DNA from: Longimicrobium sp.
GTDB taxonomy: Bacteria > Gemmatimonadota > Gemmatimonadetes > Longimicrobiales > Longimicrobiaceae
Direction: 5' to 3'
Assembly (NCBI GenBank): GCA_036387335.1
Contig: DASVTZ010000126.1
Span: 1 to 64,000 of the forward strand
Length of the DNA stretch: 64,000 nucleotides
Shown: positions 1 to 64,000 of the stretch, piece after piece
How the letters are laid out: every line of letters starts with the position of its first letter
How positions within the stretch are numbered: position 1 is the stretch's first letter
The notes under the pieces: generated by a model
What the model was told of the DNA's origin: nothing
Seen by the model: only the letters and a program-made list of their open reading frames with translations
Databases searched by the model: none
Translations under genes and position numbers: made by a program

Positions 1-539
1 AGCGCGGCGAGCGGGGCGACGGAGCGCGGATCGCCCGCGTAGCCCAGCCCCAGCACCGCCGCGTCGCGCCGCAGCGGCTCGCCGGAGCGCAGCGCGGTGA
101 GGAGGGCATCCGTCCCGCCTTCGAAGCGCCGCCTTCCCAGCAGCCTGGCGGAGACGCGGCGGACGCAGGCATCCGGGTCGCCCAGCCCGTCGCGCAGCGC
201 CGCCACGTCGTCGGCCGACGCGGACTGGGCGCCGAGCCAGGCGAGCACGCGGCCGGTCGCTTCGTCGCGCTGCACCAGGGAGGGCGCGTCCTCCGCGTCG
301 CCGCCGCCCATCCCCCACCCGTTGCCGACCGACTGCGACACCAGCTCGCAAGCCACCGGCGAGATCCCGCGCACCGCGGCCAGCAGCGGACGCGCGCCGC
401 TCTCCTGCGCCTCCGTCGTCTCGGCCCGCGGGCGCTCGACGCCGCAGAAAAGCGCCGCCGGCACCAGGACGAGGGCGAGCCCGGCCATGGCGGCGGCCCT
501 CGGAAGGGGCCGCCGCACGAATGATTCGATCGTGTTCAT
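1..539 (-). CDS. HEAT-repeat exported protein (3' end outside window)
   Basis: The reading frame starts at ATG 539 (MNTIESFVRRPLPRA) and runs off the window edge. A basic N-terminus followed by a hydrophobic stretch (about residues 16-33) looks like a signal peptide or membrane anchor. From about residue 95 the sequence becomes HEAT/PBS-lyase-like (ALRDGLGDPDACVRRVSARL, then a repeat with LGLGYAGDPRSVAPLAAL). The start lies 13 bases after the stop of the BlaR1-HEAT gene on the same strand, so it is probably the third gene of the blaI operon and extends the HEAT theme of that gene. The function of the HEAT part is unknown; protein-protein scaffolding is the family norm. Confidence 0.75.
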   Translation of the reverse strand, partial: MNTIESFVRRPLPRAAAMAGLALVLVPAALFCGVERPRAETTEAQESGARPLLAAVRGISPVACELVSQSVGNGWGMGGGDAEDAPSLVQRDEATGRVLAWLGAQSASADDVAALRDGLGDPDACVRRVSARLLGRRRFEGGTDALLTALRSGEPLRRDAAVLGLGYAGDPRSVAPLAA

Positions 540-552
540 GGGTTCGTTCCGC

Positions 553-2973
553 CTAGTTCATGGGGCGCGGACGGGGACGCGGGCGCGGTTGAGGCCGCGG
601 CCGGGGCCGGGGATCGGGTCCGCCGCCGAGGGCACGGGCCGCGGCTCTGCGCACTTCGGGATTCGGGTCGCGCAGCAGCGGCTCGATGGCGGCCACGTCC
701 CGCGTCTGCCCGAGCGCCCACAGCGCGTTGGCGCGCACCGACTGGTCGTCGTCGCGCAGCAGCGCGCTCAGCTCGGCGGGGGCGCGGTCCGGCTCCACCT
801 GCCCGATCGCCCACGCCGCCGTCGCGCGCACGGCGGGTACCCGGTCGCGCAGCGCGGCGGTGAGCGCGGGCATGGCGGATTCGCGCTCGATCTCGCCCAG
901 CGCCCACGCCGCCGTCTGCCGCACGCTCGCGTCGGAATCGCCCTGCAGCACGCGGCTGAGCGGCGCCACGCCGGACTCAGCCTCGATCTGCCCCAGCGCC
1001 CACGCCGCCTGGTTGCGCACGCGCGGGTCGGAGTCGCCCAGCACCGTGGTCAGCGCGGGCACCGCGTCCGCCGATTCGATCTCGCCGAGCGCCCACACGG
1101 CGGTCTCGCGCACCTCGCGGTCGCTGTCGCGCAGGGCGGCGGCGAGCGCGGGCACCGCCTCCGCCGCTTCGATCTGCCCCAGTGCCCAGGCGGCGAGGCG
1201 GCGCATCGCCACGTCACCCTCGCGCAGCACGGATGACAGCGCGGGGACGGCGGTGCGGCTCTCGATCTCGCCCAGCGCCCACACCGCCGTCTCGCGCACC
1301 TCGGTGTCGGGGTCGCGCACCGCGCGGGCGAGCCCGTCCACGGCGGCGGGGTCCTCGATCTGCCCCAGCGCCCACGTGGCGGTGCGGCGCACCTCGATGG
1401 AGCGGTCCGACGCCATCGCCTGCACCAGCGCGGCGGTCGCGGCACGGCTCTCGATTTCCCCGAGCGCCCACGCGGCGGTGTTGCGCACGGTTGCATCCGA
1501 GTCGGTGCGCAGCGCCTCGATCAGCGCCTGCACCGCGCGCGGATCATGGAGCGACCCCAGCGCCCGGATCGCGCTCAGCCGAACGGTGCCGTCCGCATCC
1601 CTGAGCGCCGCCACCAGCGCCACCACCGCGCCCGCGCTGCTCTGCGTCACCGTCGCCTGCGCCTTCGCTTCCACCTGCGGGGTCACGGCGGCCTGTGCAT
1701 CCGCCGCCGCCTGCGCCGCCGCGCTCGCTGCCTGCTGAATCGCGGGTGCGGACGCATCTTTGAGCGCCGCGATGGGCGCGGGCACGGAGCGCGGGAGCAC
1801 CGAGAGGACGGCGGGCGCCGCAGGCGGCTTCTCCGCCACCTTTGCCGAAACCACGCGCGCCTCCACACGCCCCGGCGCGGCCGGGATCGCGGCGAGATCG
1901 GCCGTGATCGCCTCCACCGGACGCATCGCGCCGACGGCGGCCACGACGGCCAGGAGGCCGCCCATGGTCAGCGCCGTCCGCGCGCGTCCCGGCGTGCCGC
2001 GCTCCACGCCCGGCTCCAGGATGGCGAGGAGGCGCCCTTCGAAGGTGGACCGCTGCGCCATCGGCAGCGCGACGGCGGCGGGGACGCGCGCCCGGCCGAT
2101 GAGGCGCACCATCTCCAGCAGGTGCGCGGCGTACGCGGAGGCGCGGGTGCCGGTGCTCAGCACGGCATCGTCGCAGCACCGCTCCGCCTCGGCGCGCAGC
2201 TGGTGAAGCGCGAGCCAGGCGAGCGGGTTGAACCAGTGCACGGCGCACGCGAGCTGGGCCAGGGCGAGCGTCGCCACGTCGCGCCGGGCCACGTGCGCCA
2301 GCTCGTGCCGCAGCACCACGTCGCGCCGCTCCGCCGGCCACTCGTCGCAGTCGGCGGGAAGGAGGACGACGGGGCGGATGAACCCCCACGTCATCGGCAT
2401 CTCCGACCAGCGGGTGCGGATCAGCCGCGCGCTCGGCGCGTCGAAGGTGCGCGAGATGCGGTCGGCCGCGGCCGTCCACTCGCCGTCCACCATCCGCTCG
2501 CCCGACCGCGCGAGCCACCACACCATCGCCGTCCCTGCCAGCACGCGCAGCACCAGCACCGACGCCACCAGCAGCCACACGCCCACCATCAGCGTCGTGC
2601 GGTCCACGTCCGCCGGCCACCACGCGGATGCAGCCGGCGCCTCGCGAACCGGCTCGGCGACCGTCCGCGGCGAAGGCGCGGCCTCCTCCACCGTCTGCGA
2701 CACCGCGGGCGCCGCATCATCCCGCGCCACCTGCGCCCCCGCCAGCGAGGCGGGGAGCACGGCGATGCGCACGGGGATCAGGTGCGTGAAGGGCAGGGCG
2801 AGCACGCCGGCGACCGCGGTGGTCCACACGATGTGGCGCACGGCGGCGGAGCGGCGGCGCAGGAGGAAGGCGAGCACCCCCGCCACGCCCAGCACCAGCG
2901 TGGACTTGAGGGCAAGCTCCGGCAGGTAGCGCCCGGCGATCTGCAGCGCGGACGAGAGCTCGTCGATGGCCAT
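553..2973 (-). CDS. BlaR1-type M56 metallopeptidase fused to HEAT repeats
   Basis: The 806-residue protein starts at ATG 2973 behind GAGGGGAGG, one base after the blaI stop. N-terminal membrane segments (about residues 20-38, 48-65 and 127-150) flank a cytoplasmic M56 peptidase domain with HELAH at about 223-227 and the downstream AEAERCCDDAVL motif. This is the BlaR1/MecR1 family, which cleaves the BlaI repressor after an envelope signal. There is no penicillin-binding sensor. From about residue 470 a run of about ten 31-residue HEAT repeats replaces it, in which WALGEIE and WALGQIE alternate strictly. The C-terminus is a PRPRPRP tail. The HEAT array probably senses or binds a protein ligand (inference). 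The antibiotic link typical of BlaR1 should not be assumed. Confidence 0.88.
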   Translation of the reverse strand: MAIDELSSALQIAGRYLPELALKSTLVLGVAGVLAFLLRRRSAAVRHIVWTTAVAGVLALPFTHLIPVRIAVLPASLAGAQVARDDAAPAVSQTVEEAAPSPRTVAEPVREAPAASAWWPADVDRTTLMVGVWLLVASVLVLRVLAGTAMVWWLARSGERMVDGEWTAAADRISRTFDAPSARLIRTRWSEMPMTWGFIRPVVLLPADCDEWPAERRDVVLRHELAHVARRDVATLALAQLACAVHWFNPLAWLALHQLRAEAERCCDDAVLSTGTRASAYAAHLLEMVRLIGRARVPAAVALPMAQRSTFEGRLLAILEPGVERGTPGRARTALTMGGLLAVVAAVGAMRPVEAITADLAAIPAAPGRVEARVVSAKVAEKPPAAPAVLSVLPRSVPAPIAALKDASAPAIQQAASAAAQAAADAQAAVTPQVEAKAQATVTQSSAGAVVALVAALRDADGTVRLSAIRALGSLHDPRAVQALIEALRTDSDATVRNTAAWALGEIESRAATAALVQAMASDRSIEVRRTATWALGQIEDPAAVDGLARAVRDPDTEVRETAVWALGEIESRTAVPALSSVLREGDVAMRRLAAWALGQIEAAEAVPALAAALRDSDREVRETAVWALGEIESADAVPALTTVLGDSDPRVRNQAAWALGQIEAESGVAPLSRVLQGDSDASVRQTAAWALGEIERESAMPALTAALRDRVPAVRATAAWAIGQVEPDRAPAELSALLRDDDQSVRANALWALGQTRDVAAIEPLLRDPNPEVRRAAARALGGGPDPRPRPRPQPRPRPRPRPMN

Positions 2974-2974
2974 G

Positions 2975-3364
2975 CTACCTCCCCTCGTCGCGGGCGGCAT
3001 CCACCTGCTGCGCCAGCCGCCGCAGGTCCGCATCGGTCAGCTTGCGCCGCGACATCCCCAGGAGCGCCGCCGCCGCCGCCTCCACGCTTCCGCCGAAGAA
3101 GGTGCGCACCAGGTGCCCCAGCGCCGCCGATCGCGCGCTCTCCTTCGCCACCATCGGCTTGTAGAGGTAGCGCGGGCCATCCTGCAGGTGCTCGACCTCG
3201 CCCTTTTCCACCAGCGTGCGCAGCGTGGCGCGCACGGCAGAGTAGCTCGGCGGGTCGGGGATGCGCTCCAGGATGTCGTTGACAGTGGCCTGGCCCAGCG
3301 CAAAGAGCACGTCCATCACCTGGCGCTCCCTGCGGCTGAGGTGTGCGGTGAGCTCGGGACCCAT
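2975..3364 (-). CDS. blaI: BlaI/MecI/CopY-family transcriptional repressor
   Basis: A 129-residue winged-helix repressor: LSRRERQVMDVLFALGQ, then VNDILERI (recognition-helix region) and TLRTLVEKGEVEH, the standard BlaI layout. A C-terminal dimerisation part contains LGHLVRTFFGGSVEAAAAALL. The start MGPELTAHLS at 3364 was preferred over the longer frame because the upstream part overlaps the promoter and operators at 3407-3472. BlaI-family dimers repress their own operon and are cleaved by the partner M56 peptidase, which is encoded next at one-base spacing. Confidence 0.92.
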   Translation of the reverse strand: MGPELTAHLSRRERQVMDVLFALGQATVNDILERIPDPPSYSAVRATLRTLVEKGEVEHLQDGPRYLYKPMVAKESARSAALGHLVRTFFGGSVEAAAAALLGMSRRKLTDADLRRLAQQVDAARDEGR

Positions 3365-3406
3365 GCGGATCTCTCTCGTGAGGAGGTGGGGATCGTCCTG
3401 CGGGAA

Positions 3407-3442
3407 TTCCAGCACAGTGCTGGAAACCCAGCATCCTGCTGG
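3407..3442. promoter_or_regulatory. Two dyad operators, probable BlaI sites
   Basis: TTCCAGCACAGTGCTGGAA (3407-3425) is a perfect palindrome. CCAGCATCCTGCTGG (3428-3442) repeats the same half-sites, CCAGCA and TGCTGG, with a three-base centre. The two centres are 19 bases apart and lie just downstream of the -10 box at 3444-3449, between promoter and blaI. This is the expected place for an autorepression operator. The half-site differs from the TACA/TGTA core of well-known BlaI boxes. Confidence 0.7.
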
Positions 3443-3443
3443 A

Positions 3444-3472
3444 TATCTAGCACCCTCTTTCCAGGGCGTCAA
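3444..3472 (-). promoter_or_regulatory. Sigma-70-like promoter of the blaI operon
   Basis: On the minus strand TTGACG (3472-3467) is followed after exactly 17 bases by TAGATA (3449-3444). Transcription would start near 3437, inside the second dyad, so repressor bound there would block initiation. Confidence 0.7.
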
Positions 3473-3534
3473 GGATCTTGTTCACCGAGTCCACTTTCTT
3501 GACCCGATCGCCCCGGCGTGGCATCGTGACACTC

Positions 3535-3855
3535 ATGATCGACGACAGCAGCCACAACCGCATCTTCGAGGTCGTCCGCCGCATCCCCGCCGGGCGCGTG
3601 CTGACCTATGGCGACGTGGCGGCGCTGGCGGGTCTTCCCGGCCACGCGCGCCTGGTGGGCTACGCCCTGCACGCCCTCCCCGACGGCACCACCGTCCCCT
3701 GGCACCGCGTGATCAACGCGCGCGGCGGCATCAGCACCGGCCGCGCCTACCCCGGCGGCGAACTGGTGCAGCGCTTCCTGCTGGAAGGCGAGGGCGTGGA
3801 GTTCGATGCGCGCGGGCGCACATTGCTAGCGCGATATCGGTGGGAGGGTGGGTGA
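3535..3855 (+). CDS. Alkyltransferase-like (ATL) DNA-binding protein, MGMT family
   Basis: A 106-residue protein with the C-terminal domain of O6-alkylguanine-DNA alkyltransferases: IPAGRVLTYGDVAALAG (recognition helix), GYALHALPDG, then PWHRVINARGGIS. The active-site cysteine of PCHRV is replaced by tryptophan. That is the hallmark of ATL proteins, which bind O6-alkylguanine without repairing it and mark it for nucleotide excision repair. ATG 3535 is used; GTG 3526 is an in-frame alternative. The gene stands alone, divergent from blaI. Confidence 0.88.
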   Translation: MIDDSSHNRIFEVVRRIPAGRVLTYGDVAALAGLPGHARLVGYALHALPDGTTVPWHRVINARGGISTGRAYPGGELVQRFLLEGEGVEFDARGRTLLARYRWEGG

Positions 3856-3879
3856 GGCGGGCCCCCTCCAGGGCCCCCT

Positions 3880-3931
3880 CCCCCGCTCGTCACCTCGCGG
3901 CCCCTCCCCCAAAACAACCTGGGGGAGGGGC
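3880..3931. repeat. GC-rich hairpin repeat, family 2 copy 1
   Basis: CCCCTCCCCC and GGGGGAGGGG flank AAAACAACCT (3901-3930). The preceding CCCGCTCGT...CTCGC segment is also shared with the copy at 59478-59531. It lies directly behind the ATL gene and could act as a terminator, although no T run follows. Confidence 0.6.
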
Positions 3932-3954
3932 GGTGGCAGCCATTGGTGCCCGTT

Positions 3955-4159
3955 CCCTTTTGTCATCCTGAGCGACGCGCCCCTCTGGACTCGCCCGTGC
4001 TCCGTCCTGTGGCGCGGAGCGAAGGATCTACTGCGCGTATCGAGGGGACTGGGGTGAAGTGCGGGACTCCTGCCTCGCAGGCTAGATCCTTCGTTCGCCG
4101 CCGGAAGGTTGGTGCCCAGCCGGCTTCCGCGAGGCGGCTCGCTCAGGATGACAAAAGGG
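3955..4159. repeat. MITE-like inverted-repeat element, family 1 copy 1
   Basis: A 205-base element bounded by perfect 21-base terminal inverted repeats (3955-3975 and 4139-4159; core TGTCATCCTGAGCGA). A second internal pair of arms contains GAAGGATCTA and TAGATCCTTCG. Two more copies lie at 52811-53017 and 53080-53284. No transposase is encoded. This fills the gap between 3856 and 4253. Confidence 0.75.
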
Positions 4160-4179
4160 GCGGGGAGGCGCTGTTCCTC

Positions 4180-4217
4180 ACGCACTAACGCACTAACGCA
4201 CTAACGCACTAACGCAC
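4180..4217. repeat. Tandem 8-mer (ACGCACTA) array
   Basis: Four and three-quarter exact copies of ACGCACTA follow the family-1 repeat. A degenerate version of the same 8-mer follows another family-1 copy at 53286-53317, so the two are associated. Confidence 0.7.
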
Positions 4218-4253
4218 CCCTCCGGTCCGCATCCTGCTTTGTAGCTCACGCGG

Positions 4254-5234
4254 ATGGCGGCTGGCTCACAGATCCCAGGAATCGCTCCGTTGACGGCAGG
4301 GCAGAACGAGGAGACGAAGTACGACGCCTCGGCGTGGATGACGCACATGCGCGGCGGCGACTTCGAGGCGGCGTGGCGGGTGAGCGACGCGGTGCTGCGG
4401 GGACGCGTGGGCGCATCGTGCGCGCACTGGCCGCGCCACGAGCAGTGGGTTTGGAACGGCGCGCCTCTCGACGGAAAGCGCGTCCTCGTGCGCTGCTACC
4501 ACGGCCTCGGAGACACGCTGCAGTTCATCCGCTACATGCCGCGGCTGCGGAAGGTCGCGCGGGAGGTGATCGTGTGGGCGCAGCCGGAGCTGATCCCGCT
4601 CCTTTCGACGGCGCGCGGCATCGATCGCCTGCTACCGCTCCACGACGGCGCGCCGGAGGTGGAGTTCGACGCGGATGTGGAGGTGATGGAGCTGCCGCAC
4701 GTCTTCCGCTACACGCCGCGCACCCTCCCCGCCGAGGTCCCCTACCTGCACGCCGATCCCGCCCCGCTCCCCCGCGACGGACGCCTGGCCGTGGGCCTGG
4801 TTTGGAAGGCGGGCGACTGGGACGAGCGGCGCTCCATCCCGCCGGAGCTCCTGGCGCCGCTCGGCGAGATTCCCGGCGTGGAGCTGCACGTCCTCCAGCG
4901 CGGTCCGGGATTGCGGGAGCGCCCGGCCGGGTTCGGCATCGACTCCGGCTCGGACGACGTGCTGGAGACGGCGCGCGTGATGAAGGCGCTCGACCTGGTG
5001 GTCACGGTGGACAGCATGCCCGCGCACCTGGCAGGCGCGCTGGGAGTGCCCACCTGGACCCTGCTCCACGCTGATCCGGACTGGCGTTGGATGGAGGGGC
5101 GCGAGGATTCGCCCTGGTACCCCACGATGCGCCTCATCCGCCAGGAGCGCGCGGGCGATTGGGCGGGCGTGGTGGCGCGCGTAGCCGCCGATCTGGCGAC
5201 GCGCGCGGAACCATCCGCGCGCCGTGGGGTGTAG
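4254..5234 (+). CDS. Glycosyltransferase family 9-like protein
   Basis: A 326-residue soluble protein. KRVLVRCYHGLGDTLQFIRY near residue 80 and the C-terminal DLVVTVDSMPAHLAGALGVP with WTLLHADPDWRW are the two hallmarks of GT9/heptosyltransferase-like proteins found with TPR domains in polysaccharide clusters. The fold is GT-B; donor and acceptor cannot be told from sequence. No other cell-wall gene is adjacent. The assigned start MAAGSQIPG gives a short non-homologous N-terminus, and MTHMRGG (about residue 29) is an alternative. Confidence 0.75.
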   Translation: MAAGSQIPGIAPLTAGQNEETKYDASAWMTHMRGGDFEAAWRVSDAVLRGRVGASCAHWPRHEQWVWNGAPLDGKRVLVRCYHGLGDTLQFIRYMPRLRKVAREVIVWAQPELIPLLSTARGIDRLLPLHDGAPEVEFDADVEVMELPHVFRYTPRTLPAEVPYLHADPAPLPRDGRLAVGLVWKAGDWDERRSIPPELLAPLGEIPGVELHVLQRGPGLRERPAGFGIDSGSDDVLETARVMKALDLVVTVDSMPAHLAGALGVPTWTLLHADPDWRWMEGREDSPWYPTMRLIRQERAGDWAGVVARVAADLATRAEPSARRGV

Positions 5235-5289
5235 TTTTATTAGCACCTCGTCGCACGGACGCCGCTTCCGCCCACCCCTCCGGACCTAC

Positions 5290-5814
5290 ATGACCCACCC
5301 GCTTCGCCCGATCCTGACCCTGGGCGCGCTGCTGCTGGCGGCCTCCACCGCCGCCGCGCAGGGCACCGTGATCCCCGGAACGGACGGCTACAACGACTAT
5401 CCGCGCGGACGCGAGGCGTACGTCAAGGAGGTGCAGCAGGAGGTGCGCGTCACCCTGGCGCAGCTCCTGGACGCAATGGAGCGCGGCGATGCGGACGCCG
5501 TCGCGCGCCTCTACACGCGCGACGGCGTGCTGGTGTACCCGGATGGCGACGCGGCCCGCTCGCAGCGCGAGATCCGCGAGCGCCTGGCCGCCGACATCCG
5601 CCGCATGCCGCGATTCCGCATACAGGAATCGGACGTGGAGGCGAGCGGCGACATGGCTTTCGTCTCGGGGATGTACGTGTACGACGACGTGAGCGGCGGC
5701 GGCGCGCCCGTCGCGCGCCTCGGCAACGTGAGCCTCGTCCTCTGGCGCACCTGGGAGCGCCAGTGGCGGATCCGCTTCATGGTCCTCGGTGGCCCGCTGC
5801 AGCCCAAGATCTGA
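5290..5814 (+). CDS. Exported SnoaL/DUF4440-like (NTF2-fold) protein
   Basis: A 174-residue protein with a clear signal peptide (MTHPLRPILTLGALLLAAST-AAAQ, cleavage after AAAQ). The mature part has LLDAMERGDADAVARLYTRDGVLVYPDG and ends in LWRTWERQWRIRFMVLG, the cone-shaped NTF2-like fold of SnoaL/DUF4440 proteins. No catalytic set is evident, so the ligand is unknown. ATG 5290 was chosen because it places the signal peptide at the N-terminus. Confidence 0.75.
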   Translation: MTHPLRPILTLGALLLAASTAAAQGTVIPGTDGYNDYPRGREAYVKEVQQEVRVTLAQLLDAMERGDADAVARLYTRDGVLVYPDGDAARSQREIRERLAADIRRMPRFRIQESDVEASGDMAFVSGMYVYDDVSGGGAPVARLGNVSLVLWRTWERQWRIRFMVLGGPLQPKI

Positions 5815-5830
5815 CCTGCCAAAGCAAAAG

Positions 5831-5907
5831 CTCACACAGAGAACACAGAAGGAACTGCAAGACACAGAGAAAACCCTCTTGCGGTTCTCTCTGTGTCTCT
5901 GTGTGAG
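5831..5907. repeat. Inverted repeat, family 3 copy 1 (CACAGAG type)
   Basis: CTCACACAGAG...ACACAG on the left pairs with CTCTGTGTCTCTGTGTGAG on the right. It sits between convergent genes and resembles the copies at 12354-12436 and 56044-56115 in layout. It could form a long hairpin in either transcript. Confidence 0.6.
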
Positions 5908-5932
5908 GCCCAGGGGATGATCGCGCCGAGCT

Positions 5933-7324
5933 TCAGTCCGCCGTGACCACCGATGCCATCTGCGCGTTCGAGACCGAGGCCGCGGGCGCGTCGCGAAAGG
6001 TGGCGAGCACCTCCATCAGCCGCGCGACGTCCGCATCGTTGCTCGCGATGCCGACCGAGGCCCGGATGGCGCCGACCGCGTAGTCGTTCATGCAGTCCGA
6101 GAACTGCTGCAGCGTGAACGTCTCCGGAGTGAGCGTCTGGATGCAGCGGAACGCCTCGTCGTCGTGGTACTCGAAGGCGAACTCCGCCGCGCCCGGGTTG
6201 CAAAAGAAGCCGGTGCGGATGGAGACCCCCGCCTCGTTGGTGCGCTGCTCCACCACGCGGAAGTCGACGGTGCCGCCCTCGGGATCGATCAGGTTGAACG
6301 CCACGCTCCCGCCCCGCATCACCGTCCCCTCCGGCCCGTAGACTCGCACCATCGGCGCGCCGTTGGAGTGCCGCAGCCCGGCCAGCTCGCGGAGGAGCAG
6401 GTCGGTCAGCCGCATCACGTGGGCATTGATGCGCCCCATTCCCATCTCGCCCAGGAAGTCCAGCCCCGCCGACACCGCCGAGATCCCCAGGTAGTTGAGC
6501 GTCCCGTCCTCGAAGGCGCGCCCGGTGACGTGCGACAGGTGCACGCTGTTCTGCGCGGACACGAAGCGCACCGTGCCGCCGGAGAACCAGGGCCGGTGCA
6601 GCTCGCCCAGCATGTTGCGGCGCGCCAGCAGCGCCCCCACGCCGGTCGGGTAGCCGAACATCTTGTAGAACGACAGCACCGCGAAGTCGGGCCCGTACTT
6701 CCCCAGATCGAGCGGGCTCGTGGGGACGAACGCCGCCGCGTCCAGCAGCACGTGATAGCCGCGGGCGCGCGCCGTCTCCACCCATTCCAGCGGGTGCTTG
6801 ACGCCGCTGAAGTTGCTCTGCGCGGGGAAGGCGAAGAGGTGGTGCTTCCCCGGCTCCGCGCCGGCGAGGTGCTCCTCGACGTCGTCCACCCGAAGCTCAC
6901 ACCCCAGCGGGACGTAGCGTACGTCGGCGCCGCGCGCGGTGGCGTACTCGCGCATCCCGTTGACGGAGTTGTGGTTGTCCGCCGTCAGCAGGAAGCGGCC
7001 GCCGGGCTCCCACGGGTACGCTTCGGCGATCAGCTTGAGCGCGCCGCTGGCGTTGAGGGTGAAGATGACCTCGTAGCTTTCGGGATCGGCGTTGAAGAAG
7101 TCGAGCACCTTGCGCCGCGCCTCCTCCACGAGCGTCGTGGCGGCCATCGACGACGGGTTGCGCGAGTGCGGGTTCCCGAGCACGCACCCGCACAGGTAGT
7201 CCGCGTGCGCGCGCACCTGGCTCTCGGCGTAAAGCCCCGCACCCGTGTAGTCGAGGTACACGTGCCCGCCGCGGTCCAGCCGGCTGAAGTCGCGCCTGCG
7301 AAGCTCGGCAAAGGTGTCGGTCAT
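5933..7324 (-). CDS. PLP-dependent class V aminotransferase
   Basis: 463 residues, fold type I, related to cysteine desulfurases and molybdenum-cofactor sulfurase N-domains. YLDYTGAGLYAESQ and GNPHSRNPSSM open the fold. VIFTLNASGALKLIAE binds PLP phosphate, LLDAAAFVPTSPLDL contains the PLP aspartate, and SFYKMFGYPTGVG carries the Schiff-base lysine (about K221). A C-terminal RTGFFCNPGAAE includes a cysteine comparable with desulfurases. Start ATG 7324 (MTDTFAELRRR) is set by homology. The gene is monocistronic and the substrate is uncertain. Confidence 0.88.
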   Translation of the reverse strand: MTDTFAELRRRDFSRLDRGGHVYLDYTGAGLYAESQVRAHADYLCGCVLGNPHSRNPSSMAATTLVEEARRKVLDFFNADPESYEVIFTLNASGALKLIAEAYPWEPGGRFLLTADNHNSVNGMREYATARGADVRYVPLGCELRVDDVEEHLAGAEPGKHHLFAFPAQSNFSGVKHPLEWVETARARGYHVLLDAAAFVPTSPLDLGKYGPDFAVLSFYKMFGYPTGVGALLARRNMLGELHRPWFSGGTVRFVSAQNSVHLSHVTGRAFEDGTLNYLGISAVSAGLDFLGEMGMGRINAHVMRLTDLLLRELAGLRHSNGAPMVRVYGPEGTVMRGGSVAFNLIDPEGGTVDFRVVEQRTNEAGVSIRTGFFCNPGAAEFAFEYHDDEAFRCIQTLTPETFTLQQFSDCMNDYAVGAIRASVGIASNDADVARLMEVLATFRDAPAASVSNAQMASVVTAD

Positions 7325-7355
7325 GCGTTCACACCCGGGATGGAGAAGGTCAAGG

Positions 7356-7523
7356 CTACCAGGAGTTTCGCTCAAACGTTCGCCGCAGCACGACGCGGAG
7401 GTCCGGGTCGAGCGCGCTCGGCTCACTCTCGGACACCAGATCCAGACGCGCCGTCACCTCAGCCTCCGCGGCGATGGCAACATCATCCGAGACAGCCTCA
7501 GAGTTTTCCTTAGCTTCGTCCAC
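7356..7523 (-). CDS. Small acidic hypothetical protein
   Basis: A 55-residue frame starting at GTG 7523 with GAGG a few bases upstream (MDEAKENSEAVSDD to RTFERNSW). It begins 18 bases behind the stop of the HicB-like gene on the same strand and ends 31 bases before the aminotransferase start. Codon use suits a real gene. It could be an addiction-module partner by position, but no family was recognised. Confidence 0.4.
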   Translation of the reverse strand: MDEAKENSEAVSDDVAIAAEAEVTARLDLVSESEPSALDPDLRVVLRRTFERNSW

Positions 7524-7541
7524 CTGGATACCTCGATCAGG

Positions 7542-7760
7542 TCACGCGAAAAGGAGACGCCCGCGAGGTTGTGGAATCTCACGACCCAGCTCCCGGGCCG
7601 TGGCGATCCACTCGTCGATGACGACCTTGACATCGCCTACCGCTTCGGCGTACGTGGCCCCGTCGGCGGCGCAGCCCGGCAACTCCGGCACAATCGAGAT
7701 GAAGGCGCTGTCCTCGTCGCTCCAATACACGATCAGCTCGTAGCGATGCTCATTTTTCAT
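7542..7760 (-). CDS. HicB-like antitoxin-family protein (copy 2)
   Basis: 72 residues: YELIVYWSDEDSAFISIVPELPGCAADG...VIDEWIATARELG. This is the HicB RNase-H-like half with the typical PELPGC motif, but without a C-terminal DNA-binding domain. ATG 7760 overlaps the DUF2442 stop (ATGA). No HicA toxin (short dsRBD protein) is next to it. It is about 76 percent identical by direct comparison to the copy at 8423-8641. Confidence 0.8.
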   Translation of the reverse strand: MKNEHRYELIVYWSDEDSAFISIVPELPGCAADGATYAEAVGDVKVVIDEWIATARELGREIPQPRGRLLFA

Positions 7761-8029
7761 CCGAGCCGCTCGACGTCGGTATCCGGCTGGTGTGTCGCCG
7801 CAAGGCGGAGTGCATCGGCGCAAAGATCCACGCCGCCCGGCCACTCCAGAAATCGACCACCATCCCCTATCACGACTCCCGAAAACACCTCGGGATCTTT
7901 GAGCGCCGAGAGCACGCCCCCCTTTGCGATCTGCGGGCCCAGCTCGACTCTGGCCGCGGTACCGTCCGCAAAGGTCAGGTCGAGCGCCTCGGGAGGCGCG
8001 GGCAGGGCGCGGGTGATGATTGCGAGCAT
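7757..8029 (-). CDS. DUF2442 domain protein
   Basis: 90 residues: ITRALPAPPEALDLTFADGT, VELGPQIAKGGVLSALKDPEVFSGVVIGDGGRFLEWPGGVDLCADAL. The motif DGRxLxWPxGVDLCxDAL is diagnostic of DUF2442. The family is usually encoded directly after DUF4160, as it is here (17-base gap), and the pair is regarded as a putative toxin-antitoxin-like or regulatory module. Biochemical role unknown. Confidence 0.85.
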   Translation of the reverse strand: MLAIITRALPAPPEALDLTFADGTAARVELGPQIAKGGVLSALKDPEVFSGVVIGDGGRFLEWPGGVDLCADALRLAATHQPDTDVERLG

Positions 8030-8045
8030 AGCGGCCTCATGGAGT

Positions 8046-8306
8046 TCAGTCGAGCGGAGCGATCTGGGACGGAGCCTGCCCATCCTGGCACCTGCGCCAG
8101 TTCTGGAGCAGCTCGAGCTGGTGCAGCGCAGTCCATTCCAGCACCATCGACCTCACGCGCCCGGGCGCCGCACCGTCGAGGATGCTGACGGGCGAGATAC
8201 CCACGACCAGCTCGTGCTCTCCATACACCGCGTGAAAGTGCGGCGGAGCGTGGTCATTGTAGAAGATCCGTATGAGGATCCCGTAGAACTGCGAGATCGT
8301 TGGCAT
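8046..8306 (-). CDS. DUF4160 domain protein
   Basis: 86 residues: MPTISQFYGILIRIFYNDHAPPHFHAVYGEHE, with the characteristic HxPPHFHA motif of DUF4160. It is the first gene of a three- or four-gene minus-strand unit: DUF4160, DUF2442, HicB-like and possibly the small ORF. The 116 bases upstream (8307-8422) contain AT-rich TATGTTATA, which may be the promoter. Confidence 0.85.
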   Translation of the reverse strand: MPTISQFYGILIRIFYNDHAPPHFHAVYGEHELVVGISPVSILDGAAPGRVRSMVLEWTALHQLELLQNWRRCQDGQAPSQIAPLD

Positions 8307-8422
8307 GCGCGCCGTACGTTGGCTCGGAGCAGTTCAGGCTTCGCGCGTATAACATAGCCCATCCTGGCGTGATCGGGGAGCGGGCCGGTTCGCGGCGCGG
8401 TGGTGCCATCCCAATCCGCGCT

Positions 8423-8641
8423 TCAGGCGAAAAACAGCCGCCCGCGGGCTCGCGGTACGACACGCCCCATCTCCCGCGCCACCGAGATCCACTCGTCGAT
8501 GACCATCTCGACGTTGGCAACGGACTCGGCGTACGTGGCTCCATCCGCCGCGCAGCCCGGCAGCTCCGGGACGAGCGAGATGAACGCGTTGTCCTCATCG
8601 CTCCAATGAACGATGAGCTCGTACCGATGTTCATTGTTCAT
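8423..8641 (-). CDS. HicB-like antitoxin-family protein (copy 1)
   Basis: 72 residues (NNEHRYELIVHWSDEDNAF...VPELPGCAADGATYAESV). ATG 8641 lies 16 bases behind the MFS stop on the same strand. It is a paralogue of 7542-7760 with conserved flanks, again with no HicA. A small HicB-fold protein of this sort may be a stand-alone regulator rather than an antitoxin. Confidence 0.8.
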   Translation of the reverse strand: MNNEHRYELIVHWSDEDNAFISLVPELPGCAADGATYAESVANVEMVIDEWISVAREMGRVVPRARGRLFFA

Positions 8642-8657
8642 CTGGAACTCCCACCAT

Positions 8658-9878
8658 TCAGGTCTGAGCGCCAACCACCCTGCCGCGCCGCATCGTCTCG
8701 GGGAGGAAGATGGCGACGAGGGCGGCCATCGCCAGCGCTGCACAGGCGGCGACGATAGTGTTGCCGCCGAAGCCCCAGTACGCGTACGTCGCGCCGGCCA
8801 GCGCGCTCCCCACGCCCGAGCCGGCCTGGCCGACCGCCATCGACAGGCTCATCAGCGAGCCGCGCTGCCGGTCGGGGACGAGCTCGGCCATCATCGCCTG
8901 AAAGGGGGAGGCGCGCGCGGCAAAGAGCGCCATCGTCCCGCCGAAAAGGAGGTAGGCGCCGGTGATGGAGCGCGCCAGGGGCACCGTGGCCGCGATCCCC
9001 ATCGCCAGGCCGATGCTGGCGCCGATCACCAGCCGCTTGCGCCCCGTGCGGTCGGAGAGCCGGCCGGCGGCGGGGCCCGTGAGCACCGTCGCCACGCCGC
9101 CGATGGCGAAGAGGAGCGCCACCTGCCCCGGCCCAGCCCCGCGCGCCTGCTCCAGCCAGGTGGGTAGGAAGAGGATGTACAGCGCCGTCCCCCCGAACAT
9201 CCCGAAGCTCGACAGGACGGCGACCGCCGCCGCGCGCCTCTCGAGCAGCGCGCGGTAGTGGCGCAGCAGGTAGCGCACGCCGAGCGGCGCCCGCTGCAGC
9301 TCCACGTCCGCGTGCGGCACCCAGCGCACGATCATCAGCCACGCGATCCCCATCGTGGCGGCGAAGACCAGGAACGGCGCGCGGAAGCCGCTGCGCGCCG
9401 CCAGCAGCGTCCCCACGGGGATGCCGAGGACCTGGCCGGCCGCCATCCCGCTCATCACCCAGCCGTTGGCCCACCCCCGCCGCTCGGGTGGAAAGTAGTC
9501 GCCCACGTACGCGGCGGTGGCGCCCGTCAGCACGCCGCCGCCCGCGCCCGTGAGCACGCGCACGGCCAGGAACGACCCGAATCCCAGCGCCAGCGCGTGC
9601 AGCGCCAGCCCCACCGTCATCGCCGCCGCGCCGGCCAGCAGCATTCGGCGCCGCCCCACCCGGTCCGAAACGGGCCCCGCGACCACCGCCACCAGGGCGA
9701 CGGCCACGGAGTACCCGGTGCTGATCCACGCCACGCGCCCCTCGGAGATGCGGAGCTGCTCCGCCACGCGGGGAAGGATCGGCGCCAGGATCATCGTCTG
9801 CGTGGTGACGGAGAAGACGAGGAGCCAGAGCGCCGCCAGCGTGGCCCAGGCCGGGGGGCGGCGGGCGGGAGCCGTCAC
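8658..9878 (-). CDS. MFS drug/metabolite transporter
   Basis: 406 residues with about 12 membrane helices. The motif A signature appears as GPVSDRVGRRRMLLAG after helix 2 and again as GRLSDRTGRKRLVIG in the second half. GAGGGVLTGATAAYVGDYFP in helix 5 matches motif-C-like drug/H+ antiporters of the Bcr/CflA and EmrB type. GTG 9878 overlaps the upstream ytxJ-like stop (GTGA), so the two genes are translationally coupled. Substrate unknown. Confidence 0.88.
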   Translation of the reverse strand: MTAPARRPPAWATLAALWLLVFSVTTQTMILAPILPRVAEQLRISEGRVAWISTGYSVAVALVAVVAGPVSDRVGRRRMLLAGAAAMTVGLALHALALGFGSFLAVRVLTGAGGGVLTGATAAYVGDYFPPERRGWANGWVMSGMAAGQVLGIPVGTLLAARSGFRAPFLVFAATMGIAWLMIVRWVPHADVELQRAPLGVRYLLRHYRALLERRAAAVAVLSSFGMFGGTALYILFLPTWLEQARGAGPGQVALLFAIGGVATVLTGPAAGRLSDRTGRKRLVIGASIGLAMGIAATVPLARSITGAYLLFGGTMALFAARASPFQAMMAELVPDRQRGSLMSLSMAVGQAGSGVGSALAGATYAYWGFGGNTIVAACAALAMAALVAIFLPETMRRGRVVGAQT

Positions 9879-10207
9879 CCGTTGGCGGCGCCGCCCAGGT
9901 GCTGCTCCAGCGCGTCCGCCCGGATCTCCATGCGCGACTCGTGGAAGACCGGCTTCCCCTGCCGCAGCAGGATCACCTGCGGCGACTCGTGCGTGATCCC
10001 GGTGCGCTCCTCGATGCTGTCGCTGAGGTCGCGGCTGGCGTGGATGTCGATGATGTTGATGGGCGCCTCGGGGTGGCGCTGCTCGAAGTCCGTCATCTGC
10101 TCGTGCGCCATCGCGCTGATGGGGCAGGTGGTGTTGTGCTTGAAGAGGATCGCCTCGTCGGCGCCGAAGAGCTGCTCCAGCGCCTGGCTGTCGGTCACGT
10201 CCCGCAT
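9875..10207 (-). CDS. ytxJ: YtxJ-type monothiol bacilliredoxin
   Basis: 110 residues, thioredoxin fold. FKHNTTCPISAMAHEQ carries the single active cysteine, PINIIDIHASRDLSDSIEE follows, and HESPQVILLRQGKPVFHESR contains the cis-proline. This is the YtxJ/BrxC family of bacillithiol-linked redoxins, which removes bacillithiol from mixed disulfides. ATG 10207 has AAGGGAGG 5 bases upstream. It suggests that the host makes bacillithiol (inference). Confidence 0.85.
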   Translation of the reverse strand: MRDVTDSQALEQLFGADEAILFKHNTTCPISAMAHEQMTDFEQRHPEAPINIIDIHASRDLSDSIEERTGITHESPQVILLRQGKPVFHESRMEIRADALEQHLGGAANG

Positions 10208-10321
10208 GATGCCTCCCTTGGGTGCGATGTTGCCGCTCGGATCGCGCGGCGGGCCGCCACCCCCGCGCAAAGGCCGGGCCTGCGGCGTGGGCCCCACCCC
10301 CAGCGTCGCTCCGCGACGCAT

Positions 10322-10354
10322 CCCCCTCCCCCCAAAACTGCCGGGGGGAGGGGG
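10322..10354. repeat. GC-rich hairpin repeat, family 2 copy 2
   Basis: CCCCCTCCCCCC (10322-10333) pairs with GGGGGGAGGGGG (10343-10354) around AAAACTGCC. It is a variant of the hairpins at 3901-3930 and 59500-59531. The 10208-10514 gap otherwise holds a family-4 hairpin and no gene. Confidence 0.6.
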
Positions 10355-10390
10355 CATGCTGGATCTCTGCATTCTGCCCAGATCTCGTAG

Positions 10391-10410
10391 GGGTGCGATT
10401 CATCGCGCCC
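10391..10410. repeat. Short palindromic repeat, family 4 copy 1
   Basis: GGGTGCGATTCATCGCGCCC, preceded by GTA, forms a compact imperfect dyad. A near copy is at 15268-15288 and a related GGGCAGAC/GTCTGCCC hairpin is at 15336-15357. Confidence 0.5.
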
Positions 10411-10514
10411 GCGGCCGGCGTCACACCGTGGCCCGTTGACGGGATTGCCTCTGTAAGCACCACATGCATACAGTTGTGGTGACTGTCGGCGAGCGCGAAC
10501 TGAAGGAGGGAGAC

Positions 10515-10709
10515 ATGGACCATGAGGATACCATGCTGGTAAAACGGCGCCTCCCTGACAGGCGGCGCGGCGAGACGAACTGGGCGCGCGTGGATGCGCT
10601 CACCGATCAGGAGATCGAGGCGGCGGTCGCGGATGATCCCGATGCCCCGCCGCTCCTGGACGAGGAGTTCTGGGCGAGCGCCGAGTTGGTCGTCCCGGCG
10701 GGAAGGTAG
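10515..10709 (+). CDS. Short BrnA-like antitoxin-family protein
   Basis: 64 residues; ATG 10515 behind GAAGGAGGGAGAC. The core NWARVDALTDQEIEAAVADDPDAPPLLDEEFWASAEL matches the N-terminal half of BrnA/CopG-type antitoxins (xDWxRVxALTDxEIxxAxxxDPDAPP). The protein ends where the ribbon-helix-helix would begin, and no BrnT toxin flanks it. It may be a truncated antitoxin or a stand-alone regulator. Confidence 0.6.
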   Translation: MDHEDTMLVKRRLPDRRRGETNWARVDALTDQEIEAAVADDPDAPPLLDEEFWASAELVVPAGR

Positions 10710-10866
10710 CAAGCGGAATCGCCCACGCCGGGGCCGCCAACGGAACGCTCATCTGGGCCATGGACCTCCCGGAATCGTGGACGGGTATCCCCTGCCGCAC
10801 GTGACTGAAATTGCGGTCGCGTAGAAGCGGGGCCGTCGGCTCCGTCCACTCCTTCCCGGGGGCAAC

Positions 10867-11418
10867 ATGAGGCTTGCGACGTTGGTGATGATCGGTGCGG
10901 TGGCGGCACTCACGGCCGGTTCCGCATCCGCACAGGCTGCGACGGACCAGTCCAGCACGCGCGGGCTGGGCGTGGGCGTGAGCTTCAACGCGAGCGCGGT
11001 GGGCGTCGGAGCGCCGAGGGAGGCGAACACGGGGAGCGGAGTCGGTGTGGCCGTAGGATACGGGGTCAACGAGCACCTCAGCTTCTTCGCCCGTACCAAC
11101 TACGCCTACCGCTCGTCGCACCTGGATGCGGGTGTGCGCTACAGCTTCGGCGGTCCGCGCGCGGCGCTGCGCCCGTACGCGGAGCTGGCGGCGACCCGCG
11201 CCGGTACCACGCCGGCCGAGGGGTTCCGCTCGACCGGGTACGGAGCGACCGCCGGGGTCGGGGTGGAGTACTTCGTCAGCCGCAAGCTCGCGCTGGACGT
11301 AGGCGTCGTCCATTCGGAGGGGCGGTTCACCAGCCGGGAATTCGCCGGCGAGCCGGTCGACGGCACGTTCCGCTTCACCTCATCGCGCCTGAACATCGGG
11401 CTGAAGTGGCACCCGTAG
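10867..11418 (+). CDS. Outer-membrane beta-barrel protein
   Basis: 183 residues with a signal peptide cleaved after SASAQ (about residue 23). Alternating hydrophobic strands follow: GVGVAVGYGVNEHLSFFARTNY, HLDAGVRYSFGG and GVGVEYFVSRKLALDVGVVHSEG. It ends in RLNIGLKWHP, an aromatic-rich end of the OmpA/OprF-like eight-strand type. A strong hairpin terminator follows at 11444. The gap 10710-10866 shows nothing else. Confidence 0.8.
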   Translation: MRLATLVMIGAVAALTAGSASAQAATDQSSTRGLGVGVSFNASAVGVGAPREANTGSGVGVAVGYGVNEHLSFFARTNYAYRSSHLDAGVRYSFGGPRAALRPYAELAATRAGTTPAEGFRSTGYGATAGVGVEYFVSRKLALDVGVVHSEGRFTSREFAGEPVDGTFRFTSSRLNIGLKWHP

Positions 11419-11443
11419 AGCGCTGACGGGGAACGAACATCGA

Positions 11444-11475
11444 GAGGGTGCTCACACGGCCGGGTGAGCACCCTC
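11444..11475. terminator. Bidirectional hairpin terminator
   Basis: GAGGGTGCTCAC and GTGAGCACCCTC form a 12-bp stem with a short loop, followed by TTCGCTTTT on the plus strand. It lies between the convergent beta-barrel and EamA genes and overlaps the last codons of the latter. Confidence 0.8.
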
Positions 11476-12327
11476 TTCGCTTTTCTCATTCGCAAGCACC
11501 ACCAGGAGCACGCCGGCCAGCACGACCGCCGCGAACAGGTACCCGGCCGCGCCCAGCCGCTCCCCCCACACCAGGTACGCGGCGATGGCGGCGACGACGG
11601 GCTCGGTGGTGGCGACGGTGGCGGCGCGCGTCGCCTCGATGCGGCGAAGGCCGGCGCTGTACAGGAGGTACGAGCCGTAGGTGGGCACCACGGCCAGGAA
11701 CACGAGGACCGCCCACGTGGCCGCGGCCTTGTCGGGATGGAAGCGGAAGAACGGAAGGAGCCCCGCGGCGCCCAGCGGCAGTGCGTAAAGGAAGAGCGTG
11801 GGCGTGGGATAGCGCGGAAAGTAGCGCTTCCCGAAGACGTAGTGCGTCGCGTATGCCCACCCTGAGACCAGCCCCCAGAAGATCGCGCCCGCCCCTACCC
11901 GCACCTCCCCGCCCGCCGCGCGCGCCAGCCCCGCCACCCCCACCAGCGTGAGCGCGAGGGCGAGCACCTTGCGCCCGCCGAGCGTCTCCCATCCCAGCAG
12001 CCAGGCGAGGAGCGCCACCCACACGGGCGCCGTGTACAGGAGCACCGCCGCCAGCGACGCGCCACCCAGCCGCACCGCCTGCATGTACGACGCGAAAAAG
12101 AGCGCGATCCCAACCAGCCCGAACGCGAACACCGCGGGCACGTCGCGCCGCTCGACTCTGACGCGACGCAGCGCCGCCGCGTGCGCGCCAAAGAGCACCG
12201 CCGCGATCGCCGCGCGCCAGAACGCGATCTCCAGCGGGTCGATTCCGTCGCGCAGCGCGAACCTGGAGGCGGGGCCGAGCAGTCCCCAAAGCACCGCCGC
12301 GCAGACGACGTAGATGTATCCCATCAT
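11452..12327 (-). CDS. EamA/DMT-superfamily transporter
   Basis: 291 residues with ten predicted helices in two EamA repeats. The first repeat opens YVVCAAVLWGLLGPASRFAL and the second GAIFWGLVSGWAYATHYVFGKR. The late motif ATVATTEPVVAAIAAYLVWGE is typical of the second repeat. Drug/metabolite exporter family; substrate unknown. The start is one of two adjacent ATG codons (12327 or 12324). The C-terminal codons overlap the terminator hairpin. Confidence 0.85.
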   Translation of the reverse strand: MMGYIYVVCAAVLWGLLGPASRFALRDGIDPLEIAFWRAAIAAVLFGAHAAALRRVRVERRDVPAVFAFGLVGIALFFASYMQAVRLGGASLAAVLLYTAPVWVALLAWLLGWETLGGRKVLALALTLVGVAGLARAAGGEVRVGAGAIFWGLVSGWAYATHYVFGKRYFPRYPTPTLFLYALPLGAAGLLPFFRFHPDKAAATWAVLVFLAVVPTYGSYLLYSAGLRRIEATRAATVATTEPVVAAIAAYLVWGERLGAAGYLFAAVVLAGVLLVVLANEKSEEGAHPAV

Positions 12328-12353
12328 CCCGGTGGCGCAGTCAACGGCATTGC

Positions 12354-12436
12354 CTCACGCGGAGACGCGGAGACACGGAGGAGGAGAAAATGGAGGCTCG
12401 TATTTCTCTCTCTGCGTCTCCGCGCCTCCGCGTGAG
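12354..12436. repeat. Inverted repeat, family 3 copy 2 (CGCGGAGAC type)
   Basis: CTCACGCGGAGACGCGGAGAC on the left pairs with GCGTCTCCGCGCCTCCGCGTGAG on the right around an AT-richer loop. It is nearly the same as the element at 56044-56115. Confidence 0.65.
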
Positions 12437-12448
12437 ACCCAAGGAAAG

Positions 12449-13312
12449 TCAGATCGACTCCACCGAAACCCGCTGCCACGCGCTCCAGCGGCCACCTGCC
12501 TCCAAGCGCACGGGCACGGCGACGCTCCCCGCCTCCACGCACAGCATCTGGAGGTACTCGTCATCGGCCATGTCGTCCAGCTTCGCGGCGCCCTCGATCC
12601 ACGGGTTCCACACGACGGCGTCGGCGAAGCCCCCCTTCTCCAGCACCAGCATCCGCCCGCCGGCGCCATCGCGGATGCGGAGGAGGTCGGGGGCGTCGCG
12701 GTAGACACGGTCGAGCGGGGCGTGCACGGTGAGCTCGTCTTCGTCCTGCGCACGGTCGCGGTCCAGCTCCTTGTCGTGGAAGGAGATGCCTTTGAGGCCG
12801 AGCACCGCCGCCTCACGCACGTCCGCCACGCGGAAGTAGCTGTGCAGCGCCGCCGTGAACTCGATCTCCTCGTCGCCGCGGTTGAAGACGTCCAGCCGCA
12901 GCTCCAGTCCGCGCTCGTCCAGCACGACGGCGAGCGAGGCCAGAAAGGTGTGCGGCCAGAGGTTGAGCGTTTCCGGCGAATCGGTAAGGACGAAGGTGGC
13001 GCGCGCCACCCCTTCCGCGCCGGCGGCCTCGGGGAGCGCCCATTCCGCCACCCGCGCGAAGCCGTGCTTGGGAAGCGGCCCCTGCTCCGCGAACTGCGGG
13101 AAGATGACGGGGACGCCGCCGCGGATTGCGCTGGCCGCATCGAAGCGCGCGCGGCGGCTCACGAAGAAGACCTCCTCGCCTCCCGCCGGCACGTACGAGG
13201 TGAGGTGCGCCCCGTGCGCGTACGCCTCGGCGCGGGCGCCGGAGGGGTGCGTTAGGATCACGCGCGGCAGGTCGTTCTCGCCCGCCTCGACGGCGGCGGA
13301 TGGGTCGGTCAT
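12449..13312 (-). CDS. D-hexose-6-phosphate mutarotase
   Basis: 287 residues of the aldose-1-epimerase-like beta-sandwich, YeaD branch. IRGGVPVIFPQFAEQGPLPKHGFAR matches the substrate-binding strand with the catalytic-region histidine, and ALHSYFRVADV and VVWNPWIEGAAKLDDM follow in family order. It interconverts alpha and beta anomers of hexose 6-phosphates. ATG 13312; monocistronic. Length is normal for the family. Confidence 0.88.
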   Translation of the reverse strand: MTDPSAAVEAGENDLPRVILTHPSGARAEAYAHGAHLTSYVPAGGEEVFFVSRRARFDAASAIRGGVPVIFPQFAEQGPLPKHGFARVAEWALPEAAGAEGVARATFVLTDSPETLNLWPHTFLASLAVVLDERGLELRLDVFNRGDEEIEFTAALHSYFRVADVREAAVLGLKGISFHDKELDRDRAQDEDELTVHAPLDRVYRDAPDLLRIRDGAGGRMLVLEKGGFADAVVWNPWIEGAAKLDDMADDEYLQMLCVEAGSVAVPVRLEAGGRWSAWQRVSVESI

Positions 13313-13405
13313 GCGGGGTCTGGCGTGGATGGTTGCCGTTTCATGCGACTGCGCGTCCGCAACATCGCTGTCGCGGACGCGCGAGCCTGCTCGATCAGCC
13401 GCCGT

Positions 13406-15169
13406 TCACCGCGAGGGGGACGGCGGGGTTCCCGATCCACCCGCCGTTCCCCCGCTGGGCGGCGATGGCGGGGGAGGCGGCGGCGCGGGCGGCAGCACGA
13501 TGGTGTCGCGCGGCGGCGTGGGCGTCGGCGCTGGGGGTTGCGGCTGCGGTTGCGGCTGCTGCGGCACCGGTTGGGGCGCCGGCGGCTGCGGCTGGGGCTG
13601 CGGCTGCTGCGGTACCGGCTGCGGCTGCGGCGGCTGGGGTTGCGGCTGCTGCGGCTGCGGTCGCGGCTGCTGGGGGACGGGCCGGCGCGGCGCCTGTCGC
13701 TGCGGCGGCAGGTTGGGGCGCGGACGCTGCACCGGCTGGCGCTGAACGGGCTGCGCCGGAGCCGGGCGCGGCACCACCTGCCCCGGCTGCGGTGCCGGAG
13801 CGCTGGGCTGGGGCGCCGGCTGCGTGATTACCGGAGCATTGCCGCCGTCATCGGGGTTAGACGGCTCCGCCGGCACCTGCACCGGCTCGCCGCCGCCCGG
13901 ATCTTCCACCGGCTGCGTGGGGCCCGGATCGACCGGGAGCGGCTCGTCGGCCGGATCGTCCTCGGGCTCGCCGCCGCTCGTTCTCACGGAGTCCGCCGGA
14001 ACGCCCGGCGACCGGTCCACGTCGCCGCCGCCCCGGTTCATCGCCCACAGCCCCGCCACCAAACCGAGGAGGAGGATCGGCAGCACCAGCATCCACGCCG
14101 GGCGTTTGCGGCGCGGCGGGGGCGGGGTGGGGTTTTCGCGCAGCGGCGGCGGCGGTGCGGCGGGCGGCGGCGCGTGCTGCACCGGCACCGCGGCCGCCAC
14201 CGGCACGACGACGGGCGTGGGCGCGATCACCGTCCGCTCGTCGTCGTCGTCCATGATGGGCGGCAGGGAGGTGGCGATCAGCGTGCCGCTGTCCTCCTCG
14301 TTCTCGGCTGCATCCAGCGCCGCCGCGAACTCCCCCGCGTCCGTGAAGCGGGCCCCCGGCTCCGGGAGCATGGCGCGCTCGATCACCGCCGCCAGCTCGG
14401 GCGACACCTGCGGGTTCAGCTCGCGGATCGGCTGCAGCGACGACGGCGAGCCGGAATCGCGATCCGCGCCGAAGGGCTTCTTCCCGGTGAGGAGCTGGTA
14501 GCCCACCACCCCCAGCGCGTACACGTCGGTCGCGGGGGTCAGCGTCAGGTCGCCGCGCAGCTGCTCCGGCGACGCGTACGCCGGCGAGAGCGGCGCGGCG
14601 CCGCGGGTGCGCGTCATCGACCCGTCGTCGTCGTCCGCCGTCAGCCGCGCGATGCCGAAGTCCAGCACGCAAACGCGGAACGGCTGGTCCCCCTGCGCCT
14701 CGGCCAGAAAGAGGTTCGCGGGCTTGATGTCGCGGTGGATCAGCCCCGCGCGGTGCCCCACGGCGATCCCCTCGGCCCCGTCGCGCAGGATGCGCAGCGC
14801 CAGTGGCAGGGGAGGACGCCCTTCGCGCGCCAGGTACGCGGCCACGTTCTCGCCGCGCAGCAGCTCCATGACGATGAAGTCGATCCCCGTGTCCGGATCG
14901 GTCCCGAAGTCGTAGACCGGCACCACGTTGGGGTGGTGCGGCAGGGCGGCTGCCGCGCGCGCCTCGCGCTCGAAGCGGGCGCGCATGTGCTCGCGGAGCT
15001 CGGGCGTGGGCGCGGGAATGGAGAGCACCTTGACCGCGGTGGGGCGCCCCAGCCGCAGGTCGTCGGCGCAGTAGACCACGGCGAACCCGCCGCGGCCGAT
15101 CACCTCTCGTATCGTGTACCGTTTCACCAGCGTTCGGCCGGTGAGCAGCTCTTCGAACCCTGAAGACAT
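13406..15169 (-). CDS. Membrane Ser/Thr protein kinase with P/Q-rich outer tail
   Basis: 587 residues from ATG 15169 (MSSGFEELL). Hanks-type kinase: GRGGFAVVYCADD at 25-37, catalytic lysine K47 in TAVKVL, HRDIKPANLF at 145-154, DFG at 170-172, and SPEQL in place of APE. The activation-loop sequence TRTRGAAPLSPAY is phosphorylatable. One membrane helix (about 358-377) separates an outer region rich in Pro and Gln (about 180 residues of QPQPQPP repeats) rather than PASTA domains. Extracytoplasmic low-complexity tails of this sort may bind cell wall or act as spacers. The operon partner is unknown. Confidence 0.9.
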   Translation of the reverse strand: MSSGFEELLTGRTLVKRYTIREVIGRGGFAVVYCADDLRLGRPTAVKVLSIPAPTPELREHMRARFEREARAAAALPHHPNVVPVYDFGTDPDTGIDFIVMELLRGENVAAYLAREGRPPLPLALRILRDGAEGIAVGHRAGLIHRDIKPANLFLAEAQGDQPFRVCVLDFGIARLTADDDDGSMTRTRGAAPLSPAYASPEQLRGDLTLTPATDVYALGVVGYQLLTGKKPFGADRDSGSPSSLQPIRELNPQVSPELAAVIERAMLPEPGARFTDAGEFAAALDAAENEEDSGTLIATSLPPIMDDDDERTVIAPTPVVVPVAAAVPVQHAPPPAAPPPPLRENPTPPPPRRKRPAWMLVLPILLLGLVAGLWAMNRGGGDVDRSPGVPADSVRTSGGEPEDDPADEPLPVDPGPTQPVEDPGGGEPVQVPAEPSNPDDGGNAPVITQPAPQPSAPAPQPGQVVPRPAPAQPVQRQPVQRPRPNLPPQRQAPRRPVPQQPRPQPQQPQPQPPQPQPVPQQPQPQPQPPAPQPVPQQPQPQPQPPAPTPTPPRDTIVLPPAPPPPPPSPPSGGTAGGSGTPPSPSR

Positions 15170-15267
15170 CGTGCGTTCCGCGGGCGGTGGGTGCGCGCTC
15201 CGGTGCCCACTGCGGGCAAAGAACCCCACCCCGGCAAGATGCGGTCCGGGCCGGTGCGGTCCCCGCA

Positions 15268-15357
15268 GGGGCGCGATCCGTCGCGCCCGCCCTCGCCCCT
15301 ATCGCGATCCCCGCCCCGCCCCACCGATCCCGTAGGGGCAGACCCACGTGTCTGCCC
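15268..15357. repeat. Two short hairpin repeats, family 4
   Basis: GGGGCGCGATCCGTCGCGCCC (15268-15288; near copy at 10391) and GGGCAGAC...GTCTGCCC (15336-15357). They occupy the 300-base gap between the kinase and the next gene. No gene or clear promoter was seen in the rest of 15170-15472. Confidence 0.5.
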
Positions 15358-15472
15358 GTGCCTGCCGATGCGCCGACCTCTGCCGGATCGCGCCCGTGCC
15401 CCGCGTTGTAACCAGATAAAGGTGCCGCGACCGCGGTTCCACCACCCCGCACCCGCCGCGGCACCCACCCCG

Positions 15473-16021
15473 TCACGCCCCGTGCCCGCCCGACCCCTGC
15501 GCGGGAATGGCGCCGCACGCCACGGGCGCCATCGGGTCCGCCCCCGCGCCGGCGTGGAAGTTCACCACGTGCTGCCCGTTCATCACTGTCCCCATCGACA
15601 CCTTCACGGTGCTGGTGGAAGTGCCGGTGCCGCCCGCCATCGCCACACTCTCCAGCGGAGCCACCACCGGCCCCAGCTGGTCGCACGTCCCCGAGTGGAT
15701 GTGGCCCGGGTGCGTCGCGGTCCCCTGCCCCTGGAGCGTGACGGTCACCATCGTCTCGGCGGCGCCGTGCTCCATGATCTGCGCCTGCCCGGTGACCCCG
15801 GAGTTGTTGAGCGCCGTCAGCTGCACGGGAGTGGTGGCCGAGCTCTGCCCCGTCATCGTGCTCTCCGCGGGCGTGGTCGGCGGAGTGGTGGCACTCGGCG
15901 CCGGCGACACGGCTGCGGTCGTCGTATCCCCGCCCCCCTCGGCACCGCCATCACCGCCGCCCCCGCAGGCAGCAACCGACAGCGCAAGCGCCGGCAACAC
16001 CCATGTCCGAAACGCGATCAT
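15473..16021 (-). CDS. Secreted lipoprotein with CHRD/SOD-like beta domain
   Basis: 182 residues from ATG 16021 (MIAFRTWVLPALALSVAAC), with a lipobox ending SVAAC and a CAGGAGAAG ribosome site. A Ser/Thr/Pro linker leads to a domain with GQAQIMEHGAAETMVTVTLQG, THPGHIHSGTCDQLGPVVAPLESV and GQHVVNFHAG. This GHIH...C pattern is shared by CHRD proteins and Cu/Zn superoxide dismutase-like folds. The metal ligands of true SODs are incomplete, so enzymatic activity is doubtful. Confidence 0.75.
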   Translation of the reverse strand: MIAFRTWVLPALALSVAACGGGGDGGAEGGGDTTTAAVSPAPSATTPPTTPAESTMTGQSSATTPVQLTALNNSGVTGQAQIMEHGAAETMVTVTLQGQGTATHPGHIHSGTCDQLGPVVAPLESVAMAGGTGTSTSTVKVSMGTVMNGQHVVNFHAGAGADPMAPVACGAIPAQGSGGHGA

Positions 16022-16117
16022 AGTCTTCTCCTGTCGATGTGGACGCACGGCCGCATTGGCCAAGCGCGCCTCCCGCCATGCAAGCCCCGTTCACACACCC
16101 GGGTGCACGCCCCCGCA

Positions 16118-16675
16118 TCAAAACCGCGCACCGACCCTCAGCAGCGGCCGGTTGGCGGGATGGTCGAACGAGTGCACCGTCTTCCCCGCCGCGATCACCT
16201 CGCGCACAAGCCGTATGAGGTGCCCGCCGGGCGAAGCGTGCGGCACCACCAGCTCCCGCGCCAGCGACGCGACCACCCGGTTGCGCGCCTCGGCCGTGGC
16301 CGCGCTCAGCTCCACCACGTCGTCCGCGAACGGTGAGACCAGCAGCAGGCGCCCCCGGTCCAGCGGCGTGCGCCAGCGCACCGGAATCCGCGTCGCCGCA
16401 AGCCCGCGCGCCAGGCACACGACCACGGGCTGCGTCCCCTCTAGGAGCACCTCCAGGCACCCCCGCTCCACCGGCGACAGGAACCCTCCCACCACCGCAA
16501 ACCTCAGGTCGCGCGCGGACCGGGCCCACGCCAGCGCGTGCTCCTCCAGCGGCGGCGGCACCCGCCGCGAGCACAGCAGCCCGATCAACGCCTGGTCCAG
16601 CAGCGCGACATTCCCCAAGATCGAGAGCTCTGGGCCGCCCGCGATTCGTACGTGGGTATAGGGCGTTTTCACCAC
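16118..16675 (-). CDS. DprA/SLOG-fold Rossmann protein
   Basis: About 185 residues; start GTG 16675 or 16672 (VVKTPYTHVRIAGG). DLRFAVVGGFLSPVERGCLEVLLEG and VVVCLARGL resemble the nucleotide-binding core of DprA-like SLOG proteins. RGRLLLVSPF and NRVVASLARELVVPHASPGGHLIRLVREVIAAGKTV resemble its second half. The typical G(S/A)R-x-[GS]-x-[YF]G signature of DNA-processing DprA is missing, so a specialised SLOG protein is as likely as a natural-transformation factor. It follows the tubulin/actin cluster on the same strand after a 134-base gap. Confidence 0.65.
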   Translation of the reverse strand: MVKTPYTHVRIAGGPELSILGNVALLDQALIGLLCSRRVPPPLEEHALAWARSARDLRFAVVGGFLSPVERGCLEVLLEGTQPVVVCLARGLAATRIPVRWRTPLDRGRLLLVSPFADDVVELSAATAEARNRVVASLARELVVPHASPGGHLIRLVREVIAAGKTVHSFDHPANRPLLRVGARF

Positions 16676-16809
16676 GATCCGCAGCGGGTGTGGGCAAGTG
16701 CTCGCTCTGACAGGTGCAGGTGCTGGTTGCCGGCGTGCGCACACGGAGTCGCTTCCGCAAAGCCCGCGTTGCCGTATGCACCCTTCTCGAGCGTACGCAC
16801 ACGGGCGCG

Positions 16810-18006
16810 TCAACGACCCAGGGGCGTCCATCGCTCCAGCGACCCCATCGCGCCAAGCGCGTCGCGGTGGATCCCACGCGCAAGCTCGCTGAAGAACTCC
16901 GCGATGGGCGATTCCGACCGGCCGGCGGTTTGGAGTAGCTGGCGGAGGCAGAGCCCGAGCCCGCGGAGGTCCTGGTCTACGCTGGCGATGTAAGAGTCGT
17001 CGAACTGCTGCTTCAGCCAGTCCTCCGCACCTTCGGGGAAGAGGTCGATGGCCGAGCGCGGCACCTTTGTGCCGATCGGCCTAGAAGCGGGCGCCGCGAT
17101 GATGACTGCCTGGACACGTGCCCCGGTGCGGCCACGGGCGGGGCGGAAGACGAGCGTCCGTGGCGTGAGGACACCCACGCTCAGCGGCGGGTCAGATCGA
17201 TGCGCGGCGGCAAGGGAACCCAGCAGGCTGGACGCGATGTCGTAGAGCTTCACCTCGGCCTTCGCGGGCCACAGTGCTCCGCCGCCAGCCAGCAGCGACT
17301 CCAGTCCAATACCGATCGCCGGGCGGAGGGCGGCGTAGGGTCCGGCGTAGCCCTCCGCCTCAAGGGTTCCGCAATGAAGTACCTGCGCCGCAGCCCCCGG
17401 CAACGTGGCTTGCAGGCGGAGGAGGAGCGCACTCTCGGCCTCGAGCGCACCGAGGTGGGACGAGCGTCGTGGACTTCGGCCCCGCAGCAGGCGGAGCCAT
17501 ACGCGCTCCGGACCCGCCGCGGGGAATTCCGCGAGGTATCCCTGCAGCGCGCGCGACCGGTAGAGGTGGACCGGGTTCCCGTCTGCCCTGCGCACCAGAA
17601 CGGGACTCCAGGGTTCCCGCAACGGGGCATTGAGGAGGGGAGGGGGGCGCTGTATGGAAAAGAGGAGATCCTGCCCCGCGGGGCGCCGCCCGTATACACC
17701 CGGCGCGGGGATCACCTCACCCTGCTGAACGAGGCGGCCGGCTTCTATCCCGGGTGAGAGCAGCTGCGTCTGGAATATGGCCGGGTAGAGAGTACGCCAC
17801 CAGAAGCTCGTCCGCTGCTCCCACCGGAAGTACGGCCGGAGCCGGTCCGCTTCCAGCTGGGTAAGCGGGGGAATGTAGCTGGGCTGAGCCAAAACGAGCT
17901 GCACCTCGCCCGGCCTTCCCGTCGGTACGGCCTCCAGCGGTGTTACTACGTCGGTGCGGATCACCACGGTGGTGGCGTCTACTGGAAAAGCGTACCGGCG
18001 GGTCAC
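16810..18006 (-). CDS. Degenerate kinase-fold protein of the motor/cytoskeleton cluster
   Basis: 398 residues, last gene of the cluster, ATGA overlap with the preceding stop. Residues 1-150 are unrecognised (TVVIRTDVVTPLEAVPTGRPG and an aromatic-rich stretch). Residues about 160-380 follow protein-kinase order in degenerate form: ALEAESALLLRLQ (helix C-like), a hinge-like segment, LYDIASSLLGSLAAAH, GVLTPRTLVFRP where HRDLKPxNLL would be, PRSAIDLFPEG as activation segment, and SVDQDLRGLGLCLRQLL as helix F/G. The catalytic Asp and DFG are absent, so it would be a pseudokinase. This is inference from pattern order, not a firm domain call. Confidence 0.75.
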   Translation of the reverse strand: MTRRYAFPVDATTVVIRTDVVTPLEAVPTGRPGEVQLVLAQPSYIPPLTQLEADRLRPYFRWEQRTSFWWRTLYPAIFQTQLLSPGIEAGRLVQQGEVIPAPGVYGRRPAGQDLLFSIQRPPPLLNAPLREPWSPVLVRRADGNPVHLYRSRALQGYLAEFPAAGPERVWLRLLRGRSPRRSSHLGALEAESALLLRLQATLPGAAAQVLHCGTLEAEGYAGPYAALRPAIGIGLESLLAGGGALWPAKAEVKLYDIASSLLGSLAAAHRSDPPLSVGVLTPRTLVFRPARGRTGARVQAVIIAAPASRPIGTKVPRSAIDLFPEGAEDWLKQQFDDSYIASVDQDLRGLGLCLRQLLQTAGRSESPIAEFFSELARGIHRDALGAMGSLERWTPLGR

Positions 18007-18905
18007 GGTTCGTTCCGCCGGCGTGCGTGGCAGAGCCGGTGGTGCAGGGCGATGGTTTCGGCATATACCCAGCTCTCGTCGGCCGTCAGCGTCTCCGAGT
18101 CACCGCGGGAAGCGTACTGGAGCGCGAGCTCGGCGGAAGGATCTCGTTTGGCGGCGGAGAGCAGCGACTCGAGCGTCTGGAGATGCACTCCGGCGCCGTG
18201 CCGGAGCAGCCTGCGTGCCTCCCGGTGGAGAGGAGCCCGATCGATCCTGGAGAGGGTGAGGAGCATCTCGTACTGGAACTCGGGGCCGCCGGGGCTGTGC
18301 GTGACGTCAGGGCCCGCATCGGCCAGCCAGAGATTGATAGCCTCCTCCCGGGCCGCCAGCCGGGTGGCCCCCGTTCGCAGCCAGAAGCGAACCGCGTCCA
18401 GTGCGCGCAGCGAGCGGCAGGCGCCGATCCGCTCTTCAGTGACCCCGCTGACGGATTCCCATCTCGCCCAGGCGCCGGGAAGCGCTTCGGCGTATCGGAG
18501 CCGCATGCGGCGGAGCTCGGCGCGCAACTCCTCCACGACGTCGAGCAGGTGCACTATCTCTCGCGCGTGCCGTGCGAAGGCCGCCATCTGCGCGAGCGTG
18601 CTGTGAAGTGGTTCCTCGTGAAGACGCCACGGTCTCTCCTGCGCCAGGGTGGCGCGTGCGAGGCGCGCTTGCGGGCCGTCGAAGAGCGAAGCACCGCGAC
18701 GTGCGAGGAGAGCAAACCGGGACGCGATGCCTGGAGTGCCCGGCCAGCGCGCGGCCGCTCCGGCCCTGGCCTCGCAGGCGTCTGCCTCCGCCGCCCGCAC
18801 GATGCGCCAGCCCGGCCCCGCCTGCGCGCGTCCGTACGCGGACCAGCCATCCAGGATGAGAGGCGAGGGCGCCGGCTGCGCGTCGGGCGCTACTTCGGGC
18901 GGCAA
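18003..18905 (-). CDS. Alpha-helical protein of the cluster, unknown family
   Basis: 300 residues, soluble and helix-rich. Acidic and basic residues alternate (VVEELRAELRRMRLRYAEAL, RREARRLLRHGAGVHLQTL). No membrane segment, no known motif. It overlaps the end of the OmpA-like gene by 16 bases and the next gene start by 4, so it is co-translated. It could be an adaptor between the OmpA/MotA pair and the kinase-like protein. Confidence 0.75.
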   Translation of the reverse strand: MPPEVAPDAQPAPSPLILDGWSAYGRAQAGPGWRIVRAAEADACEARAGAAARWPGTPGIASRFALLARRGASLFDGPQARLARATLAQERPWRLHEEPLHSTLAQMAAFARHAREIVHLLDVVEELRAELRRMRLRYAEALPGAWARWESVSGVTEERIGACRSLRALDAVRFWLRTGATRLAAREEAINLWLADAGPDVTHSPGGPEFQYEMLLTLSRIDRAPLHREARRLLRHGAGVHLQTLESLLSAAKRDPSAELALQYASRGDSETLTADESWVYAETIALHHRLCHARRRNEP

Positions 18906-19573
18906 CCCGGCCTCCCTCCCGAGGAGCTCCCCGGGATTACGGGGTGGAGGAGGAGCTCGATCCTGCGGTCGCGGGCGTCCGTGGAGTCGTTGCGCACCCT
19001 TTGCCTCGTGTCACGCGGGAAGTACTCCCCCCGGCCGGAGGGGATGACGCTGCAGGGGTCCAGCCGGACGCTGTCGATCATGAACTCGGCGACCGTCGCG
19101 GCTCTCGCCGTGGAGATGCCCCAGTTCGTGAGCGCCGAGCGTCTGGCATACTGGGTACGGTCCGCATGGCCGACAACCTCGATCTCGCGGATCAGGCGGC
19201 CCAGTCTGGCGTCCCGCGTCACCTGTCCGATGGAATGCAGCGCGGCCCGACCCTGTGGCTTCAAGTCGACCAGCCCGCTACGGTTCCGCGGAAACGTGAC
19301 GTTCTCTTCGAGGATCACCAGCACGTCAACACCGACCTTCTCCACCGAGAAGGTCCGCTGGCGGTCGGCCAGGCTGTTCAACTCCGCGTACAGCCGGTCC
19401 ACCTCGGGCCCCTTGCCGCTCGCCTGCACGTACCCGAACGCCATCACTACGAAGAAAACCAGCATGATCATGCTGGTTGCGGCAAAGAGATCCGTGAATG
19501 CCGGCCACGGGCCTCCGTGATCCGTGCCGCTCGGGCCGCCAATCTCCAGCGACTCATCCTGATCGAAGCTCAT
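18890..19573 (-). CDS. OmpA/MotB/ZorB-like peptidoglycan-anchored motor subunit
   Basis: 227 residues. Start ATG 19573 (MSFDQDESLEIGG) overlaps the upstream MotA-like stop (ATGA). One N-terminal helix, AFTDLFAATSMIMLVFFVVM (about 27-46), has an Asp near its cytoplasmic end, as MotB and ZorB do for ion conduction. The C-terminal OmpA domain (about 75-215) has VVGHADRTQYARRSALTNWGISTARA, SGRGEYFP and NDSTDARDRRIELLL, i.e. the peptidoglycan-binding NxxLSxxRA-type helix and the terminal R-R-[IV]-[EV] strand. It pairs with the gene immediately upstream. Confidence 0.88.
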   Translation of the reverse strand: MSFDQDESLEIGGPSGTDHGGPWPAFTDLFAATSMIMLVFFVVMAFGYVQASGKGPEVDRLYAELNSLADRQRTFSVEKVGVDVLVILEENVTFPRNRSGLVDLKPQGRAALHSIGQVTRDARLGRLIREIEVVGHADRTQYARRSALTNWGISTARAATVAEFMIDSVRLDPCSVIPSGRGEYFPRDTRQRVRNDSTDARDRRIELLLHPVIPGSSSGGRPGCRPK

Positions 19574-21399
19574 CGCCGCGTGCCATTCTTCGACGTGCCG
19601 AACCAGCGCCGCCAGACCGGCCCCGCCAGGCGAGCTTCCAGCGACTCGACGGCACCTGACAGGCGGTCGAGGCTTTCGGCGGATGCCGCCACTGGGGAGC
19701 CGGGTTGCCGGCGAAGCTGTTCTTCCAGCAACTGCAAGGTGAGCGCGACGCGCTCCAGCACCGGAGCGCTCCCCCTGTCCGCGGCTCCGTTCATCGCGGC
19801 CTGCATCCCTTCCTCCACGGCACGGGTAACGCGCTCCATGGCATGCGCGCCCCCAAGTGAGTCCGCGGCTTCCGTCATCGCGGCCCGCACCCCCTCCTCC
19901 ACGGCTCCGGCTACGGCGGATGCACTCCTTCCCAGCTCGGCGGCGACGATCTCGGAAGTGTCGCGTCTCAGCGTTTCGAGGCTGGAGCGGTGCTGCGTCT
20001 CCGCCTGCGTAATCGCCGATGAGATCTGCCGCGCTTCGGGGAGCAGGAGATCCACCGACTCGCGTATCCCCCTGTACTCGTGCGCCGCCCGGCGCGCGGC
20101 ACGTGTGTGCCGGGTGGTCGCCTGCTCGATCTCCGCCAAGCGCGCGCGGATCGCGGAGGTAGCGCTCTCGGCAAAGGTTCCGAATGCCTCGCGCGACTGC
20201 CGGAGCTCGCCCGCCGCCGCGGAAAGCTGCGTTCCGGCTTCGGCAAGGGCGTCGCTCCGGTGCGCGAGCGTCCCCGCGATGCTCTCGTAAAGCGACGTGG
20301 CGTGCTGTACCGAGAGGGCGACTTCGGTGAGGTGGCGCTCCACTCCGTCCAGCCGCTCGCTGCTCTCCGACGCGAGCCGCTCGCGCTGCTCGCTCAGGAT
20401 CGTGTCGAGCGTTTCGGTGGTCTTGTCCAGCGAGGTCTCCACCGTGTGGCTGAGTCCCTCCAGCGAGTCGCCCAGCTTCTCCAGGTTGCTGGAGATTCCC
20501 TCCAGGTTTCCCGTGGCCTGCCGAAGCGCGTTCAGCGCCTCCGTGAAGTTGCTGGTGGCGACCGTCTGGCTCACCTTCTTGTACACGTACAGCGACGATG
20601 CCTGCTCCAGCCGCGCCAGCATGTTGTTGCGCCCCAGCCCCAGGCCGAACGAGGCGAGCCCCAGCGCGATGGAGCCCAGCAGCGCGCTGAGGTTGGCCCC
20701 GAACGCCCCCGACACCATGCGCAGCGCGTCCTGGAGCGCCGGAACTCCCCCCGTGCCCGCCGCCACTCCCAGCGCGTCCACCAGTGCGGGCATGGAGGCC
20801 TTCACTCCCACGAAGGTGCCGAGTACGGTGAGCAGCAGGAGCAGAGTGGAGATGTAACGAGCCGCGTCGCCCACGCCCGCCGCACGGGAAAGGGCAATGG
20901 CCCGCAGCTCTGGGCCGCGCAGCGTGTCGTGCGGCTGCGCGCCCTCGCTGGCCATGCGCAGCACGCGCAGCACGCGGTCGTCCATCAGCGTCTGCACCCG
21001 CGGCGCGGCCACGGCCCTCGCCTTCGCCTCTTCGAGGTGGAAGAGGGCAGTTTTGCCGCCCATGAGAAGCGCCCGGTCCCGGGGCGCCAGCAGCACCAGC
21101 TCCAGGTGATCGCGCCCCTTCGCCAGCACGAAGGCGATGTCCTCCTCTTCCCTGCGAAGCCAGGTCCAGTCCCTCGCGGCGCTCAGTACCAGCGCGGCGA
21201 CGGTGAGCACCACGCCCGCGACGTTGAGGATCTTCAGCAGGGCCGCGGTCTCGCCCCACCGCACGAGGCCGCTGGCGTGGAAGGCGGCAAGGCTGCCCCC
21301 GTAGACCAGCACGGCAAGCGCGATAAAGAGGAGAGCCACCTGGTCGCCGCGCCGGGGCGGCTGGAGGCGATCAGAATCCTGCGGGGGACTGCTCGTCAT
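19570..21399 (-). CDS. MotA/TolQ/ZorA-like channel with long coiled-coil tail
   Basis: 609 residues. Two N-terminal membrane helices (about 21-41 and 54-75), a cytoplasmic loop, then two helices that match the proton-channel pair of MotA/ExbB/TolQ: ARYISTLLLLLTVLGTFVGV (about 179-198) and GANLSALLGSIALGLASFGL (about 233-252). From about 270 to 560 the sequence is a heptad-rich coiled coil (SNLEKLGDSLEGLSHTVETS and so on), the architecture of ZorA in Zorya systems, where the tail reaches far into the cytoplasm. The OmpA-like partner follows with an ATGA overlap. Confidence 0.87.
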   Translation of the reverse strand: MTSSPPQDSDRLQPPRRGDQVALLFIALAVLVYGGSLAAFHASGLVRWGETAALLKILNVAGVVLTVAALVLSAARDWTWLRREEEDIAFVLAKGRDHLELVLLAPRDRALLMGGKTALFHLEEAKARAVAAPRVQTLMDDRVLRVLRMASEGAQPHDTLRGPELRAIALSRAAGVGDAARYISTLLLLLTVLGTFVGVKASMPALVDALGVAAGTGGVPALQDALRMVSGAFGANLSALLGSIALGLASFGLGLGRNNMLARLEQASSLYVYKKVSQTVATSNFTEALNALRQATGNLEGISSNLEKLGDSLEGLSHTVETSLDKTTETLDTILSEQRERLASESSERLDGVERHLTEVALSVQHATSLYESIAGTLAHRSDALAEAGTQLSAAAGELRQSREAFGTFAESATSAIRARLAEIEQATTRHTRAARRAAHEYRGIRESVDLLLPEARQISSAITQAETQHRSSLETLRRDTSEIVAAELGRSASAVAGAVEEGVRAAMTEAADSLGGAHAMERVTRAVEEGMQAAMNGAADRGSAPVLERVALTLQLLEEQLRRQPGSPVAASAESLDRLSGAVESLEARLAGPVWRRWFGTSKNGTRR

Positions 21400-21415
21400 C
21401 GTTCGGCTACTCTGT

Positions 21416-22555
21416 CTACGGCCGGGCGCGCGCGCGGCCCTTCTGCCGCACGTGTCCCTGGCTGGAGGTGGGATCCCAGTCGATCACGGCGGGCGCGAGC
21501 GTATCGTACGCGCCGGTCCCGCCGCCCTCCAGGTGAAAGGCGGTTTCCAGCAGGGCGGCGGTGAGGTCGGCGAACTTGAAGTTGGGGTTGATCCATGCTT
21601 CGGCATGGTCCGCTCCCTCACGCCACCGGATCTCGATCATAGGGCGATGCGAGTTGTTGAGCCGCACCACCTCGTCTTTGGAAAGGGTCCCCTTGAGGAT
21701 GCGGACACCCTCCGCGGCCGCACCTTGCCCCGTCCGAGACGGCGCGGCGGTGACCTGCGTCGGGTGTGGAACGTCCTGCCCGTGCCGGGCGTCGAACTTT
21801 TGTTGAAGCGCATGCACCTCCTCGAGCGTCTCTTCCACGCAGCGCTTGAGCGCCCGCACCTCATCCACCAGGCCGTTGAACGCGGGCCAGTCGGCCTCCG
21901 GCTCGGGGTCTGGCGTCCAGGCGGAACGCTGCGGGCGGTCCGCCTCGGAGAGCGAGCGGCGGGTCTGCGACCCGCGTAGCTCCTCCACCTCGTATCGCAG
22001 CTGATTCAGTGCGCGCGACAGGCGGAAGGCGGCTACGAGGCCCGCCCCGGCCAGCACGAGGGCGGCCCACCCCGGCCATCCACCGCCACGCGCTCCGCTG
22101 TCCCTCTGCGCGCTGGTGGGCTGGAGTGTGGCACCCCCGGAGGCTACCCCGGGGGCGGTGTCGCCCCGCGTCCGCCCGGGGGGAGCGCCCTTGGGCGAAT
22201 CCGCCTCCGTCTGCCCCTTGGACGCGCCCACACCCTTGCTGCGCCCACCTGGTTCCTGTTTCCCTCGAGCGCCGGCCGGGCGCGCCCCGGGGGGGGTGTC
22301 GCGCTGCGCTCCTCCCCGCGGCGCGTCCCCAGGTGCGTCGACCTCCACCCCGGCCACGGTCGCGGCCCTGCTTTTGTCGCGCTCAACCACGCCCCGCTCC
22401 ACGGCGTCTTCCTCGGTGGTGGCCGAGATCCCCGGGGCGTCGCCGGACAGCGCCAACCTCGCGCTCCACCCCACTATCCCGGCGGCCACCACGAATATCA
22501 GGATCAGCGGGACGGACGATGCGTGGCTGGACCGATACCTCTTCTTGTAGGGCAT
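21416..22555 (-). CDS. Bitopic or two-helix membrane protein with coiled coil and novel C-terminal domain
   Basis: 379 residues. A basic start (MPYKKRYRSSHASS) precedes a helix (about 15-36). A Gly/Pro/Arg-rich low-complexity linker (about 40-155) leads to a second helix (GWAALVLAGAGLVAAFRLS) and a coiled coil (ALNQLRYEVEELRG, LVDEVRALKRCVEETLEEV). The C-terminal 95 residues form a conserved-looking domain with RPMIEIRW, NPNFKFADLTAALLETAF and YDTLAPAVIDWDP. It lies 3 bases after the actin/Hsp70-like gene, so it may couple that ATPase to the membrane. The domain was not recognised. Confidence 0.78.
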   Translation of the reverse strand: MPYKKRYRSSHASSVPLILIFVVAAGIVGWSARLALSGDAPGISATTEEDAVERGVVERDKSRAATVAGVEVDAPGDAPRGGAQRDTPPGARPAGARGKQEPGGRSKGVGASKGQTEADSPKGAPPGRTRGDTAPGVASGGATLQPTSAQRDSGARGGGWPGWAALVLAGAGLVAAFRLSRALNQLRYEVEELRGSQTRRSLSEADRPQRSAWTPDPEPEADWPAFNGLVDEVRALKRCVEETLEEVHALQQKFDARHGQDVPHPTQVTAAPSRTGQGAAAEGVRILKGTLSKDEVVRLNNSHRPMIEIRWREGADHAEAWINPNFKFADLTAALLETAFHLEGGGTGAYDTLAPAVIDWDPTSSQGHVRQKGRARARP

Positions 22556-22558
22556 GGG

Positions 22559-25500
22559 TCAATCCACGAGGGAGCGCTCGAGTTGGCGGAGGCTCGCCGC
22601 CGCTTCCACCCCGAAGATCGAGACCGTGTCGAGCTCCTGGGCCGCGATATCGGCGGCGAGCCTCCGCTTCACCTGGTTGTCGAAGAACACCTCCGTGCAC
22701 TCTGCGAGCGCGCTCCGAACGCGACCCGCGAGTGTCCCCCACTTCTTGTCCACCTTGTTCAGCTCTTCCAGCGCATCGACGAAGGCGGTGTTGAAGCGGG
22801 AGATCTCCCACTCGCCGAAGGGCTGGCTGTACGAGAGCTCGATTACCTGCTCGCGACTGAGCGCGGAGGCGTCGAGCATCTCGGGTGCGGTAAGGGAGCG
22901 GGTCTCGCCGCCATCCTGGCCGGGAACGGAGACGTCTTCCCCGACCGGCTGGAACGACGGGATGTCATCGTCGGCGGAGAATGGGTCGTCCCGCAGCAGC
23001 CCGAGCACCACCTCCTGCTTGGGCTTGCTGCTCGAACTAATCTTCAGGTCGCCCGGCAGCGGCTGGCCGTATCCCGCCTCCAGCACGCGCTGGAAGAGGC
23101 GCGTGTACGGCTTGGACAGCGGAGACTGGTTCCAGTGCTCGAACTGCGTCAGCCAGTTGAGGTAGCTCGCGCCGTTCCCCGCGAAGAAGAGCGCGTCCGG
23201 CGGGCTGCCCTGCGACGGCTCCAGCGAGCGGAGGCGCAGGCCCACGTTGTAGAGGATCGCGCTGTAGAAGTAGGCGATGCACGCCTGTACGCTCATGAAC
23301 CACGGCTCGCCCGCCAGCGCCCCGCAGTGCTCCGCGAACCAGGGCTGGCGAACCAGGTAGGTGAAGCGCGTGTGCTCGGTGGGGTAGCGCCGCAGGACGT
23401 TGAGGGGCGCGCCGCGAAGCCCGTTCCTTTCGGCCCAGCTCTGGAGTCGTCCATAGATCGAGGGCTCCGCCCCGTCGCCCGCGATCAGGTCGCGCCCCCC
23501 GAACAGCATGGACATGCGAAGCACCGGCCCGCCTTTGGCGAAGGCGGTGATGTCGGTGGTGCCGCCTCCCACATCTGCCGTCAGCTTCATGGTCTTCGCC
23601 TCCACCGAGAAGCTGGAGCGCGAGGCCGGGTCCGAGCCGAAGAAGAGCATCGATGCGGTGCTCTCGTCCAGGTAGCGGAGGGGGAGCGCGGGCGTGCTCC
23701 CCCCGGGCTGCCCCTTGGCGCGAAAGCTCCGGATGGCGACCTCCCACTCCTGGCGCGTGGAGGCTCGGCGGTTGCGCGAGAACGCGATCGGGTACGACAC
23801 CCTGAATTCCATCTCTTCGGTGCGGGCGCCACGGGCCAGTGCCTCGGCGTGCACCACCTGCAGGATCTGGTGGAGGAAGAGCCGCGTCAGCCGGCGCGTG
23901 TCCGCGCCGCCGCCCCCCCACTTGAGGTCGCCCACCAGCACATTGTTCTGCTGCTGCCCTCCGTCGCCCCCGATCTCGCCGCTGAACGGGATGTTGGCGG
24001 TGAAGGCGGGAAGATCGGCGAGAGGGCTCTCTGGTCCCGCGCCACGGCTCTTAAAGATGACGGTCGAGAACGGCTCCCCCTTGAGCTCGGCGGGAAAGAA
24101 GAAGGTGTCAAAGTAGGTGCCGGCGCTTTCGGCCTCGTCCCCCCCGGTCAGGTCGAACCGGGTAGCATGCGACACCTGCAGAGGGCGCGGAGCGGAATCC
24201 TGCGGGTCGACGTGCGCAACGACGGTATTGGAGGTGCCGAAGTCGATCGCCACTGTCCACGCGGGGAACGTCGGCTCCGGAACGCTCCGCAGCCGGGGGA
24301 GCACCACCCCCTCGGCCGCCTGGGAGCGGAAGTGGCGGCTGCGGAGCCGGATCGCCTCCGCCGGACGCCCGAAGTGGTAGAGCACCGTGCTCTGGTCGCG
24401 GCGGATGCTCTGCGCCGTCACACGCTCGCCGCCCGCGCCGATATCCACGTCGAACTCCTCGCCGGCGTCGCCGCCCTCCAGGTAATGGATCAGGTAGAAG
24501 TCGCTCCATCCCGCCGCGCTCCCCTCCGGCTTGAACCCGGGCCACAGGCTCAGGTGCGACGTCGCGCCGGTGAAGCCGTCGTAGGTACGCTGCACCGCCA
24601 CCGTCCCCCCCCGGGTGGGGACGGCGAGCGTAAACCTCACCTGTGGCCGGTCTCCCCCCGAGAGGATCTTGCAGGTAAGCATCCCCGGCACGTCTTGGGC
24701 CCGGAAGAAGTCGAAGAAACGCTCCTTGAGAGGGAGCAGGATGCGGGAGGCGAGCGCCGGGTCGCCCTCCAGGGCCGCGCCGTACACGCGGTCGGCGTGG
24801 AAGGGCGCGTCGACGATTAGAAGCTCCTCGGACAGGAAGTCGCTCTCGGGGAAGATCCAGGGTTGCTTCCATGCCGTGCCGGGAAGGACCTGGCGGTCAC
24901 TCTGCGCCTCGGCCACGGTGCCCCTGGGCCGCGGGAGCCAGGGGAAGTAGAGGTCCTGCGAGCTTCGGCCGCTGTTGTCCAGCACCAGGGGGATGTCTCC
25001 GCCCGAAGGCGCGAGGCGTGTGGGCTGGAGCGAGAGCGTGCTCCCGAGCGACGCTTGGGCAAGCCGGTGCAGCACCACGCCCGGCACCGGTTCCATCTGG
25101 GTCTCGGCGTACGCCAGGGGCTCGCTCGGCAGATCCACGTCGGCGAGCTGTGCCTTGAGAAGGCTCTTCAGCTCTTGGAGCTCGGTGAGCGCGCCCAGCG
25201 AGCTCGCGTCCAGCTGCGGGATCAGCCGGTCGCGCACGTACTGCCCAAGGAGCACCGGCCGCTCGGCCAGCGGGCGCAGCGGGCGCGACCCGCCGTAGTA
25301 CCCGGGAACGGACGCGTGCTGGGCTTCGGGCGTGAAGAACAGCGTGAACGGCGAGAAGGCGAAAAGAATGGGACCGTCCTGCGCCAGCCCGTTGAACACC
25401 ACCGTGACGTCCGTGAGCGTGGTGCGCGGCTGCCGCTCCACCACCGGCGCGAGGTCGCGCAGCGCGGTGACGAACCGCCCGACCCCCCGGCTGCGCGAAG

Positions 25501-25843
25501 CCGCCGCGCAATCGTGCAGGTTGTCTATGGAGATGGTGCGGGAGCGGAGCGAAACCCCAAAGATGAACGCCTGGAACAGGACGATCTCCATCGAGTCCAG
25601 GATGTCGTTGAGCGCGTCTTCGTGGAAGGGGTGCCCCTGGTCCACGATCGCGTCGCGAAACAGCTGGACGCGCGCCCACGGGTTCGGTATCGACGAGATC
25701 CGTCCCCGCTTCGCGCGATCCTCGGCCTGGCGCAGGTCCACCTTGGTCAGCTCGTCGGGCAGCTTGATCTCGTGCCACTCTCCCGCCGGGGCGCGCGTTA
25801 CGCCGGCGTCTTTCACGAGCGGGTGCAGGAGCAGTCGGCTCAT
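22559..25843 (-). CDS. Giant actin/Hsp70-fold ATPase of the cluster
   Basis: 1094 residues. The first 525 residues match nothing I recognise. At 533-540 begins the ASKHA core: IDFGTSNTVVAHVD (phosphate-1), EFRVSYPIAFSRNRR (connect region), LDESTASMLFFG, TADVGGGTTDITAF at about 755-768 (phosphate-2) and LFFAGNGASYLNWL at about 885-898 (adenosine motif). So the ATP-binding elements of Hsp70/actin-like proteins are intact. There is no substrate-binding domain of DnaK type; the tail (about 900-1094) ends in ELDTVSIFGVEAAASLRQLE. It sits between the tubulin-like gene and a membrane coiled-coil gene. Confidence 0.85.
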   Translation of the reverse strand: MSRLLLHPLVKDAGVTRAPAGEWHEIKLPDELTKVDLRQAEDRAKRGRISSIPNPWARVQLFRDAIVDQGHPFHEDALNDILDSMEIVLFQAFIFGVSLRSRTISIDNLHDCAAASRSRGVGRFVTALRDLAPVVERQPRTTLTDVTVVFNGLAQDGPILFAFSPFTLFFTPEAQHASVPGYYGGSRPLRPLAERPVLLGQYVRDRLIPQLDASSLGALTELQELKSLLKAQLADVDLPSEPLAYAETQMEPVPGVVLHRLAQASLGSTLSLQPTRLAPSGGDIPLVLDNSGRSSQDLYFPWLPRPRGTVAEAQSDRQVLPGTAWKQPWIFPESDFLSEELLIVDAPFHADRVYGAALEGDPALASRILLPLKERFFDFFRAQDVPGMLTCKILSGGDRPQVRFTLAVPTRGGTVAVQRTYDGFTGATSHLSLWPGFKPEGSAAGWSDFYLIHYLEGGDAGEEFDVDIGAGGERVTAQSIRRDQSTVLYHFGRPAEAIRLRSRHFRSQAAEGVVLPRLRSVPEPTFPAWTVAIDFGTSNTVVAHVDPQDSAPRPLQVSHATRFDLTGGDEAESAGTYFDTFFFPAELKGEPFSTVIFKSRGAGPESPLADLPAFTANIPFSGEIGGDGGQQQNNVLVGDLKWGGGGADTRRLTRLFLHQILQVVHAEALARGARTEEMEFRVSYPIAFSRNRRASTRQEWEVAIRSFRAKGQPGGSTPALPLRYLDESTASMLFFGSDPASRSSFSVEAKTMKLTADVGGGTTDITAFAKGGPVLRMSMLFGGRDLIAGDGAEPSIYGRLQSWAERNGLRGAPLNVLRRYPTEHTRFTYLVRQPWFAEHCGALAGEPWFMSVQACIAYFYSAILYNVGLRLRSLEPSQGSPPDALFFAGNGASYLNWLTQFEHWNQSPLSKPYTRLFQRVLEAGYGQPLPGDLKISSSSKPKQEVVLGLLRDDPFSADDDIPSFQPVGEDVSVPGQDGGETRSLTAPEMLDASALSREQVIELSYSQPFGEWEISRFNTAFVDALEELNKVDKKWGTLAGRVRSALAECTEVFFDNQVKRRLAADIAAQELDTVSIFGVEAAASLRQLERSLVD

Positions 25844-25858
25844 CGCGTTGTTCCTGGA

Positions 25859-27427
25859 TCAGGTGGTGGCGTACCACTCGGTGACGAAGAGGCGGGTCCC
25901 GGCTTCCATGTAGCGCAGGAGGCCGGGAAGCCCCGCCCCCTTGGGAACACGCGCGCGGTTGTACCACGAGAATATCTCCGCCAGCGACGCGAGCTGGTCC
26001 TCGCCGCCCTTCCCAAAGATCCCCAGCCGTTTCGGCTTCTGCCGCGGTGCGAAGCCCGCTAGGCACTTGTCCACGGGCGGGAGACGGAACTCCGTCTCCG
26101 GGTTGTCTCCCCCTGACCTCGCGTACTCGTCGGGCGTCCGGATCGCCCGCCCGCTGGCACCCTCAAACGTCACCAGACGGACGGGGACGTAGTTTTCCGA
26201 CACGGCACGCAGGTAGCCCCACACAGAGCCGAAATACCGCCCCAGCGCGTCGAGCGCCGCGCTCTGGGTGCGGACGAACTCCGGCGCGAGGGCGATCTCG
26301 TGGACCCAGGCCTGGCTGCGCAGCTCGTCGATGATGGCCTGCTGCTCCGCGCCGCTCCGCGTGGGGCCAAAGTACTGGAGGAAGAAGTTGGCGGCGACGA
26401 GGAACGCCTGCAGATCGCGCCGCTCCTCGGTCCCGAGCGGAAGGTCGCTCCACGTGGGCTGCTGGCCTGCCACGGTGCTGTAGCGGACGCGTGTGGGAGC
26501 GCCGGGCTCGTGCGGGCGCTGCGCGAAGTCCAGCGCCGCCAGCGCGGCGTAAAGCTCCACCACGTGCGGATCGTTCTTTTGGCCCGCGCCCCCGGCGGAG
26601 TACAGGGGGCGCGGCCGAGGGAGCGACTGGTCGTCGCCGATGACGTAAAGCGCTCCGTACTCCGAGTGGCCGCGGACGTAGGTGGGGAGAGCCGCCGCCG
26701 TATTGCGCAGGAACACCTCGCTGTTTGGCTTCAGCCTTCCATCCTGCCGCTCGCCCTGGCCGGGTTCCTCCAGGGAGTAGTAGGGCGTCACGAGCGCGGC
26801 GCCGAGCGCCGCCCGCTGGATTCCCTCCGCCGCCAGCACCTTTGCCAGCACGGGAAGCGCCGACGCTCCCGTGCCCCCGAAGATGGAGCCGGCCACGAAG
26901 AACGCGGCCGAGGTGTCGCCGCGGGCGCTGCTCATGAACTGGCGGAAGAACTCCGACTCCCGGATTCCGTGCATCAGGATGGAGCCGATGGAAGGGTTTC
27001 CGCGGAACCCTTCGCGGAGTGGCTCCTTCTGCTGCCCCGGCGAGAAGAGGAGGTCCAGGAGGGTGGCTGCGTCCGCGCAGTCGCCCGTCATCCGCTGGCG
27101 CTCGGTGAAGCGCTCCAGCGTCACCTGTCCCACATCGTCCGTGCTTCCGCTCCCCAGCGGCGACCACACGGATTCGGCCGGGGCCGTGCGGATCAGCGCC
27201 GTGCGGAAGAACCCCTGCTCCGGGTTGCCGAACGCCTCCCGCACGAGGGCGTACTGGCGCGTCAGCTCACGCGCGCGGGCTACCGCGGGGTTCGCCGCGT
27301 CCGCGTCGATCAGCATCACCGCTAGCCGCGCCGGGCCGAGCCCCGCGGCGCAGAGAGCGAGGAGCGGCTCCACCGACAGTGCGCCGGTTCCCCCCACGGC
27401 GAGGTAATAAAGCGTGTTGGTCGACAT
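25859..27427 (-). CDS. Tubulin/FtsZ-superfamily GTPase-like protein
   Basis: 522 residues. YYLAVGGTGALSVEPLLALC at 7-26 is the first glycine loop of tubulin-like folds. MLIDADAANP at 38-47 fits loop T2. AGSIFGGTGASALPVLAKVL at 179-198 contains the tubulin signature GGTG[AS]. This pattern is that of Tubulin_2/FtsZl-type proteins, not of cell-division FtsZ. Published gene-context work (Makarova and Koonin) tied the FtsZl-2 family to vWA and OmpA-family proteins in a predicted membrane-remodelling system, which agrees with the neighbours here. No membrane segment. GTP binding likely, polymerisation unknown. Confidence 0.87.
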   Translation of the reverse strand: MSTNTLYYLAVGGTGALSVEPLLALCAAGLGPARLAVMLIDADAANPAVARARELTRQYALVREAFGNPEQGFFRTALIRTAPAESVWSPLGSGSTDDVGQVTLERFTERQRMTGDCADAATLLDLLFSPGQQKEPLREGFRGNPSIGSILMHGIRESEFFRQFMSSARGDTSAAFFVAGSIFGGTGASALPVLAKVLAAEGIQRAALGAALVTPYYSLEEPGQGERQDGRLKPNSEVFLRNTAAALPTYVRGHSEYGALYVIGDDQSLPRPRPLYSAGGAGQKNDPHVVELYAALAALDFAQRPHEPGAPTRVRYSTVAGQQPTWSDLPLGTEERRDLQAFLVAANFFLQYFGPTRSGAEQQAIIDELRSQAWVHEIALAPEFVRTQSAALDALGRYFGSVWGYLRAVSENYVPVRLVTFEGASGRAIRTPDEYARSGGDNPETEFRLPPVDKCLAGFAPRQKPKRLGIFGKGGEDQLASLAEIFSWYNRARVPKGAGLPGLLRYMEAGTRLFVTEWYATT

Positions 27428-27430
27428 GGC

Positions 27431-27928
27431 CTAAAAGCGGAAAGGGAACCGCGAGTTGTTGATCCACGTGGCGCGGCGCGTCCAGCGGGCCACGAGGGAA
27501 AGGAGCCAGCTGAAGAGCACGAAGAGGATCAGAGACTGGACGAGTGCCACCGAAGCTCGCAGGAGGGCGTACTGCGACGGAATGCGGGTGGTGGCCTCGC
27601 CGTAGCTGCACCCGGCGGTGCTGACGGGTACGAGGCTGAGGTAGACGTAGCAGACCAGTGCGGTGACACCGGCACCCGCCACGAGCCACTTCCACCAGCG
27701 GGCTTTGAACTGGTGCCCCATCGTCCGCGTCTCGTATGCCCCGAGCACCAGCAGGATCGCTAGGAGCAGGGTAATGCCGGTCGCGACGCCGAAGGCGGAG
27801 ACCCAGTCGGCTTCGGCGATCACGGGACGCGCCGTGGAGATCCCGCCCTCGGGGGATACGGGGCAGACCGTGAGATCCGCGAACATCTGAGGGCGCGCGG
27901 CCCACCAGTGGATCAGCTCTTTGGACAT
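27431..27928 (-). CDS. Small integral membrane protein of the cluster
   Basis: 165 residues with three hydrophobic helices (about 42-63 VSAFGVATGITLLLAILLVL; 80-101 WLVAGAGVTALVCYVYLSLV; 125-147 LVQSLILFVLFSWLLSLVA) and a basic C-terminus. The N-terminal MSKELIHWWAARPQMFADL is cytoplasmic or amphipathic. It is 3 bases from the tubulin-like and 3 bases from the vWA lipoprotein genes. It could be the membrane dock of the tubulin-like protein. No family recognised. Confidence 0.75.
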   Translation of the reverse strand: MSKELIHWWAARPQMFADLTVCPVSPEGGISTARPVIAEADWVSAFGVATGITLLLAILLVLGAYETRTMGHQFKARWWKWLVAGAGVTALVCYVYLSLVPVSTAGCSYGEATTRIPSQYALLRASVALVQSLILFVLFSWLLSLVARWTRRATWINNSRFPFRF

Positions 27929-27931
27929 GGC

Positions 27932-29251
27932 TCAGTAAAGTGCGACGTAGAAACCCGCCAGGCGGGCCGGCTCGGCCTGCAGCTGGGAGAAGAGGGTGCT
28001 CAACCCGTACGTGCGCGTGGCGTCGCCCTGCCGCGGGGCATCGAAGCGGGCCAACCACGCAGGCCTTCCCGTGGAGACCAGCTCCACGCGATAAGCGCTC
28101 GGGGGTATACCGGGCCGGGTACGGATCTCCAGTGGCACTCGGATCCGGCTCCCGTCCACGACGGGAGCGCTCGGCGCGACCCACGCCTCCGTTGCGTCCA
28201 CGTCCCGCCACTGCGCCCCGGCTCCGCAAAGGGGCGACCGGCTCACCCGCGTGCGGAGGGTGTCGGTCGCGGTGAACCGGGCCAGGCTTCCGGCGACGTC
28301 GAACCCCACCTCGGTCTGGACCACCGCTCGCGTAGCGGGAGGCGAAGCGTGCAGCAGAAGCCGGAGAGGACGTCCGGCCCCCGCCGGGTAGGGCGCGAAC
28401 TCTCCGGGTGTCCCGACGAACCGCGTTGCGCCCACGCGGGTCCGCACCAGGGTGTCGGACAGGCTGGGAGAGACGTGCAGGTATGGCATCGCGCCCATCA
28501 GCCGCGGAAGCACGGCGGGTGCGGCCGAGCCCGGCAGGAAGGCGAAGACGTAGAGGGGGCAGCGGAGGTTGGTGCGGGGGGTGTCCGTCCAGCACCCGGC
28601 GCTGTCACTTCGCACCTGCTGGAAGCGAGCCTCGACCGCGCCGACCGCGAATACGGAACCGATTGCCCCGTTCCCCGGCGAGCCTGACCACTGCTGGGCG
28701 AGCCGGCCGAGCCGCTGGTACTGCGCGATCGCCGAGGCCCCGTCCCCGCGTCGCCCGTCGGTGACGACGAGGTGCACCGACGCCCGTCGCGAATCCGCCT
28801 CCACCGCGTCCAGCACGTCCTCGAGCTGTGTGTTGTTGTCGCCGTAGAACTCCTGCCGTACCAGCTGCGCTATGACGTCCTGGTTCGTCGGCGCCGCCAC
28901 CGGCCGGAGCGCGCTGCCAAACCCGTATACCTGTAGGCGCGGGAGGGAAGCCAGCCGGCTCAACACTGACCGGAGGCTGGAACTGCCGGGTGCAACGCCG
29001 AACCCGGTGGAGAAATCCCGGTCCAGATAGCCAGCCATACTCCCCGAACGGTCCACGTACAGCCTCACGGGGAACGACTGACGCGTGATCTGCACGGTAT
29101 GTTCGGGTCGCAGTGGAGATGCCACCCTGTCCATTCGGGATAGCGCCCCCTGGAGCGTGGCACAGGCCTGCTCCGCGTTCGGCTGCGGGCATGCCCCCAA
29201 GCAGGCCAAACTCGCCACGAAAAGGAGCTGGCGATTCAGAGTTGTGCTCAT
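27932..29251 (-). CDS. vWA-domain lipoprotein
   Basis: 439 residues. A lipoprotein signal peptide ends LACLGAC (lipobox; acylated Cys about 21). VRLYVDRSGSMAGYLDRDF at about 62-80 is a full MIDAS DxSxS motif; later SVHLVVTDGRRGDG supplies the MIDAS Asp. A C-terminal beta-rich part (about 300-430) is unassigned. vWA domains bind proteins through a metal; here it would act at the outer face of the inner membrane or the outer membrane. First gene of the tightly packed part of the cluster. Confidence 0.87.
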   Translation of the reverse strand: MSTTLNRQLLFVASLACLGACPQPNAEQACATLQGALSRMDRVASPLRPEHTVQITRQSFPVRLYVDRSGSMAGYLDRDFSTGFGVAPGSSSLRSVLSRLASLPRLQVYGFGSALRPVAAPTNQDVIAQLVRQEFYGDNNTQLEDVLDAVEADSRRASVHLVVTDGRRGDGASAIAQYQRLGRLAQQWSGSPGNGAIGSVFAVGAVEARFQQVRSDSAGCWTDTPRTNLRCPLYVFAFLPGSAAPAVLPRLMGAMPYLHVSPSLSDTLVRTRVGATRFVGTPGEFAPYPAGAGRPLRLLLHASPPATRAVVQTEVGFDVAGSLARFTATDTLRTRVSRSPLCGAGAQWRDVDATEAWVAPSAPVVDGSRIRVPLEIRTRPGIPPSAYRVELVSTGRPAWLARFDAPRQGDATRTYGLSTLFSQLQAEPARLAGFYVALY

Positions 29252-29322
29252 CTATGCCGTAGCCCCGCGGAGCAGGGGTGTGGAGCGGGTGACGGGAGGA
29301 GTAAAGCGACTGCGGCACTCCC

Positions 29323-29350
29323 AAGGTAAAGATCCAAACAAATGCCGCAA
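29323..29350 (-). promoter_or_regulatory. Possible internal promoter before the vWA lipoprotein
   Basis: Minus strand TTGCGG (29350-29345), 16 bases, TACCTT (29328-29323). It lies in the only sizeable gap of the cluster (29252-29592) and would give a leader of about 65 bases. The match to consensus is moderate. Confidence 0.35.
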
Positions 29351-29407
29351 GAGGGTGCTTCAACGCGCATCCGCCTTGACGCGTTCAGGTGCGGCCGCGG
29401 GGTTGCT

Positions 29408-29593
29408 TCAGCGGGGAGCCAGACTGGCGGTTGGGCCTCTGCGCATACAGCGTTCGCAGACGGTCGCAAAAATGGTGTGCCCAGCATGGGCGATGGGTCC
29501 GCAGGTGACGTCTCGGTCGGCGGCCCGCCCGGAGCGGACGCCAGTCTCCTCCAAGCCGTCCGGCCCGGGGGCGGCGTCGACATCTGCCAGCAT
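29408..29593 (-). CDS. Possible small metal-binding protein
   Basis: 61 residues from ATG 29593, which overlaps the stop of the membrane protein 29593-29988 as TGATG. CGPIAHAGHTIFATVCERC has the spacing C-x5-H-x2-H-x6-C-x2-C of a possible zinc site. No strong Shine-Dalgarno, but coupling through the overlap is plausible. It may instead be a non-coding leader for the next gene; antisense frames are no better. Confidence 0.3.
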   Translation of the reverse strand: MLADVDAAPGPDGLEETGVRSGRAADRDVTCGPIAHAGHTIFATVCERCMRRGPTASLAPR

Positions 29594-29988
29594 CACGAAT
29601 CACGTACCGCCGTTCGATCAGCCCGACGCCGTACACCGACTTCGTCGACCTGCCCGGGTACGTCGTCGTCGGGAGACTCTCCTTGCGGCTCCTGCGCCAA
29701 TCCCCCGGGCGGTTGAGGGGAATCCGGAGATGTCGGCACCGGTTCACCGCGATGGAGGAGAGCTCCGAGCATGACTACGAAAAACGGAGGCCGGAACTCT
29801 CCCTCGGCGGCCCTGGCGCGGAGCAGCATCGAGCAGGCACTCAAGAAAACCAGAATAAAGACAATCAGCACCGCTTCGACCTGCCCGATTCCCGCAAGCC
29901 CGTACCCCGCCCGTGCCAGAGCCGCCCATCCGATCATCACGGCCACGCATGCCAGCAGTACTGCCAAAGTCTGCTTGAGGCGAATCAT
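29593..29988 (-). CDS. Small membrane protein, two helices
   Basis: 131 residues: helix 1 LAVLLACVAVMIGWAALARA, helix 2 VEAVLIVFILVFLSACSMLL, then a hydrophilic Pro/Asp-rich tail. ATG 29988 has GAGGTGTGAG upstream. It is 45 bases behind the large vWA membrane protein gene. No family recognised. Probably a small subunit associated with that protein. Confidence 0.65.
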   Translation of the reverse strand: MIRLKQTLAVLLACVAVMIGWAALARAGYGLAGIGQVEAVLIVFILVFLSACSMLLRARAAEGEFRPPFFVVMLGALLHRGEPVPTSPDSPQPPGGLAQEPQGESPDDDVPGQVDEVGVRRRADRTAVRDS

Positions 29989-30033
29989 CTCACACCTCTA
30001 CAGAAGGGGGACGGCCCTAGTCGCCATTCGCGC

Positions 30034-32049
30034 TCAAGGCATGAAGTAGGTGCTGGCAACGTCGAGTACCCCCTGATGAAACGATAGTAGGATGCCGGTG
30101 CCGATAAAGGCGAGCGCCACCTGGACCAGCGCCGTGGGGCCATTCGCGTCAGGGGTAACCGCGTCCATCGAGATCATGCAGCACAGAAGCAACCACGCCC
30201 CAGTGGTGAGGATGTTCACTGCGGCAGTGGCCAGACCAAGGTGATGAGTCCATGCTTTCACCGCAATGAATCGCCGGATGTATGGCAGTTTCACCGCCAT
30301 CATTTCAAGCCCGATGGCAGCCAGAAAGCAGAGTGCCGCCGCTATGAAGAAGGGCTGCAGGGGTTTCCTCGCCGTTATCGGAGCGGGAAAGCAGTCTTCT
30401 GCGCCGCAGTCGTAAAGCTCCGCATCGTCCAGCAAGAGAACGCCTACGTTTACCGCCTCTGCAGAGCTGATCCGCGTATTCACGCGAAAGCATGGCGTCC
30501 GCTGCTCCGGACAGCTTCGATCCTCCGTCCAGACGAGAGGAACCGGGAATCCTCTCACCATGAGCCGAGCTTCACGTTTGGATTGGGATTGCGAGGCAAC
30601 GCCACCCCGCAGTTGCCAGACACCAGGTTTTAGAAACGAGCGAATCAACACGAAGTTGCTGGCCGGATAAGCACGGAAAGGCGCGACAGGTATGCGGAAC
30701 CGCTGGACATATTTCATGGAGTCCGTGAATACCACCGGCCACAACGTACTGCCTTCCATGATTTTGGGAGTAAAGAGATCGTCAAGGGCAAGACATCCGG
30801 TAGTCCCAACCGGGACCAGGGAGTCGTCCTTGTTTAGTACCAGGGAACCATCGGCGGTATGAGAGGCATTCCATGCCACGTACAACCGATCACCGGACGG
30901 TACAGACCGCGGCCACCGTCCTGTTGTTGCCAGATGCGTGAGAAGCGTGCGGTGAGAGCATGAATCAGAGGCTGTTCTGACGATGAACCCGTGGCGGAAC
31001 GCCGGGGAGTGCGACGTCCCCTCAAATGAATAGCGCCTCGCAGGCTGGTAGATCGCAGATATCCCCTCGATCATCCGATAGCGATCCAGCCAATCGGCCG
31101 GCTCTTGTTGCGGGTTCGCATGATAGAATACGCATCTGTCGCCGGCTGCGCCGATCTCTCTCAGCCCTTTGAAAGCGTCGGGCAAGCCCAGCACGTGGCA
31201 CGTCGAGTTGGAGAGGGGCGCGCGGAGAAATAGGTCAGCGGCCGGTTCGCGCCGACTTGGAAGCCCGGTAACATAGCCAAGTGCGGCTGGAAAGACCGCG
31301 TTCGGAGAGAAGAGGAGCAGATCGGTCACTGCCCCGCTCGAATATGGGAAATACCGGCCGGAGAATGTACGTCTCAGCAGGCTGTCGCCCCGCAGCGTGC
31401 TCAGATCCACATCCCAATAATCGTCCCTAACCACCCTTCTCGGCTGCGGCCAGTACGTGGAGTCGATCGCAAGGCGTGCATCTCCCCGAAAGCCAAGGAC
31501 GTAAAGATCGACGCTCTTCTGTGCTTCACGGACGGCAGACCGGAACTCCTCTACGACAAGTTTCACCTCGTCGTCGGAAACATCCTCCGACGTCTCCTTG
31601 TTCGGCGAGAGCGATCCATCCGTAATGAGGACCACTGCGGGCCGACACGGATCATCCTGGAAGCGTTTCTGAATCGATCGTATGGCTCCGGCAAGGTCGC
31701 TGTCGTGCGTGGGGTACTTAAGGATCTCGCCTACGATCCTGTTCGCCTGGACAGGGCGTTCGCCGGTGACTTCTTCGATCCGTTCGACCTCGTTCTCCCT
31801 GGCACCAGGGAGCCGGAAGACGACGAGTCGGTCAGAGGGACGTAACGCGGAATGGAACGCTGAGAGGATCGCTGGATAGGCGTTCCGGGTGGAGGCGATC
31901 GGAGTGCTGAGAGATTGGTCGAACACAAGTGCGAGGCGGAGGGGCCCTTCCGGGCAAGGGTGCGGCTCGGCTTGCCCCGACACGGCTGACGGGGAAAAAA
32001 GCAACAGCCAGAGCGTGAACGCACCGAGGCGGGTACTTGGATCGCGCAT
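30034..32049 (-). CDS. Exported vWA-domain protein with C-terminal membrane helices
   Basis: 671 residues, first gene of the cluster. A signal peptide (MRDPSTRLGAFTLWLLLFS, cleavage after VSGQ), then a vWA domain: LRLALVFDQSLSTPIAS (MIDAS DQSLS, about 38-54) and AVVLITDGSLSPN at about 138-150. A long periplasmic region with several cysteines (CHVLGLPD, CSHRTLL, CPEQRTPC, CGAEDC) may form disulfides. Three membrane helices end the protein (about 568-589, 605-627 and 640-660). It would work as a cell-surface or periplasmic sensor anchored in the inner membrane. Confidence 0.85.
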   Translation of the reverse strand: MRDPSTRLGAFTLWLLLFSPSAVSGQAEPHPCPEGPLRLALVFDQSLSTPIASTRNAYPAILSAFHSALRPSDRLVVFRLPGARENEVERIEEVTGERPVQANRIVGEILKYPTHDSDLAGAIRSIQKRFQDDPCRPAVVLITDGSLSPNKETSEDVSDDEVKLVVEEFRSAVREAQKSVDLYVLGFRGDARLAIDSTYWPQPRRVVRDDYWDVDLSTLRGDSLLRRTFSGRYFPYSSGAVTDLLLFSPNAVFPAALGYVTGLPSRREPAADLFLRAPLSNSTCHVLGLPDAFKGLREIGAAGDRCVFYHANPQQEPADWLDRYRMIEGISAIYQPARRYSFEGTSHSPAFRHGFIVRTASDSCSHRTLLTHLATTGRWPRSVPSGDRLYVAWNASHTADGSLVLNKDDSLVPVGTTGCLALDDLFTPKIMEGSTLWPVVFTDSMKYVQRFRIPVAPFRAYPASNFVLIRSFLKPGVWQLRGGVASQSQSKREARLMVRGFPVPLVWTEDRSCPEQRTPCFRVNTRISSAEAVNVGVLLLDDAELYDCGAEDCFPAPITARKPLQPFFIAAALCFLAAIGLEMMAVKLPYIRRFIAVKAWTHHLGLATAAVNILTTGAWLLLCCMISMDAVTPDANGPTALVQVALAFIGTGILLSFHQGVLDVASTYFMP

Positions 32050-32108
32050 ACCAGGGAACTCGAATCAACGGACATTAATTAGGCCAGGCTTATGCAGGGC
32101 GCAGGCAT

Positions 32109-32135
32109 ATTATACGTCATTACCCGCAACCGCAA
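32109..32135 (-). promoter_or_regulatory. Probable promoter of the vWA-tubulin-motor cluster
   Basis: Minus strand has a perfect TATAAT (32114-32109) with a TTGCGG 15 bases upstream, about 60 bases before the ATG at 32049. The 32050-32361 gap otherwise shows an AT-rich TTAATTAATG and nothing else identifiable. Confidence 0.5.
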
Positions 32136-32361
32136 CGAGTTTGTTTGTGGCGCAAGCCGGGTGGACGCACGGCTTGCGGCGAGAACCAGCTCGGGGCAGC
32201 GAAAGCGGTAGGGCATGGACTACCTGGCTGTCACTGTACGAGGAGGAGCCGCTCCGGAGGATGCTGGGCTTCCCTGGCCACAGGCAGTCGGACCGGAGAT
32301 CGAATCGTTCTGCGAACGCAGTCCTGTCCGTCCAAGCCTCTTGGCATTCACTCTGCTGACC

Positions 32362-32860
32362 TCACACCAGCCTTACCTCCGCCACCAGCGCCTCCAGCGA
32401 CTTCCTGGCGTCGCCAAAGAGCACGGCGATGTTTTGGGGAGATAGGAGAGGTCGTTCTCCACGCAGGAGTACCCGGCCGCCATGCTCCGCTTGAGGACGA
32501 TGACGTTCTTTGCGTGGTCTGCACGTCGTTGGCGCCAATCACCAGTACCACGTCTGTGCGGGCGAGTTGCTTATTGATCTCGTCCATCTCGAAGAGGTGG
32601 TCGTACGGCACGTTGGCTTCGGCAAGCAGCACGTTCATGTGCCCCGGCATCCGCCCGGCGACGGGGTGGATGGCATAACGAACGGTGGCGCCGCGGGCGC
32701 CCAGGGAGCGCGCCTCCTACGCCGCGGCGGCCCGCACGTCGTACGCGGAGACCTGCGCGCCCAGCATCCGCGCGGGGGCGATCGCCTGCAGCCCCGCGAC
32801 GCCCACGCCCAGCACCAGCACTTCGCCGGCCGCACCGCCCCCGCGGCCGTGGTGAGGAGA
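32362..32860 (-). pseudogene. Remnant of pntA-pntB (NAD(P) transhydrogenase)
   Basis: In one frame there is a PntA nucleotide-binding piece (GEVLVLGVGVAGLQAIAPAR, LGAQVSAYDVR), a stop at about 32717, then a PntB C-terminal piece ([41 protein letters not shown]). After a frame break follow [15 protein letters not shown] and, after another, [17 protein letters not shown] with a stop at 32362. Most of both genes is deleted and the two ends are joined. Membrane domains are missing, so it cannot work. Confidence 0.85.
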
Positions 32861-32991
32861 GGGAAGAAGGCGGGAGGCGCCTCCGCTGCTAGTGGCCGCA
32901 GCGCACGTGGACATACCGGCACGGGCGCTGCAGCTCCATCGCGGGATAATGGGGGCGGCGCACATCTCACCCAGCGCGTACGAGGCACCAG

Positions 32992-33385
32992 ATGCCGGAG
33001 GATCGTGGTCGCCCGGATGACTTCGTCGTCACCCACACGCCGGTCGCGTACGGCTGGGGCGGAATGATCGTGCGGGACGGCGTGGGCGAGCCGATGCCAG
33101 ACGAGATGGCGCTGGAGTTCGCGCTGCCGGAGTGGGCGGAGAACGTGCCCGACACCGGCCTGGTGGTCGACCTCTGCTTCACGGCCCTTCGCTACGACCT
33201 GGGTCAGCCTTCGAGTGGTCGCGCTCGAGACGCTGGCGCGGATAGCGGCGCGCCCGGAGCCGCTACCACGCGCTGACGAGGTTCGGCGCGAGATCCAGCG
33301 CGCGCTCAATGGCGACGATCCACACGTGCAATCGGCGGCGCGGGCAACGTTCGAGGCTGTCGTGCCTCACGAGGACAAAGGGTAG
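32992..33385 (+). pseudogene. Frameshifted hypothetical gene
   Basis: MPEDRGRPDDFVVTHTPVAYGW to FTALRYDLGQ reads in one frame. From about 33205 the sequence continues in the next frame as LRVVALETLARIAARPEPLP and DEVRREIQRALNGDDPHVQ to a stop at 33385. Both parts look coding and join smoothly with a one-base shift. The function is unknown; the end is HEAT-like. Either a decayed gene or a sequencing error. Confidence 0.5.
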
Positions 33386-33529
33386 GCGGGTGTATGACCG
33401 CGGCTTGCGGATGTGAAGCGTCGCGGCGCCGCGCCAAGTCCTACAGGTTCTCCGCCTCCCTGCCCCGAACGTTTCCCGAGGTAGCGAGCCGCCGGATCCC
33501 CCGGCCGCGCGGTGAACGGGGAGCGCGCA

Positions 33530-33566
33530 CATAGCCCGTCATCTGCCTCGCAAATGACGGGCTATG
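33530..33566. terminator. Strong hairpin, likely terminator
   Basis: CATAGCCCGTCAT and ATGACGGGCTATG form a perfect 13-bp stem around an 11-base loop. The 33386-33644 gap contains nothing else recognisable. Confidence 0.65.
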
Positions 33567-33644
33567 CGCAAAGGTTTGTTATCAGGGGGCAACAGTAACG
33601 GGCACGGCCCGGCTGGATCGTGGGACACCTTCACACTCCCGGCC

Positions 33645-34205
33645 CTACAACGAGAACGCGGGCAAGCGCCTCACCACGCGCCAGGTTCCATCTTCCTGTT
33701 CTCTAACCAGAGCCCAGTAGCCAAAGCCCACCGGGTGCGCAGCGTCCTCGTCAGCCTGGCGCGAGGGCGGTGAGCGGCGCATGTCCAGTATCGCCACCCG
33801 AACCCAGTAAGGCCCCTCGGCCGGAGGCGGGCTGCCTTCCGGTCGCTCGGCGATCTCGCCAAGGCCGACGAAAACGGCGTTCGTGGCTTCCGCGCAGCCG
33901 TAAACTCTCGGCGAAACCGAGCAGGTACCGTCGATCAACTTCTTCTCGCGCAGCTGAGCGACCAACGCTGGCCCGTGTGTCGCCTCATTTGCTTGCCGCG
34001 GCTCTGGAGTGATGGGCGACTCGTCGGGCACGGATGCCCCGCAATGAGGCATGCAGCCCACGCCGGAGCGGGTTTCCGAAAGCACGATACGCGCATCGGC
34101 GTACTCTGCCCGAACGCCCTGGAGCAGAAGCGCGTAAACGGAAGCGCTGTCCACCGGAGGAGGACCCCCGGCCAGCTGGAGCACCGCAAACAACGTCGTG
34201 ATCAT
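33645..34205 (-). CDS. Exported hypothetical protein
   Basis: 186 residues with a short N-terminal signal (MITTLFAVLQLAGGPPPVDS). The mature part has VYALLLQGVRAEYADARIVL, two cysteine-bearing stretches (GVGCMPHCGASV, TCSVSPRVYGCA) that may pair, and an end FGYWALVREQEDGTWRVVRR typical of small periplasmic SnoaL-like or secreted proteins. No family firmly recognised. Confidence 0.55.
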   Translation of the reverse strand: MITTLFAVLQLAGGPPPVDSASVYALLLQGVRAEYADARIVLSETRSGVGCMPHCGASVPDESPITPEPRQANEATHGPALVAQLREKKLIDGTCSVSPRVYGCAEATNAVFVGLGEIAERPEGSPPPAEGPYWVRVAILDMRRSPPSRQADEDAAHPVGFGYWALVREQEDGTWRVVRRLPAFSL

Positions 34206-34218
34206 CGTAGTTCCGTCA

Positions 34219-34718
34219 TCAACTGGCGCAGGCCTTTGCGGTTTCGTTCATCGTCATCCCCATGGGGGTCATCTGGTTGTGCTGGCAGTATCGAGACCCG
34301 CTCCCGTCCAGGTTGGGCATCCCGTGCAGTGCCTCATGCGCGATGGTCTTCGGCCCGATGGAGCCGGACCAGAGCCACATGGTGGGACCGGATCCGCACC
34401 CCCATACTCGAAGTAGGAGTGCCCGTTCAGGGTGGCTTCCTGACCGGCCTCGTTCACCACATACAGCCGGGTTGTCCAAACGCGAAGTCCGCGGCTGATC
34501 ATCCGTTTAGCATTGGCCCGGATCTGACCGCAGAACCCGTCGCCCCGAATCAGTTCGATCGCCTGCTGCGCGTTAGCGAGCTCGGCCCTCCAGCATCTGT
34601 GCCGGTCGCGCCGGGTGGTGGCGCAATCTGCCGGTTTTGATGGTGGCGCTTCGTGGCGGGTGGGGTATGTGCCGGCTAGATTGGGGCCACTTCGCCTGCA
34701 CTCTCCCCAGCTTCCCAC
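34219..34718 (-). pseudogene. Frameshifted HExxH-motif gene
   Basis: AELANAQQAIELIRGDGFCG to VVNEAGQEATLNGHSYFEYG is read in one frame. At a run of five G near 34400 the frame must shift to continue as SIGPKTIAHEALHGMPNLDG and end at 34219. HEALH is a zincin-like metal motif. A one-base error in the G run would restore a single gene of about 125 or more residues. The 5' end is unclear because no convincing start lies in frame. Confidence 0.5.
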
Positions 34719-34732
34719 AAGGACGGCACACC

Positions 34733-35041
34733 ATGAAGCGCCTGTACACCTTCACCACCGCATGCGCCCTCGGAATGGCGCTCTCTGGATGTGTTCAGTC
34801 TCCCACCGCCGCAAACAGTGACGGACATACATTCGGGAGTGGAAACGCAACGGAAGCGAGATTCAGCCTCGGCGAGGCCGCCGGTGGAGGCACATTCGGT
34901 TCCGGGCACCGGGGTACAACGGGAGAGGCTCCCTCAGATACCTCCAGCGCGGCAACCGTCAACTCGACGGGCGGACAGACGACGGTCGATTCGGCGGCAG
35001 TCACGGAACGCGGCGGCTACACAATCGGGTCCGGCAACTGA
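34733..35041 (+). CDS. Small lipoprotein with repeated GSG motifs
   Basis: 102 residues from ATG 34733 (MKRLYTFTTACALGMALSGC, lipobox LSGC; ACAAGGAC upstream). The mature part is Ser/Thr/Gly-rich with three copies of a short motif: HTFGSGN, GTFGSGH and YTIGSGN, the last at the exact C-terminus. No enzyme signature. It is convergent with a TPR gene whose stop is 6 bases away. It may be an exported peptide precursor or a surface protein. Confidence 0.6.
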   Translation: MKRLYTFTTACALGMALSGCVQSPTAANSDGHTFGSGNATEARFSLGEAAGGGTFGSGHRGTTGEAPSDTSSAATVNSTGGQTTVDSAAVTERGGYTIGSGN

Positions 35042-35047
35042 CCAGGA

Positions 35048-36337
35048 TCAGCTGGATTCGATGTCCTTCCATTTCCGGAGCCGTGCAGCCAACCGCCGAG
35101 TCAACCCACGGACGAGCTCCGGCTCCGGGACCAGTTCCTCCCGCGGAGAGGGCTCTCGAAGTGCGATCCGCGCGAGCAGCACCACCGAGTCACTCAGTAC
35201 CAGAGCGTGTTCGCGCCGCTGCGCAGCTTCACGTGCAGCGTTCGCGTAGCGCTCTGCCTTGCTCCAGTCGCGAAATGCTCTCGCCGCTTCCGCCAGGTGG
35301 ATGAAGGCGGCGGGAGCGAACTCGTCGTGCAAGCCGGCCAGCCGTAGCACGCGCCCTTCGACTTCCTCGAAGCGCGCCACCTGCCCGGCACCAGCGGCTG
35401 CTCTGGCGAGTGTCGCCAGCATGACCGTTTCGACGGCGGGGCGCGGAGTGCCTGTCGTCGCCAGATCGAGCAGCGGCAGCGCGGCGGAGTAATGATGAAG
35501 CCGCACGAGGAGCCACGCCCAGTCGTGCGCCAGCGCAGGGAGCGCCGGGTGCCGCAAAGGGTACAGTCGAATCGCCTGGCGAAGATGTGCAGCGGCCTCC
35601 GGAATGGTGCCGATCTCCGCCGCGATCGTGAGAAGATCGTGGTAGGCCTCGGCCGCCTGACGCCGCCGGCCGGTCCTCTCGGCCCGGCGAGCTGCACGCT
35701 GGAAAACGACGCGGGCTTCACGGTGGCGTCCGAGCTCCGTCAGGAGTGCGCCGTAGCCCAACAGCGCACGAATGGCTTCGACCCGATTGTGAGCGCGCAC
35801 GGAGAGCCGGAAGGCGCGGACGTACCAGGCTGCTGATCGTTCGTTGAGCGCGGCGCGCCGGCAGGTCCGGCCCGCCACGTTCGCACGCGACGCGTCTTCC
35901 TCGTCTGCATGGGCGGCGGCCTCGGCGAAGTGCACCGCGGTTTCCGTGATCCCGCGCCCCTCCGCCCAATTGTGGACGGCGTGGCACGCCTCAGCCAGTT
36001 GTGCTCCATTGAGCACGTCCGCCGCTCGCGCGAGCAGCGCAAACGTGCCAAACGCGTCTGCAAGCTCCGGGGCCTCGATCGCTGCGTAGGCCAACCGCTC
36101 GCGGACCTCGCGCGTGGGCTCCTGGGACAGGCCGCCTCGCCGGTCCGGGGGAGTGTCCACCCACGTCCATACCGCGCGCAAGGCGCGCCAGAGCGTGAGC
36201 CCCAGCGCGCCATCGACGTCATCGAGCACGGGCCAGCCCTCTGGCCGGCCGCGCGCGTCCATCCGCCACCCCGGCGCGGGCGGGACGATGTGCGGGCGTG
36301 CTGCTCTCTGGGGCGGCGCCTCCCGGTCTCCGGCCAT
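35048..36337 (-). CDS. TPR-repeat protein
   Basis: 429 residues of helical hairpins: HNWAEGRGITETAVHFAEAA, AWYVRAFRLSVRAHNRVEAI, LGRHREARVVFQRAARRAER and GTIPEAAAHLRQAIRLYPL show TPR consensus spacing (W/L-G-Y-A-P pattern). The ends are charged; there is no membrane segment or DNA-binding domain. Soluble scaffold or regulator. It lies tail to tail with the GSG-motif lipoprotein. Confidence 0.75.
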   Translation of the reverse strand: MAGDREAPPQRAARPHIVPPAPGWRMDARGRPEGWPVLDDVDGALGLTLWRALRAVWTWVDTPPDRRGGLSQEPTREVRERLAYAAIEAPELADAFGTFALLARAADVLNGAQLAEACHAVHNWAEGRGITETAVHFAEAAAHADEEDASRANVAGRTCRRAALNERSAAWYVRAFRLSVRAHNRVEAIRALLGYGALLTELGRHREARVVFQRAARRAERTGRRRQAAEAYHDLLTIAAEIGTIPEAAAHLRQAIRLYPLRHPALPALAHDWAWLLVRLHHYSAALPLLDLATTGTPRPAVETVMLATLARAAAGAGQVARFEEVEGRVLRLAGLHDEFAPAAFIHLAEAARAFRDWSKAERYANAAREAAQRREHALVLSDSVVLLARIALREPSPREELVPEPELVRGLTRRLAARLRKWKDIESS

Positions 36338-36357
36338 TCGCGCCCTCGCGTATCCGA

Positions 36358-36732
36358 CTATGCCCGATGAACCACGTTAGCGAGCCGATCTCGCAGGCGC
36401 CATAAAGTGTGGTCCGACCGTCGCGCATTGTCCTCGTGCACTTGGCCGCTCCGGATCGACTGAACGCGAGAACTCCGCGTCGGGCGCCGTTCCCCCCGTG
36501 CGCGGATCCGCAGGCGAGCCGCCGTGCACCGCCGTAACCGGAACAATTCGCGCTGCACCGGAAGAGAGGGCTCGCTGGTCGCTGGGAGGAACATCCAGAG
36601 CGCGTCCTCAGGGATCGCCATCTCCAGAGCAGTCATGTGCAGCCGCTGCATCTCGGCCCGCTCCTCGGGCGAGAGGCGGTTGATCTCCAGCTGAAGCAGC
36701 GCGGCGGCTCCCGCAGAGTGAGGGTGAAGCAC
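36358..36732 (-). CDS. Doubtful small protein upstream of the TPR gene
   Basis: 124 residues. The first half (ALLQLEINRLSPEERAEMQR, LEMAIPEDALWMF) looks like a real helical protein. The second half is Arg-rich and looks like frame-shadow. It precedes the TPR gene by 20 bases on the same strand. No family. Confidence 0.3.
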   Translation of the reverse strand: MLHPHSAGAAALLQLEINRLSPEERAEMQRLHMTALEMAIPEDALWMFLPATSEPSLPVQRELFRLRRCTAARLRIRARGERRPTRSSRVQSIRSGQVHEDNARRSDHTLWRLRDRLANVVHRA

Positions 36733-37082
36733 GGCTCACGAGCCCGCCGGCATGTGGCGCATGAAGTTCCCGGAGGCCAGGCGAGACAAAGGACTGCGTG
36801 TTGGTCGGATCATGGGAGGTGGCCTCGAATGGAGTCGCCAGTCTGTCAACGGAACGGTAGCCTTCGAGAAACGTTCAACCTAGTGCCGTATGGTGGCGGG
36901 ATTGGTTTGTCGACAAAATCCGCGTTGAGCGACCCGGGCGCGGCAAGAGAAAAGAGGCAGAATCGACCGCGCGAGTCGCTCCATCCCTTCCACGTTGCCA
37001 CGCGCCGGGGCATCGGCACACCGAAAGCTAACCGGCCTCTACTCCAAACGTCGAAATCAGCATCGCTCTAGATCCGCTCCGG
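36733..37082. other. Intergenic region between two diverging units
   Basis: 350 bases without a convincing gene or terminator. GC falls from about 36890 onwards, marking the left border of the plus-strand island. No direct repeat or tRNA fragment that would mark an attachment site was found. Confidence 0.4.
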
Positions 37083-38642
37083 TTGCGCCACGTGTCGGAC
37101 AGCGATGTGCGTCTCCTGGCAGAAGACGATTCCGTTTCGGACCGGTACGCCTTAGCTTCAACAGGCCGTAAGATCTATTGGGTTGTACCCTGCGGAGGGT
37201 TGCCGCATCCGACCGGCATCTACGGTCCTCCACTCCGGGTACGCCTCGGCTGCACCGTCGACGTTCCCGCAACGATGAGAGAGGCGGCTCTGAGCCAGTT
37301 CTGGACCCACCAATCGGTTCGCAAGTTCGCAGGTGACGCGGACCCCGTTGCCGCAATCACTCACCATGCACGAACGGTGGTGCTGCGGGCGATGGATGCA
37401 GGATGGTCTGGCCCACCGTTCGATCCACTCGCCCTCGCAGAGTTCCTAAAAATTCCTGCGATGCCTACCGATGCGGTTCGCGACGCCCGCACCGTCCCAA
37501 TTGGCACCCGCGGTTTACAGATCGAGTTCAACCCAAACCGTCCTCGTGGTCGCGTTCGGTACTCTGTGGCGCATGAAATTGCGCATACGTTTTTCCCGGA
37601 CTGCGCGGAACAGGTACGCAACCGTGCGCCACACTTGACGCTTGAGGGCGACGACTGGCAACTAGAAGCATTGTGCAACATCGCGGCAGCCGAAATCGTC
37701 ATGCCGATCACCAGCGTTTCGGTCCCCGCCGACGAGCACCCCGATATCGAGCGGCTTCTAACAGAGCGTGAACGGTTCGATGTCTCAACCGAAGCAATCC
37801 TTATTCGAATTGCGCGTGCTTCCACCCAGAAGATGGCGATGTTTGTCGCCTCCCGCACACCTCAAGGCAGGTACCGCGTCGACTATCTGGTCCCATCACC
37901 CGCCTGGGGAGTCCCGGGTGTTCGGCCGGGATTGGTGCTCCCGACCGGGTCCCATGTGGCAGAGTGTCTCAGCATTGGGTTTACTTCCGCCGGTGAGGAA
38001 TCCTGGGGGCGGAGCGATATACCCGTGCATGTGGAGTGCGTAGGGATTCCGCCGTACCCGGGGGGGAAATTCCCGCGCGTTACAGGACTCGTTTGGCGCC
38101 CCGACGAAGTCGCCGCTCAAGGCGCATCCGAGTGGATCCGTTACGTCCGCGGGGACGCCACCGAACCTCGAGGCGAACGCTCGTTGATCGTCCATGTGGT
38201 TAACGATGCGAGCCCTACGTGGGGCGGGAGTGGATTCGCGTCGGTGCTTCGTCGCGTATATCCGAACGTACAGCGGTCCTTCAAGACCTGGTGGGTAGGA
38301 ACGCCAGGACCTCGCCTGGGCCGGCTCCACCTAACTGAAGCTACCGCAGGTATATGGGTTGCGAGCGTCGTCGCGCAGCACGGGTATGGCCCGTCTTCGA
38401 CCCCGCGCCTTCGCTACGAGGCACTACAAGAGGGTTTAGAGAACGCGGCTGCCGCGGCGGTTTTGCACGACCTTAGCGTACATATGCCGCGCATCGGTGC
38501 GGGTCAGGCGGGGGGAAGGTGGGAAGTGATTGAGGATATGATCCGGGACGCGTTCGCGCGGACGGGCCGGCGTGTTACCGTGTACGATTTGCCGATGGGT
38601 ACCTCTAGGTCCGCAGCGCCTACGCACGTCGGGGAGGCGTAG
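37083..38642 (+). CDS. ImmA/IrrE metallopeptidase fused to a macro domain
   Basis: 519 residues from TTG 37083 (GTG 37092 is an alternative). HEIAH at 164-168 with a following EALCNIAAAEIVMP (third ligand Glu about 204) is the ImmA/IrrE zinc peptidase, family M78, which cleaves repressors. From about 355 a macro domain begins: SLIVHVVNDASPTWGGSGFA replaces the usual INAANxxLxxGGGV, GRLHLTEATAGIWVASVVAQ, then PRIGAGQAGGRWEVIEDMI (the PxIGxGxGG loop). Macro domains bind or remove ADP-ribose. First gene of a close-packed island; the next gene begins directly after the stop. Confidence 0.82.
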   Translation: MRHVSDSDVRLLAEDDSVSDRYALASTGRKIYWVVPCGGLPHPTGIYGPPLRVRLGCTVDVPATMREAALSQFWTHQSVRKFAGDADPVAAITHHARTVVLRAMDAGWSGPPFDPLALAEFLKIPAMPTDAVRDARTVPIGTRGLQIEFNPNRPRGRVRYSVAHEIAHTFFPDCAEQVRNRAPHLTLEGDDWQLEALCNIAAAEIVMPITSVSVPADEHPDIERLLTERERFDVSTEAILIRIARASTQKMAMFVASRTPQGRYRVDYLVPSPAWGVPGVRPGLVLPTGSHVAECLSIGFTSAGEESWGRSDIPVHVECVGIPPYPGGKFPRVTGLVWRPDEVAAQGASEWIRYVRGDATEPRGERSLIVHVVNDASPTWGGSGFASVLRRVYPNVQRSFKTWWVGTPGPRLGRLHLTEATAGIWVASVVAQHGYGPSSTPRLRYEALQEGLENAAAAAVLHDLSVHMPRIGAGQAGGRWEVIEDMIRDAFARTGRRVTVYDLPMGTSRSAAPTHVGEA

Positions 38643-40259
38643 GTGCCACGCAGAATCGTACTGCTCTCAGGGCACGTCGCTACCGGAAAGTCCGACGTCG
38701 CTGCGGCCCTAGACGAGCGTTTTGGGGTTCGCCTCTTCAAGACCCGAGAGGTGATTCATCAATTGAAGAAGGTGGAGCCGGAACGTGGTGCGCTTCAAAG
38801 GGCGGGGGAGGCGTTAGATCGGGAGACCAAGGGAGCGTGGGTCGCAACCGAGTTGCGCCGCTTCATTGACACGATGGGTCCAGAGGGCGCGGAGTCGATA
38901 GTCGTTGTGGATGCGGTCCGGATACGGGCCCAATGCGACGCAGTGCGGCGCGCCTATGGGTCAAGGGTGATGCATGTGCACCTCACTGCGTCCAAGGCTG
39001 TGCGCGAGGAGCGGTTTGGGTCCCGCGAGGGCGAGGTGCAGGAGCTTGCGAGCTACGATGCTGTCCTTGAGAACCGAACGGAGCAACAGGCGGACACACT
39101 CAACGACATCGCGGATATCGTGGTGAACACGGAGCGTAACACGATCGCCGATGTAGTCGTGCGGATCGCGAGCCGAATTGGTCTCTACGGGCGAGGCCTC
39201 GACCGGACTGTTGATGTTCTCGTAGGTGGGCAGTGGGGCAGTGAGGGAAAGGGGAACGTCGTCGGTTATCTTGCTCCCGAGTACGACGTTCTGGTGCGGG
39301 TGGGTGGTCCGAATGCGGGCCATCAAGTTTATCAGGAACCGGTGCCGGACACATTTTACCACCTCCCTTCCGGGACCAACCGAGCGCCGCATACCGAGAT
39401 AGTTCTTGGACCTGGGGCGACGCTTGAGCCCGTGCGCCTCCTCGAGGAGATAAATAAAGCGCATTTGGACCCGAGTCGGTTACGCATTGACCCGCATGCG
39501 ATGATCATCGAACCTGGCGACCTAGCAGAGGAGGCTCGGCGCCTCACTGGCTCGATCGGCTCCACGGGTCAGGGTGTCGGTGCGGCTACTGCGCGCAAGG
39601 TTCTCAGAACCGGAGCGAAGCGGAAGGTGCGGCTCGCTAAGGACTTTCCCGGCCTGAAGCCGTTCTTGCGCCCGACGCTCGACGTACTTGATCGCGCGTA
39701 TGCGGCTGGCAAGCGGATTTTCCTGGAGGGCACGCAGGGGACTGGTCTCAGCCTTCATCACGGCGAGTACCCTTATGTCACATCCCGCGATACCACAGTG
39801 AGTGGATGCCTCGCCGACGCTGGAATTGCTCCAACGAGGGTCCGCCGGATCGTGATGGTCTCTCGGAGCTATCCTATCCGCGTGCAGGACCCGCCCGGTG
39901 GAACCTCTGGGCACATGCCAATCGAACTTGACTGGAAGACGGTAGCGAATCGCGCGGGCCTAGACGCTGCCGAACTCAAGGCGCGTGAGAAGACGACGAC
40001 GACAAAGCGCGATCGGCGTGTGGCTGAGTTCGACTGGACCTTGCTCCGGCGAGCAGCGACACTTAACGGTCCTACTGATATCGCGCTGAGCTTCACCGAC
40101 CACCTTGACGCGGCGAATCGGGCAGCGCGACGCTTTGACCAACTAGTCCCGGATACTATCCAGTTTGTGGAGGAGATCGAGCGCGTAGCGGGGGCGCCGG
40201 TCTCCCTCATTGTGACCCGGTTCGACTACCGGAATATTATCGACCGTCGCCAATGGTGA
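38643..40259 (+). CDS. NMP kinase-like P-loop domain fused to a PurA/PurZ-like ligase
   Basis: 538 residues, GTG 38643 immediately after the previous TAG. Residues 1-180: IVLLSGHVATGKSDVAAAL (Walker A GHVATGKS), LFKTREVIHQL, like AAA_18 or dNMP kinases. Residues 187-538: adenylosuccinate synthetase fold, VLVGGQWGSEGKGNVVGYL, VRVGGPNAGHQVY, GSTGQGVGAATARKV, FLEGTQGTGLSLHHGEYPYV and IRVQDPPGGTSGHMP, and an end matching the final PurA helices (VEEIERVAGAPVSLIVTRFD). The catalytic Asp of PurA (GDEGKGK) is Ser here; the His of NAGH remains. A housekeeping PurA is unlikely; a specialised purine-nucleotide enzyme is inferred. Confidence 0.85.
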   Translation: MPRRIVLLSGHVATGKSDVAAALDERFGVRLFKTREVIHQLKKVEPERGALQRAGEALDRETKGAWVATELRRFIDTMGPEGAESIVVVDAVRIRAQCDAVRRAYGSRVMHVHLTASKAVREERFGSREGEVQELASYDAVLENRTEQQADTLNDIADIVVNTERNTIADVVVRIASRIGLYGRGLDRTVDVLVGGQWGSEGKGNVVGYLAPEYDVLVRVGGPNAGHQVYQEPVPDTFYHLPSGTNRAPHTEIVLGPGATLEPVRLLEEINKAHLDPSRLRIDPHAMIIEPGDLAEEARRLTGSIGSTGQGVGAATARKVLRTGAKRKVRLAKDFPGLKPFLRPTLDVLDRAYAAGKRIFLEGTQGTGLSLHHGEYPYVTSRDTTVSGCLADAGIAPTRVRRIVMVSRSYPIRVQDPPGGTSGHMPIELDWKTVANRAGLDAAELKAREKTTTTKRDRRVAEFDWTLLRRAATLNGPTDIALSFTDHLDAANRAARRFDQLVPDTIQFVEEIERVAGAPVSLIVTRFDYRNIIDRRQW

Positions 40260-40305
40260 CGCGGTTGCCGCCGACCGGCCGTTCAACAACCCACAACACC
40301 TGCCC

Positions 40306-40935
40306 ATGGCCTTTTCGCTTGCGGAATTTGCACGAGTCCGACCATACGCGTTTCACCTCACAAGCGCCGCCAACCTTCCGCGGATCCGCAGGGAACGCCG
40401 ATTATACCCGACTCTGCAACTCGCCGCCCTTGCCGGACGCACTCACCTTGCACGCGAGCACCGGCCAGTGAGCGTTTGTATTGAGATCGACGGAGAAGTC
40501 GTGCACCTGCGGGACCAGGCACCGCTCCGGGCGAGTAACGTCGTCCTTTCCGATACATGGACGTTCGGTGATGTGGTCGAGATGCTGAATAACCGCGTAT
40601 TCTTCTGGCCCGGTAGTGATACTCGCCCGATCCCGTCGGGGCAGCGCCACTTCGAGAGGTACGCTAATGAGTCTATAGCCATCCTCCGGGTCCCGACCGA
40701 TCTCCTCTTCAACAGCAACCCTCTCCCTGTGCCGGAATTTTGCAAGTGGAACTCGGGGGCACCGCGGTGGACGCGCGGCATTCGACCTGTCCGAGGGGCT
40801 GACACATTTCTCACCGCAGACCAGTCTCCATACCGTGCGTCTGCTGTAGTGGAGCTTACGTTCCCGGGGCCAGTCCTCCTGCCCGACCCTACTCATCTGA
40901 CCTACGCGGTAAACGGTACCTGGGAAGCGCTGTGA
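40306..40935 (+). CDS. ART/DUF7002-like protein, possible ADP-ribosyltransferase
   Basis: 209 residues. PYAFHLTSAANLPRIRRERRLYP is the opening H-[LF]-T...NL..I pattern of DarT/DUF4433-like and DUF7002 proteins. MLNNRVFFWPGSDTRPI and FERYANESIAILRVPTDLLF follow. A C-terminal VVELTFPGPVLLPDP has the late Glu position expected for an ART catalytic residue. Partnering with a macro-domain gene two genes upstream fits a toxin and its ADP-ribose-removing partner, but this is inference. ATG 40306; the stop overlaps the next GTG. Confidence 0.65.
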   Translation: MAFSLAEFARVRPYAFHLTSAANLPRIRRERRLYPTLQLAALAGRTHLAREHRPVSVCIEIDGEVVHLRDQAPLRASNVVLSDTWTFGDVVEMLNNRVFFWPGSDTRPIPSGQRHFERYANESIAILRVPTDLLFNSNPLPVPEFCKWNSGAPRWTRGIRPVRGADTFLTADQSPYRASAVVELTFPGPVLLPDPTHLTYAVNGTWEAL

Positions 40936-41879
40936 GAGAGGCGCCTCGAGTTCTTGAATGTGATCCCAACCGGCCGCCGATGGATGTCCGGGAGAGCCGA
41001 ACGATGCAGATAGTGCACGCATTCCCGAGTGTCGACGGGATAACGACCAAATACGTATTAGATGCGGGCGATGCGCTTGTGGAGTGCACCTATGTCGACC
41101 GCCCGGAGAAGCATATCCTCTGCTTCTCGACAGCCGTTGGATGCCCTGTGCGCTGTGGGTTCTGCGCGGCGACGCCCTTCCGCCGCCGCATGTCCGCGGA
41201 TGAAATGGTTGCGCAGGTGTACGCTGTTGTGGAGGCGACTGTGCCCTGGAAGGTGGAGAAGCCGGTGCTCTTTAGCGCGATGGGCGAAGGGGAGCCTCTT
41301 CTATCACAAGGTGCCGCGGAGGCGCTACTTGAGGCGCTCCAAAGACTCATGCATCTGCGTCAGTCGTCGCGGGCTGCGGTCTCCACTACAGCGATCAAGC
41401 CACATATCGTGACCTGGCTGTCGGAGTCGGCGCCCCCCGAACTCAAACTGCAGGTCTCACTTCATGCGACCACAGATGCTCAGCGCCGGACGGTGATCCC
41501 GCACGCTGCTCCCTTGGCGGAAGTGCTGGAAGCCGGCCGCGCGTTTCTTGCCTCCCGTCCCGGTATGCTCGAATGGAACTATGTCTTGATCTCGGGACTC
41601 AACGACGCACGCTCCGACGCCTTACGTCTAGCCTCAATTCTACGCCCTGGAGATGTTGTTAAACTCAACCGTCTAAACCCTGTTCTCAATGTCGCATGGC
41701 AGCCAAGTGAGCGAGTGGCAGAATTCGCCGCGATCTTGACCGCCTACGGTCTGCGTCCTGAACAGTATTGCACAAATGGGGTTGACGTAGCTGCGGCTTG
41801 TGGCCAGCTGAAGTCTCGGGTTGCCCTTTGGTACGACCGCTCGCCGGGGGTCTCATGCCTGCACGTAGGCGCGCGGTGA
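40932..41879 (+). CDS. RlmN/Cfr-like radical SAM enzyme, N-terminally short
   Basis: 315 residues from GTG 40932 (GTGA overlap; ATG 40980 possible). LCFSTAVGCPVRCGFCAATP contains the CX3CX2C cluster motif and, 7 residues earlier, the Cys that matches C118 of E. coli RlmN. AMGEGEPLL, QVSLHATTDAQRR, NYVLISGLNDA and DVAAACGQL (the C355-equivalent) follow. All five cysteines of the RlmN/Cfr mechanism are present. The RNA-binding HhH-like N-terminal domain of true RlmN is missing, so the substrate may be a nucleotide or different nucleic acid. Such enzymes methylate adenine C2 or C8. Confidence 0.85.
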   Translation: MREAPRVLECDPNRPPMDVRESRTMQIVHAFPSVDGITTKYVLDAGDALVECTYVDRPEKHILCFSTAVGCPVRCGFCAATPFRRRMSADEMVAQVYAVVEATVPWKVEKPVLFSAMGEGEPLLSQGAAEALLEALQRLMHLRQSSRAAVSTTAIKPHIVTWLSESAPPELKLQVSLHATTDAQRRTVIPHAAPLAEVLEAGRAFLASRPGMLEWNYVLISGLNDARSDALRLASILRPGDVVKLNRLNPVLNVAWQPSERVAEFAAILTAYGLRPEQYCTNGVDVAAACGQLKSRVALWYDRSPGVSCLHVGAR

Positions 41880-43159
41880 CGAACAACGGTACTAGTGGCC
41901 CCTATCCCGAGCGCGCTGGTAGTGCGGAGAGCGGTGGCGACCGCCTCTCGCAGCATTCCGAGTCACAGGCCGCGAGCAATCGTCGTGAGACTCCGTCTGG
42001 CGCTGAACTGACTGCGGCGGTTGAGCGCGCCCATGCTCGCGCACTGGAGTATCATGATAACCTCGGTCGCGAGGCGGATCTGGCGCTGAAAGCGCTGAAG
42101 GCTCGTAAACCAAGTTCCTTAGAGGAGGCGATCCTTCGATTTCGTGAGCACCAGCGTCGGGATCCGCACCCTAATATCCCTGCGGGCCTGTTGCCATCCT
42201 CGTCTGCATGCACATACATCGCGGACACAGGCATGCTGTACCCGTTCAGCTTCTCTCGCGAAGACCTGCAACTGGCGTCGCTAGACCTTCCCCTGCTTGG
42301 GAGGGCCGTGCTGTGGGATGAGGAACTGAAGGAGAGGACAGTCGAGATTGCTGACGGCACCGCGTTCGAACTCCCGCCTAATTCAATTGCGTTCGTTACG
42401 CTCGAACCATACCTCCAGCTCCCCGACTATATCGCGATTAGATTCAACCTGCGCGTCCGGAATGTATATCGTGGCCTGCTCCTCGGGACCGGACCGCTCG
42501 TAGACGCGGGGTACCAGGGGCGCCTAGCATTTCCACTGCACAACCTGACCAACAATCCCTACAGGTTTTATGGCGGGCAGCGCATCGTCTCCGTTGAATT
42601 CACGAAGCTGAATACCACCCGAAATCAAAACACTGACGGCGGCAGTGTTTTGGAGAGCTCCACAAGCGGGGGGCTCGAAGCACCGTTTGTTGTACCGTTC
42701 CGCGAGCCGAAGCACCCGATTCCTGACCACCGCCGGGACGATCCCATCGCCGCGAATTTTCGCAAAGCGGGAGTAAGCCACGTCGAGAGTTCGCTGCCAT
42801 CACTTGGCCTAAAGGTTGAGGAGCAGAGCAGAAGGGTTGATGAGAACCTCAGAAGTCAGAATGCACGCATTACCGCCGCGACGCGGTGGTTCACGGTCGG
42901 CGGTGCAATAGCTCTCATCGGAGCCCTTGTTACGCTAATCGGCATTGCATGGCAAGCTCAATCAGAGATGCGAGGTGTCGCTACCCACGAACGCGAGTTG
43001 ATTGAACGGCTCACGGCAGCGCAACAAAAGGTCATAACCGACTCCCTCACAAAACTCGAACAACGTATCGTGCGCACCGAGGACGCAATCTGTGCTGCGG
43101 CTGGGGCGGCAGACACCTCCAGGAATCTCCCTGTCGAGCTCACGAAGCTTTGTCGATGA
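41876..43159 (+). CDS. dCTP-deaminase/dUTPase-fold protein with membrane helix and coiled coil
   Basis: 427 residues from GTG 41876 (GTGA overlap with the previous stop; ATG 41855 is an alternative). After about 80 hydrophilic residues come FELPPNSIAFVTLEPYLQLP, AIRFNLRVRNVYRGLLLGTGPLVDAGYQGRL, PLHNLTNNP and FYGGQRIVSVEF, the strand order of the Dcd/Dut trimeric fold. The deaminase motifs RSSxAR and the catalytic Glu (LEFYN in Dcd) are RFNLRVRN and FPLHN, so catalysis is unlikely. A membrane helix (TVGGAIALIGALVTLIGIAW) and a terminal coiled coil end it. It could be a nucleotide sensor with membrane output. Confidence 0.75.
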   Translation: MTNNGTSGPYPERAGSAESGGDRLSQHSESQAASNRRETPSGAELTAAVERAHARALEYHDNLGREADLALKALKARKPSSLEEAILRFREHQRRDPHPNIPAGLLPSSSACTYIADTGMLYPFSFSREDLQLASLDLPLLGRAVLWDEELKERTVEIADGTAFELPPNSIAFVTLEPYLQLPDYIAIRFNLRVRNVYRGLLLGTGPLVDAGYQGRLAFPLHNLTNNPYRFYGGQRIVSVEFTKLNTTRNQNTDGGSVLESSTSGGLEAPFVVPFREPKHPIPDHRRDDPIAANFRKAGVSHVESSLPSLGLKVEEQSRRVDENLRSQNARITAATRWFTVGGAIALIGALVTLIGIAWQAQSEMRGVATHERELIERLTAAQQKVITDSLTKLEQRIVRTEDAICAAAGAADTSRNLPVELTKLCR

Positions 43160-43349
43160 CGTTACTGGAGATACGGCACGTGAGCTTCGGCCGCGGGCTC
43201 GGGGGAGCTGAAGCGTTTGAGTTGGGGAGCGTCGGACCGGGCGACCAGGTCGTCGATCCCACGCGTTCTAAACGAGGGTAGGCTCGCAGCGATCTTGATC
43301 GCCTCCGCCCAAACGCGGATGCCACGCCGTCGTACTCTGACCTTTTGTG

Positions 43350-44201
43350 TTAGGCGGACGCGCCTAGATGGCTCTCCTCTAGTACAACAACCTTTTCGGC
43401 GAGTTGTTGGTTGTAATTCGCGCCGCTGCCGCTGAAGTGAACGCGTCGGTGGCAGTTGGGACACAAAGCGACCACCCATCGCGGGTGATCGGGCCCGCCA
43501 TCCGCCCGTCGGCGAATATGATGCGGCTCTAAATACGGCGAGCCAGATGGCGTGAGAAACGGGGCCTCAGATCCGCAGCCCTCGCAAAACCCCGCAGCGC
43601 GTCGCAGTACGTATGCGCGCACAGCCTGGCTGCGATAGTAGGCGTTCGCTTTTCTTTGCTGTGGGGTGGCGTCGAGGGAGGCAGTTTCGAGCGCAATCTG
43701 CCTGAGCTCCTGGAGAGATTTCGTCTTTGCCAAATCGTTCGCTGGCGGCCGAACGACAATATCTGCGGCGGCAGTTCCTTTCTCAGAGTTGACTGGCGCG
43801 AGCTCGAACACGATAACGCGTCGGGGCGCTCCCTCTCGATCGGCAGCAACCTCTACATGGTGTCCGGTATACAGCATCTCGGCGACGTACCGGACGGTGC
43901 CTGGTCCCGTATACTCGAAGAGGTGGAGCGATTTAGAGAGCTGGAAATGGTTCTGAATGGCAAGGTTCCCGCGGACCATTTCCATATCCCCAATCTGCCC
44001 CTCGCCTGTATACCAGAACGTACCATCGTTCCTGAATCCGTCCTCGTACCCGTACTGACCACCCTGCTCGCCCGTGAAGATCCACACCATGGGGTAGCGC
44101 GCAGGCGTGCTGATTCCACCCTGCTGCTGACCGCCGAATTGCTGGTGTAGTTCCCTACGCCGGTACACAGCTCCCGAGACGAACATAGATGGTACTTTCA
44201 T
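43350..44201 (-). CDS. SRA-like plus HNH endonuclease (McrA-like type IV restriction)
   Basis: 283 residues from ATG 44201 (ATGA overlap with the NUDIX stop; ATG 44186 is an alternative). N-terminal part: RRRELHQQFGGQQQGGIST, QYGYEDGFRNDGTFWYTGEGQ and GHHVEVAADREGAPRRVIVF, the SRA-like modified-base-reading domain seen in ScoMcrA-type enzymes. C-terminal HNH: RAAGFCEGCGS, LEPHHIRRRADGGPDHPRWV, ALCPNCHRRVHF with paired CxxC zinc ligands. Function expected: cleavage of methylated or otherwise modified DNA. Confidence 0.87.
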   Translation of the reverse strand: MKVPSMFVSGAVYRRRELHQQFGGQQQGGISTPARYPMVWIFTGEQGGQYGYEDGFRNDGTFWYTGEGQIGDMEMVRGNLAIQNHFQLSKSLHLFEYTGPGTVRYVAEMLYTGHHVEVAADREGAPRRVIVFELAPVNSEKGTAAADIVVRPPANDLAKTKSLQELRQIALETASLDATPQQRKANAYYRSQAVRAYVLRRAAGFCEGCGSEAPFLTPSGSPYLEPHHIRRRADGGPDHPRWVVALCPNCHRRVHFSGSGANYNQQLAEKVVVLEESHLGASA

Positions 44202-44578
44202 CCTTGAGTGAGGTGCTCCAGAACGAAGTCGCGATCGCTTGGAGCTAACGGGAGTTGCAGGAGTTCTTCCGGGTGGCACCAGACGAGCTGGTCATGGGCA
44301 AGCAGTACCGGTGAACCTCGAATCTCAGTCTCAACAAACTCGATCACGAACTCGGACCCGAGGTCTGCTCGTGCGAAGAGGACTCTCCCGGTGAAGGTCA
44401 CCGCCACCGCGAGCTCCTCTGCGAGCTCTCGAGCCACAGCCTGAGAAGTCGACTCGCCACCCTTGACCTTGCCGCCCGGAAACTCCCAGAGGCCGCCGTG
44501 GCGCTTACCGTGAGGTCTGAGGCAGACAAGATATCGGCCACCTTGTTCGATCACGGCGGCGACTACGCGAATTGACAT
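44198..44578 (-). CDS. NUDIX hydrolase, MutT-like
   Basis: 126 residues. Nudix box: GGKVKGGESTSQAVARELAE plus EL, matching GX5EX7REUXEE. Start MSIRVVAAVIEQGGRYLVCL is typical of MutT (8-oxo-dGTP diphosphatase) proteins. It is upstream of and overlaps the SRA-HNH gene, so nucleotide clean-up and restriction are co-expressed. Substrate uncertain. Confidence 0.87.
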   Translation of the reverse strand: MSIRVVAAVIEQGGRYLVCLRPHGKRHGGLWEFPGGKVKGGESTSQAVARELAEELAVAVTFTGRVLFARADLGSEFVIEFVETEIRGSPVLLAHDQLVWCHPEELLQLPLAPSDRDFVLEHLTQG

Positions 44579-44718
44579 CCTAAGACGCTACCGTTTGTAC
44601 GGGCACGTGCGCAGGGTGTCACAATTTACGCCGTGCGCCCCTGCTCGCAAGCTTGTTCTGCTGGAGGCTCTATGAAGTTGTGCTCATTACGCGGGAATTC
44701 CTCTTGCCCACACGGAAA

Positions 44719-44747
44719 GGCTGCACAGCGCATAGCGCCGTGCAGCC
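44719..44747. terminator. Hairpin terminator candidate
   Basis: GGCTGCAC (44719-44726) pairs with GTGCAGCC (44740-44747). It lies 32 bases behind the 44779 stop on the minus strand. The rest of 44579-44778 holds no gene. Confidence 0.55.
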
Positions 44748-44778
44748 TCTGTCCGTTGTTACGAGGAATGTCTACTGC

Positions 44779-45429
44779 CTATCGGTTTACCTGATATTCC
44801 AGCCGCTTCGCGAGCGCCGCCGCAGGGTACCACACCGTCACCGGCTCCACCCCGCGCGTCGCGGCGATCTGCTGAAGAAGCCGCAGCACCGGTGCGCGCA
44901 CGGAGCCGACGAGTGGGACCGGACCGTTCGTGTATAACGCGTGCATCGCGAGCGCGTTCGCGGGATATACTCGCCTGACCTGGCCGTCTGCTGGTGGTCG
45001 GTTCATAAACCAGCCGGCATGATGCGGATCGACGTAGTTGTCCAGCACGTGCATGGCTCCCACGCGGACCACGTCCGCACGCGAGCGGTCCACGGCCACG
45101 GATCGGACCTGCTCATAGATGCGCATGTCGCGAATCGCAGTGCTTGCGCGCATGAGCTGGACGACCGCGGCCGTGTCGCTCGGTACGTTGCGCCACTCCT
45201 GAACAATCGCCGGCGGGCCTTCGTTCTCACAGTTGGCGATGAAACCACGCGCCCAATCGCGTCTGGTGTGGGGCTGAGGGGTGATCAGGATCTGTGCTGC
45301 CAGTCGGCAGTCGGCGCGGTGCTTCACCAAGAGCGGGTTTGCACCCCGATCCTGCGCGGATGATTCGGCGGGCACGAGCGATAGGGCCGCGGCGCACGTA
45401 GACAGGACTCCGACCAAGTTGCGAATCAT
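44779..45429 (-). CDS. Secreted protein, tandem family copy 1
   Basis: 216 residues from ATG 45429. A signal peptide ends AESSAQ. Family motifs shared with the next two copies: NPLLVKHRADCRLAAQILIT, WARGFIANCENEGPPAIVQEW, AVVQLMRASTAIRDMRIYEQV, VRVGAMHVLDNYVDPHHAGW, and the end GVEPVTVWYPAAALAKRLEY. Two conserved cysteines may form a disulfide. A periplasmic protein of unknown role. Confidence 0.7.
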   Translation of the reverse strand: MIRNLVGVLSTCAAALSLVPAESSAQDRGANPLLVKHRADCRLAAQILITPQPHTRRDWARGFIANCENEGPPAIVQEWRNVPSDTAAVVQLMRASTAIRDMRIYEQVRSVAVDRSRADVVRVGAMHVLDNYVDPHHAGWFMNRPPADGQVRRVYPANALAMHALYTNGPVPLVGSVRAPVLRLLQQIAATRGVEPVTVWYPAAALAKRLEYQVNR

Positions 45430-45556
45430 CAGGGTGAACCTGGTTATGACGAGGGGAGGTCTGACGCGCACGTAGGCGACTCCAGCCCCTGACGATGGTG
45501 CGATCACCGCCGGAAGGACGATGTGCCAGGTGGCTGTTGCCGCCTACTCAGTGACA

Positions 45557-46194
45557 TCAATTCCGCCACTCGATCTCCTGCTGGATGCGCCGGGCGAGCG
45601 CGCTGGCCGCATACCACACGCTCACCGGCTCCACCCCTCTCGCGGCGCCGATCCGCTGCAGGAGGTCGAGGACGGGGGCCTTCACCGAACCGGTGAGTGG
45701 CATCGGACCGTGACGACTCCTCCCGCGGGAAGAACCTGCCCGACCTCACGCCCCGCAGCCGGAACGGCGCTGAACCAACCGACGTGGTGCGGATCGACGT
45801 AGTTGTCGAGCACGTGCATGGCTCCGACGCGAACCACGTCCGGACGCGAGCGGTCCAGGGCAACGGCGCGCACCTGCTCGTAAATCCGTGCGTCGTGAAT
45901 CATCGTGCTCGCGCGCATCACCTTTATGACCGACGCGGTATCGCCGGACACGGCGCGCCACTCCTGCACGATCGCGGGGGGACCCTCGTTCTCGCAGTTC
46001 GCGATGTAGTCGCGTGCCCACTCGCGTCTCGCTCGAGGCTCGCCGGTGATGAGCACCTGCGCCGCCAGACGGCAGTCGCTGCGGTGCTTGACCATGAGCG
46101 GGTTTGGACCCTGATCCTGTGCGCGGGACTCAACGGGCACGAGCGGCAGAGCCGCAACGAACGCCAGCAGGATCGAGAACAGGCTGCGAAGCAT
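45557..46194 (-). pseudogene. Secreted protein, tandem family copy 2 (frameshifted)
   Basis: ATG 46194 gives a good signal peptide and mature part up to LPAGGVVT. There the frame runs out in RCHSPVR-stop at 45682. The missing end reads in the next frame as PLTGSVKAPVLDLLQRIGAA and VSVWYAASALARRIQQEIEW with a stop at 45557. Compared with copies 1 and 3 about seven residues are also lost at the break, so it is a real deletion or an assembly error. Confidence 0.7.
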
Positions 46195-46320
46195 GTTGGG
46201 GATATCGGTTCTGCGACATGTGGGGAGAGGTCGGGGCGTGCGGCATGACGCAGCCGCACGCTCCGCTTCGACAGCGATTACCCGACGCGGTGCCCCCGCG
46301 TGGGGACGCGCCTTCGCAGG

Positions 46321-46986
46321 TCACCGATTCCACTCGATCTCCTCCTGGATCCGGAGTGCGAGCGCGGCTGCCGCATACCACACCGTCAGCGGCTCCACGT
46401 CGCGCGCGGCGCTCACGCGCTGGAGGAGCTGGAGCACCGGTTCTCGCACCGGAGCGACGAGCGGTAGAGGGCCATTGGCGTACGGCGCATGCGTAACGAG
46501 GGCGGTCTCCGGATGTACGACCTTGACTTCGCCACCTTCTGGCGGAACGCTCCCGAACCATCCGCCGTGAAGCGGGTTGACGTAGCTGTCCAGCACATGC
46601 ATGGCCCCCACGCGGATCACATCGGGACGCGAACGGTCCTCGACGACCTCGCGTACCCGCTCGTAGATGCGCACATCGCGAATCGCAGTGCTGGCACGCA
46701 TCAGCTGTAGGACCGCCGCCGTGTCGGCAGGTACTGCCCGCCATTCCCGCGCGATGGCTGGCGGCCCTTCCTCGGGACAGCTCGAGATGTAATTCCGCGC
46801 CCAGGCGCGCTTCGTATGCGGCTCGCCTCTGGTCAGCACGTGTGCCGCGAGCCGACAATCGTTGCGGTGCTTCATCGCGATCGGATTGGCCGCGCCGCTT
46901 TGCGCGTGCGCGCCCTCGGGAGCTGCGGCGATGACCGAGGCGATCAATGCGAGGGCGCGGATCAGCCGCTGAATCGTGTTCGTCAT
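46321..46986 (-). CDS. Secreted protein, tandem family copy 3
   Basis: 221 residues; signal peptide to AHAQ. It has the same motifs as copies 1 and 2 (KHRNDCRLAAHVLTRGEP, CPEEGPPAIAREW, VIRVGAMHVLDSYVNPLHGGW) and an end EIEWNR like copy 2. It is separated from the following lipoprotein gene by 1 base, so it may be co-transcribed with it. Confidence 0.72.
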   Translation of the reverse strand: MTNTIQRLIRALALIASVIAAAPEGAHAQSGAANPIAMKHRNDCRLAAHVLTRGEPHTKRAWARNYISSCPEEGPPAIAREWRAVPADTAAVLQLMRASTAIRDVRIYERVREVVEDRSRPDVIRVGAMHVLDSYVNPLHGGWFGSVPPEGGEVKVVHPETALVTHAPYANGPLPLVAPVREPVLQLLQRVSAARDVEPLTVWYAAAALALRIQEEIEWNR

Positions 46987-46987
46987 C

Positions 46988-48538
46988 TCAGTTGTCGCCC
47001 TCGTTCTTTAGGTCCACGCCGGAAGTAGAGTAGAGGGTGCACGGCTTAGCCCGGGTTCCAAAGGTAACCAGGTACGGTCCATTCTTAGCATCTACGACGC
47101 GCTTGCTTTCCGAGGCTCCGAGCAGGAAGGTGCGCCTCCATTCCCTCCGGTACGCATCCACCATCTCGGCGTCGCCGAGGCTATCTACCCTTGTTTCCCA
47201 CGCGCGGATAGAATCGGCGAGGGCGAACGCGCGAACAGTCTGGAACACTTCAACGTGCTTCTCCTCGTGCCTCAAAACGTCCGCCCGGAGATCCCCTGTC
47301 ACGTACGAGCGCGGGCAGTAGTTGGTTCCTCCGAAATTGATCACGTTTCCGTTCCGCTCCTCAGCTTGGCTGAGATAGAATAAGCTGCCGCGGGCCATGG
47401 CGTCGTCATTCAGGACGATGGCAGCATACGCCGGGAACGTCAGGTCCTTGTAGTAGAACAGGCCGTTGTTTGGTCCGCCGCGCACCTCGGCCGTTGGGTC
47501 TTCGGGGTAGTCCCTTCGGTAGTCTTGCTGATCGGCACGGAAGAAGGTGGTTCCCAGATGGTGCGTGAATTCGACCCGAGCCGGAAGAGTTGTGGTTGGA
47601 TCCGGATCGGTGCCATTGCGCACCGTCTCAGCATGGATAACCGGTGACCGACCGCTCCAGTCCCGGTTCGTAACCGTGACGGTGGCTTTCAGCGTCTCTT
47701 CGCCTGCGCTGGGGTCGCGCCGGAGCCCGGTGTGCGCCTTCACCTCGATGACGCCGCTCTGGACCATCACACCCCGCCACACGTTCGACTCGGTGTCGCC
47801 GTCTTCACGAGCCTTGCCGTTGAACTTCCACCCGCGCGACCACGCGGGCCCGCGTTCGCGGTTGAGGGAGCGGGCTTCGCAGCTCAGCGTGTCGCCCCGC
47901 GTGATCTGGACGTCGATGGTCTGCCCTGAGACGGGCTTCTTCAACTCCTGGCCCGTAAGCGTGCCGCAGGTCAGCGCCAGCTCTGGCTGCCGCACCGTCA
48001 CGACGAGCACGATGTCGTTGAAGTCGTTGTCGTCGCTGTCCTCGATGTACACGCGGTACGACCCACCGTTGAACATGGATCGGATTCGCGCCGTGCCGGG
48101 GAATCCGATCTTCGCCCAGTAGCGAGAGGTCTCCGTGACAATGGTGTAGGTGCCGCCGGTCGCGACAGGGCCGATGGTGACCGGTTCCGGCTTGCCGCAC
48201 CACCACGGACCGACGCCCGTGAAGAGGGTGCCGCTCAGCACGCCGCCGAGGTACAGGGTGTCGCACCAGCCGTTCTCGGTGCTCTCCACCTCGAACGTGA
48301 GGTAGCTTCCCTGCGTGACCTCGATGTTGGCGTTCACGAACTCGCCGTTCGCGTTGATGTCGAAGCGGGGCCTGTTGGCGGCCCGCTGGCTCAGTCGCGC
48401 GAAGTTGCCCGCCGTATCCGCGGCGGCGGTGGGGCCGGTCGGGTGGCGCACGTCCGCACACGCGCTGACCGTGATCAGAATCAGAGCAGATGCCCAGATG
48501 CGGAGCCGCTCTGGGCGTCGCCAAGGGGTACGGTTCAT
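46988..48538 (-). CDS. Lipoprotein with HEEKH metallopeptidase-like motif
   Basis: 516 residues from ATG 48538; lipobox LITVSAC at about residue 26. Mid-part: DTLYLGGVLSGTLF and YRVYIEDSDDNDFNDIVLVV, the acidic calcium-like motif of DUF4114-type beta-sandwich modules. A CxxG-rich Ig-like stretch follows. The C-terminal ADVLRHEEKHVEVFQTVRAF has HEEKH, matching HExxH of zincins. Surface-exposed protease or adhesin is possible. Confidence 0.7.
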   Translation of the reverse strand: MNRTPWRRPERLRIWASALILITVSACADVRHPTGPTAAADTAGNFARLSQRAANRPRFDINANGEFVNANIEVTQGSYLTFEVESTENGWCDTLYLGGVLSGTLFTGVGPWWCGKPEPVTIGPVATGGTYTIVTETSRYWAKIGFPGTARIRSMFNGGSYRVYIEDSDDNDFNDIVLVVTVRQPELALTCGTLTGQELKKPVSGQTIDVQITRGDTLSCEARSLNRERGPAWSRGWKFNGKAREDGDTESNVWRGVMVQSGVIEVKAHTGLRRDPSAGEETLKATVTVTNRDWSGRSPVIHAETVRNGTDPDPTTTLPARVEFTHHLGTTFFRADQQDYRRDYPEDPTAEVRGGPNNGLFYYKDLTFPAYAAIVLNDDAMARGSLFYLSQAEERNGNVINFGGTNYCPRSYVTGDLRADVLRHEEKHVEVFQTVRAFALADSIRAWETRVDSLGDAEMVDAYRREWRRTFLLGASESKRVVDAKNGPYLVTFGTRAKPCTLYSTSGVDLKNEGDN

Positions 48539-48875
48539 GGAACCCGCGAAGAAGGGGGGTCGGAAGGAATGAGTAAAGGCTGTGCTGGTGCAGGACGTGG
48601 CGCGGGGTGGACCACGCACCCGTACAGCCAGGGACTGGCGGGAGGGCATCGGGAGGAGGGCGAAGGTTCGGCAGCCGGGCTGTCTCCGTGAGACCCCTAG
48701 CTTTGCGGCCCCGCCTCGCGGCGGGTGTGCTCTTATCGTTTCTTCGGTACTGCGGCTACAATTCTATCTCAAAAAACAGACGAGCACAATAACGGCGCGT
48801 TAAGAATGCTCTTGGCGAATGGCGGACGCGCCAAACCTCGATAACAGGCCCGGTAGACGCCAACCTATCAGACAA
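48539..48875. other. Intergenic, no gene seen
   Basis: About 340 bases, GC decreasing at the right end (CAATTTTTTGTCTG on the minus strand). No ORF with family likeness, no repeat family member. The divergent pair of promoters for 48538 and any leftward unit would lie here. Confidence 0.4.
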
Positions 48876-48908
48876 GAGGCCCCGCCACCGGAACCGGTGC
48901 GGGGCCTC
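48876..48908. terminator. Strong GC hairpin terminator
   Basis: GAGGCCCCGC...CCGG and CCGGTGCGGGGCCTC form a long stem with one bulge. It lies 32 bases behind the 48940 stop on the minus strand. Confidence 0.7.
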
Positions 48909-48939
48909 TCTCTTGTTGAAGCGGCGCAGGCACGACGGG

Positions 48940-49410
48940 TCAGCCCCAGAGCTTCTTCCAGAACGGCCGGTCGTCCAGAGTGAGCTCTACGGCGCCGGGC
49001 AGATCCACCGGCTCGACCTCCATCCCAGGGAAGTGCTCCGCGAGCAGCCGATCTTCTTTGTCGTACATCGAAAGCTCGGGGTCCACGTCGGCGTCGTAGA
49101 GGAGCTGGACGCGGAATTTGCGGTCTTCGACCAGGTAGACCATGGCGCGCCAGCGGTAGCGGGGGCCTGCCTCCCGGGAGTGCTCCCACGCGTCGCGAAC
49201 CGCGTCGGCCACTTCGCCGAACTCCAGCGCGCACCGCAGCTTCTCCGCGCCGGGCGGGGCGTAGCGCAGGATCATGTGATCCAGGTCCTCCTCCACCTCG
49301 GCGTAGAGGAGGATGCGCGCATCGGGGTCGCCGGCGACGGCCAGGGCTGCATGCCCGATGCGGCTCATCCTCTCGCCAAGCTCATCGTTAACGCTCGCGT
49401 GGAAACTCAC
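48940..49410 (-). CDS. YezG/DUF600-like small protein
   Basis: 156 residues from GTG 49410 (MSFHASVNDELGERMSRIGH; GGAG upstream). ILLYAEVEEDLDHMILRYAP, RAMVYLVEDRKFRVQLLYDA and LSMYDKEDRLLAEHFPG resemble YezG-type proteins, which act as immunity proteins in Bacillus toxin clusters. No toxin gene is adjacent, and the match is by pattern only. It is a soluble alpha/beta protein of unknown role. Confidence 0.55.
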   Translation of the reverse strand: MSFHASVNDELGERMSRIGHAALAVAGDPDARILLYAEVEEDLDHMILRYAPPGAEKLRCALEFGEVADAVRDAWEHSREAGPRYRWRAMVYLVEDRKFRVQLLYDADVDPELSMYDKEDRLLAEHFPGMEVEPVDLPGAVELTLDDRPFWKKLWG

Positions 49411-49861
49411 TGCGATTCTCCAGGCGTTACGCGGGTACCGGGAGCCGCGACTCCCGGCTGGCAAACCGAGGCAGGCACGCCTCACGTTCCGCGGCTCGGC
49501 GATGAGTTTGAAGCTGCGCGAGGGTCACCGCGATCGCGAGTCGGAACGTTACGACTGACGCAAGCTTGATGAGCTGGGCACTAGACTACACATACTTCTT
49601 GTGAATCGAGATCTCAGAGACTGCTGGCCGCGTCAGCCGGATTGACAGGGAAGATTCAACTACGATTCGTTATGGTTGATCCTGCTTACTTGCTTTGTTC
49701 GCGTGCTTTCGTTGGTACTTGATTGTGCTTGATTGTGCTTTAACGATTTTCTGCATTCAAGAAAACGCGTTGTGTTTTCCAACGTTTAAACGCGGGTATG
49801 TTTGTCCTATTAAGCCAGACGCAAGGTTTGATTATGCGAAAGCGCTTCACTTCAACGCCGA
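49411..49861. other. AT-rich intergenic region
   Basis: About 450 bases; from 49570 the GC content is clearly lower than elsewhere. It includes a two-copy direct repeat of CTTGATTGTG (49719-49738). No ORF with family likeness. It probably belongs to the incoming segment that carries the AlbA_2 gene. Confidence 0.45.
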
Positions 49862-51505
49862 TTACGTTATGCGTGATTCAGGCCCAACAAACCAGCGCGC
49901 ACCTCTCGTGCTTCCCTTCACGTGCACTCGTCCATTTGTCTTCAATTCCTGCAAGAGCTTCTGTACCTGATTCCCTGACAGCATTGGAAGCACCTGAACC
50001 AGATCACTCAACTGACTACCTTCCTGGTTGTGCTCAGCGATGTGGCGAAACAGCAACTCCTTGTTCGTTTCACGGTCCAACCCCCGGCTGCGCGTATACG
50101 CTCCGCTTATACCCAGCGCCTCGTAGAAGCGCTTGGATAAGATGTGGCGCACGCCACGTCCACGGCCAATGCGTTCGACGACCCCACGATCACGCAAGGA
50201 GTCCAGCCGGTCCCGGTACGCGATGGGAACCGGCCGATCCCGGTACAGGCAGTCCACGACTATAAAGTCCCCGGTGTCGAACGATGACAGCGTCTCCTGA
50301 CCGATCTGCTCCAGTACACGAAGAAACTGCGGGTCCTGCACCTCTCCACGCATAACGACCAGAACCTCGTGCTCATCCGTTCGGGAAAAGTCTGGTACGG
50401 GTTTACCCTGTTTGATCGACTCTTCATACATCCGGTTTACGCCCTGTCCCGAACGCTCCACCAGACCGCATCGTTCGAAGCTCTCCGCAAGACGCCTGTT
50501 CCGCGGCTTCTGCCGCCAGAGCACATTCTCCGGGGTGATCCCTGGGAGGAAGCCACCGGGGCTTACCACCTCAAGAGAGCGGGGGAACTGCCGCACGAAC
50601 ACCGAGCCGCCGTCGCGGTAGTCTCGGTGACACACCGCGTTCAATACGGCCTCTCGAAAGACGTCTTCGTTGAACGTCGGAATCTCACGACGGAACAGCC
50701 CATCCAAAAACGGCTGAACATCGTTGCGCAGGTTGATGCGATCCCATAGCTGATCGTGATACAGGAAGAAGCCGGCGCGGAACCCTTCCCGATCTTGTGT
50801 ACCGAGTGCATTCGGAGCAGAGCGATACTCGAAGATCAATTCCGCCTGGGGAAGAAGACGATCCACCGCGGGCTTGCTGCCGAACAAGATCAACGCCGCA
50901 TACGTGACGCCCTCATCGGACATCAACTCGGCATCGCGGAGGAGTTGCCGAACGGCTAAACGTTCCACCCCCTGCCTGGCGCTCTTCGAATTCCGCCCCC
51001 AACTCTCGCGGAACGCCTCGAGCGCAGCGGTATCCAGATCTTCCAGCGTCGCGTCCGGGCAGATCTGGGCCGAGAAGTCCCCAGCTTCCTCCGCGAAGAT
51101 CTGCCTCAGGCGCGACTCTAACATGGGTACCAGACTGTCGCCAGCACGCATCAGGTACTTGCCGTCCACTGATACGGGCGTGCCAGCAGCACGCCCCGGA
51201 ACGTGGAACACGACTACCCGGCCATCCGGATGATCAACCTCGTCAGCCATAACGCGTATGCGAAGGCGCTGGAACAAAGCTTGGCGTGTACGCTCCAACG
51301 CGTCGAAGGCATGAGATCCCACTACCCGGCGTGGACGCTCGTCCGTCACACCCAAGATGATCTTGCCCCCGCCTTCGTTGCACAAGGCGGCACAGTACTG
51401 AACCAGCTTCTCGAAGTCGTAGCGGCTCTTGGCCTCCTTGAATTCGAGATGCTCGCTCTCGCGTGCTGACAGCAAACCGCGGAGTTCGTCTAGCGAGATG
51501 CCCAA
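49862..51505 (-). CDS. AlbA_2/HATPase_c_4 ATP-binding protein
   Basis: 547 residues from TTG 51505 (AAAAGGG upstream; GTG 51535 is an alternative). N-terminal Schlafen-like AlbA_2: ESEHLEFKEAKSRYDFEKLV, ALCNEGGGKIILGV, VVFHVPGRAAGTPVSVDGKY. Middle: FNEDVFREAVLNAVCHRDYR and SGQGVNRMYEESIKQGKPVP are the HATPase_c_4 motifs. C-terminal winged-helix-like parts end in SQLSDLVQVLPMLSGNQVQK. Often in defence or accessory regions; function unknown. GC is lower than its neighbours, and an AT-rich stretch follows its stop. Confidence 0.82.
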   Translation of the reverse strand: MGISLDELRGLLSARESEHLEFKEAKSRYDFEKLVQYCAALCNEGGGKIILGVTDERPRRVVGSHAFDALERTRQALFQRLRIRVMADEVDHPDGRVVVFHVPGRAAGTPVSVDGKYLMRAGDSLVPMLESRLRQIFAEEAGDFSAQICPDATLEDLDTAALEAFRESWGRNSKSARQGVERLAVRQLLRDAELMSDEGVTYAALILFGSKPAVDRLLPQAELIFEYRSAPNALGTQDREGFRAGFFLYHDQLWDRINLRNDVQPFLDGLFRREIPTFNEDVFREAVLNAVCHRDYRDGGSVFVRQFPRSLEVVSPGGFLPGITPENVLWRQKPRNRRLAESFERCGLVERSGQGVNRMYEESIKQGKPVPDFSRTDEHEVLVVMRGEVQDPQFLRVLEQIGQETLSSFDTGDFIVVDCLYRDRPVPIAYRDRLDSLRDRGVVERIGRGRGVRHILSKRFYEALGISGAYTRSRGLDRETNKELLFRHIAEHNQEGSQLSDLVQVLPMLSGNQVQKLLQELKTNGRVHVKGSTRGARWFVGPESRIT

Positions 51506-51624
51506 TGTTAAGGCCCTTTTGAAGATCCTGCGCACACGGGAAGGCTTTATCCTCCACACCAGAAACCCCCGATCCACGGCTGGATCGAGGGCATTCGCAC
51601 TGACATCCGCCAGCGTTTTTAAAT

Positions 51625-52653
51625 TTACGGCACCGGCGCCGCGGCCGCCACCGTGTCCGTAGCCTCGGCAACGGGCGGGGCTACGCTGTCCGGGCGCGGG
51701 GGTTCGGCGCCGGCGGGGGTGAGGACCGGCGCGATCTCGGCGAGCTGGACCTTGGGGACCGGGGGGCGCAGCGTGGAGAGGTCGGCCAGGGCGAAGGAGG
51801 CGCCGCCGCGGGAGTAGGCGCGGTCGCGGAGGTAGCGCATGGCGACGGCGTCGACTTCGGTAGGGTCGGCGCCGGCGCGGGCGAGCTCGGCGCGGACGGC
51901 GGTGGCGAAGTCGCCCGCGCGGCCGTAGACGTCGGGGTACACGTGCAGCTTGTCGCCACGCACGTGGGCCACGCGGTACGTCACGCGCATGCGGACGGAG
52001 CGCGCCAGCACCGTCTCGCGCGTGCGGCGGTCGTTGCGCGACAGGCGGTCGAGCTCGGCCTCGCTCATCGAGGGGTTCGCGATGAGGTTGAGGCGGCGCG
52101 CCAGGTCCACCACGTCGGTGTTGGCCATGCGGATGCAGCCGTGCGAGGCGGGGGCGCCCAGCCGGCCCTCGCTGGTGGTGCCGTGAATGTAGATCAGCTC
52201 GTCCATGTGCAGCTTGACGCGGCCCATGGGGTTGCCCGGCCCCGGCGGGGTGCGGCTGCGGCGGGCGGCCCACGCGCTCCCCGGCGGCGGGTTCCACCAC
52301 GGGTTCCAGATCACCGTGGCGAGCAGGTAGTCGCCCACGGGGGTGGAGTAGCGCGCGGAGCCCACGGACACCGGGTAGCTCTTGACCAGCGAGTCGCCCT
52401 GGAGCAGCTCCAGGCGTCCGCTGGGGATGTTGACCACCACTTCCACGCCGTCGACGATCTGGCGCTTGGGCTTGGGCGGCACCACCACCGAGTCGCGCGC
52501 GGGGACGTCGGTGAAGGCCGCGCCCGTGGCGCCGGGTACGGTCTGCAGGGCGGTCCGCGCGGCGTCCGCCCCGCCGGTGGCGCGGAGGACGACGGCGGCC
52601 GAGACCGCCAGTACGGCGATGACGGCGAGGGCGCGCATGAGCTTTCTGGACAT
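51625..52653 (-). CDS. L,D-transpeptidase (YkuD)
   Basis: 342 residues. N-terminal signal or anchor (RALAVIAVLAVSAAVVL, about 7-23). Catalytic domain: SGRLELLQGDSLVKSYPVSV, STPVGDYLLATVIWNPWW, ELIYIHGTT, and HGCIRM with catalytic Cys about 173 (motif SHGCIR at 170-175). It cross-links peptidoglycan or attaches proteins through DAP residues. The C-terminal about 120 residues (VRMRVTYRVAHVRGDKLHVY, then Ala/Pro-rich) are unusual and may bind wall. Confidence 0.9.
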   Translation of the reverse strand: MSRKLMRALAVIAVLAVSAAVVLRATGGADAARTALQTVPGATGAAFTDVPARDSVVVPPKPKRQIVDGVEVVVNIPSGRLELLQGDSLVKSYPVSVGSARYSTPVGDYLLATVIWNPWWNPPPGSAWAARRSRTPPGPGNPMGRVKLHMDELIYIHGTTSEGRLGAPASHGCIRMANTDVVDLARRLNLIANPSMSEAELDRLSRNDRRTRETVLARSVRMRVTYRVAHVRGDKLHVYPDVYGRAGDFATAVRAELARAGADPTEVDAVAMRYLRDRAYSRGGASFALADLSTLRPPVPKVQLAEIAPVLTPAGAEPPRPDSVAPPVAEATDTVAAAAPVP

Positions 52654-52810
52654 CGGGGTACCGCGCAGGAGCTGCGGGAAAGGGTGGCGCTGTAGCGGGG
52701 CGGGGCGGGGTGCCGGTGGTAGGAAGATAGGGGGCGGGTGGGGGTTGGTCCAGTGTGGCGGGGTTGGGGGAGGGGAATGGGGAATGGGGAACCCTCCCTT
52801 GTCGCTCCTC

Positions 52811-53017
52811 CCCTTCTGTCATCCTGAGCGACGCGCCTCACTGATCTCGCCCGTGCTCCGTCCTGTGGCGCGGAGCGAAGGATCTACTGCGCGTGGCGAG
52901 AGGCCCTAGTCGGTTACGCCGTCCTCCTGCCTCGCGGGCTAGATCCGTTCGGTCGCCGCAGGGAGTATGGCGTGCGCGCATGCATTCGTGCCGGCGGCTC
53001 CCTCAGGATGACAAAAG
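52811..53017. repeat. MITE-like inverted-repeat element, family 1 copy 2
   Basis: Starts CTGTCATCCTGAGCGACGCG and ends TCCCTCAGGATGACAAAAG; inner GAAGGATCTACTGCGCG and GGGCTAGATCCG are shared with copies 1 and 3. Terminal repeats are slightly imperfect. With copy 3 it forms a tandem pair in the gap 52654-53317. Confidence 0.75.
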
Positions 53018-53079
53018 AACAACGCACTCACGCACTTTTCACGGCGCGGACCAGTGCGGGAATGGGGACCCTCCCTTTG

Positions 53080-53284
53080 TTTGTCATCCTGAGCGACGCG
53101 CCTCACCGTCCTCGCCCCGTGCGCTGTCCTGTGGCGCGAAGCGAAGGATCTACTGCGCGCGACGAGGGGGCCTGGTCAGTTGCGCCGTCCTCCTGCCTCG
53201 CGGGCTAGATCCGTTCGGTCGCCGCAGTGAGTATGGTGTGCGGCGCGTGCATTCGTGCCGGCGGCTCCCTCAGGATGACAAAAC
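53080..53284. repeat. MITE-like inverted-repeat element, family 1 copy 3
   Basis: Starts TTTGTCATCCTGAGCGACGC and ends TCCCTCAGGATGACAAAAC. It shares most internal sequence with copy 2, in the same orientation, so one probably arose from the other by duplication. Confidence 0.75.
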
Positions 53285-53285
53285 C

Positions 53286-53317
53286 AACGCACTCACGCAC
53301 TTACGCACTCACGCACT
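53286..53317. repeat. Degenerate CGCACTCA/CGCACTTA 8-mer array
   Basis: Four 8-base units (CGCACTCA, CGCACTTA, CGCACTCA, CGCACTTC) adjoin family-1 copy 3, as the exact ACGCACTA array adjoins copy 1 at 4180-4217. Confidence 0.6.
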
Positions 53318-55993
53318 TCATCCCAGCGTGAAGTGGAACGTCGTCCCCACGCCCACCTCGCTTTCCACCCAGACGCGGCCGCCGTGGGCCTCGACGATGC
53401 CGCGGGCGATGGGGAGGCCGAGGCCGGCGCCGTCGCGGCGGGCGTGGCCCTGCCAGAAAGTATCGAAGAGGCGCGGGAAGTCGGACTCGGGGATCCCCGC
53501 GCCCGTGTCGCGCACCCAGAAGCGCACGGCTCCGTCGTCCAGGGCCGCGCCCAGGGTGATGACGCCGTCGGAGGGGGTGAACTTGAGGGCGTTCCCCACC
53601 AGGTTGCTGAAGACCTGCAGGGCCCGCTCGCGGTCGGCGCGGACGAGGGGGGCGCGGTCCGGGGGGACGGCGACGAGGTGGATGCCGCGCTCCTCGGCCA
53701 GCGGGGTGAAGAGCTCCGCGGCGTCCAGCACCAGGCGCCCGGGGTCGTGCGGCTGCGGGGCGACCCGCAGGTTCCCGCTCTCGATGCGCGCCACGTCCAG
53801 CAGGTCGCGGATCAGGTGCTCCATCGCCTCGGCGCTGCGCACGATCATCCGCACGCCGTCGCGCGCCCAGGGCGGCAGGGTGAGGGTGTCGTCGCTGAGG
53901 ATGGCGTCGGCGTTCAGGAGGACGGCGGTGAGCGGGTTGCGCAGGTCGTGCGACACCACGCCCAGCACCGAGTCGCGCGCGCGCACCGCCTCCTGCGCCT
54001 CGCGGTAGAGGCGCGCGTTGTCGATGGCCAGCGCCGCGCGCCGCGCCATGTCCTGCGCCACCGCCAGGTCCGCCGGGCCGTAGTGGCGGCCGCTGTCGCT
54101 CATCGCCAGGGTGATGGAGCCGCGCGTGCGGCCGCGTGCGGTGAGCGGCACGATGATGAACGACCTCAGCCCGTTGCGGTTGAAGCTCTCGCGGTGGCGC
54201 TCGTCGTGGGAGAGCCGGTCCTGCATCTCCTGCGTGAAGTTGGGGACGAGGAGCGGCTCGCCCGTCCTCACCACGCGCAGCACGGGGCGGCGGTCCAGGT
54301 CGCCGTCGGGCGGGTTGACGGCGTCGTGGATGAGGGACTTTTCCTTTTCGGGATCGTGGTGCGCCACGGCCACGCGCCGGGTTCCCCCGTCCGGCTCCAC
54401 CACGTCGATCAGGCAGTAGTCCGCCAGCTCAGGGACGGCCAGGCGCGCCAGCTCGCGGTACGAGCTGCCGTAGTCGAACGATGCGCTGAGCAGCGTCCCC
54501 ACATCGGCCAGGAAGGCGGCGCGGCGGCCGGCGGCTTCGGCGGCGGCGCGGGCCGCGCGCTCGCGCTCCAGCAGCTCCGCGCGCATCCGCTCGTCCGCCT
54601 TGCGGCGTGAGATGTCGCGGTAGATCCCCCAGATCGCCACCTGCTTCCCGTCCACGAAGACGGGGCTCCCGGTGACGTACACGTCCAGCGGGCTCCCGTC
54701 GCGGCGCGCGCGCACCGTCTCCACCCCCACGCGCTGCCCCATCATCACCTGCGCCGTCATCTCGTCGCCCTGCGCGCGCAGGTCGGGGGGGACGATGAGG
54801 TCGTTGATGGCGCGCCCGGCCGCCTCCCTGGCCGAGTAGCCGAACATGCGGGTGAACTCGCCGTTCACGTCCAGCACGCGGTCGCCGGCGTCCAGGAGGG
54901 CGATGGCTTCGGGGGATGCTTCGAAGAGCTGGTCCAGGTAGGCGCGCTGAAGGGTGAGCGCCCCCTCGCGCTCGCTGAGGTCGCGCAGCACCACCAGCCG
55001 CCCGGCCGGTTTGCCGCGCTCGTCGTGGAAGCGGGTGACGCGTGCGTCCAGTGCGCGCCCCGCCTCGGCCAGCTCCAGCCGCCCGCGCACCCGCGGCTCC
55101 GCGCCCTCGCGCGCCTGGTCCAGCAGCGGCGCCAGCGGGGGGACGAGCTCGCAGGCATGGCGGCCCAGCCACCGGTCGCCATCCACGCGCAGCAGGGTGC
55201 GTGCGGCGGGGTTCAGGTCGAGGACGCGGTCGTCGTCGTCCAGCACCAGCACGCCGTCCGGCAGCTCCTCCACCAGCGCCTCGCGCGCCACCGGGATCAC
55301 ATCCAGCAGGCGCAGGCGGAAGATGGCCCAGAAGAAGACGAGCCCCGTGAGCGTGAAGAGAAAGGGCATGGGGTTGGCGGGGAACCTCACCACCTTGCCC
55401 ACGTGCAGCACGTTTCCCACCCACGGCACCAGCGCCGCTACGCCGATGGCGACCGCCTGCCTCCGATAGATCCTCACCGAGCGCAGGGCGCGCAGCGAGA
55501 GGAGCGCCACGCACGCCGAGAGGAGCGTCCACGAGTAGCCCACGTGCAGCCAGAACCCCCACGCCTCGCGCGAGTCGATCTGGATGTAGCCGCGGCGCGG
55601 GACGAGGGTGAAGCGCGCCCAGAACTGGAAGTGGAGCGGGTTGGTGAGCGCCATCACCAGCGTCAGCAGCGGGATGGCGGAGACGAGCGCGACGCGGCCC
55701 GGCGTCAGCCAGCGCTCGTGGCGTGTGTACTGGAGGGTGAAGATCATCCACGCCAGCGGCACCACGATGGCGCCGGCCTGGGTGGCCTCGGCCAGGAAGA
55801 GCTTCGCCTCGAGCGTGGTGGCGCCGCGATACAATCCGTAGAAGAACGACCACCAGGCGCACGAGGCCATCAGCACCACGAACCCCACCGCCGCCGGCAC
55901 GCGCCGGTGCGCCCACGCAAACACGCCGAGCCCCGCGCACAGCGCCGCGGAGACCATCAGGGGAACGAACTCGGGAGTCTGCTGCCAGGTCAT
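53318..55993 (-). CDS. Hybrid sensor histidine kinase: 7TM-PAS-PAS-GAF-HisKA-HATPase
   Basis: 891 residues. Seven N-terminal membrane helices (to about 225; HisKA_7TM type), PAS 1 (LVEELPDGVLVLDDDDRVLD), PAS 2 (LLDAGDRVLDVNGEFTRMFG), GAF (about 490-650), HisKA with phospho-acceptor in VSHDLRNPLT (His682), HATPase boxes FSNLVGNALKFTPSDG, VRDTGAGIPESDF and GAGLGLPIARGIVEAHGG. No receiver domain, and no response-regulator gene is adjacent, so it is an orphan kinase. Confidence 0.9.
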   Translation of the reverse strand: MTWQQTPEFVPLMVSAALCAGLGVFAWAHRRVPAAVGFVVLMASCAWWSFFYGLYRGATTLEAKLFLAEATQAGAIVVPLAWMIFTLQYTRHERWLTPGRVALVSAIPLLTLVMALTNPLHFQFWARFTLVPRRGYIQIDSREAWGFWLHVGYSWTLLSACVALLSLRALRSVRIYRRQAVAIGVAALVPWVGNVLHVGKVVRFPANPMPFLFTLTGLVFFWAIFRLRLLDVIPVAREALVEELPDGVLVLDDDDRVLDLNPAARTLLRVDGDRWLGRHACELVPPLAPLLDQAREGAEPRVRGRLELAEAGRALDARVTRFHDERGKPAGRLVVLRDLSEREGALTLQRAYLDQLFEASPEAIALLDAGDRVLDVNGEFTRMFGYSAREAAGRAINDLIVPPDLRAQGDEMTAQVMMGQRVGVETVRARRDGSPLDVYVTGSPVFVDGKQVAIWGIYRDISRRKADERMRAELLERERAARAAAEAAGRRAAFLADVGTLLSASFDYGSSYRELARLAVPELADYCLIDVVEPDGGTRRVAVAHHDPEKEKSLIHDAVNPPDGDLDRRPVLRVVRTGEPLLVPNFTQEMQDRLSHDERHRESFNRNGLRSFIIVPLTARGRTRGSITLAMSDSGRHYGPADLAVAQDMARRAALAIDNARLYREAQEAVRARDSVLGVVSHDLRNPLTAVLLNADAILSDDTLTLPPWARDGVRMIVRSAEAMEHLIRDLLDVARIESGNLRVAPQPHDPGRLVLDAAELFTPLAEERGIHLVAVPPDRAPLVRADRERALQVFSNLVGNALKFTPSDGVITLGAALDDGAVRFWVRDTGAGIPESDFPRLFDTFWQGHARRDGAGLGLPIARGIVEAHGGRVWVESEVGVGTTFHFTLG

Positions 55994-56043
55994 GGAAGGG
56001 AAGTGCCGAGTGACGAGTGCTCAGTGCTCAGTGGAACCGCAAT

Positions 56044-56115
56044 CTCACGCGGAGACGCGGAGACGCGGGGGAAAGGCAAAGAAGTTCTCTCTGCGTCTCC
56101 GCGTCTCCGCGTGAG
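56044..56115. repeat. Inverted repeat, family 3 copy 3
   Basis: CTCACGCGGAGACGCGGAGAC and GCGTCTCCGCGTCTCCGCGTGAG arms around TTCTCTC. Same family as 12354-12436. It lies in the divergent gap 55994-56260 of the histidine kinase and the BNR protein. Confidence 0.65.
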
Positions 56116-56260
56116 CCATGCAGTTTGTGGGGAGGGGGATGCTGCAAGGTGCTCTGGATGTAAGGTTTGCGCAAGGAGCCTCGCCTTGCGCGCGCGGGGG
56201 CGGGCCGCCATCGTGCCGGACACCCGTGTTCGTGCGATCCACCCCGGCACCCCCGGCTCC

Positions 56261-59200
56261 ATGCGCATCACCCACCGCCGCCGCGCCGCCGCGGCGCTCC
56301 TCGGCCTGCTGGCGGCCGCGCCCGCCGCCGCGCAGGTAAGGCCCGCGCCCCCGCCCTCGGCGGACAGCGCCACGCTGGCCGGCTTCCGCTGGCGCAACAT
56401 CGGCCCCAACCGCGGCGGCAGGTCGATCGCCGTGGCGGGGAGCACGCGCCGGCCGCTGGAGTACTGGTTCGGCGCCACCGGCGGCGGCATCTGGAAGACG
56501 ACGGACGGCGGCACTACCTGGCGCCCCATGTCCGACCGCGCCTTCAGCAGCTCCTCGGTGGGCGCCATCGGGGTGTGCGAGTCCAACCCGGACGTGGTGT
56601 ACGCCGGCATGGGTGAGGTGCAGCTGCGCGGCAACGTCATGCCCGGCGACGGCGTGTACCGCTCGGCCGACGGCGGCAAGACGTGGACGCACTCGGGGCT
56701 GCGCGACGCCCAGATGATCGGCCGCGTGCGCGTGCACCCCACCGACTGCGACCGCGCTTACGTGGCCGCCCTGGGCCACGCCTACGGCCCCAACCAGGAG
56801 CGCGGCGTCTTCCGCACGCGCGACGGCGGAAGGACGTGGCAGAAGACGCTCTTCCGCAGCGAGAACGCGGGCGCGGTGGACCTGGTCCTCACGCCCGGCC
56901 GGCCGGACACGCTCTACGCATCCACCTGGGAGGTGGGGCGCACGCCCTGGGCGCTCTCCAGCGGCGGGCCGGGGAGCGGGCTCTTTCGCTCGACGGACGG
57001 CGGGACCACGTGGACGGAGCTGACCCGCAATCCGGGAATGCCGCGCGGGATCCTGGGGAAGATCGGCGTCACCGTATCCGCCGCCAACCCGAACCGGGTG
57101 TGGGCGATCGTGGAGGCGGCGGAGGGGGGCGTCTTCCGCTCGGACGACGCGGGCGCCACCTGGACGCGCATCAACGACGAGCGCAAGCTGCGGCAGCGCG
57201 CCTTCTACTACTCGCGCATCTACGCCGACCCGCGCGACACGGCCACCGTGTACGTGCTCAACGTAGCGTTCTGGAAGTCGACCGACGGGGGGAAGACGTA
57301 CAAGTCGATCCGCACTCCGCACGGCGACAACCACGACCTGTGGATCGATCCGCAGAACCCGCAGCGCATGATCGAGGGGAACGACGGCGGGGCCAACGTT
57401 TCGGTGAACGGCGGCGAGAGCTGGACGGAGCAGGACTACCCGACGGCGCAGATGTACCACGTCGTCACCACGGGCCACTTCCCCTACCACGTGTGCGGCG
57501 CGCAGCAGGACAACTCCACCGCGTGCGTGCCCAGCAACGGCAACGGGCGCGAGTGGTACGCGGTGGGCGGCGGCGAGAGCGGCTACATCGCCGCGCGGCC
57601 GGACCAGACGGACGTCTTCTACGCGGGCAGCTACGGCGGCCTGATGACGCGCTTCGACCGCCGCACAGGCCAGCGCCGCAACATCCAGGTCTGGCCCGAG
57701 AACCCGATGGGCTACTCGGCTTCGGACATCCGCGAGCGCTTCCAATGGACCTTTCCCATCGTCCTGGCGCCGCGCAACCCCCACGTCCTCTTCGCGGGAT
57801 CGCAGCACCTGTGGCGCTCCACCGACGAGGGCGAGAGCTGGACGCGCATCTCCCCCGACCTCACCCGCGGCGACCCGCGGACGCTGGGACCGAGCGGCGG
57901 GCCCATCACGCTGGACCAGACGGGGGTGGAGACGTACGGCACCATCTTCACCGTCGCGCCCTCGCCGCGCGACTCGATGACGATCTGGGTGGGATCGGAC
58001 GACGGGGTGGTGAGCGTGACGCGCGACGGCGGGCGCTCGTGGCAGAAGGTGACGCCGCGGGGCCTCCCGGAGTTCGCGCGCATCTCGCTGATCGAGGCGT
58101 CGCCGCACGACCCCATGCGCGCCTACGTGGCCGCCAACCGCTACCAGATGGACGACCCGGCGCCGTACGCCTTCCGCACGGATGACGGCGGGCGCAACTG
58201 GACGCAGATCACGCGCGGCATCGCCCCCGGCCACTTCGTGCGCGCCATCCGCGAGGACCCGACGCGCGCGGGGCTCCTCTACGCGGGGACGGAGCACGGG
58301 CCGTACGCATCGTGGGACCAGGGCGCGCACTGGAGCTCCATCCGCCTGGGGCTGCCGGACGTGCAGGTGAGCGACCTGGCGGTGCACGGCAACGACCTGG
58401 TGGCCGCCACGCACGGCCGCTCCTTCTACGTGCTGGACGACATCAGCCCGCTGCGCCAGCTCACCGCCGCCACCAGCCGCGCCGCCCACCTCTTCCGCCC
58501 GGACGACGTGGTGCGCGCGACGGACCCCGGCGTGAGCGTCTTCTACTCGCTCCCTCGCAACCCGCGCCGGGTGACGCTGGAGTTCATGGATGCGCGCGGC
58601 ACCGTCATCCGCTCCTTCAGCGGCACCCCGGCGGACACGGTGCGCGGCGCCGGCGGCAGCGGCTCCCCCGCCGGCGGCGAGGACGAGGACGAGGATTCCC
58701 CGCGCCGCCGCACCGATCCCAAGGCGCCGGCGCGGGCGGGGATGAACCGCTTCGTGTGGGACCTGCGCCACCCCGGCGCGGTGGACTTCCCGGGGATGAT
58801 CCTGTGGGCCGCGGGGACCAACGGCCCGCGCGTGCCGCCGGGGCGCTACCGCGTGCGGCTGACGGTGGACGGGCGCGCGGTGGGCGCGGAGGAGTTCAAC
58901 GTGCGCATCGACCCGCGCCTTACCGGGGTCACGCAGGCGGACCTGGAGGCGCAGACCGCGCTCGCCCTGCGCGTGCGCGACCGCACCAGCGACGCCAACC
59001 GCGCCGTGATCCGCATCCGCGGCATCCGCGAGCAGATCGACCAGCGGCTCACGCGCACGCGGGACCCGGCGATCCGCACGGCCGCCGACTCGCTCAAGGC
59101 GCGCCTCTCCGTCATCGAGAACGCGCTCTACCAGACGCGGCTGCAGAGCAACCAGGATCCGCTCAACTACCCGATCCGCCTCAACAACCAGATGGCGGCG

Positions 59201-59464
59201 CTGCTGGGCGTCATCGAGAGCGCCGAGGCCCGCCCCACGCGCCCCACGATGACGGTGTTCGAGGAGCTTTCGCGCCGCCTCGACGTCCAGCTCGCCGCGC
59301 TGGACCGGCTGCTCGCCACCGACCTGCCGCGCCTGAACGCGCTCCTCCGCGCGCGCCGCATCGCCCCGGTGCCATCCAACCCGCCCCCGCCGCGCGCTTC
59401 GGCGGCGGATGCGGGGCGTGGGGGGGATGATGAGGGCGAGGAGGAAGGGGAGGAGGAGGGGTAG
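56261..59464 (+). CDS. Exported BNR/sortilin-type beta-propeller protein
   Basis: 1067 residues from ATG 56261 (MRITHRRRAAAALLGLLAAA, cleaved after AAAQ). Asp-box motifs recur: TTDGGTTWRPMSD, SADGGKTWTHSGL, TRDGGRTWQKTL, STDGGTTWTELTR, SDDAGATWTRIND and TRDGGRSWQKVTP. This is the VPS10/sortilin-like double propeller, described in Bacteroidota and Gemmatimonadota as a secreted glycosyl hydrolase-like or PSII-stability-like protein. The last 25 residues are almost pure Glu/Gly/Asp. No catalytic triad could be set; it may bind saccharides or be a processing factor. Confidence 0.85.
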   Translation: MRITHRRRAAAALLGLLAAAPAAAQVRPAPPPSADSATLAGFRWRNIGPNRGGRSIAVAGSTRRPLEYWFGATGGGIWKTTDGGTTWRPMSDRAFSSSSVGAIGVCESNPDVVYAGMGEVQLRGNVMPGDGVYRSADGGKTWTHSGLRDAQMIGRVRVHPTDCDRAYVAALGHAYGPNQERGVFRTRDGGRTWQKTLFRSENAGAVDLVLTPGRPDTLYASTWEVGRTPWALSSGGPGSGLFRSTDGGTTWTELTRNPGMPRGILGKIGVTVSAANPNRVWAIVEAAEGGVFRSDDAGATWTRINDERKLRQRAFYYSRIYADPRDTATVYVLNVAFWKSTDGGKTYKSIRTPHGDNHDLWIDPQNPQRMIEGNDGGANVSVNGGESWTEQDYPTAQMYHVVTTGHFPYHVCGAQQDNSTACVPSNGNGREWYAVGGGESGYIAARPDQTDVFYAGSYGGLMTRFDRRTGQRRNIQVWPENPMGYSASDIRERFQWTFPIVLAPRNPHVLFAGSQHLWRSTDEGESWTRISPDLTRGDPRTLGPSGGPITLDQTGVETYGTIFTVAPSPRDSMTIWVGSDDGVVSVTRDGGRSWQKVTPRGLPEFARISLIEASPHDPMRAYVAANRYQMDDPAPYAFRTDDGGRNWTQITRGIAPGHFVRAIREDPTRAGLLYAGTEHGPYASWDQGAHWSSIRLGLPDVQVSDLAVHGNDLVAATHGRSFYVLDDISPLRQLTAATSRAAHLFRPDDVVRATDPGVSVFYSLPRNPRRVTLEFMDARGTVIRSFSGTPADTVRGAGGSGSPAGGEDEDEDSPRRRTDPKAPARAGMNRFVWDLRHPGAVDFPGMILWAAGTNGPRVPPGRYRVRLTVDGRAVGAEEFNVRIDPRLTGVTQADLEAQTALALRVRDRTSDANRAVIRIRGIREQIDQRLTRTRDPAIRTAADSLKARLSVIENALYQTRLQSNQDPLNYPIRLNNQMAALLGVIESAEARPTRPTMTVFEELSRRLDVQLAALDRLLATDLPRLNALLRARRIAPVPSNPPPPRASAADAGRGGDDEGEEEGEEEG

Positions 59465-59499
59465 CATCGAGGGCCCCCGCCCCCGCTCGTTCCTCGCTG

Positions 59500-59531
59500 C
59501 CCCCTCCCCCAAAACAACCTGGGGGAGGGGG
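59500..59531. repeat. GC-rich hairpin repeat, family 2 copy 3
   Basis: CCCCCTCCCCC, AAAACAACCT, GGGGGAGGGGG. Together with the preceding CCCCGCTCGT...CTCGCTG this matches the element at 3880-3931. It follows the BNR gene stop by about 35 bases and could serve as its terminator. Confidence 0.65.
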
Positions 59532-59763
59532 CGGTTGCGTGCGTCCGTGCCGGGCGCGGAGCTCCCGTTAGGAGCGGGGTGGCGTGTCGGTGAACGGCTA
59601 CTGTTGGAGTGTCTATTTTGTGCGGTTGGTGGCTCTAACTGATTGTGTGGCTGAACCGCTCGCCTCGCCTGGATTTCTGACGCTTATCCAAGTTAATCGC
59701 CAATTTCTTACGGGGCTGCGAAGTGCACGGAGGAGACGCATTGAAGCGGTCAAATATAATTAC

Positions 59764-59792
59764 TTGACGTAATAAGAATGCAAACATATAGT
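59764..59792 (+). promoter_or_regulatory. Strong sigma-70-like promoter
   Basis: TTGACG (59764-59769), 17 bases, TATAGT (59787-59792), in an AT-rich patch (59690-59800). It gives a start near 59799 and a leader of about 45 bases before ATG 59844. The 59532-59763 interval carries no gene. Confidence 0.8.
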
Positions 59793-59843
59793 GCGTTCGT
59801 CGGCCACCGGGTGGTGGATCTACTTCTTCTCGGAGATGGACGG

Positions 59844-60440
59844 ATGAACAGGTACTTTGCGTTCGGAGGGCTCCTCGCCTGCCTTTCGTTGGCGGCGTGC
59901 GAGAGCGGGGGGAACCCCGTCGCGGCGCCGGAGCAGCCCGTGTACCAGATGCCGATCGACGACGGCGGCGATGGTGGTGGTGGCGGAGGGGGCGGTGGGG
60001 GCGGAGGCGAGGCGGTTCCGCCGTTCAGCCCGCCGCCGCCGCCGTACATCTTCGCGTCGAACCTCAGCACCCCGGGGATGCCCGGAAGCGGCATCTACCA
60101 CTGCGAGCAGATCCCGCACGCGTTCTGGGGGTTCAGCAACGACGTGGTGCAGGGAACCATCATCTACCTGACCGGCGTGGTGGTGGAGAACACCCCGATG
60201 CACTGGGGGATCTACAACCAGGCGGGGCAGCTGGTGCGCGAGCACTGGACCCAGGACTCGCGTGACAACTGCGTGGTCCACCACGAGGCGGAAGGGGTGA
60301 GCACCGCCGGCCTCGCGCCCGGGTACTACTTCCTCTACGCCTCGTACGTGAAGATCGTGAACAACTACGGCCAGGACACGTACACCGGCTACGCGTCTTC
60401 CACGGTCGGCAAGTACGTGGGGCCGCTGCGCGTGCGCTGA
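59844..60440 (+). CDS. Lipoprotein with poly-Gly linker
   Basis: 198 residues; ATG 59844 behind GGAG. Lipobox LSLAAC at about 18. A 12-Gly run (about 46-57) and PPPPP lead to a compact domain: IYHCEQIPHAFWGFSNDVVQ, VVENTPMHWGIYNQAGQLVR, GLAPGYYFLYASYVKIVNNY. Two cysteines may form a disulfide. No family recognised. It is driven by the promoter at 59764 and ended by the hairpin at 60461. Confidence 0.75.
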   Translation: MNRYFAFGGLLACLSLAACESGGNPVAAPEQPVYQMPIDDGGDGGGGGGGGGGGGEAVPPFSPPPPPYIFASNLSTPGMPGSGIYHCEQIPHAFWGFSNDVVQGTIIYLTGVVVENTPMHWGIYNQAGQLVREHWTQDSRDNCVVHHEAEGVSTAGLAPGYYFLYASYVKIVNNYGQDTYTGYASSTVGKYVGPLRVR

Positions 60441-60460
60441 CCCGCGCTCCTGCTTCGCAC

Positions 60461-60499
60461 CACGAGAGCTCCCGCGGCGCCGCCGCGGGAGCTCTCGTG
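60461..60499. terminator. Perfect long-stem terminator
   Basis: CACGAGAGCTCCCGCGGCG pairs with CGCCGCGGGAGCTCTCGTG around a C; perfect stem. Confidence 0.75.
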
Positions 60500-60601
60500 T
60501 AGCAGGACGTTGCAGTCCTTGCGCTTGACTTGCGGCTGCTTCGGGTCCAGTATGGGCGCCGTCGCGGGGGTCCGCGGTTGGACAGGAACCAGGAGGATGA
60601 A

Positions 60602-61270
60602 TTGCACGCCACCACCGCCGGCGCGTGGCCGGCACCCTTTGCCCCGAGCGGACGAAGCACGTCCGTGTTCTGCGCCCTGATGGCGCTCTGCCTCTGCGCC
60701 GTGCCCGCCGCCGCGCAGCAGCCCGCGACGCCCGCCCGCACCGGCGCGACCGTTCCGGAGCCCGGCTTCTGGGAGCGCCTCCGCGCCGAAGCACGCCGCT
60801 TCCGCGAGCTGAACGCGAATCCGTTTTCGTACGCAACGCGCTACCGCATCTCGCACGAGCTGGCGAGCTCCATCCACGATGCGGCCCGCACCGAGGGGAT
60901 CGATCCCGAGCTGGCGTTCCGGCTGGTGCGCGTGGAGAGCAACTTCAACCCGCGCGCCCGCAGCTACGCCGGCGCCATGGGGCTCACGCAGCTGATGCCG
61001 GGCACCGCGCGCTCCATAGACCGCCGCATGGCCGACCGCGCTCGCCTCCTGGATCCCGAGGCCAACCTGCGCGTCGGCTTCCGCTACCTCCGCACCCTCC
61101 TGCGCCACTACGACGGCGACGTGCGCCTGGCCCTCCTCGCGTACAACCGCGGCGAGAACGGCGTGGACCGCGACCTGAGGCGCGGGCGCGACCCGGAGAA
61201 CGGGTACTCGGGCAAGGTGCTGGGGCGGGGCGCCGACCGGTACCGCGGCGCGGGGGTGGTGGAGCAGTAG
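60602..61270 (+). CDS. Lytic transglycosylase, SLT domain
   Basis: 222 residues; TTG 60602 has AGGAGG 5 bases upstream and was preferred over the longer ATG frame. A signal peptide ends AAAQQ. Catalytic region: AARTEGIDPELAFRLVRVES (catalytic Glu in VES), GAMGLTQLMPGTARSI and LLAYNRGENGVDRDL. It cleaves peptidoglycan glycan strands with 1,6-anhydro products. Short form without LysM. Confidence 0.88.
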   Translation: MHATTAGAWPAPFAPSGRSTSVFCALMALCLCAVPAAAQQPATPARTGATVPEPGFWERLRAEARRFRELNANPFSYATRYRISHELASSIHDAARTEGIDPELAFRLVRVESNFNPRARSYAGAMGLTQLMPGTARSIDRRMADRARLLDPEANLRVGFRYLRTLLRHYDGDVRLALLAYNRGENGVDRDLRRGRDPENGYSGKVLGRGADRYRGAGVVEQ

Positions 61271-61300
61271 CGTGCAGCGAAACCGGAGACCGTGAAAAGA

Positions 61301-61331
61301 CGGCCCGCCGCGACAGTGTCGTGGCGGGCCG
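61301..61331. terminator. Hairpin terminator
   Basis: CGGCCCGCCGCGAC and GTCGTGGCGGGCCG around AGT; 12 or more base pairs. It lies 30 bases after the transglycosylase stop. Confidence 0.75.
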
Positions 61332-61436
61332 GCGTGCGTCCTCAACCGGGGCTCCCGCGGTCCCGACTTTGCAACCCTCCCCGGGCCTGGCGGCGAGCCG
61401 CCCAGCGTACACACCGCAGACGGAGACCGACGAGCA

Positions 61437-61847
61437 ATGTCCTCGATCAACCGCCCCCTGGCGGGGCCCACGCTCAGCTACGACCTGGCCGCGGAGGCCG
61501 CACGGCTCCGGCAGGATCCCATGTACCAGCAGAGCGGCAAGCTGGGCCACGCGCTGGTCAAGAACGGGCGCTTCCGCGTCATCCTCACGGCGCTCGCCGC
61601 GGGGCAGGCCGCCGAGACGGCCAACGCGGACTCGGCGATGAGCATCCAGGTGCTGGAGGGCTCGCTCCAGGTGCGCGCGGACGGCGGCGAGCAGGAGCTG
61701 CGGCAGGGGCAGCTCATCTTCACCGCGCCCGGCGACGCCCACGACATCCGCGCCGCGCAGGACTCGCTCATCCTGATCACCGTCTCCGCCCAGAACGACG
61801 ACTTCCGCCCCGGCGAGTCGCGCACCGGCTCGGGCGCCAACCCCTGA
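61437..61847 (+). CDS. Cupin-domain protein
   Basis: 136 residues. QSGKLGHALVKNGRFRVILT, SAMSIQVLEGSLQVRADGGE, LRQGQLIFTAPGDAHDIRAA fit the double cupin motif with His in motif 2, but motif 1 lacks the usual two His, so the metal site is doubtful. Small cytoplasmic beta-barrel, probably sensing or stress-linked. Confidence 0.8.
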   Translation: MSSINRPLAGPTLSYDLAAEAARLRQDPMYQQSGKLGHALVKNGRFRVILTALAAGQAAETANADSAMSIQVLEGSLQVRADGGEQELRQGQLIFTAPGDAHDIRAAQDSLILITVSAQNDDFRPGESRTGSGANP

Positions 61848-62017
61848 CCGCACCTGCGCCACCGCGTGAGGGCACCCCGGCGGCGCAAGCGTCCCACAGG
61901 GGGGACGGAGGAGGCAAGTGATTGTGCCGCTTGCACCTACGAAGCACGTGGCACCGCCCTTGCCCTGTGTGGACGGCTCGACGGGGTGACGACGGAAACC
62001 AGGAAGGAGATCGAGCC

Positions 62018-62689
62018 ATGAAGGCCAGAACAATCGGGCTGCGGTTGGTGGCGCTCGCCGCGATGCTCTCCGCCACGGGGTGCGCGCAGGCAGGGGCGCT
62101 CGGCGAGATCCTGGGAGGCGTGATGGGGCCCCAGGGACAAGGGCAGGGGCAGGGCGGCCAGGTGGTCGGCGAGATCCAGGGGATCGACGCGCGGCAGGGG
62201 ATGATGCAGATCCGCACGCAGAACGGGCAGACCGGCAACGTCTACTTCGACCAGAACACCCGCGTCGTCTACCAGCAGCGCGAGTACGCCGTGACGGCGC
62301 TGGAGCGCGGCGACGTGGTGGCGTTCCAGGTGCAGCAGGACCAGCGCGGCAACGCCTACACCAACTACATCCAGGTGCAGCAGAGCGTGCAGGAGCGCTC
62401 GGGGCAGAGCTCGCAGCAGCAGGGCGGCGTCTACAACGGCGGCACGGGGGGCGGGACGTACGGCAACAACAACGTCCAGCGCTTCGCGGGCACGGTGGGC
62501 TACATCGACACGCAGCGCGGATCGTTCGAGCTGCGCACCCAGAACGGCGCGGCGCAGGTGGCGCTCCCGTACGGCGCCAGCGCGCAGGATGCCCAGCGCT
62601 TCCGCGCGCTGCGCAGCGGGCAGAGCGTGACGCTCGATGGCCAGATGGTGGCGCAGGGCCGGATCGACCTGGTGCGCTTCGTCAACTAG
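62018..62689 (+). CDS. Lipoprotein with two DUF5666-like OB-type repeats
   Basis: 223 residues; ATG 62018 behind AGGAAGGAG. Lipobox LSATGC at about 18. Two copies of a strand set: GEIQGIDARQGMMQIRTQNG and GTVGYIDTQRGSFELRTQNG, each followed by a [VF]xQ-rich strand and a Gln-rich linker (YNGGTGGGTYGNNN). The internal duplication is clear. Envelope protein of unknown ligand. Confidence 0.75.
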   Translation: MKARTIGLRLVALAAMLSATGCAQAGALGEILGGVMGPQGQGQGQGGQVVGEIQGIDARQGMMQIRTQNGQTGNVYFDQNTRVVYQQREYAVTALERGDVVAFQVQQDQRGNAYTNYIQVQQSVQERSGQSSQQQGGVYNGGTGGGTYGNNNVQRFAGTVGYIDTQRGSFELRTQNGAAQVALPYGASAQDAQRFRALRSGQSVTLDGQMVAQGRIDLVRFVN

Positions 62690-62707
62690 GCGGCTCCACG
62701 GCGGATA

Positions 62708-62745
62708 CGGAAAGAGGGCGCACCCCGCGAGGGTGCGCCCTTTCC
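62708..62745. terminator. Perfect hairpin terminator
   Basis: CGGAAAG/A/GGGCGCACCC pairs with GGGTGCGCCCTTTCCG around CGCGA, just after the 62689 stop. Confidence 0.75.
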
Positions 62746-62861
62746 GCATCCGGCAGGTGACGCGAGCGCCACCGCGCGTAAACGTCTGGCGCACAACGAC
62801 AAATTGCGTTATAGTGGGCGCCCGCGAATCGTTCCCGCCTCGCCCTCACCGAGCCTTCCCA

Positions 62862-64000
62862 GTGCAAAAGATCGCTCTTGCCGCGGCCGCGGCGCTCGTC
62901 TGCGCCATGCCGGCCGCCGCGCAGTCTGCCCGCGTGCGCGACGTCCCGCGCCGCCCCGTGCTGTGGGCGCAGGCGGACACCAACAACGCCAACACGTACT
63001 ACCTGCACGGCGTCAACCGCATCGCGGACCGCCCGGCGGAGGCGGCCGCCGCCTTCTACTGGGCGGCGCGGCTGAAGCCCGGGTGGGCGGAGCCGCTGTA
63101 CGGCCGGCGGGTGGCGCTGCTGATGACGGACCCCGACCGCCTCGTCCGCTACATGGAGAACAACCGGGGCACCCTCCGCTCGGCCGAGATCCAGGCGATC
63201 GACTCGCTCCAGCTCCGGGCGCTCTCGCTGGATCCGTTCCTGGTGGAGACGTTCGAGCGGCCGATGATGCGGGTGTACATGACGCGCGCGGTGATGGAGG
63301 ACATGCGCCGGGAGACGGGCGACGCCAACTCGGCGCTCGCGGCGCACCTGGTGGAGACCTGGCTCCGCAGCAGCGACCCCGCGATGCGCGCCCGGGTGGC
63401 CTACAGCGAGGGGCGCTTTCCGCAGGCGCTCGGCGAGTACGAGCGGGCGCTGTCGCGCGCCAGCGCCCGCGACAAGCCGTACATCCACCCCATGGTGGGG
63501 AGGATCCACTTCTTCACCGGCAACCTGGCCAAGGCCGCGGAGCACTTCACCGCCGCCGCCGAGGGGATGCGCAAGGAAGACGCGCGCGACCTTGTGCTCG
63601 TCTACCAGAGCAAGGCGCTGATGGAGCACAGCCTGGGCGCCGTGTACGAGAAGATGGGGAACGCCGCGGCCGCGCAGGAAGCGTACGGGCGCGCGCTGCA
63701 GGAAGACCTGTCGTTTGCCCCCGCGCACCGCGCCCTGAGCGCGCTGGCCATGGCGCGCGGCGACACCGCCACCGCCGTGAGCGAGCTGGCGCTGGCCGTG
63801 GAGCTGAGCCCGGACGACGCCGCGGCGCGCGTGCAGTACGGGCTGCTGCTGGTGCGCACCCGCAAGGCCCAGGAAGCCCTCGCCGAGTTCAAGCGCGCCG
63901 CCGAGCTGGAGCCGTACTACGCCATCCCACACCTTATGATGGCGCGCCTGTACGACTCGTCGGGGATGCCGCAGGAGGCGCTCGACAACTACCGGGCGTA
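62862..64000 (+). CDS. Exported TPR-repeat protein (3' end outside window)
   Basis: 379 residues seen, from GTG 62862 (MQKIALAAAAALVCAMPAAA, cleavage after AAAQ). TPR hairpins follow: GVNRIADRPAEAAAAFYWAA, EGRFPQALGEYERALSRASA, FTGNLAKAAEHFTAAAEGMR, YEKMGNAAAAQEAYGRALQE, DTATAVSELALAVELSPDDA, RKAQEALAEFKRAAELEPYY. It runs on past the window end. A periplasmic scaffold of unknown partner. Confidence 0.8.
   Translation, partial: MQKIALAAAAALVCAMPAAAQSARVRDVPRRPVLWAQADTNNANTYYLHGVNRIADRPAEAAAAFYWAARLKPGWAEPLYGRRVALLMTDPDRLVRYMENNRGTLRSAEIQAIDSLQLRALSLDPFLVETFERPMMRVYMTRAVMEDMRRETGDANSALAAHLVETWLRSSDPAMRARVAYSEGRFPQALGEYERALSRASARDKPYIHPMVGRIHFFTGNLAKAAEHFTAAAEGMRKEDARDLVLVYQSKALMEHSLGAVYEKMGNAAAAQEAYGRALQEDLSFAPAHRALSALAMARGDTATAVSELALAVELSPDDAAARVQYGLLLVRTRKAQEALAEFKRAAELEPYYAIPHLMMARLYDSSGMPQEALDNYRA

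Follow-up and report, generated by a model that had tools for sequence, protein, structure and literature searches.

A conserved nine-gene unit of Longimicrobium sp. encoding a tubulin-fold protein, a giant ASKHA ATPase and a Zorya-like ion motor

A run of closely spaced minus-strand genes in a 64,000-nucleotide stretch of Longimicrobium sp. DNA (contig DASVTZ010000126.1, positions 1 to 64,000; hereafter the window) raises the question of whether one genetic unit brings together an ion-driven motor and two cytoskeletal NTPase folds, and what such a unit might do. The original prediction placed about eleven genes in the cluster, at 16810-32049, and knew of no description of the full set. In the open-access literature searched we likewise found no description of this gene set, and no described system in which a tubulin-like and an actin-like NTPase are both linked to a rotary motor driven by ions.

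Gene set and limits of the unit

The cluster is real and tightly spaced, but its conserved unit comprises nine genes at 16810-29251. Within these limits the minus-strand genes are contiguous, with gaps of at most 16 bp or short overlaps, ATGA included, and run in the order vWA lipoprotein, 3-TM, tubulin-fold, ASKHA, TM, MotA-like, OmpA-like, helical and pseudokinase-like protein (Table 1). Cross-phylum conservation rules out chance or mis-called ORFs as the source of the cluster. The OmpA-like gene has the limits given in Table 1; a 789-aa ORF in the same frame is an upstream read-through. A scan for promoters and terminators returned sites no more frequently than in shuffled sequences.

Two further genes lie upstream, for a 131-aa TM protein and a second vWA protein. 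Both have an atypical third-position GC content, and homologues of neither were found at any of the fetched loci. The second vWA gene is therefore placed outside the conserved set, and neither gene is counted among the parts of the machine; the 671-aa protein is lineage-specific and an unproven member of the unit. Only one of the two predicted vWA proteins, that of 439 aa, is thus conserved. The 111-aa ORF at 29248-29583 is probably not a gene, since its GC content by codon position (0.66/0.70/0.64) follows a non-coding pattern.

Table 1. Genes of the conserved unit, in order from its first gene, followed by the two genes upstream
Product	Position	Strand	Features and basis
vWA lipoprotein, 439 aa	27932..29251	-	signal peptide, lipobox-like LGAC, MIDAS DRSGSM; first gene of unit
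small inner-membrane protein, 165 aa, ~3 TM	27431..27928	-	position, size and TM count kept
tubulin/FtsZ-fold GTPase-like protein, 522 aa	25859..27427	-	T1-like GGTG, T4-like SIFGGTGAS; profiles, AF2, Foldseek
giant ASKHA (actin/Hsp70-fold) ATPase, 1094 aa	22559..25843	-	motifs, PDB profiles, AF2 and Foldseek
TM protein, 379 aa	21416..22555	-	tblastn to L023 and L021
ZorA/MotA-like ion-channel subunit, 609 aa	19570..21399	-	family profile against solved ZorA
ZorB/MotB-like partner, 227 aa, OmpA domain	18890..19573	-	PF00691; profile against ZorB-type chains
helical protein, 300 aa, TTG start	18003..18905	-	homologue in L023
degenerate kinase-like (pseudokinase-like) protein, 398 aa	16810..18006	-	homologue in L023; residual motif resemblance
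131-aa TM protein	29593..29988	-	upstream of unit; GC3 0.65; probably outside conserved unit
second extracytoplasmic vWA protein, 671 aa	30034..32049	-	signal peptide, DQSLS, C-terminal TMs; GC3 0.67

Folds and conserved residues of the products

The 522-aa protein contains GGTGALS and FGGTGAS, and the 1094-aa protein contains DFGTSNT, DVGGGTTD and GNGAS, all as quoted in the original prediction. The tubulin-fold family, mostly ~460-580 aa in length, has conserved GTP-site motifs. PF00091 matched 15 of 26 family members and PF13809 matched 13 of 26, with a best value of 2.2e-10 for PF13809; the window's own protein scored 0.037 against PF13809, which is under the curated cut-off. Its AF2 model (pLDDT 79.6, pTM 0.88), from alignments built without the plasmid-locus rows, has a longest helix of 22 residues, and all 50 PDB matches listed by Foldseek are FtsZ/tubulin. 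The tubulin fold is thus confirmed at the level of profiles and a predicted structure.

The ATPase core of the 1094-aa protein spans residues ~525-900 and follows a 520-residue N-terminal region whose fold is unassigned. D534FGTSNT, E727S, D757VGGGTTD and G889NG are invariant or almost so in the family, and the phosphate 1, connect 1, phosphate 2 and adenosine motifs that define the ASKHA superfamily all occur within an actin/Hsp70 fold. Profile matches in the PDB include MreB (8.7e-8) and Hsp70 (2e-4), while Foldseek with the AF2 model returned MreB (9e-9) as well as DnaK, actin and ParM; profiles and model confirm the predicted ASKHA fold. Pfam, NCBIfam and PADLOC contain no model for this ASKHA or for the whole gene set.

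The MotA-like protein has its predicted TMs within the first 260 residues, followed by a long coiled-coil-like tail predicted to be cytoplasmic. A profile of the TM part of the family matched the solved ZorA (8qyd_A) at 5e-8 and TolQ at 0.004, which rules out the MotA label as a coiled-coil artefact. T195 and G198, in the TM3 motif LLTVLGTFVGV, are invariant, and PADLOC matched ZorA to the tail at residues 283-505 (1.5e-5). The single-sequence Pfam matches of this protein are coiled-coil noise. The OmpA-like protein consists of one TM bearing the ion-site Asp28 (PWPAFTDLFAA) and a periplasmic OmpA domain (PF00691, 2.3e-8). Its family profile matched 8vvn_B at 1.7e-23 and ZorB of 8qyd at 6e-16, and PADLOC matched ZorB at 1.1e-7. 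W23 and D28 are invariant, and the TM Asp motif is present in 32/32 motor loci. Among solved structures both subunits are closest to ZorA/ZorB, with the ion-site Asp and lumen Thr kept, in line with the original calls. The original prediction had staked itself on profile searches returning tubulin, ASKHA and MotA/OmpA folds, and all were returned.

Across phyla the vWA lipoprotein keeps its [DE]xSxS motif and D165, and the lipobox-like Cys C30 is kept at at least 90%. Equivalents of the 165-aa protein, of the same position and size and with 3-4 TM, occur at nearly all loci. The 379-aa protein has an N-terminal TM, a low-complexity linker, a second TM and a conserved C-terminal stretch of 120 residues; tblastn found it in L023 (39%, 5e-18) and L021, and a TM protein of ~200-630 aa follows the ASKHA in most loci. 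L023 also holds homologues of the 300-aa helical protein, in the equivalent place (28%, 6e-18), and of the 398-aa protein (34%, 2e-18). In L016, L018 and L019 the gene after OmpA encodes a fused protein of 727-911 aa. By a weak two-sequence profile the helical protein resembles its N-terminal part, and the 398-aa protein is colinear, again by a weak match, with its C-terminal part. The 398-aa protein had zero matches in Pfam, and its putative kinase label reflects only a residual motif resemblance.

Gene order and co-inheritance

Gene order was surveyed at sixty loci in which the tubulin and ASKHA genes lie side by side. The order vWA>3TM>tubulin>ASKHA is kept in 55/60, a vWA homologue lies upstream of the tubulin gene in 55 of the 60, and the core order recurs in several phyla that are only distantly related, in scattered members of each. 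An order kept so constant over such distances is an argument for joint action of the products. The MotA>OmpA pair lies downstream in about half of the loci (33/60); it was not seen in the other 27, a few of which are contigs with cut ends, so the core can act without the motor. Since motor presence also switches just 3-5 times across the trees, the motor is a stable module upon the vWA-3TM-tubulin-ASKHA core. The predicted tie between an ion motor and two NTPase folds is strongly supported as a genetic link, with the reservation that the motor is a part of the machine in some loci and not in others.

Homologues that are scattered and do not co-occur, which would have refuted the original prediction, were not seen. 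In a Bacteroidota sample, 8/296 genomes carried the ASKHA and 8/8 of these carried the tubulin (hypergeometric p = 7e-15), and of 72,556 plasmid records 6 matched the ASKHA and exactly these 6 matched the tubulin; the association is therefore not due to chance. Every ASKHA genome in the samples of two phyla had the tubulin; in these samples and on plasmids the two genes were also found next to each other. The tubulin and ASKHA trees have 34/54 splits in common. The distribution is sparse (2-3% of genomes in the two phyla sampled), a second, diverged copy occurs within the same genome, and the system is also carried on plasmids. L066-L072 were left out, their matches being confined to the surroundings of generic ASKHA motifs. 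L046, labelled 'Lachnospiraceae', was dropped as a Firmicutes member and is probably a binning error; it falls within Bacteroidales sequences on both trees, and for this reason we do not claim an occurrence in Firmicutes. One sampled genome encodes a 1681-aa tubulin-like protein without an ASKHA, as expected of a classical FtsZl1.

Related systems and a proposed machine

A divergent tubulin/FtsZ-fold gene together with exported vWA, OmpA-domain, TM and kinase(-like) genes is reminiscent of the FtsZl1 (Tubulin_2, PF13809) system, for which Makarova and Koonin predicted a membrane-remodelling role in 2010 (PMC2875224). The original prediction had tied vWA and OmpA to FtsZl-2, and here the two families were swapped: in that work the association belongs to FtsZl1, and FtsZl2 has no conserved neighbours. 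A Tubulin_2-related fold and a vWA gene in the operon are both found here. Described FtsZl1 proteins are mostly ~1000 aa, with an extended coiled coil followed by a helical C-terminal domain, and a P-loop GTPase partner is common among them without being universal, whereas the tubulin here is ~500 aa without these extensions and has an ASKHA ATPase as well as an ion motor beside it. No P-loop GTPase domain was found in the products of the unit by Pfam or NCBIfam. On the features compared, FtsZl1 proper is ruled out. Neither an Hsp70 nor a MotA gene is named in the main text of that work. A tubulin polymer might bend the inner membrane, regulated by the ASKHA and anchored on the outer face by vWA/OmpA. 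The FtsZl1-like company of vWA and OmpA, the weak but real PF13809 matches and the conserved GTP-site motifs speak for such a remodelling or vesicle machine. Simple bending, however, does not account for the conservation of an ion motor whose tail is ZorA-like, and FtsZl1 has no experimental function in the literature covered; we regard this role as rather unlikely. Energised transport, secretion or surface motility, with the motor driving export, gliding or force, the vWA protein as periplasmic transducer and tubulin/ASKHA as loading NTPases, is unlikely. It would fit the nearly invariant lipobox-like Cys and the fact that 5:2 motors energise secretion, gliding and TonB/Tol systems, with genetically linked vWA proteins proposed as force transducers (PMC12204202). 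In those clusters vWA is a motor partner or TonB-like arm, and tubulin is unmentioned in that work. Against a transport role, the unit has no recurrent outer-membrane channel, adhesin or secreted substrate, many loci lack the motor, and the long MotA-like tail is expected in the cytoplasm, as in ZorA.

The GAP1-N2/GTPase-centric conflict systems of Kaur et al. 2020 also combine tubulin-like and vWA proteins, in some variants with HSP70; that work does not mention MotA (PMC7159879). An immune system of this kind, in which NTPase assemblies set the threshold for an effector, appears improbable here, although CHAT or caspase genes adjoin the operon in L013, L015, L016 and L018. These neighbours are confined to one genus-level group; no gene for the TRAFAC-clade or GAP1-associated GTPases on which such systems are built was found in the window's unit by Pfam or NCBIfam; and the 1094-residue ASKHA is unlike DnaK and is no HSP70 of the DnaK type with GrpE. 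As to a defence-island context, among 144 neighbour and 144 control proteins PADLOC gave few distinct matches each, several of them likely housekeeping look-alikes; defence families were not clearly enriched beside the loci, and the comparison lends no clear support to a defence link.

Zorya itself pairs a long-tailed MotA-like subunit with a MotB-like subunit bearing a TM Asp and an OmpA domain, as here, and needs the ZorA tail, ion flow and peptidoglycan binding by ZorB, all three (PMC11890865). The present motor differs in sitting behind vWA, 3TM, tubulin and ASKHA genes; PADLOC matched no ZorC/ZorD, ZorE or type III partner among the window products scanned, and on these features Zorya proper is ruled out.

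We tentatively favour, at somewhat less than an even chance, a reading of the nine genes as one inner-membrane machine, most plausibly used in envelope surveillance or stress. An accessory conflict or stress role fits the sparse distribution, the second diverged copy, plasmid carriage and the CHAT/caspase neighbours. Counting against this reading, the genes around the loci are mostly ordinary, defence families are not clearly enriched, the motor pair is missing downstream in 27 of the 60 loci, and no effector with recognisable toxic or nuclease activity was found in the operon by Pfam, NCBIfam or PADLOC. In the favoured machine, the tubulin-fold GTPase and the very large ASKHA ATPase would act as an obligate cytoplasmic pair, probably held at the membrane by the 3-TM protein and the neighbouring TM protein, and would communicate with the vWA lipoprotein in the periplasm, which retains its metal-site-like loop. 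In the motor-bearing version we infer a physical link between this pair and a Zorya-like 5:2 ion motor. The ZorB-like subunits would hold on to peptidoglycan, and the ZorA-like pentamer would be turned by ions passing Asp28 and the ring of Thr195. Through the long cytoplasmic tail of the pentamer a signal or torque might then reach the NTPase pair, the helical and pseudokinase-like proteins serving as adaptors. As a guess at trigger and outcome, when the wall or membrane is disturbed, by phage for instance, the state of the motor or vWA protein might change and thereby switch tubulin-ASKHA assembly. It is possible but doubtful that the unit represents a new type of machine, sparse across several bacterial phyla, that couples a rotary ion motor anchored to peptidoglycan directly to a tubulin and actin/Hsp70 NTPase core, with the motor as an exchangeable module for power or sensing.

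For part of the FtsZl1-like (Tubulin_2) proteins, a puzzle since 2010, the unit offers a meaning that can be put to the test. It also suggests that motors of the Zorya type are modular and can drive, or sense for, quite different cytoplasmic partners. Pontibacter, Rufibacter, Hymenobacter and Pedobacter are culturable hosts, which opens the system to genetics.

A conserved nine-gene unit

The cluster is genuine: it is a conserved machine of several genes, and its main parts are well assigned. Nine minus-strand genes are tightly packed at 16810-29251 of the window, with gaps of ≤16 bp or short overlaps, and all nine recur in identical order at the homologous locus L023. The original prediction reached further upstream, and this extension was not retained. 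The 111-aa ORF is probably not a real gene. The 131-aa TM gene and the second vWA gene were left out because of their atypical GC3 and because no homologue of either was found at any fetched locus; they represent either a recent arrival or an unrelated operon. At L016, L018 and L019, one protein of 727-911 aa is located behind OmpA. Its N-terminal part resembles the helical protein and its C-terminal part the pseudokinase-like protein, and these colinear matches, from weak two-sequence profiles, suggest a fusion of the two.

Downstream of the operon, a DprA-like Rossmann protein with a putative start (PF02481 at 2.7e-6, just under the cut-off) immediately follows the pseudokinase-like gene, and a serine/threonine protein kinase (Pkinase 1.3e-31) with a long proline-rich tail lies on the same strand.

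Features of the window (first nine rows in transcription order) and of related loci
Feature	Location	Strand	Remark
vWA lipoprotein	27932-29251	-	gene 1 of unit
3-TM protein	27431-27928	-	gene 2
Tubulin-fold protein	25859-27427	-	gene 3
1094-aa ASKHA	22559-25843	-	gene 4
TM protein	21416-22555	-	gene 5
MotA/ZorA-like protein	19570-21399	-	gene 6
OmpA/ZorB-like protein	18890-19573	-	gene 7
Helical protein	18003-18905	-	gene 8
Pseudokinase-like protein	16810-18006	-	gene 9
111-aa ORF	29248-29583		upstream
131-aa TM gene	29593-29988	-	outside unit
671-aa second vWA gene	30034-32049	-	outside unit
DprA-like protein	16118-16831	-
Protein kinase	13406-15229	-
Lower-GC3 block	37083-43159	+
CHAT/caspase (C14) genes	L013:13629-14288; L015:8362-9902; L016:190-1698; L018:13053-14606
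Further motor operon	L017:1-2088; L018:19540-19899

Fold assignments and the motor pair

As a single sequence, the tubulin-fold protein matched Pfam PF00091 weakly (0.008) and the ASKHA returned nothing useful; NCBIfam held no model for either. Among 26 tubulin relatives, PF00091 was matched in 15 and PF13809 in 13. The AF2 model (pLDDT 79.6, pTM 0.88) found FtsZ/tubulin in all 50 PDB matches listed (best E 1.8e-3); since the E-values are modest and the TM-scores low, the protein is a distant FtsZ/tubulin member. Profile searches of the PDB with the ASKHA gave MreB (8.7e-8) and Hsp70 (2e-4), and its AF2 model matched MreB (9e-9), DnaK, actin and ParM; the assigned fold lies beyond its first 520 residues. 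Across 32 diverse members, the motifs DFGTSNT, ES, DVGGGTTD and GNG show little or no variation. Both predicted folds are thus upheld, by family Pfam matches for the tubulin, PDB profiles for the ASKHA and AF2-model matches for both.

A profile restricted to the TM part of the MotA-like proteins matched solved ZorA (5e-8) and TolQ (0.004), and that of the OmpA-like family matched the ZorB-type chain 8vvn_B (1.7e-23) and ZorB 8qyd (6e-16); structures 8vvn and 8vvi come from a Zorya study (PMC11890865). The MotA-like TM3 motif, including T195 and G198, is kept, as is the OmpA-like TM Asp28, preceded by an invariant Trp (motor loci: Asp motif 32/32, Thr motif 31/32). Residues of these classes line the ion path of 5:2 motors (PMC12204202). 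The predicted MotA/ZorA-like channel and OmpA/ZorB-like partner are therefore confirmed by matches to solved ZorA and ZorB and by the kept ion-path residues.

The vWA and 3-TM profiles were built within these same loci, so their E-values are inflated; support for these genes comes from constant position, size and features. In the vWA family, D165 is kept together with a MIDAS-like [DE]xSxS, which has Glu in place of Asp in most Bacteroidota, and the lipobox-like Cys is nearly invariant.

Co-occurrence and distribution

A second, diverged copy lies in the window's own genome (contig C109, L013), and genus and family relatives carry syntenic copies. A GTDB scan using the ASKHA profile gave 50 loci; adjacent tubulin and ASKHA genes occur at 60 when those found via tubulin are included. 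The order vWA>3TM>tubulin>ASKHA is seen in 55/60, MotA>OmpA is added in 33/60, and all six genes are present in 32/60. Within the window's phylum, the system is present in 7/298 genomes: in five, both proteins match at 1e-10, and in two divergent cases local profiles show both genes side by side. Among plasmids, the same six of 72,556 records match tubulin and ASKHA alike. The hypergeometric p-values for co-occurrence are ≤3e-14; they call for caution, related genomes and records not being independent. Tubulin and ASKHA trees have 34/54 splits in common, and motor presence changes 3-5 times on them.

The loci come from Gemmatimonadota, Bacteroidota, Acidobacteria, Aminicenantes, Leptospiraceae, Longimonas and cyanobacterial plasmids, all diderm groups. 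The operon of a Lachnospiraceae MAG (L046) is placed within Bacteroidales sequences in both trees, and its contig is probably mis-binned. Eight of 296 Bacteroidota genomes have the ASKHA, and all eight have the tubulin. A ninth Bacteroidota tubulin (L112, genome G592; 1681 aa), without an ASKHA and behind a 3-TM protein, is probably a classical long FtsZl1 protein; its locus has the small TM neighbour in common with the present system.

Relation to known systems and the defence question

Makarova and Koonin (PMC2875224) describe FtsZl1 with vWA, OmpA, kinases and GTPases; the family so linked is FtsZl1 rather than the FtsZl-2 of the original prediction. Neither Hsp70 nor MotA is named in its main text, and its additional files 5 and 6 hold unnamed families. 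Kaur et al. (PMC7159879) cover GTPase-centred systems including tubulins, HSP70 and vWA, and a 2023 survey (PMC9871819) put Tubulin_2 proteins aside as divergent. Full-text literature searches, which covered journals outside subscription, returned no description of the full combination. The cluster is best filed near the FtsZl1-vWA-OmpA kind, to which it adds an ASKHA partner together with a motor module resembling that of Zorya. Judging from this anatomy, we infer that the motor tail would act on the tubulin-ASKHA pair, reporting envelope state.

The original prediction listed defence-island context among its checks. Defence families showed no clear enrichment in 144 neighbour versus 144 control proteins, and the neighbours are mixed and ordinary by Pfam; a defence reading is accordingly possible, without contextual support. 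CHAT- or caspase (C14)-family genes beside the vWA gene in four close (genus) relatives are candidate effectors restricted to this lineage. Two relatives carry a further motor operon just upstream of the tubulin-ASKHA operon, comprising a MotA-like gene (L017), a ZorB-like OmpA partner (L017 and L018; ZorB match 2e-21 in L017) and two conserved unknown proteins of 389 and 812-919 aa.

Elsewhere in the window, a block with third-position GC of about 0.62-0.67 encodes an M78/IrrE-type peptidase, a kinase-like plus adenylosuccinate synthetase protein, DUF7002, a radical SAM protein and a dCTP deaminase-like protein, and looks like an acquired nucleotide-related island.

What the first reader, a model, noticed from the sequence alone, without database searches (positions are those of the whole stretch)
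18890..21399. ZorA/ZorB-like motor pair outside a standard Zorya locus
The channel protein has four membrane helices plus about 290 residues of coiled coil, and the partner has an Asp-bearing helix and an OmpA domain. Architecture matches Zorya ZorAB more closely than flagellar MotAB or TolQR. Yet the ZorC/ZorD/ZorE effectors are absent and tubulin/actin-like genes take their place.
Basis: partly seen in the sequence, partly recalled or inferred. Interest (0 to 1): 0.72.

Follow-up and report, generated by a model that had tools for sequence, protein, structure and literature searches.

The report
Ion motor inside a tubulin–actin operon
A bacterial operon carries a membrane ion motor resembling that of the Zorya anti-virus system, built together with tubulin-like and actin-like proteins; related operons occur in several bacterial phyla and on mobile DNA, so it may be an unreported immune machine.

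Summary
In detail: window 18890-21399 (- strand) encodes a four-helix channel protein with a ~290-residue coiled-coil tail and an Asp-bearing OmpA partner, without Zorya effectors and beside vWA, membrane, tubulin-like and MreB/Hsp70-fold proteins. The pair is a ZorAB-type motor: one tree groups it with ZorA against TolQ/ExbB/MotA (97/95) and a TolQ/ExbB placement is rejected (p 0.02), though the alignment is weak. It is not Zorya. All 9 readable loci of the bacterial family keep tubulin, actin, motor A, motor B in order as far as contigs reach. The vWA/4TM/tubulin/actin core, mostly without a motor (16 of 28 readable loci), recurs in other phyla, on cyanobacterial plasmids and on viral contigs. 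A motor recurs in one Bacteroidota locus and two near-identical viral contigs, where a DUF4357 protein and a non-specific endonuclease follow. In a close relative the 15.7 kb unit is replaced by 1.6 kb. Best reading: a mobile, probably defensive envelope machine coupling a ZorAB-type motor to a tubulin/actin apparatus. Motor type is well supported, joint function likely, defence inferred. No paper in my ten open-access searches describes the combination.

The parts
30034..32049 (-). vWA1: signal peptide, vWA-like domain, C-terminal membrane helices, 671 aa; optional
   Evidence: VWA_3 weak only (E 0.2); relative in L022; lies inside the 15.7 kb unit absent from G006
29593..29988 (-). g2: small membrane ORF, 131 aa, uncertain gene
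   Evidence: ORF only
27932..29251 (-). vWA2: lipoprotein-like vWA protein with DxSxS (DRSGSM), 439 aa; core component
   Evidence: conserved in 8 aligned sequences, DRS and Cys21 invariant; no Pfam match
27431..27928 (-). g4: small membrane protein, 3-4 helices, 165 aa; core component by position
   Evidence: hydropathy; same slot in other loci
25859..27427 (-). tubulin-like GTPase, 522 aa, N-terminal GGTG and SIFGGTGA loops; core component
   Evidence: PF00091 E 0.0083 and PF13809 E 0.037, both below cut-off; relative L034 over the PF13809 cut-off (45.2 vs 27 bits); 17-row alignment with invariant loops
22559..25843 (-). actin/Hsp70-fold ATPase, 1094 aa; ATPase domain about 526-960 behind a long N-terminal region; core component
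   Evidence: DFGTSNT and DVGGGTTD motifs conserved; AF2 mean pLDDT 73.8; Foldseek best MreB E 6.5e-9; VIA Z 13.2 to MreB
21416..22555 (-). g7: TM-coil protein with conserved C-terminal domain, 379 aa
   Evidence: homologues in 7 other family loci by cluster, an eighth in L021 by eye; similar architecture after actin in other phyla, sequence link weak
19570..21399 (-). MotA-like (ZorA-type) channel, 4 helices plus ~290-residue coiled-coil tail, 609 aa
18890..19573 (-). MotB-like (ZorB-type) partner, TM Asp28 and OmpA domain, 227 aa
18003..18905 (-). g10: matches the N-terminal part of the protein that follows motB in relatives (cl5), 300 aa
   Evidence: cl5 profile score 16.0 against at most 5.1 in shuffles
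16810..18006 (-). g11: collinear C-terminal part of cl5, 398 aa; kinase-like by eye (recall, no call)
   Evidence: cl5 profile score 9.0 against at most 3.5 in shuffles
16628..32361 (.). 15.7 kb accessory unit replaced by about 1.6 kb in close relative G006
   Evidence: collinear flanks at 89-91% identity on both sides

Best explanation
The operon encodes one envelope-spanning machine. Its cytoplasmic part is a tubulin-like GTPase and an MreB/Hsp70-fold ATPase, tied to the membrane by a small multi-helix protein and a TM-coil protein, with a vWA lipoprotein on the outside as likely sensor or ligand binder. In this family the machine has gained a ZorAB-type 5:2 ion motor: MotA-like subunits carrying a long coiled-coil rod into the cytoplasm, around MotB-like subunits whose Asp28 conducts the ion and whose OmpA domain grips peptidoglycan. 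The likely action, as in Zorya: an envelope disturbance such as phage entry unlocks ion flow; the pentamer and its rod turn; this licenses or drives assembly of the tubulin/actin NTPases and so switches on an effector. The effector differs by lineage: a non-specific endonuclease in two viral contigs, perhaps CHAT proteases in the sister clade, unknown here (g10/g11 or vWA1 are candidates). Shown here: gene content, conserved order, fold of the ATPase, membership of the 5:2 motor superfamily, conserved candidate ion residues, accessory and mobile distribution. Inferred: one complex, rotation, coupling to the NTPases, trigger, defence role. My confidences: ZorAB-type motor 0.85; functional unit with the tubulin/actin core 0.75; defence 0.5.
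For: Conserved order, motor included, in 9 of 9 readable loci of the family. Invariant Asp28 and GT motif, Thr195. Tree: motor groups with ZorA-type rows, 97/95, and TolQ/ExbB placement is rejected; in the other tree 93/81 for own + ZorA + L056. Foldseek's top hit for the channel is ZorA 8qyd, prob 0.99 but E 0.037. Actin fold. A second tubulin-actin lineage has a ZorA-type motor: L144/L145, where the L144 channel's membrane core matches PADLOC ZorA2 (E 6e-5) and the next genes are a DUF4357 protein, whose C-terminus matches the defence-candidate model PDC-S14, and Endonuclease_NS (7e-48); also L038, followed by a Trypsin_2 protein that matches RT-Protease models. Accessory and mobile: replaced in G006, on cyanobacterial plasmids, on IMG/VR contigs, one with a relaxase and one with a terminase nearby. 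CHAT genes lie within 5 kb in 5 of 9 family loci although these genomes hold only 3-9 CHAT matches each.
Against: No operon protein matches a known effector; PADLOC gives only ZorA/ZorB-like and coil hits, plus the flanking g12. The core usually lacks a motor: none found in 16 of the 28 core loci whose downstream side could be read, so motor and core need not act as one everywhere. The CHAT link covers one clade of related loci, and none lies near the window copy. Sequence homology of the channel is weak, and structural Z values are in the range that helical bundles can give by chance. No functional data.
Confidence: 0.5

Rival explanations
1. Envelope or membrane remodelling/transport machine, as proposed for FtsZl1/vWA operons in 2010: the motor supplies force to the cytoskeletal NTPases for vesicle, export or wall work, with no defence role.
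For: Makarova and Koonin (PMC2875224, parts 1-3 of 5 read) link FtsZl1, vWA and OmpA genes and propose remodelling; a reviewer there suggested transport. The tubulin relative L034 passes the Tubulin_2 cut-off.
Against: Patchy accessory distribution (9 of 61 relatives; 9 of 395 in the phylum), replacement in a close relative, plasmid and viral-contig carriage, adjacent nuclease or protease genes in some loci.
Confidence: 0.3
2. Two independent accessory cassettes, core and motor, sit together by co-inheritance in islands; the motor acts alone as an orphan ZorAB.
For: Most core loci outside this family have no motor; the same genome has a separate ZorAB-like operon beside a CHAT gene (L135).
Against: Conserved order in 9 of 9 family loci, which share only about 28-42% identity with the window copy, overlapping genes, and at least one further lineage pairing core and motor (L038, L144/L145).
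Confidence: 0.12
3. Surface motility or adhesion motor, in the manner of gliding motors.
For: 5:2 motors also power gliding and type 9 secretion (PMC11890865 abstract).
Against: No adhesin or secretion gene recognised in the unit; plasmid and viral-contig carriage of the core; nuclease neighbour in L144.
Confidence: 0.05

Closest known systems
Zorya types I-III (ZorAB plus ZorC/D, ZorE or ZorF/G)
   Same: MotA-fold channel with long coiled-coil cytoplasmic tail; partner with TM Asp and peptidoglycan-binding domain; groups with ZorA in the tree
   Different: no ZorC-G model match; one extra N-terminal helix; fixed linkage to vWA, 4TM, tubulin, actin and TM-coil genes
FtsZl1/Tubulin_2-vWA operons (Makarova and Koonin 2010, PMC2875224)
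   Same: tubulin-like protein with vWA gene; OmpA-domain genes reported in some
   Different: no actin-fold ATPase and no MotA-type motor mentioned as a component in the parts read; the window tubulin is below the Tubulin_2 cut-off (13.7 vs 27 bits)
GAP1-N2 GTPase-centred conflict systems (Kaur et al. 2020, PMC7159879; passages read)
   Same: combine tubulin or HSP70 with vWA proteins, predicted immune
   Different: those centre on TRAFAC GTPases and FNIII proteins, none seen here; 'MotA' does not occur in that main text
TolQR/ExbBD and flagellar MotAB
   Same: same motor superfamily fold
   Different: tree placement with TolQ/ExbB rejected; PF01618 not matched; coiled-coil tail

Membership tests
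Zorya | MotA-fold ZorA with long cytoplasmic tail | tested here: met
   fold, tail periodicity, tree; homology of the tail itself not testable by sequence
Zorya | ZorB with TM Asp and peptidoglycan-binding domain | tested here: met
   (ZorB1 E 1.1e-7)
Zorya | ZorC/ZorD, ZorE or ZorF/ZorG in the operon | tested here: not met
   no such model among PADLOC hits of 10 proteins, E up to 1; g2 and g4 not scanned
Flagellar MotAB | PF01618 match and place with MotA | tested here: not met
   no PF01618 match; E. coli MotA falls on the other side of the tree (one MotA row, long branch)
TolQR/ExbBD | channel groups with TolQ/ExbB | tested here: not met
   p-AU 0.0018 and 0.020; weak alignment; against this, VIA Z favours ExbB/TolQ
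FtsZl1/Tubulin_2 | Tubulin_2 (PF13809) over its cut-off | tested here: not met
   window 13.7 bits, cut-off 27; 1 of 8 A4 members matches at E up to 0.1; distant relative L034 passes (45.2 bits)
FtsZl1/Tubulin_2 | vWA gene in the operon | tested here: inconclusive
   DxSxS motif conserved in vWA2 but no Pfam vWA match for it
FtsZl1/Tubulin_2 | long central coiled coil and helical C-terminal domain | not tested
   522 aa, against 1051 aa in the type protein
GAP1-N2 conflict systems | TRAFAC GTPase and FNIII-repeat protein | tested here: not met
   no such Pfam match in 10 proteins, E up to 1; g2 and g4 not scanned
5:2 ion motors | pentamer-dimer assembly with ion flow | not testable with these tools
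   no multimer modelling; only conserved residues

The most novel reading that the evidence does not exclude
A new class of bacterial immune machine in which a ZorAB-type rotary ion motor mechanically drives or gates a tubulin/actin cytoskeletal apparatus: proton- or sodium-powered torque passed through a coiled-coil rod onto NTP-driven filaments, with interchangeable nuclease or protease effectors. The cytoskeletal core is widespread, and ZorA-type motors were recruited to it more than once.
Probability: 0.3. Interest if true: 0.9.

Novelty: new variant of a known kind. Interest (0 to 1): 0.7.

Why it matters
It would be, as far as my searches show, the first direct link between a rotary membrane motor and tubulin/actin-family proteins, and it offers a route to an open question about Zorya: what the rotating ZorA tail acts on. 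It also gives the long-orphan FtsZl1-like/vWA operons testable partners, with a conserved Asp, a GTPase and an ATPase as clean mutation targets.

Tried and rejected
Window tubulin and actin as lone queries found nothing in viral contigs or genome contigs; the A4 alignment found 14 loci. No phage record matched the L034 tubulin. Window MotB in plasmids gave only 3 weak matches over the OmpA part. PDB sequence search with the channel profile returned coiled coils first; ZorA chains were insignificant (E 0.053 and 1.4). The tubulin profile found no PDB relative. I first counted g12 (16118-16831, SLOG/DprA-like, PsyrA model E 8.9e-15) as part of the unit; rejected, because its 3' part is collinear in G006 and matching DNA exists in G004 and G005. 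That the short L142 genes are TerD-like was my guess; Pfam gave no match for the one tested. L039 has a divergent pair upstream (4-helix protein with coiled coil, and a TM-coil protein) that may be a motor without Asp; left out of the counts as unproven. SrfABC was considered from recall; the operon's actin-like protein has no SrfB match in Pfam, and I did not pursue it.

Literature: 10 searches in a library of open-licence PMC papers; Zorya papers outside it were not seen. Read: PMC2875224 parts 1-3 of 5; passages only of PMC11890865, PMC12505986, PMC7159879, PMC9871819. 'Not reported' means not found by these searches.

Counts: 28 core loci had a readable downstream side. Motor present in 12: window, L018, L020, L021, L022, L023, L024, L025, L026, L038, L144, L145 (the last two near-identical). 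Absent in 16: L031, L033, L034, L035, L037, L040, L041, L116, L117, L118, L119, L120, L141, L142, L143, L146. Left out: L036 and L042 (contig ends), L039 (uncertain), fragments L027, L030, L032, weak L051; one plasmid record with a tubulin match (H9) was not opened. In one search ten rows of the 37 were dropped (nine near-copies or same-group rows and the very long L039A) and L144A added; L038A lay on the TolQ/MotA side instead.
Full report
WHAT IS THERE. On the minus strand, 32049 down to 16810, lies a compact gene set: vWA1, small g2, vWA2 lipoprotein, small multi-helix g4, tubulin-like, actin-like, TM-coil g7, MotA-like, MotB-like, g10, g11. From vWA2 on, all nine junctions, the one into flanking g12 included, are gaps of 3-16 nt or overlaps of 4-22 nt. 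The channel has four hydropathy peaks and a coiled-coil tail; the partner has one helix with Asp28 and an OmpA domain. In 9 aligned sequences Asp28 and Thr195 in the LGTF motif are invariant; in Zorya the ZorB Asp packs against a ZorA Ser/Thr ring (PMC11890865, passages). The residue correspondence is my inference.

IS THE PAIR ZORAB-LIKE? By curated profiles, hardly: PF01618 misses the channel, PADLOC ZorA hits cover mainly the coil and JetC coil models score alike, and HHalign of the membrane core is insignificant. By structure: the AF2 model is usable for residues 13-278 only (mean pLDDT 53.2 overall). Foldseek ranks ZorA 8qyd first, prob 0.99 but E 0.037. VIA gives ExbB/TolQ Z 9.8-11.2, ZorA 8.6-8.9 (rmsd 3.5-3.7 A) and flagellar motors 6.9-7.5, with unrelated helical pore proteins at about Z 9 in between; so the superfamily is supported, the subfamily is not settled by structure. 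By tree: with 37 rows, own + ZorA + L056 form one side (93/81), own + ZorA as one clade is not rejected (p 0.22), own + TolQ/ExbB is rejected (p 0.0018). With 28 rows including L144A, own, ZorA, L056, L038A and L144A form one side at 97/95, and own + TolQ/ExbB is rejected (p 0.020). Long branches and a weak alignment limit both trees, and only one flagellar MotA was included. I conclude a ZorA-type motor, not a Zorya member, because the effector genes that define Zorya are absent.

THE COMPANY IT KEEPS. In 8 further loci of the same family (7 of them in other genomes, 1 a second copy in this genome) the order vWA2, tubulin, actin, TM-coil, MotA, MotB is kept as far as the contigs reach (in G014 it is split over two contigs). 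A protein of about 690-730 aa (cl5) follows MotB in 6 of the 8; in the window it appears split into g10 and g11, which match its profile collinearly (scores 16.0 and 9.0 against at most 5.1 and 3.5 for shuffles). The operon is patchy: 9 of 61 genomes (own and relatives) by the actin protein, 9 of 395 genomes in the phylum by the tubulin profile.

A WIDER CORE. The tubulin profile found 14 loci in genome contigs, titled Gemmatimonadota, Bacteroidota genera, an acidobacterium, Alphaproteobacteria, Competibacteraceae, Omnitrophota and an unassigned bacterium. In those from outside the phylum an ORF in the vWA slot (often lipoprotein-like), a small multi-helix protein, tubulin and actin stand in this order where readable; the vWA2 profile itself matches in L035, L036, L037, L039 and L041 only, so elsewhere the vWA label goes by position. 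Six plasmid-collection records hold a tubulin relative, five of them cyanobacterial; the same set was read in four of these and in the Prevotella record, in Gloeothece with the lipoprotein gene turned round. Five IMG/VR contigs have it too. A gene for a TM-coil protein often follows actin; shared ancestry of these proteins across phyla is only weakly supported. Of 28 core loci with a readable downstream side, 12 have a motor and 16 do not (list in Tried and rejected). Outside the family the motor occurs in L038 (Paludibacter) and L144/L145 (viral contigs 95-98% identical). In neither tree do these channels sit beside the family's own, yet one shared clade is not rejected (p 0.115), so one or two recruitments remain possible; two is my preference.

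FOLDS. The actin-like protein was modelled at mean pLDDT 73.8; residues about 526-960 match MreB (Foldseek E 6.5e-9; VIA Z 13.2, rmsd 3.7 A, 283 residues), with MamK, FtsA, PilM and Hsp70 close behind. The tubulin assignment rests on the conserved GGTG and FGGTGA loops and on relative L034 passing the Tubulin_2 cut-off; the window's own protein is below it. I did not model it.

ACCESSORY AND MOBILE. Close relative G006 carries the left flank (window 10720-16627, 90.9% identity) and resumes at window 32362; between them it has about 1.6 kb instead of 15.7 kb. That stretch encodes a nucleotidyltransferase-like ORF and a short winged-helix-like ORF, which I read by eye as a toxin-antitoxin pair (no family search was run). 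G006 has a relative of the operon elsewhere. One IMG/VR contig has a relaxase gene and another a large terminase gene upstream of the core; two of the plasmids are typed mobilizable.

CLUES TO FUNCTION. In L144 the motor is followed, with a 4-nt overlap and then a short gap, by a protein ending in DUF4357 (PDC-S14 defence-candidate model, E 1.6e-24, at its C-terminus) and by a DNA/RNA non-specific endonuclease (PF01223, E 7e-48) with an N-terminal hydrophobic segment. In L038 a Trypsin_2 lipoprotein-like protein follows MotB. CHAT protease genes (50 matches in 8 genomes, 3-9 each) occur on the operon's contig in 5 of 9 family loci, nearest at about 0.3, 0.5, 0.7, 4.7 and 4.7 kb; these five are related loci, not independent, and the other four, the window included, show none on the same contig (distances). 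A separate ZorAB-like operon of the same genome directly adjoins a CHAT gene (L135).

READING. Shown: a conserved, accessory operon combining a 5:2-superfamily motor with tubulin, actin-fold, vWA and membrane-anchor proteins. Inferred: a single complex; ion-driven rotation of the tail; coupling to the NTPases; an envelope trigger sensed by the vWA lipoprotein; effector release; defence. The main rival is the membrane-remodelling proposal for FtsZl1/vWA operons (PMC2875224). GAP1-N2 conflict systems (PMC7159879, passages) are the closest predicted immune parallel, joining tubulin or HSP70 with vWA but around GTPases. The recent MotAB evolution study (PMC12505986, passages) left ZorAB out of its trees and its main text does not contain the word tubulin. 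No paper found by ten searches describes this combination.

Noticed in passing
G000:C109:43179-53491 (L018): A second, divergent copy of the same operon (about 28-42% protein identity) in the same genome.
   Followed up: yes
L135 (G000:C230:14425-21879): A separate ZorAB-like pair (ZorB1 E 7.9e-23) directly next to a CHAT gene, followed by three genes without PADLOC match: a possible ZorAB-CHAT defence operon without ZorC/D/E.
   Followed up: partly
window 38643-44279: Lower-GC stretch with an adenylosuccinate-synthetase-like protein carrying a P-loop N-terminus, a DUF7002 protein, a radical-SAM protein, a dCTP-deaminase-like protein and an HNH protein resembling type IV restriction enzymes.
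   Followed up: partly
window 48666-48740 (-): c-di-GMP-I-GGC riboswitch, 64.7 bits.
   Followed up: no
window 16118-16831 (-): SLOG/DprA-like protein matching the PsyrA model, in the conserved left flank and not in the accessory unit.
   Followed up: partly
L133 (G006:C13, about 8621-10241): The site of the operon is occupied in a relative by a nucleotidyltransferase-like and a winged-helix-like ORF, perhaps a toxin-antitoxin pair (read by eye).
   Followed up: partly
L039:5125-7941 (-): Competibacteraceae locus: divergent pair upstream of the core, a 4-helix protein with a very long coiled coil and a TM-coil protein with Glu, not Asp, in its helix; perhaps another motor.
   Followed up: partly
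L057, L059, L062, L063, L064: Several ZorAB-like pairs in other Gemmatimonadota genomes, some with a third gene directly downstream.
   Followed up: partly
L142:14980-19464: After the core: an 880-aa protein with TPR matches, then three short ORFs, two of them clearly paralogous, without Pfam match (one tested).
   Followed up: partly
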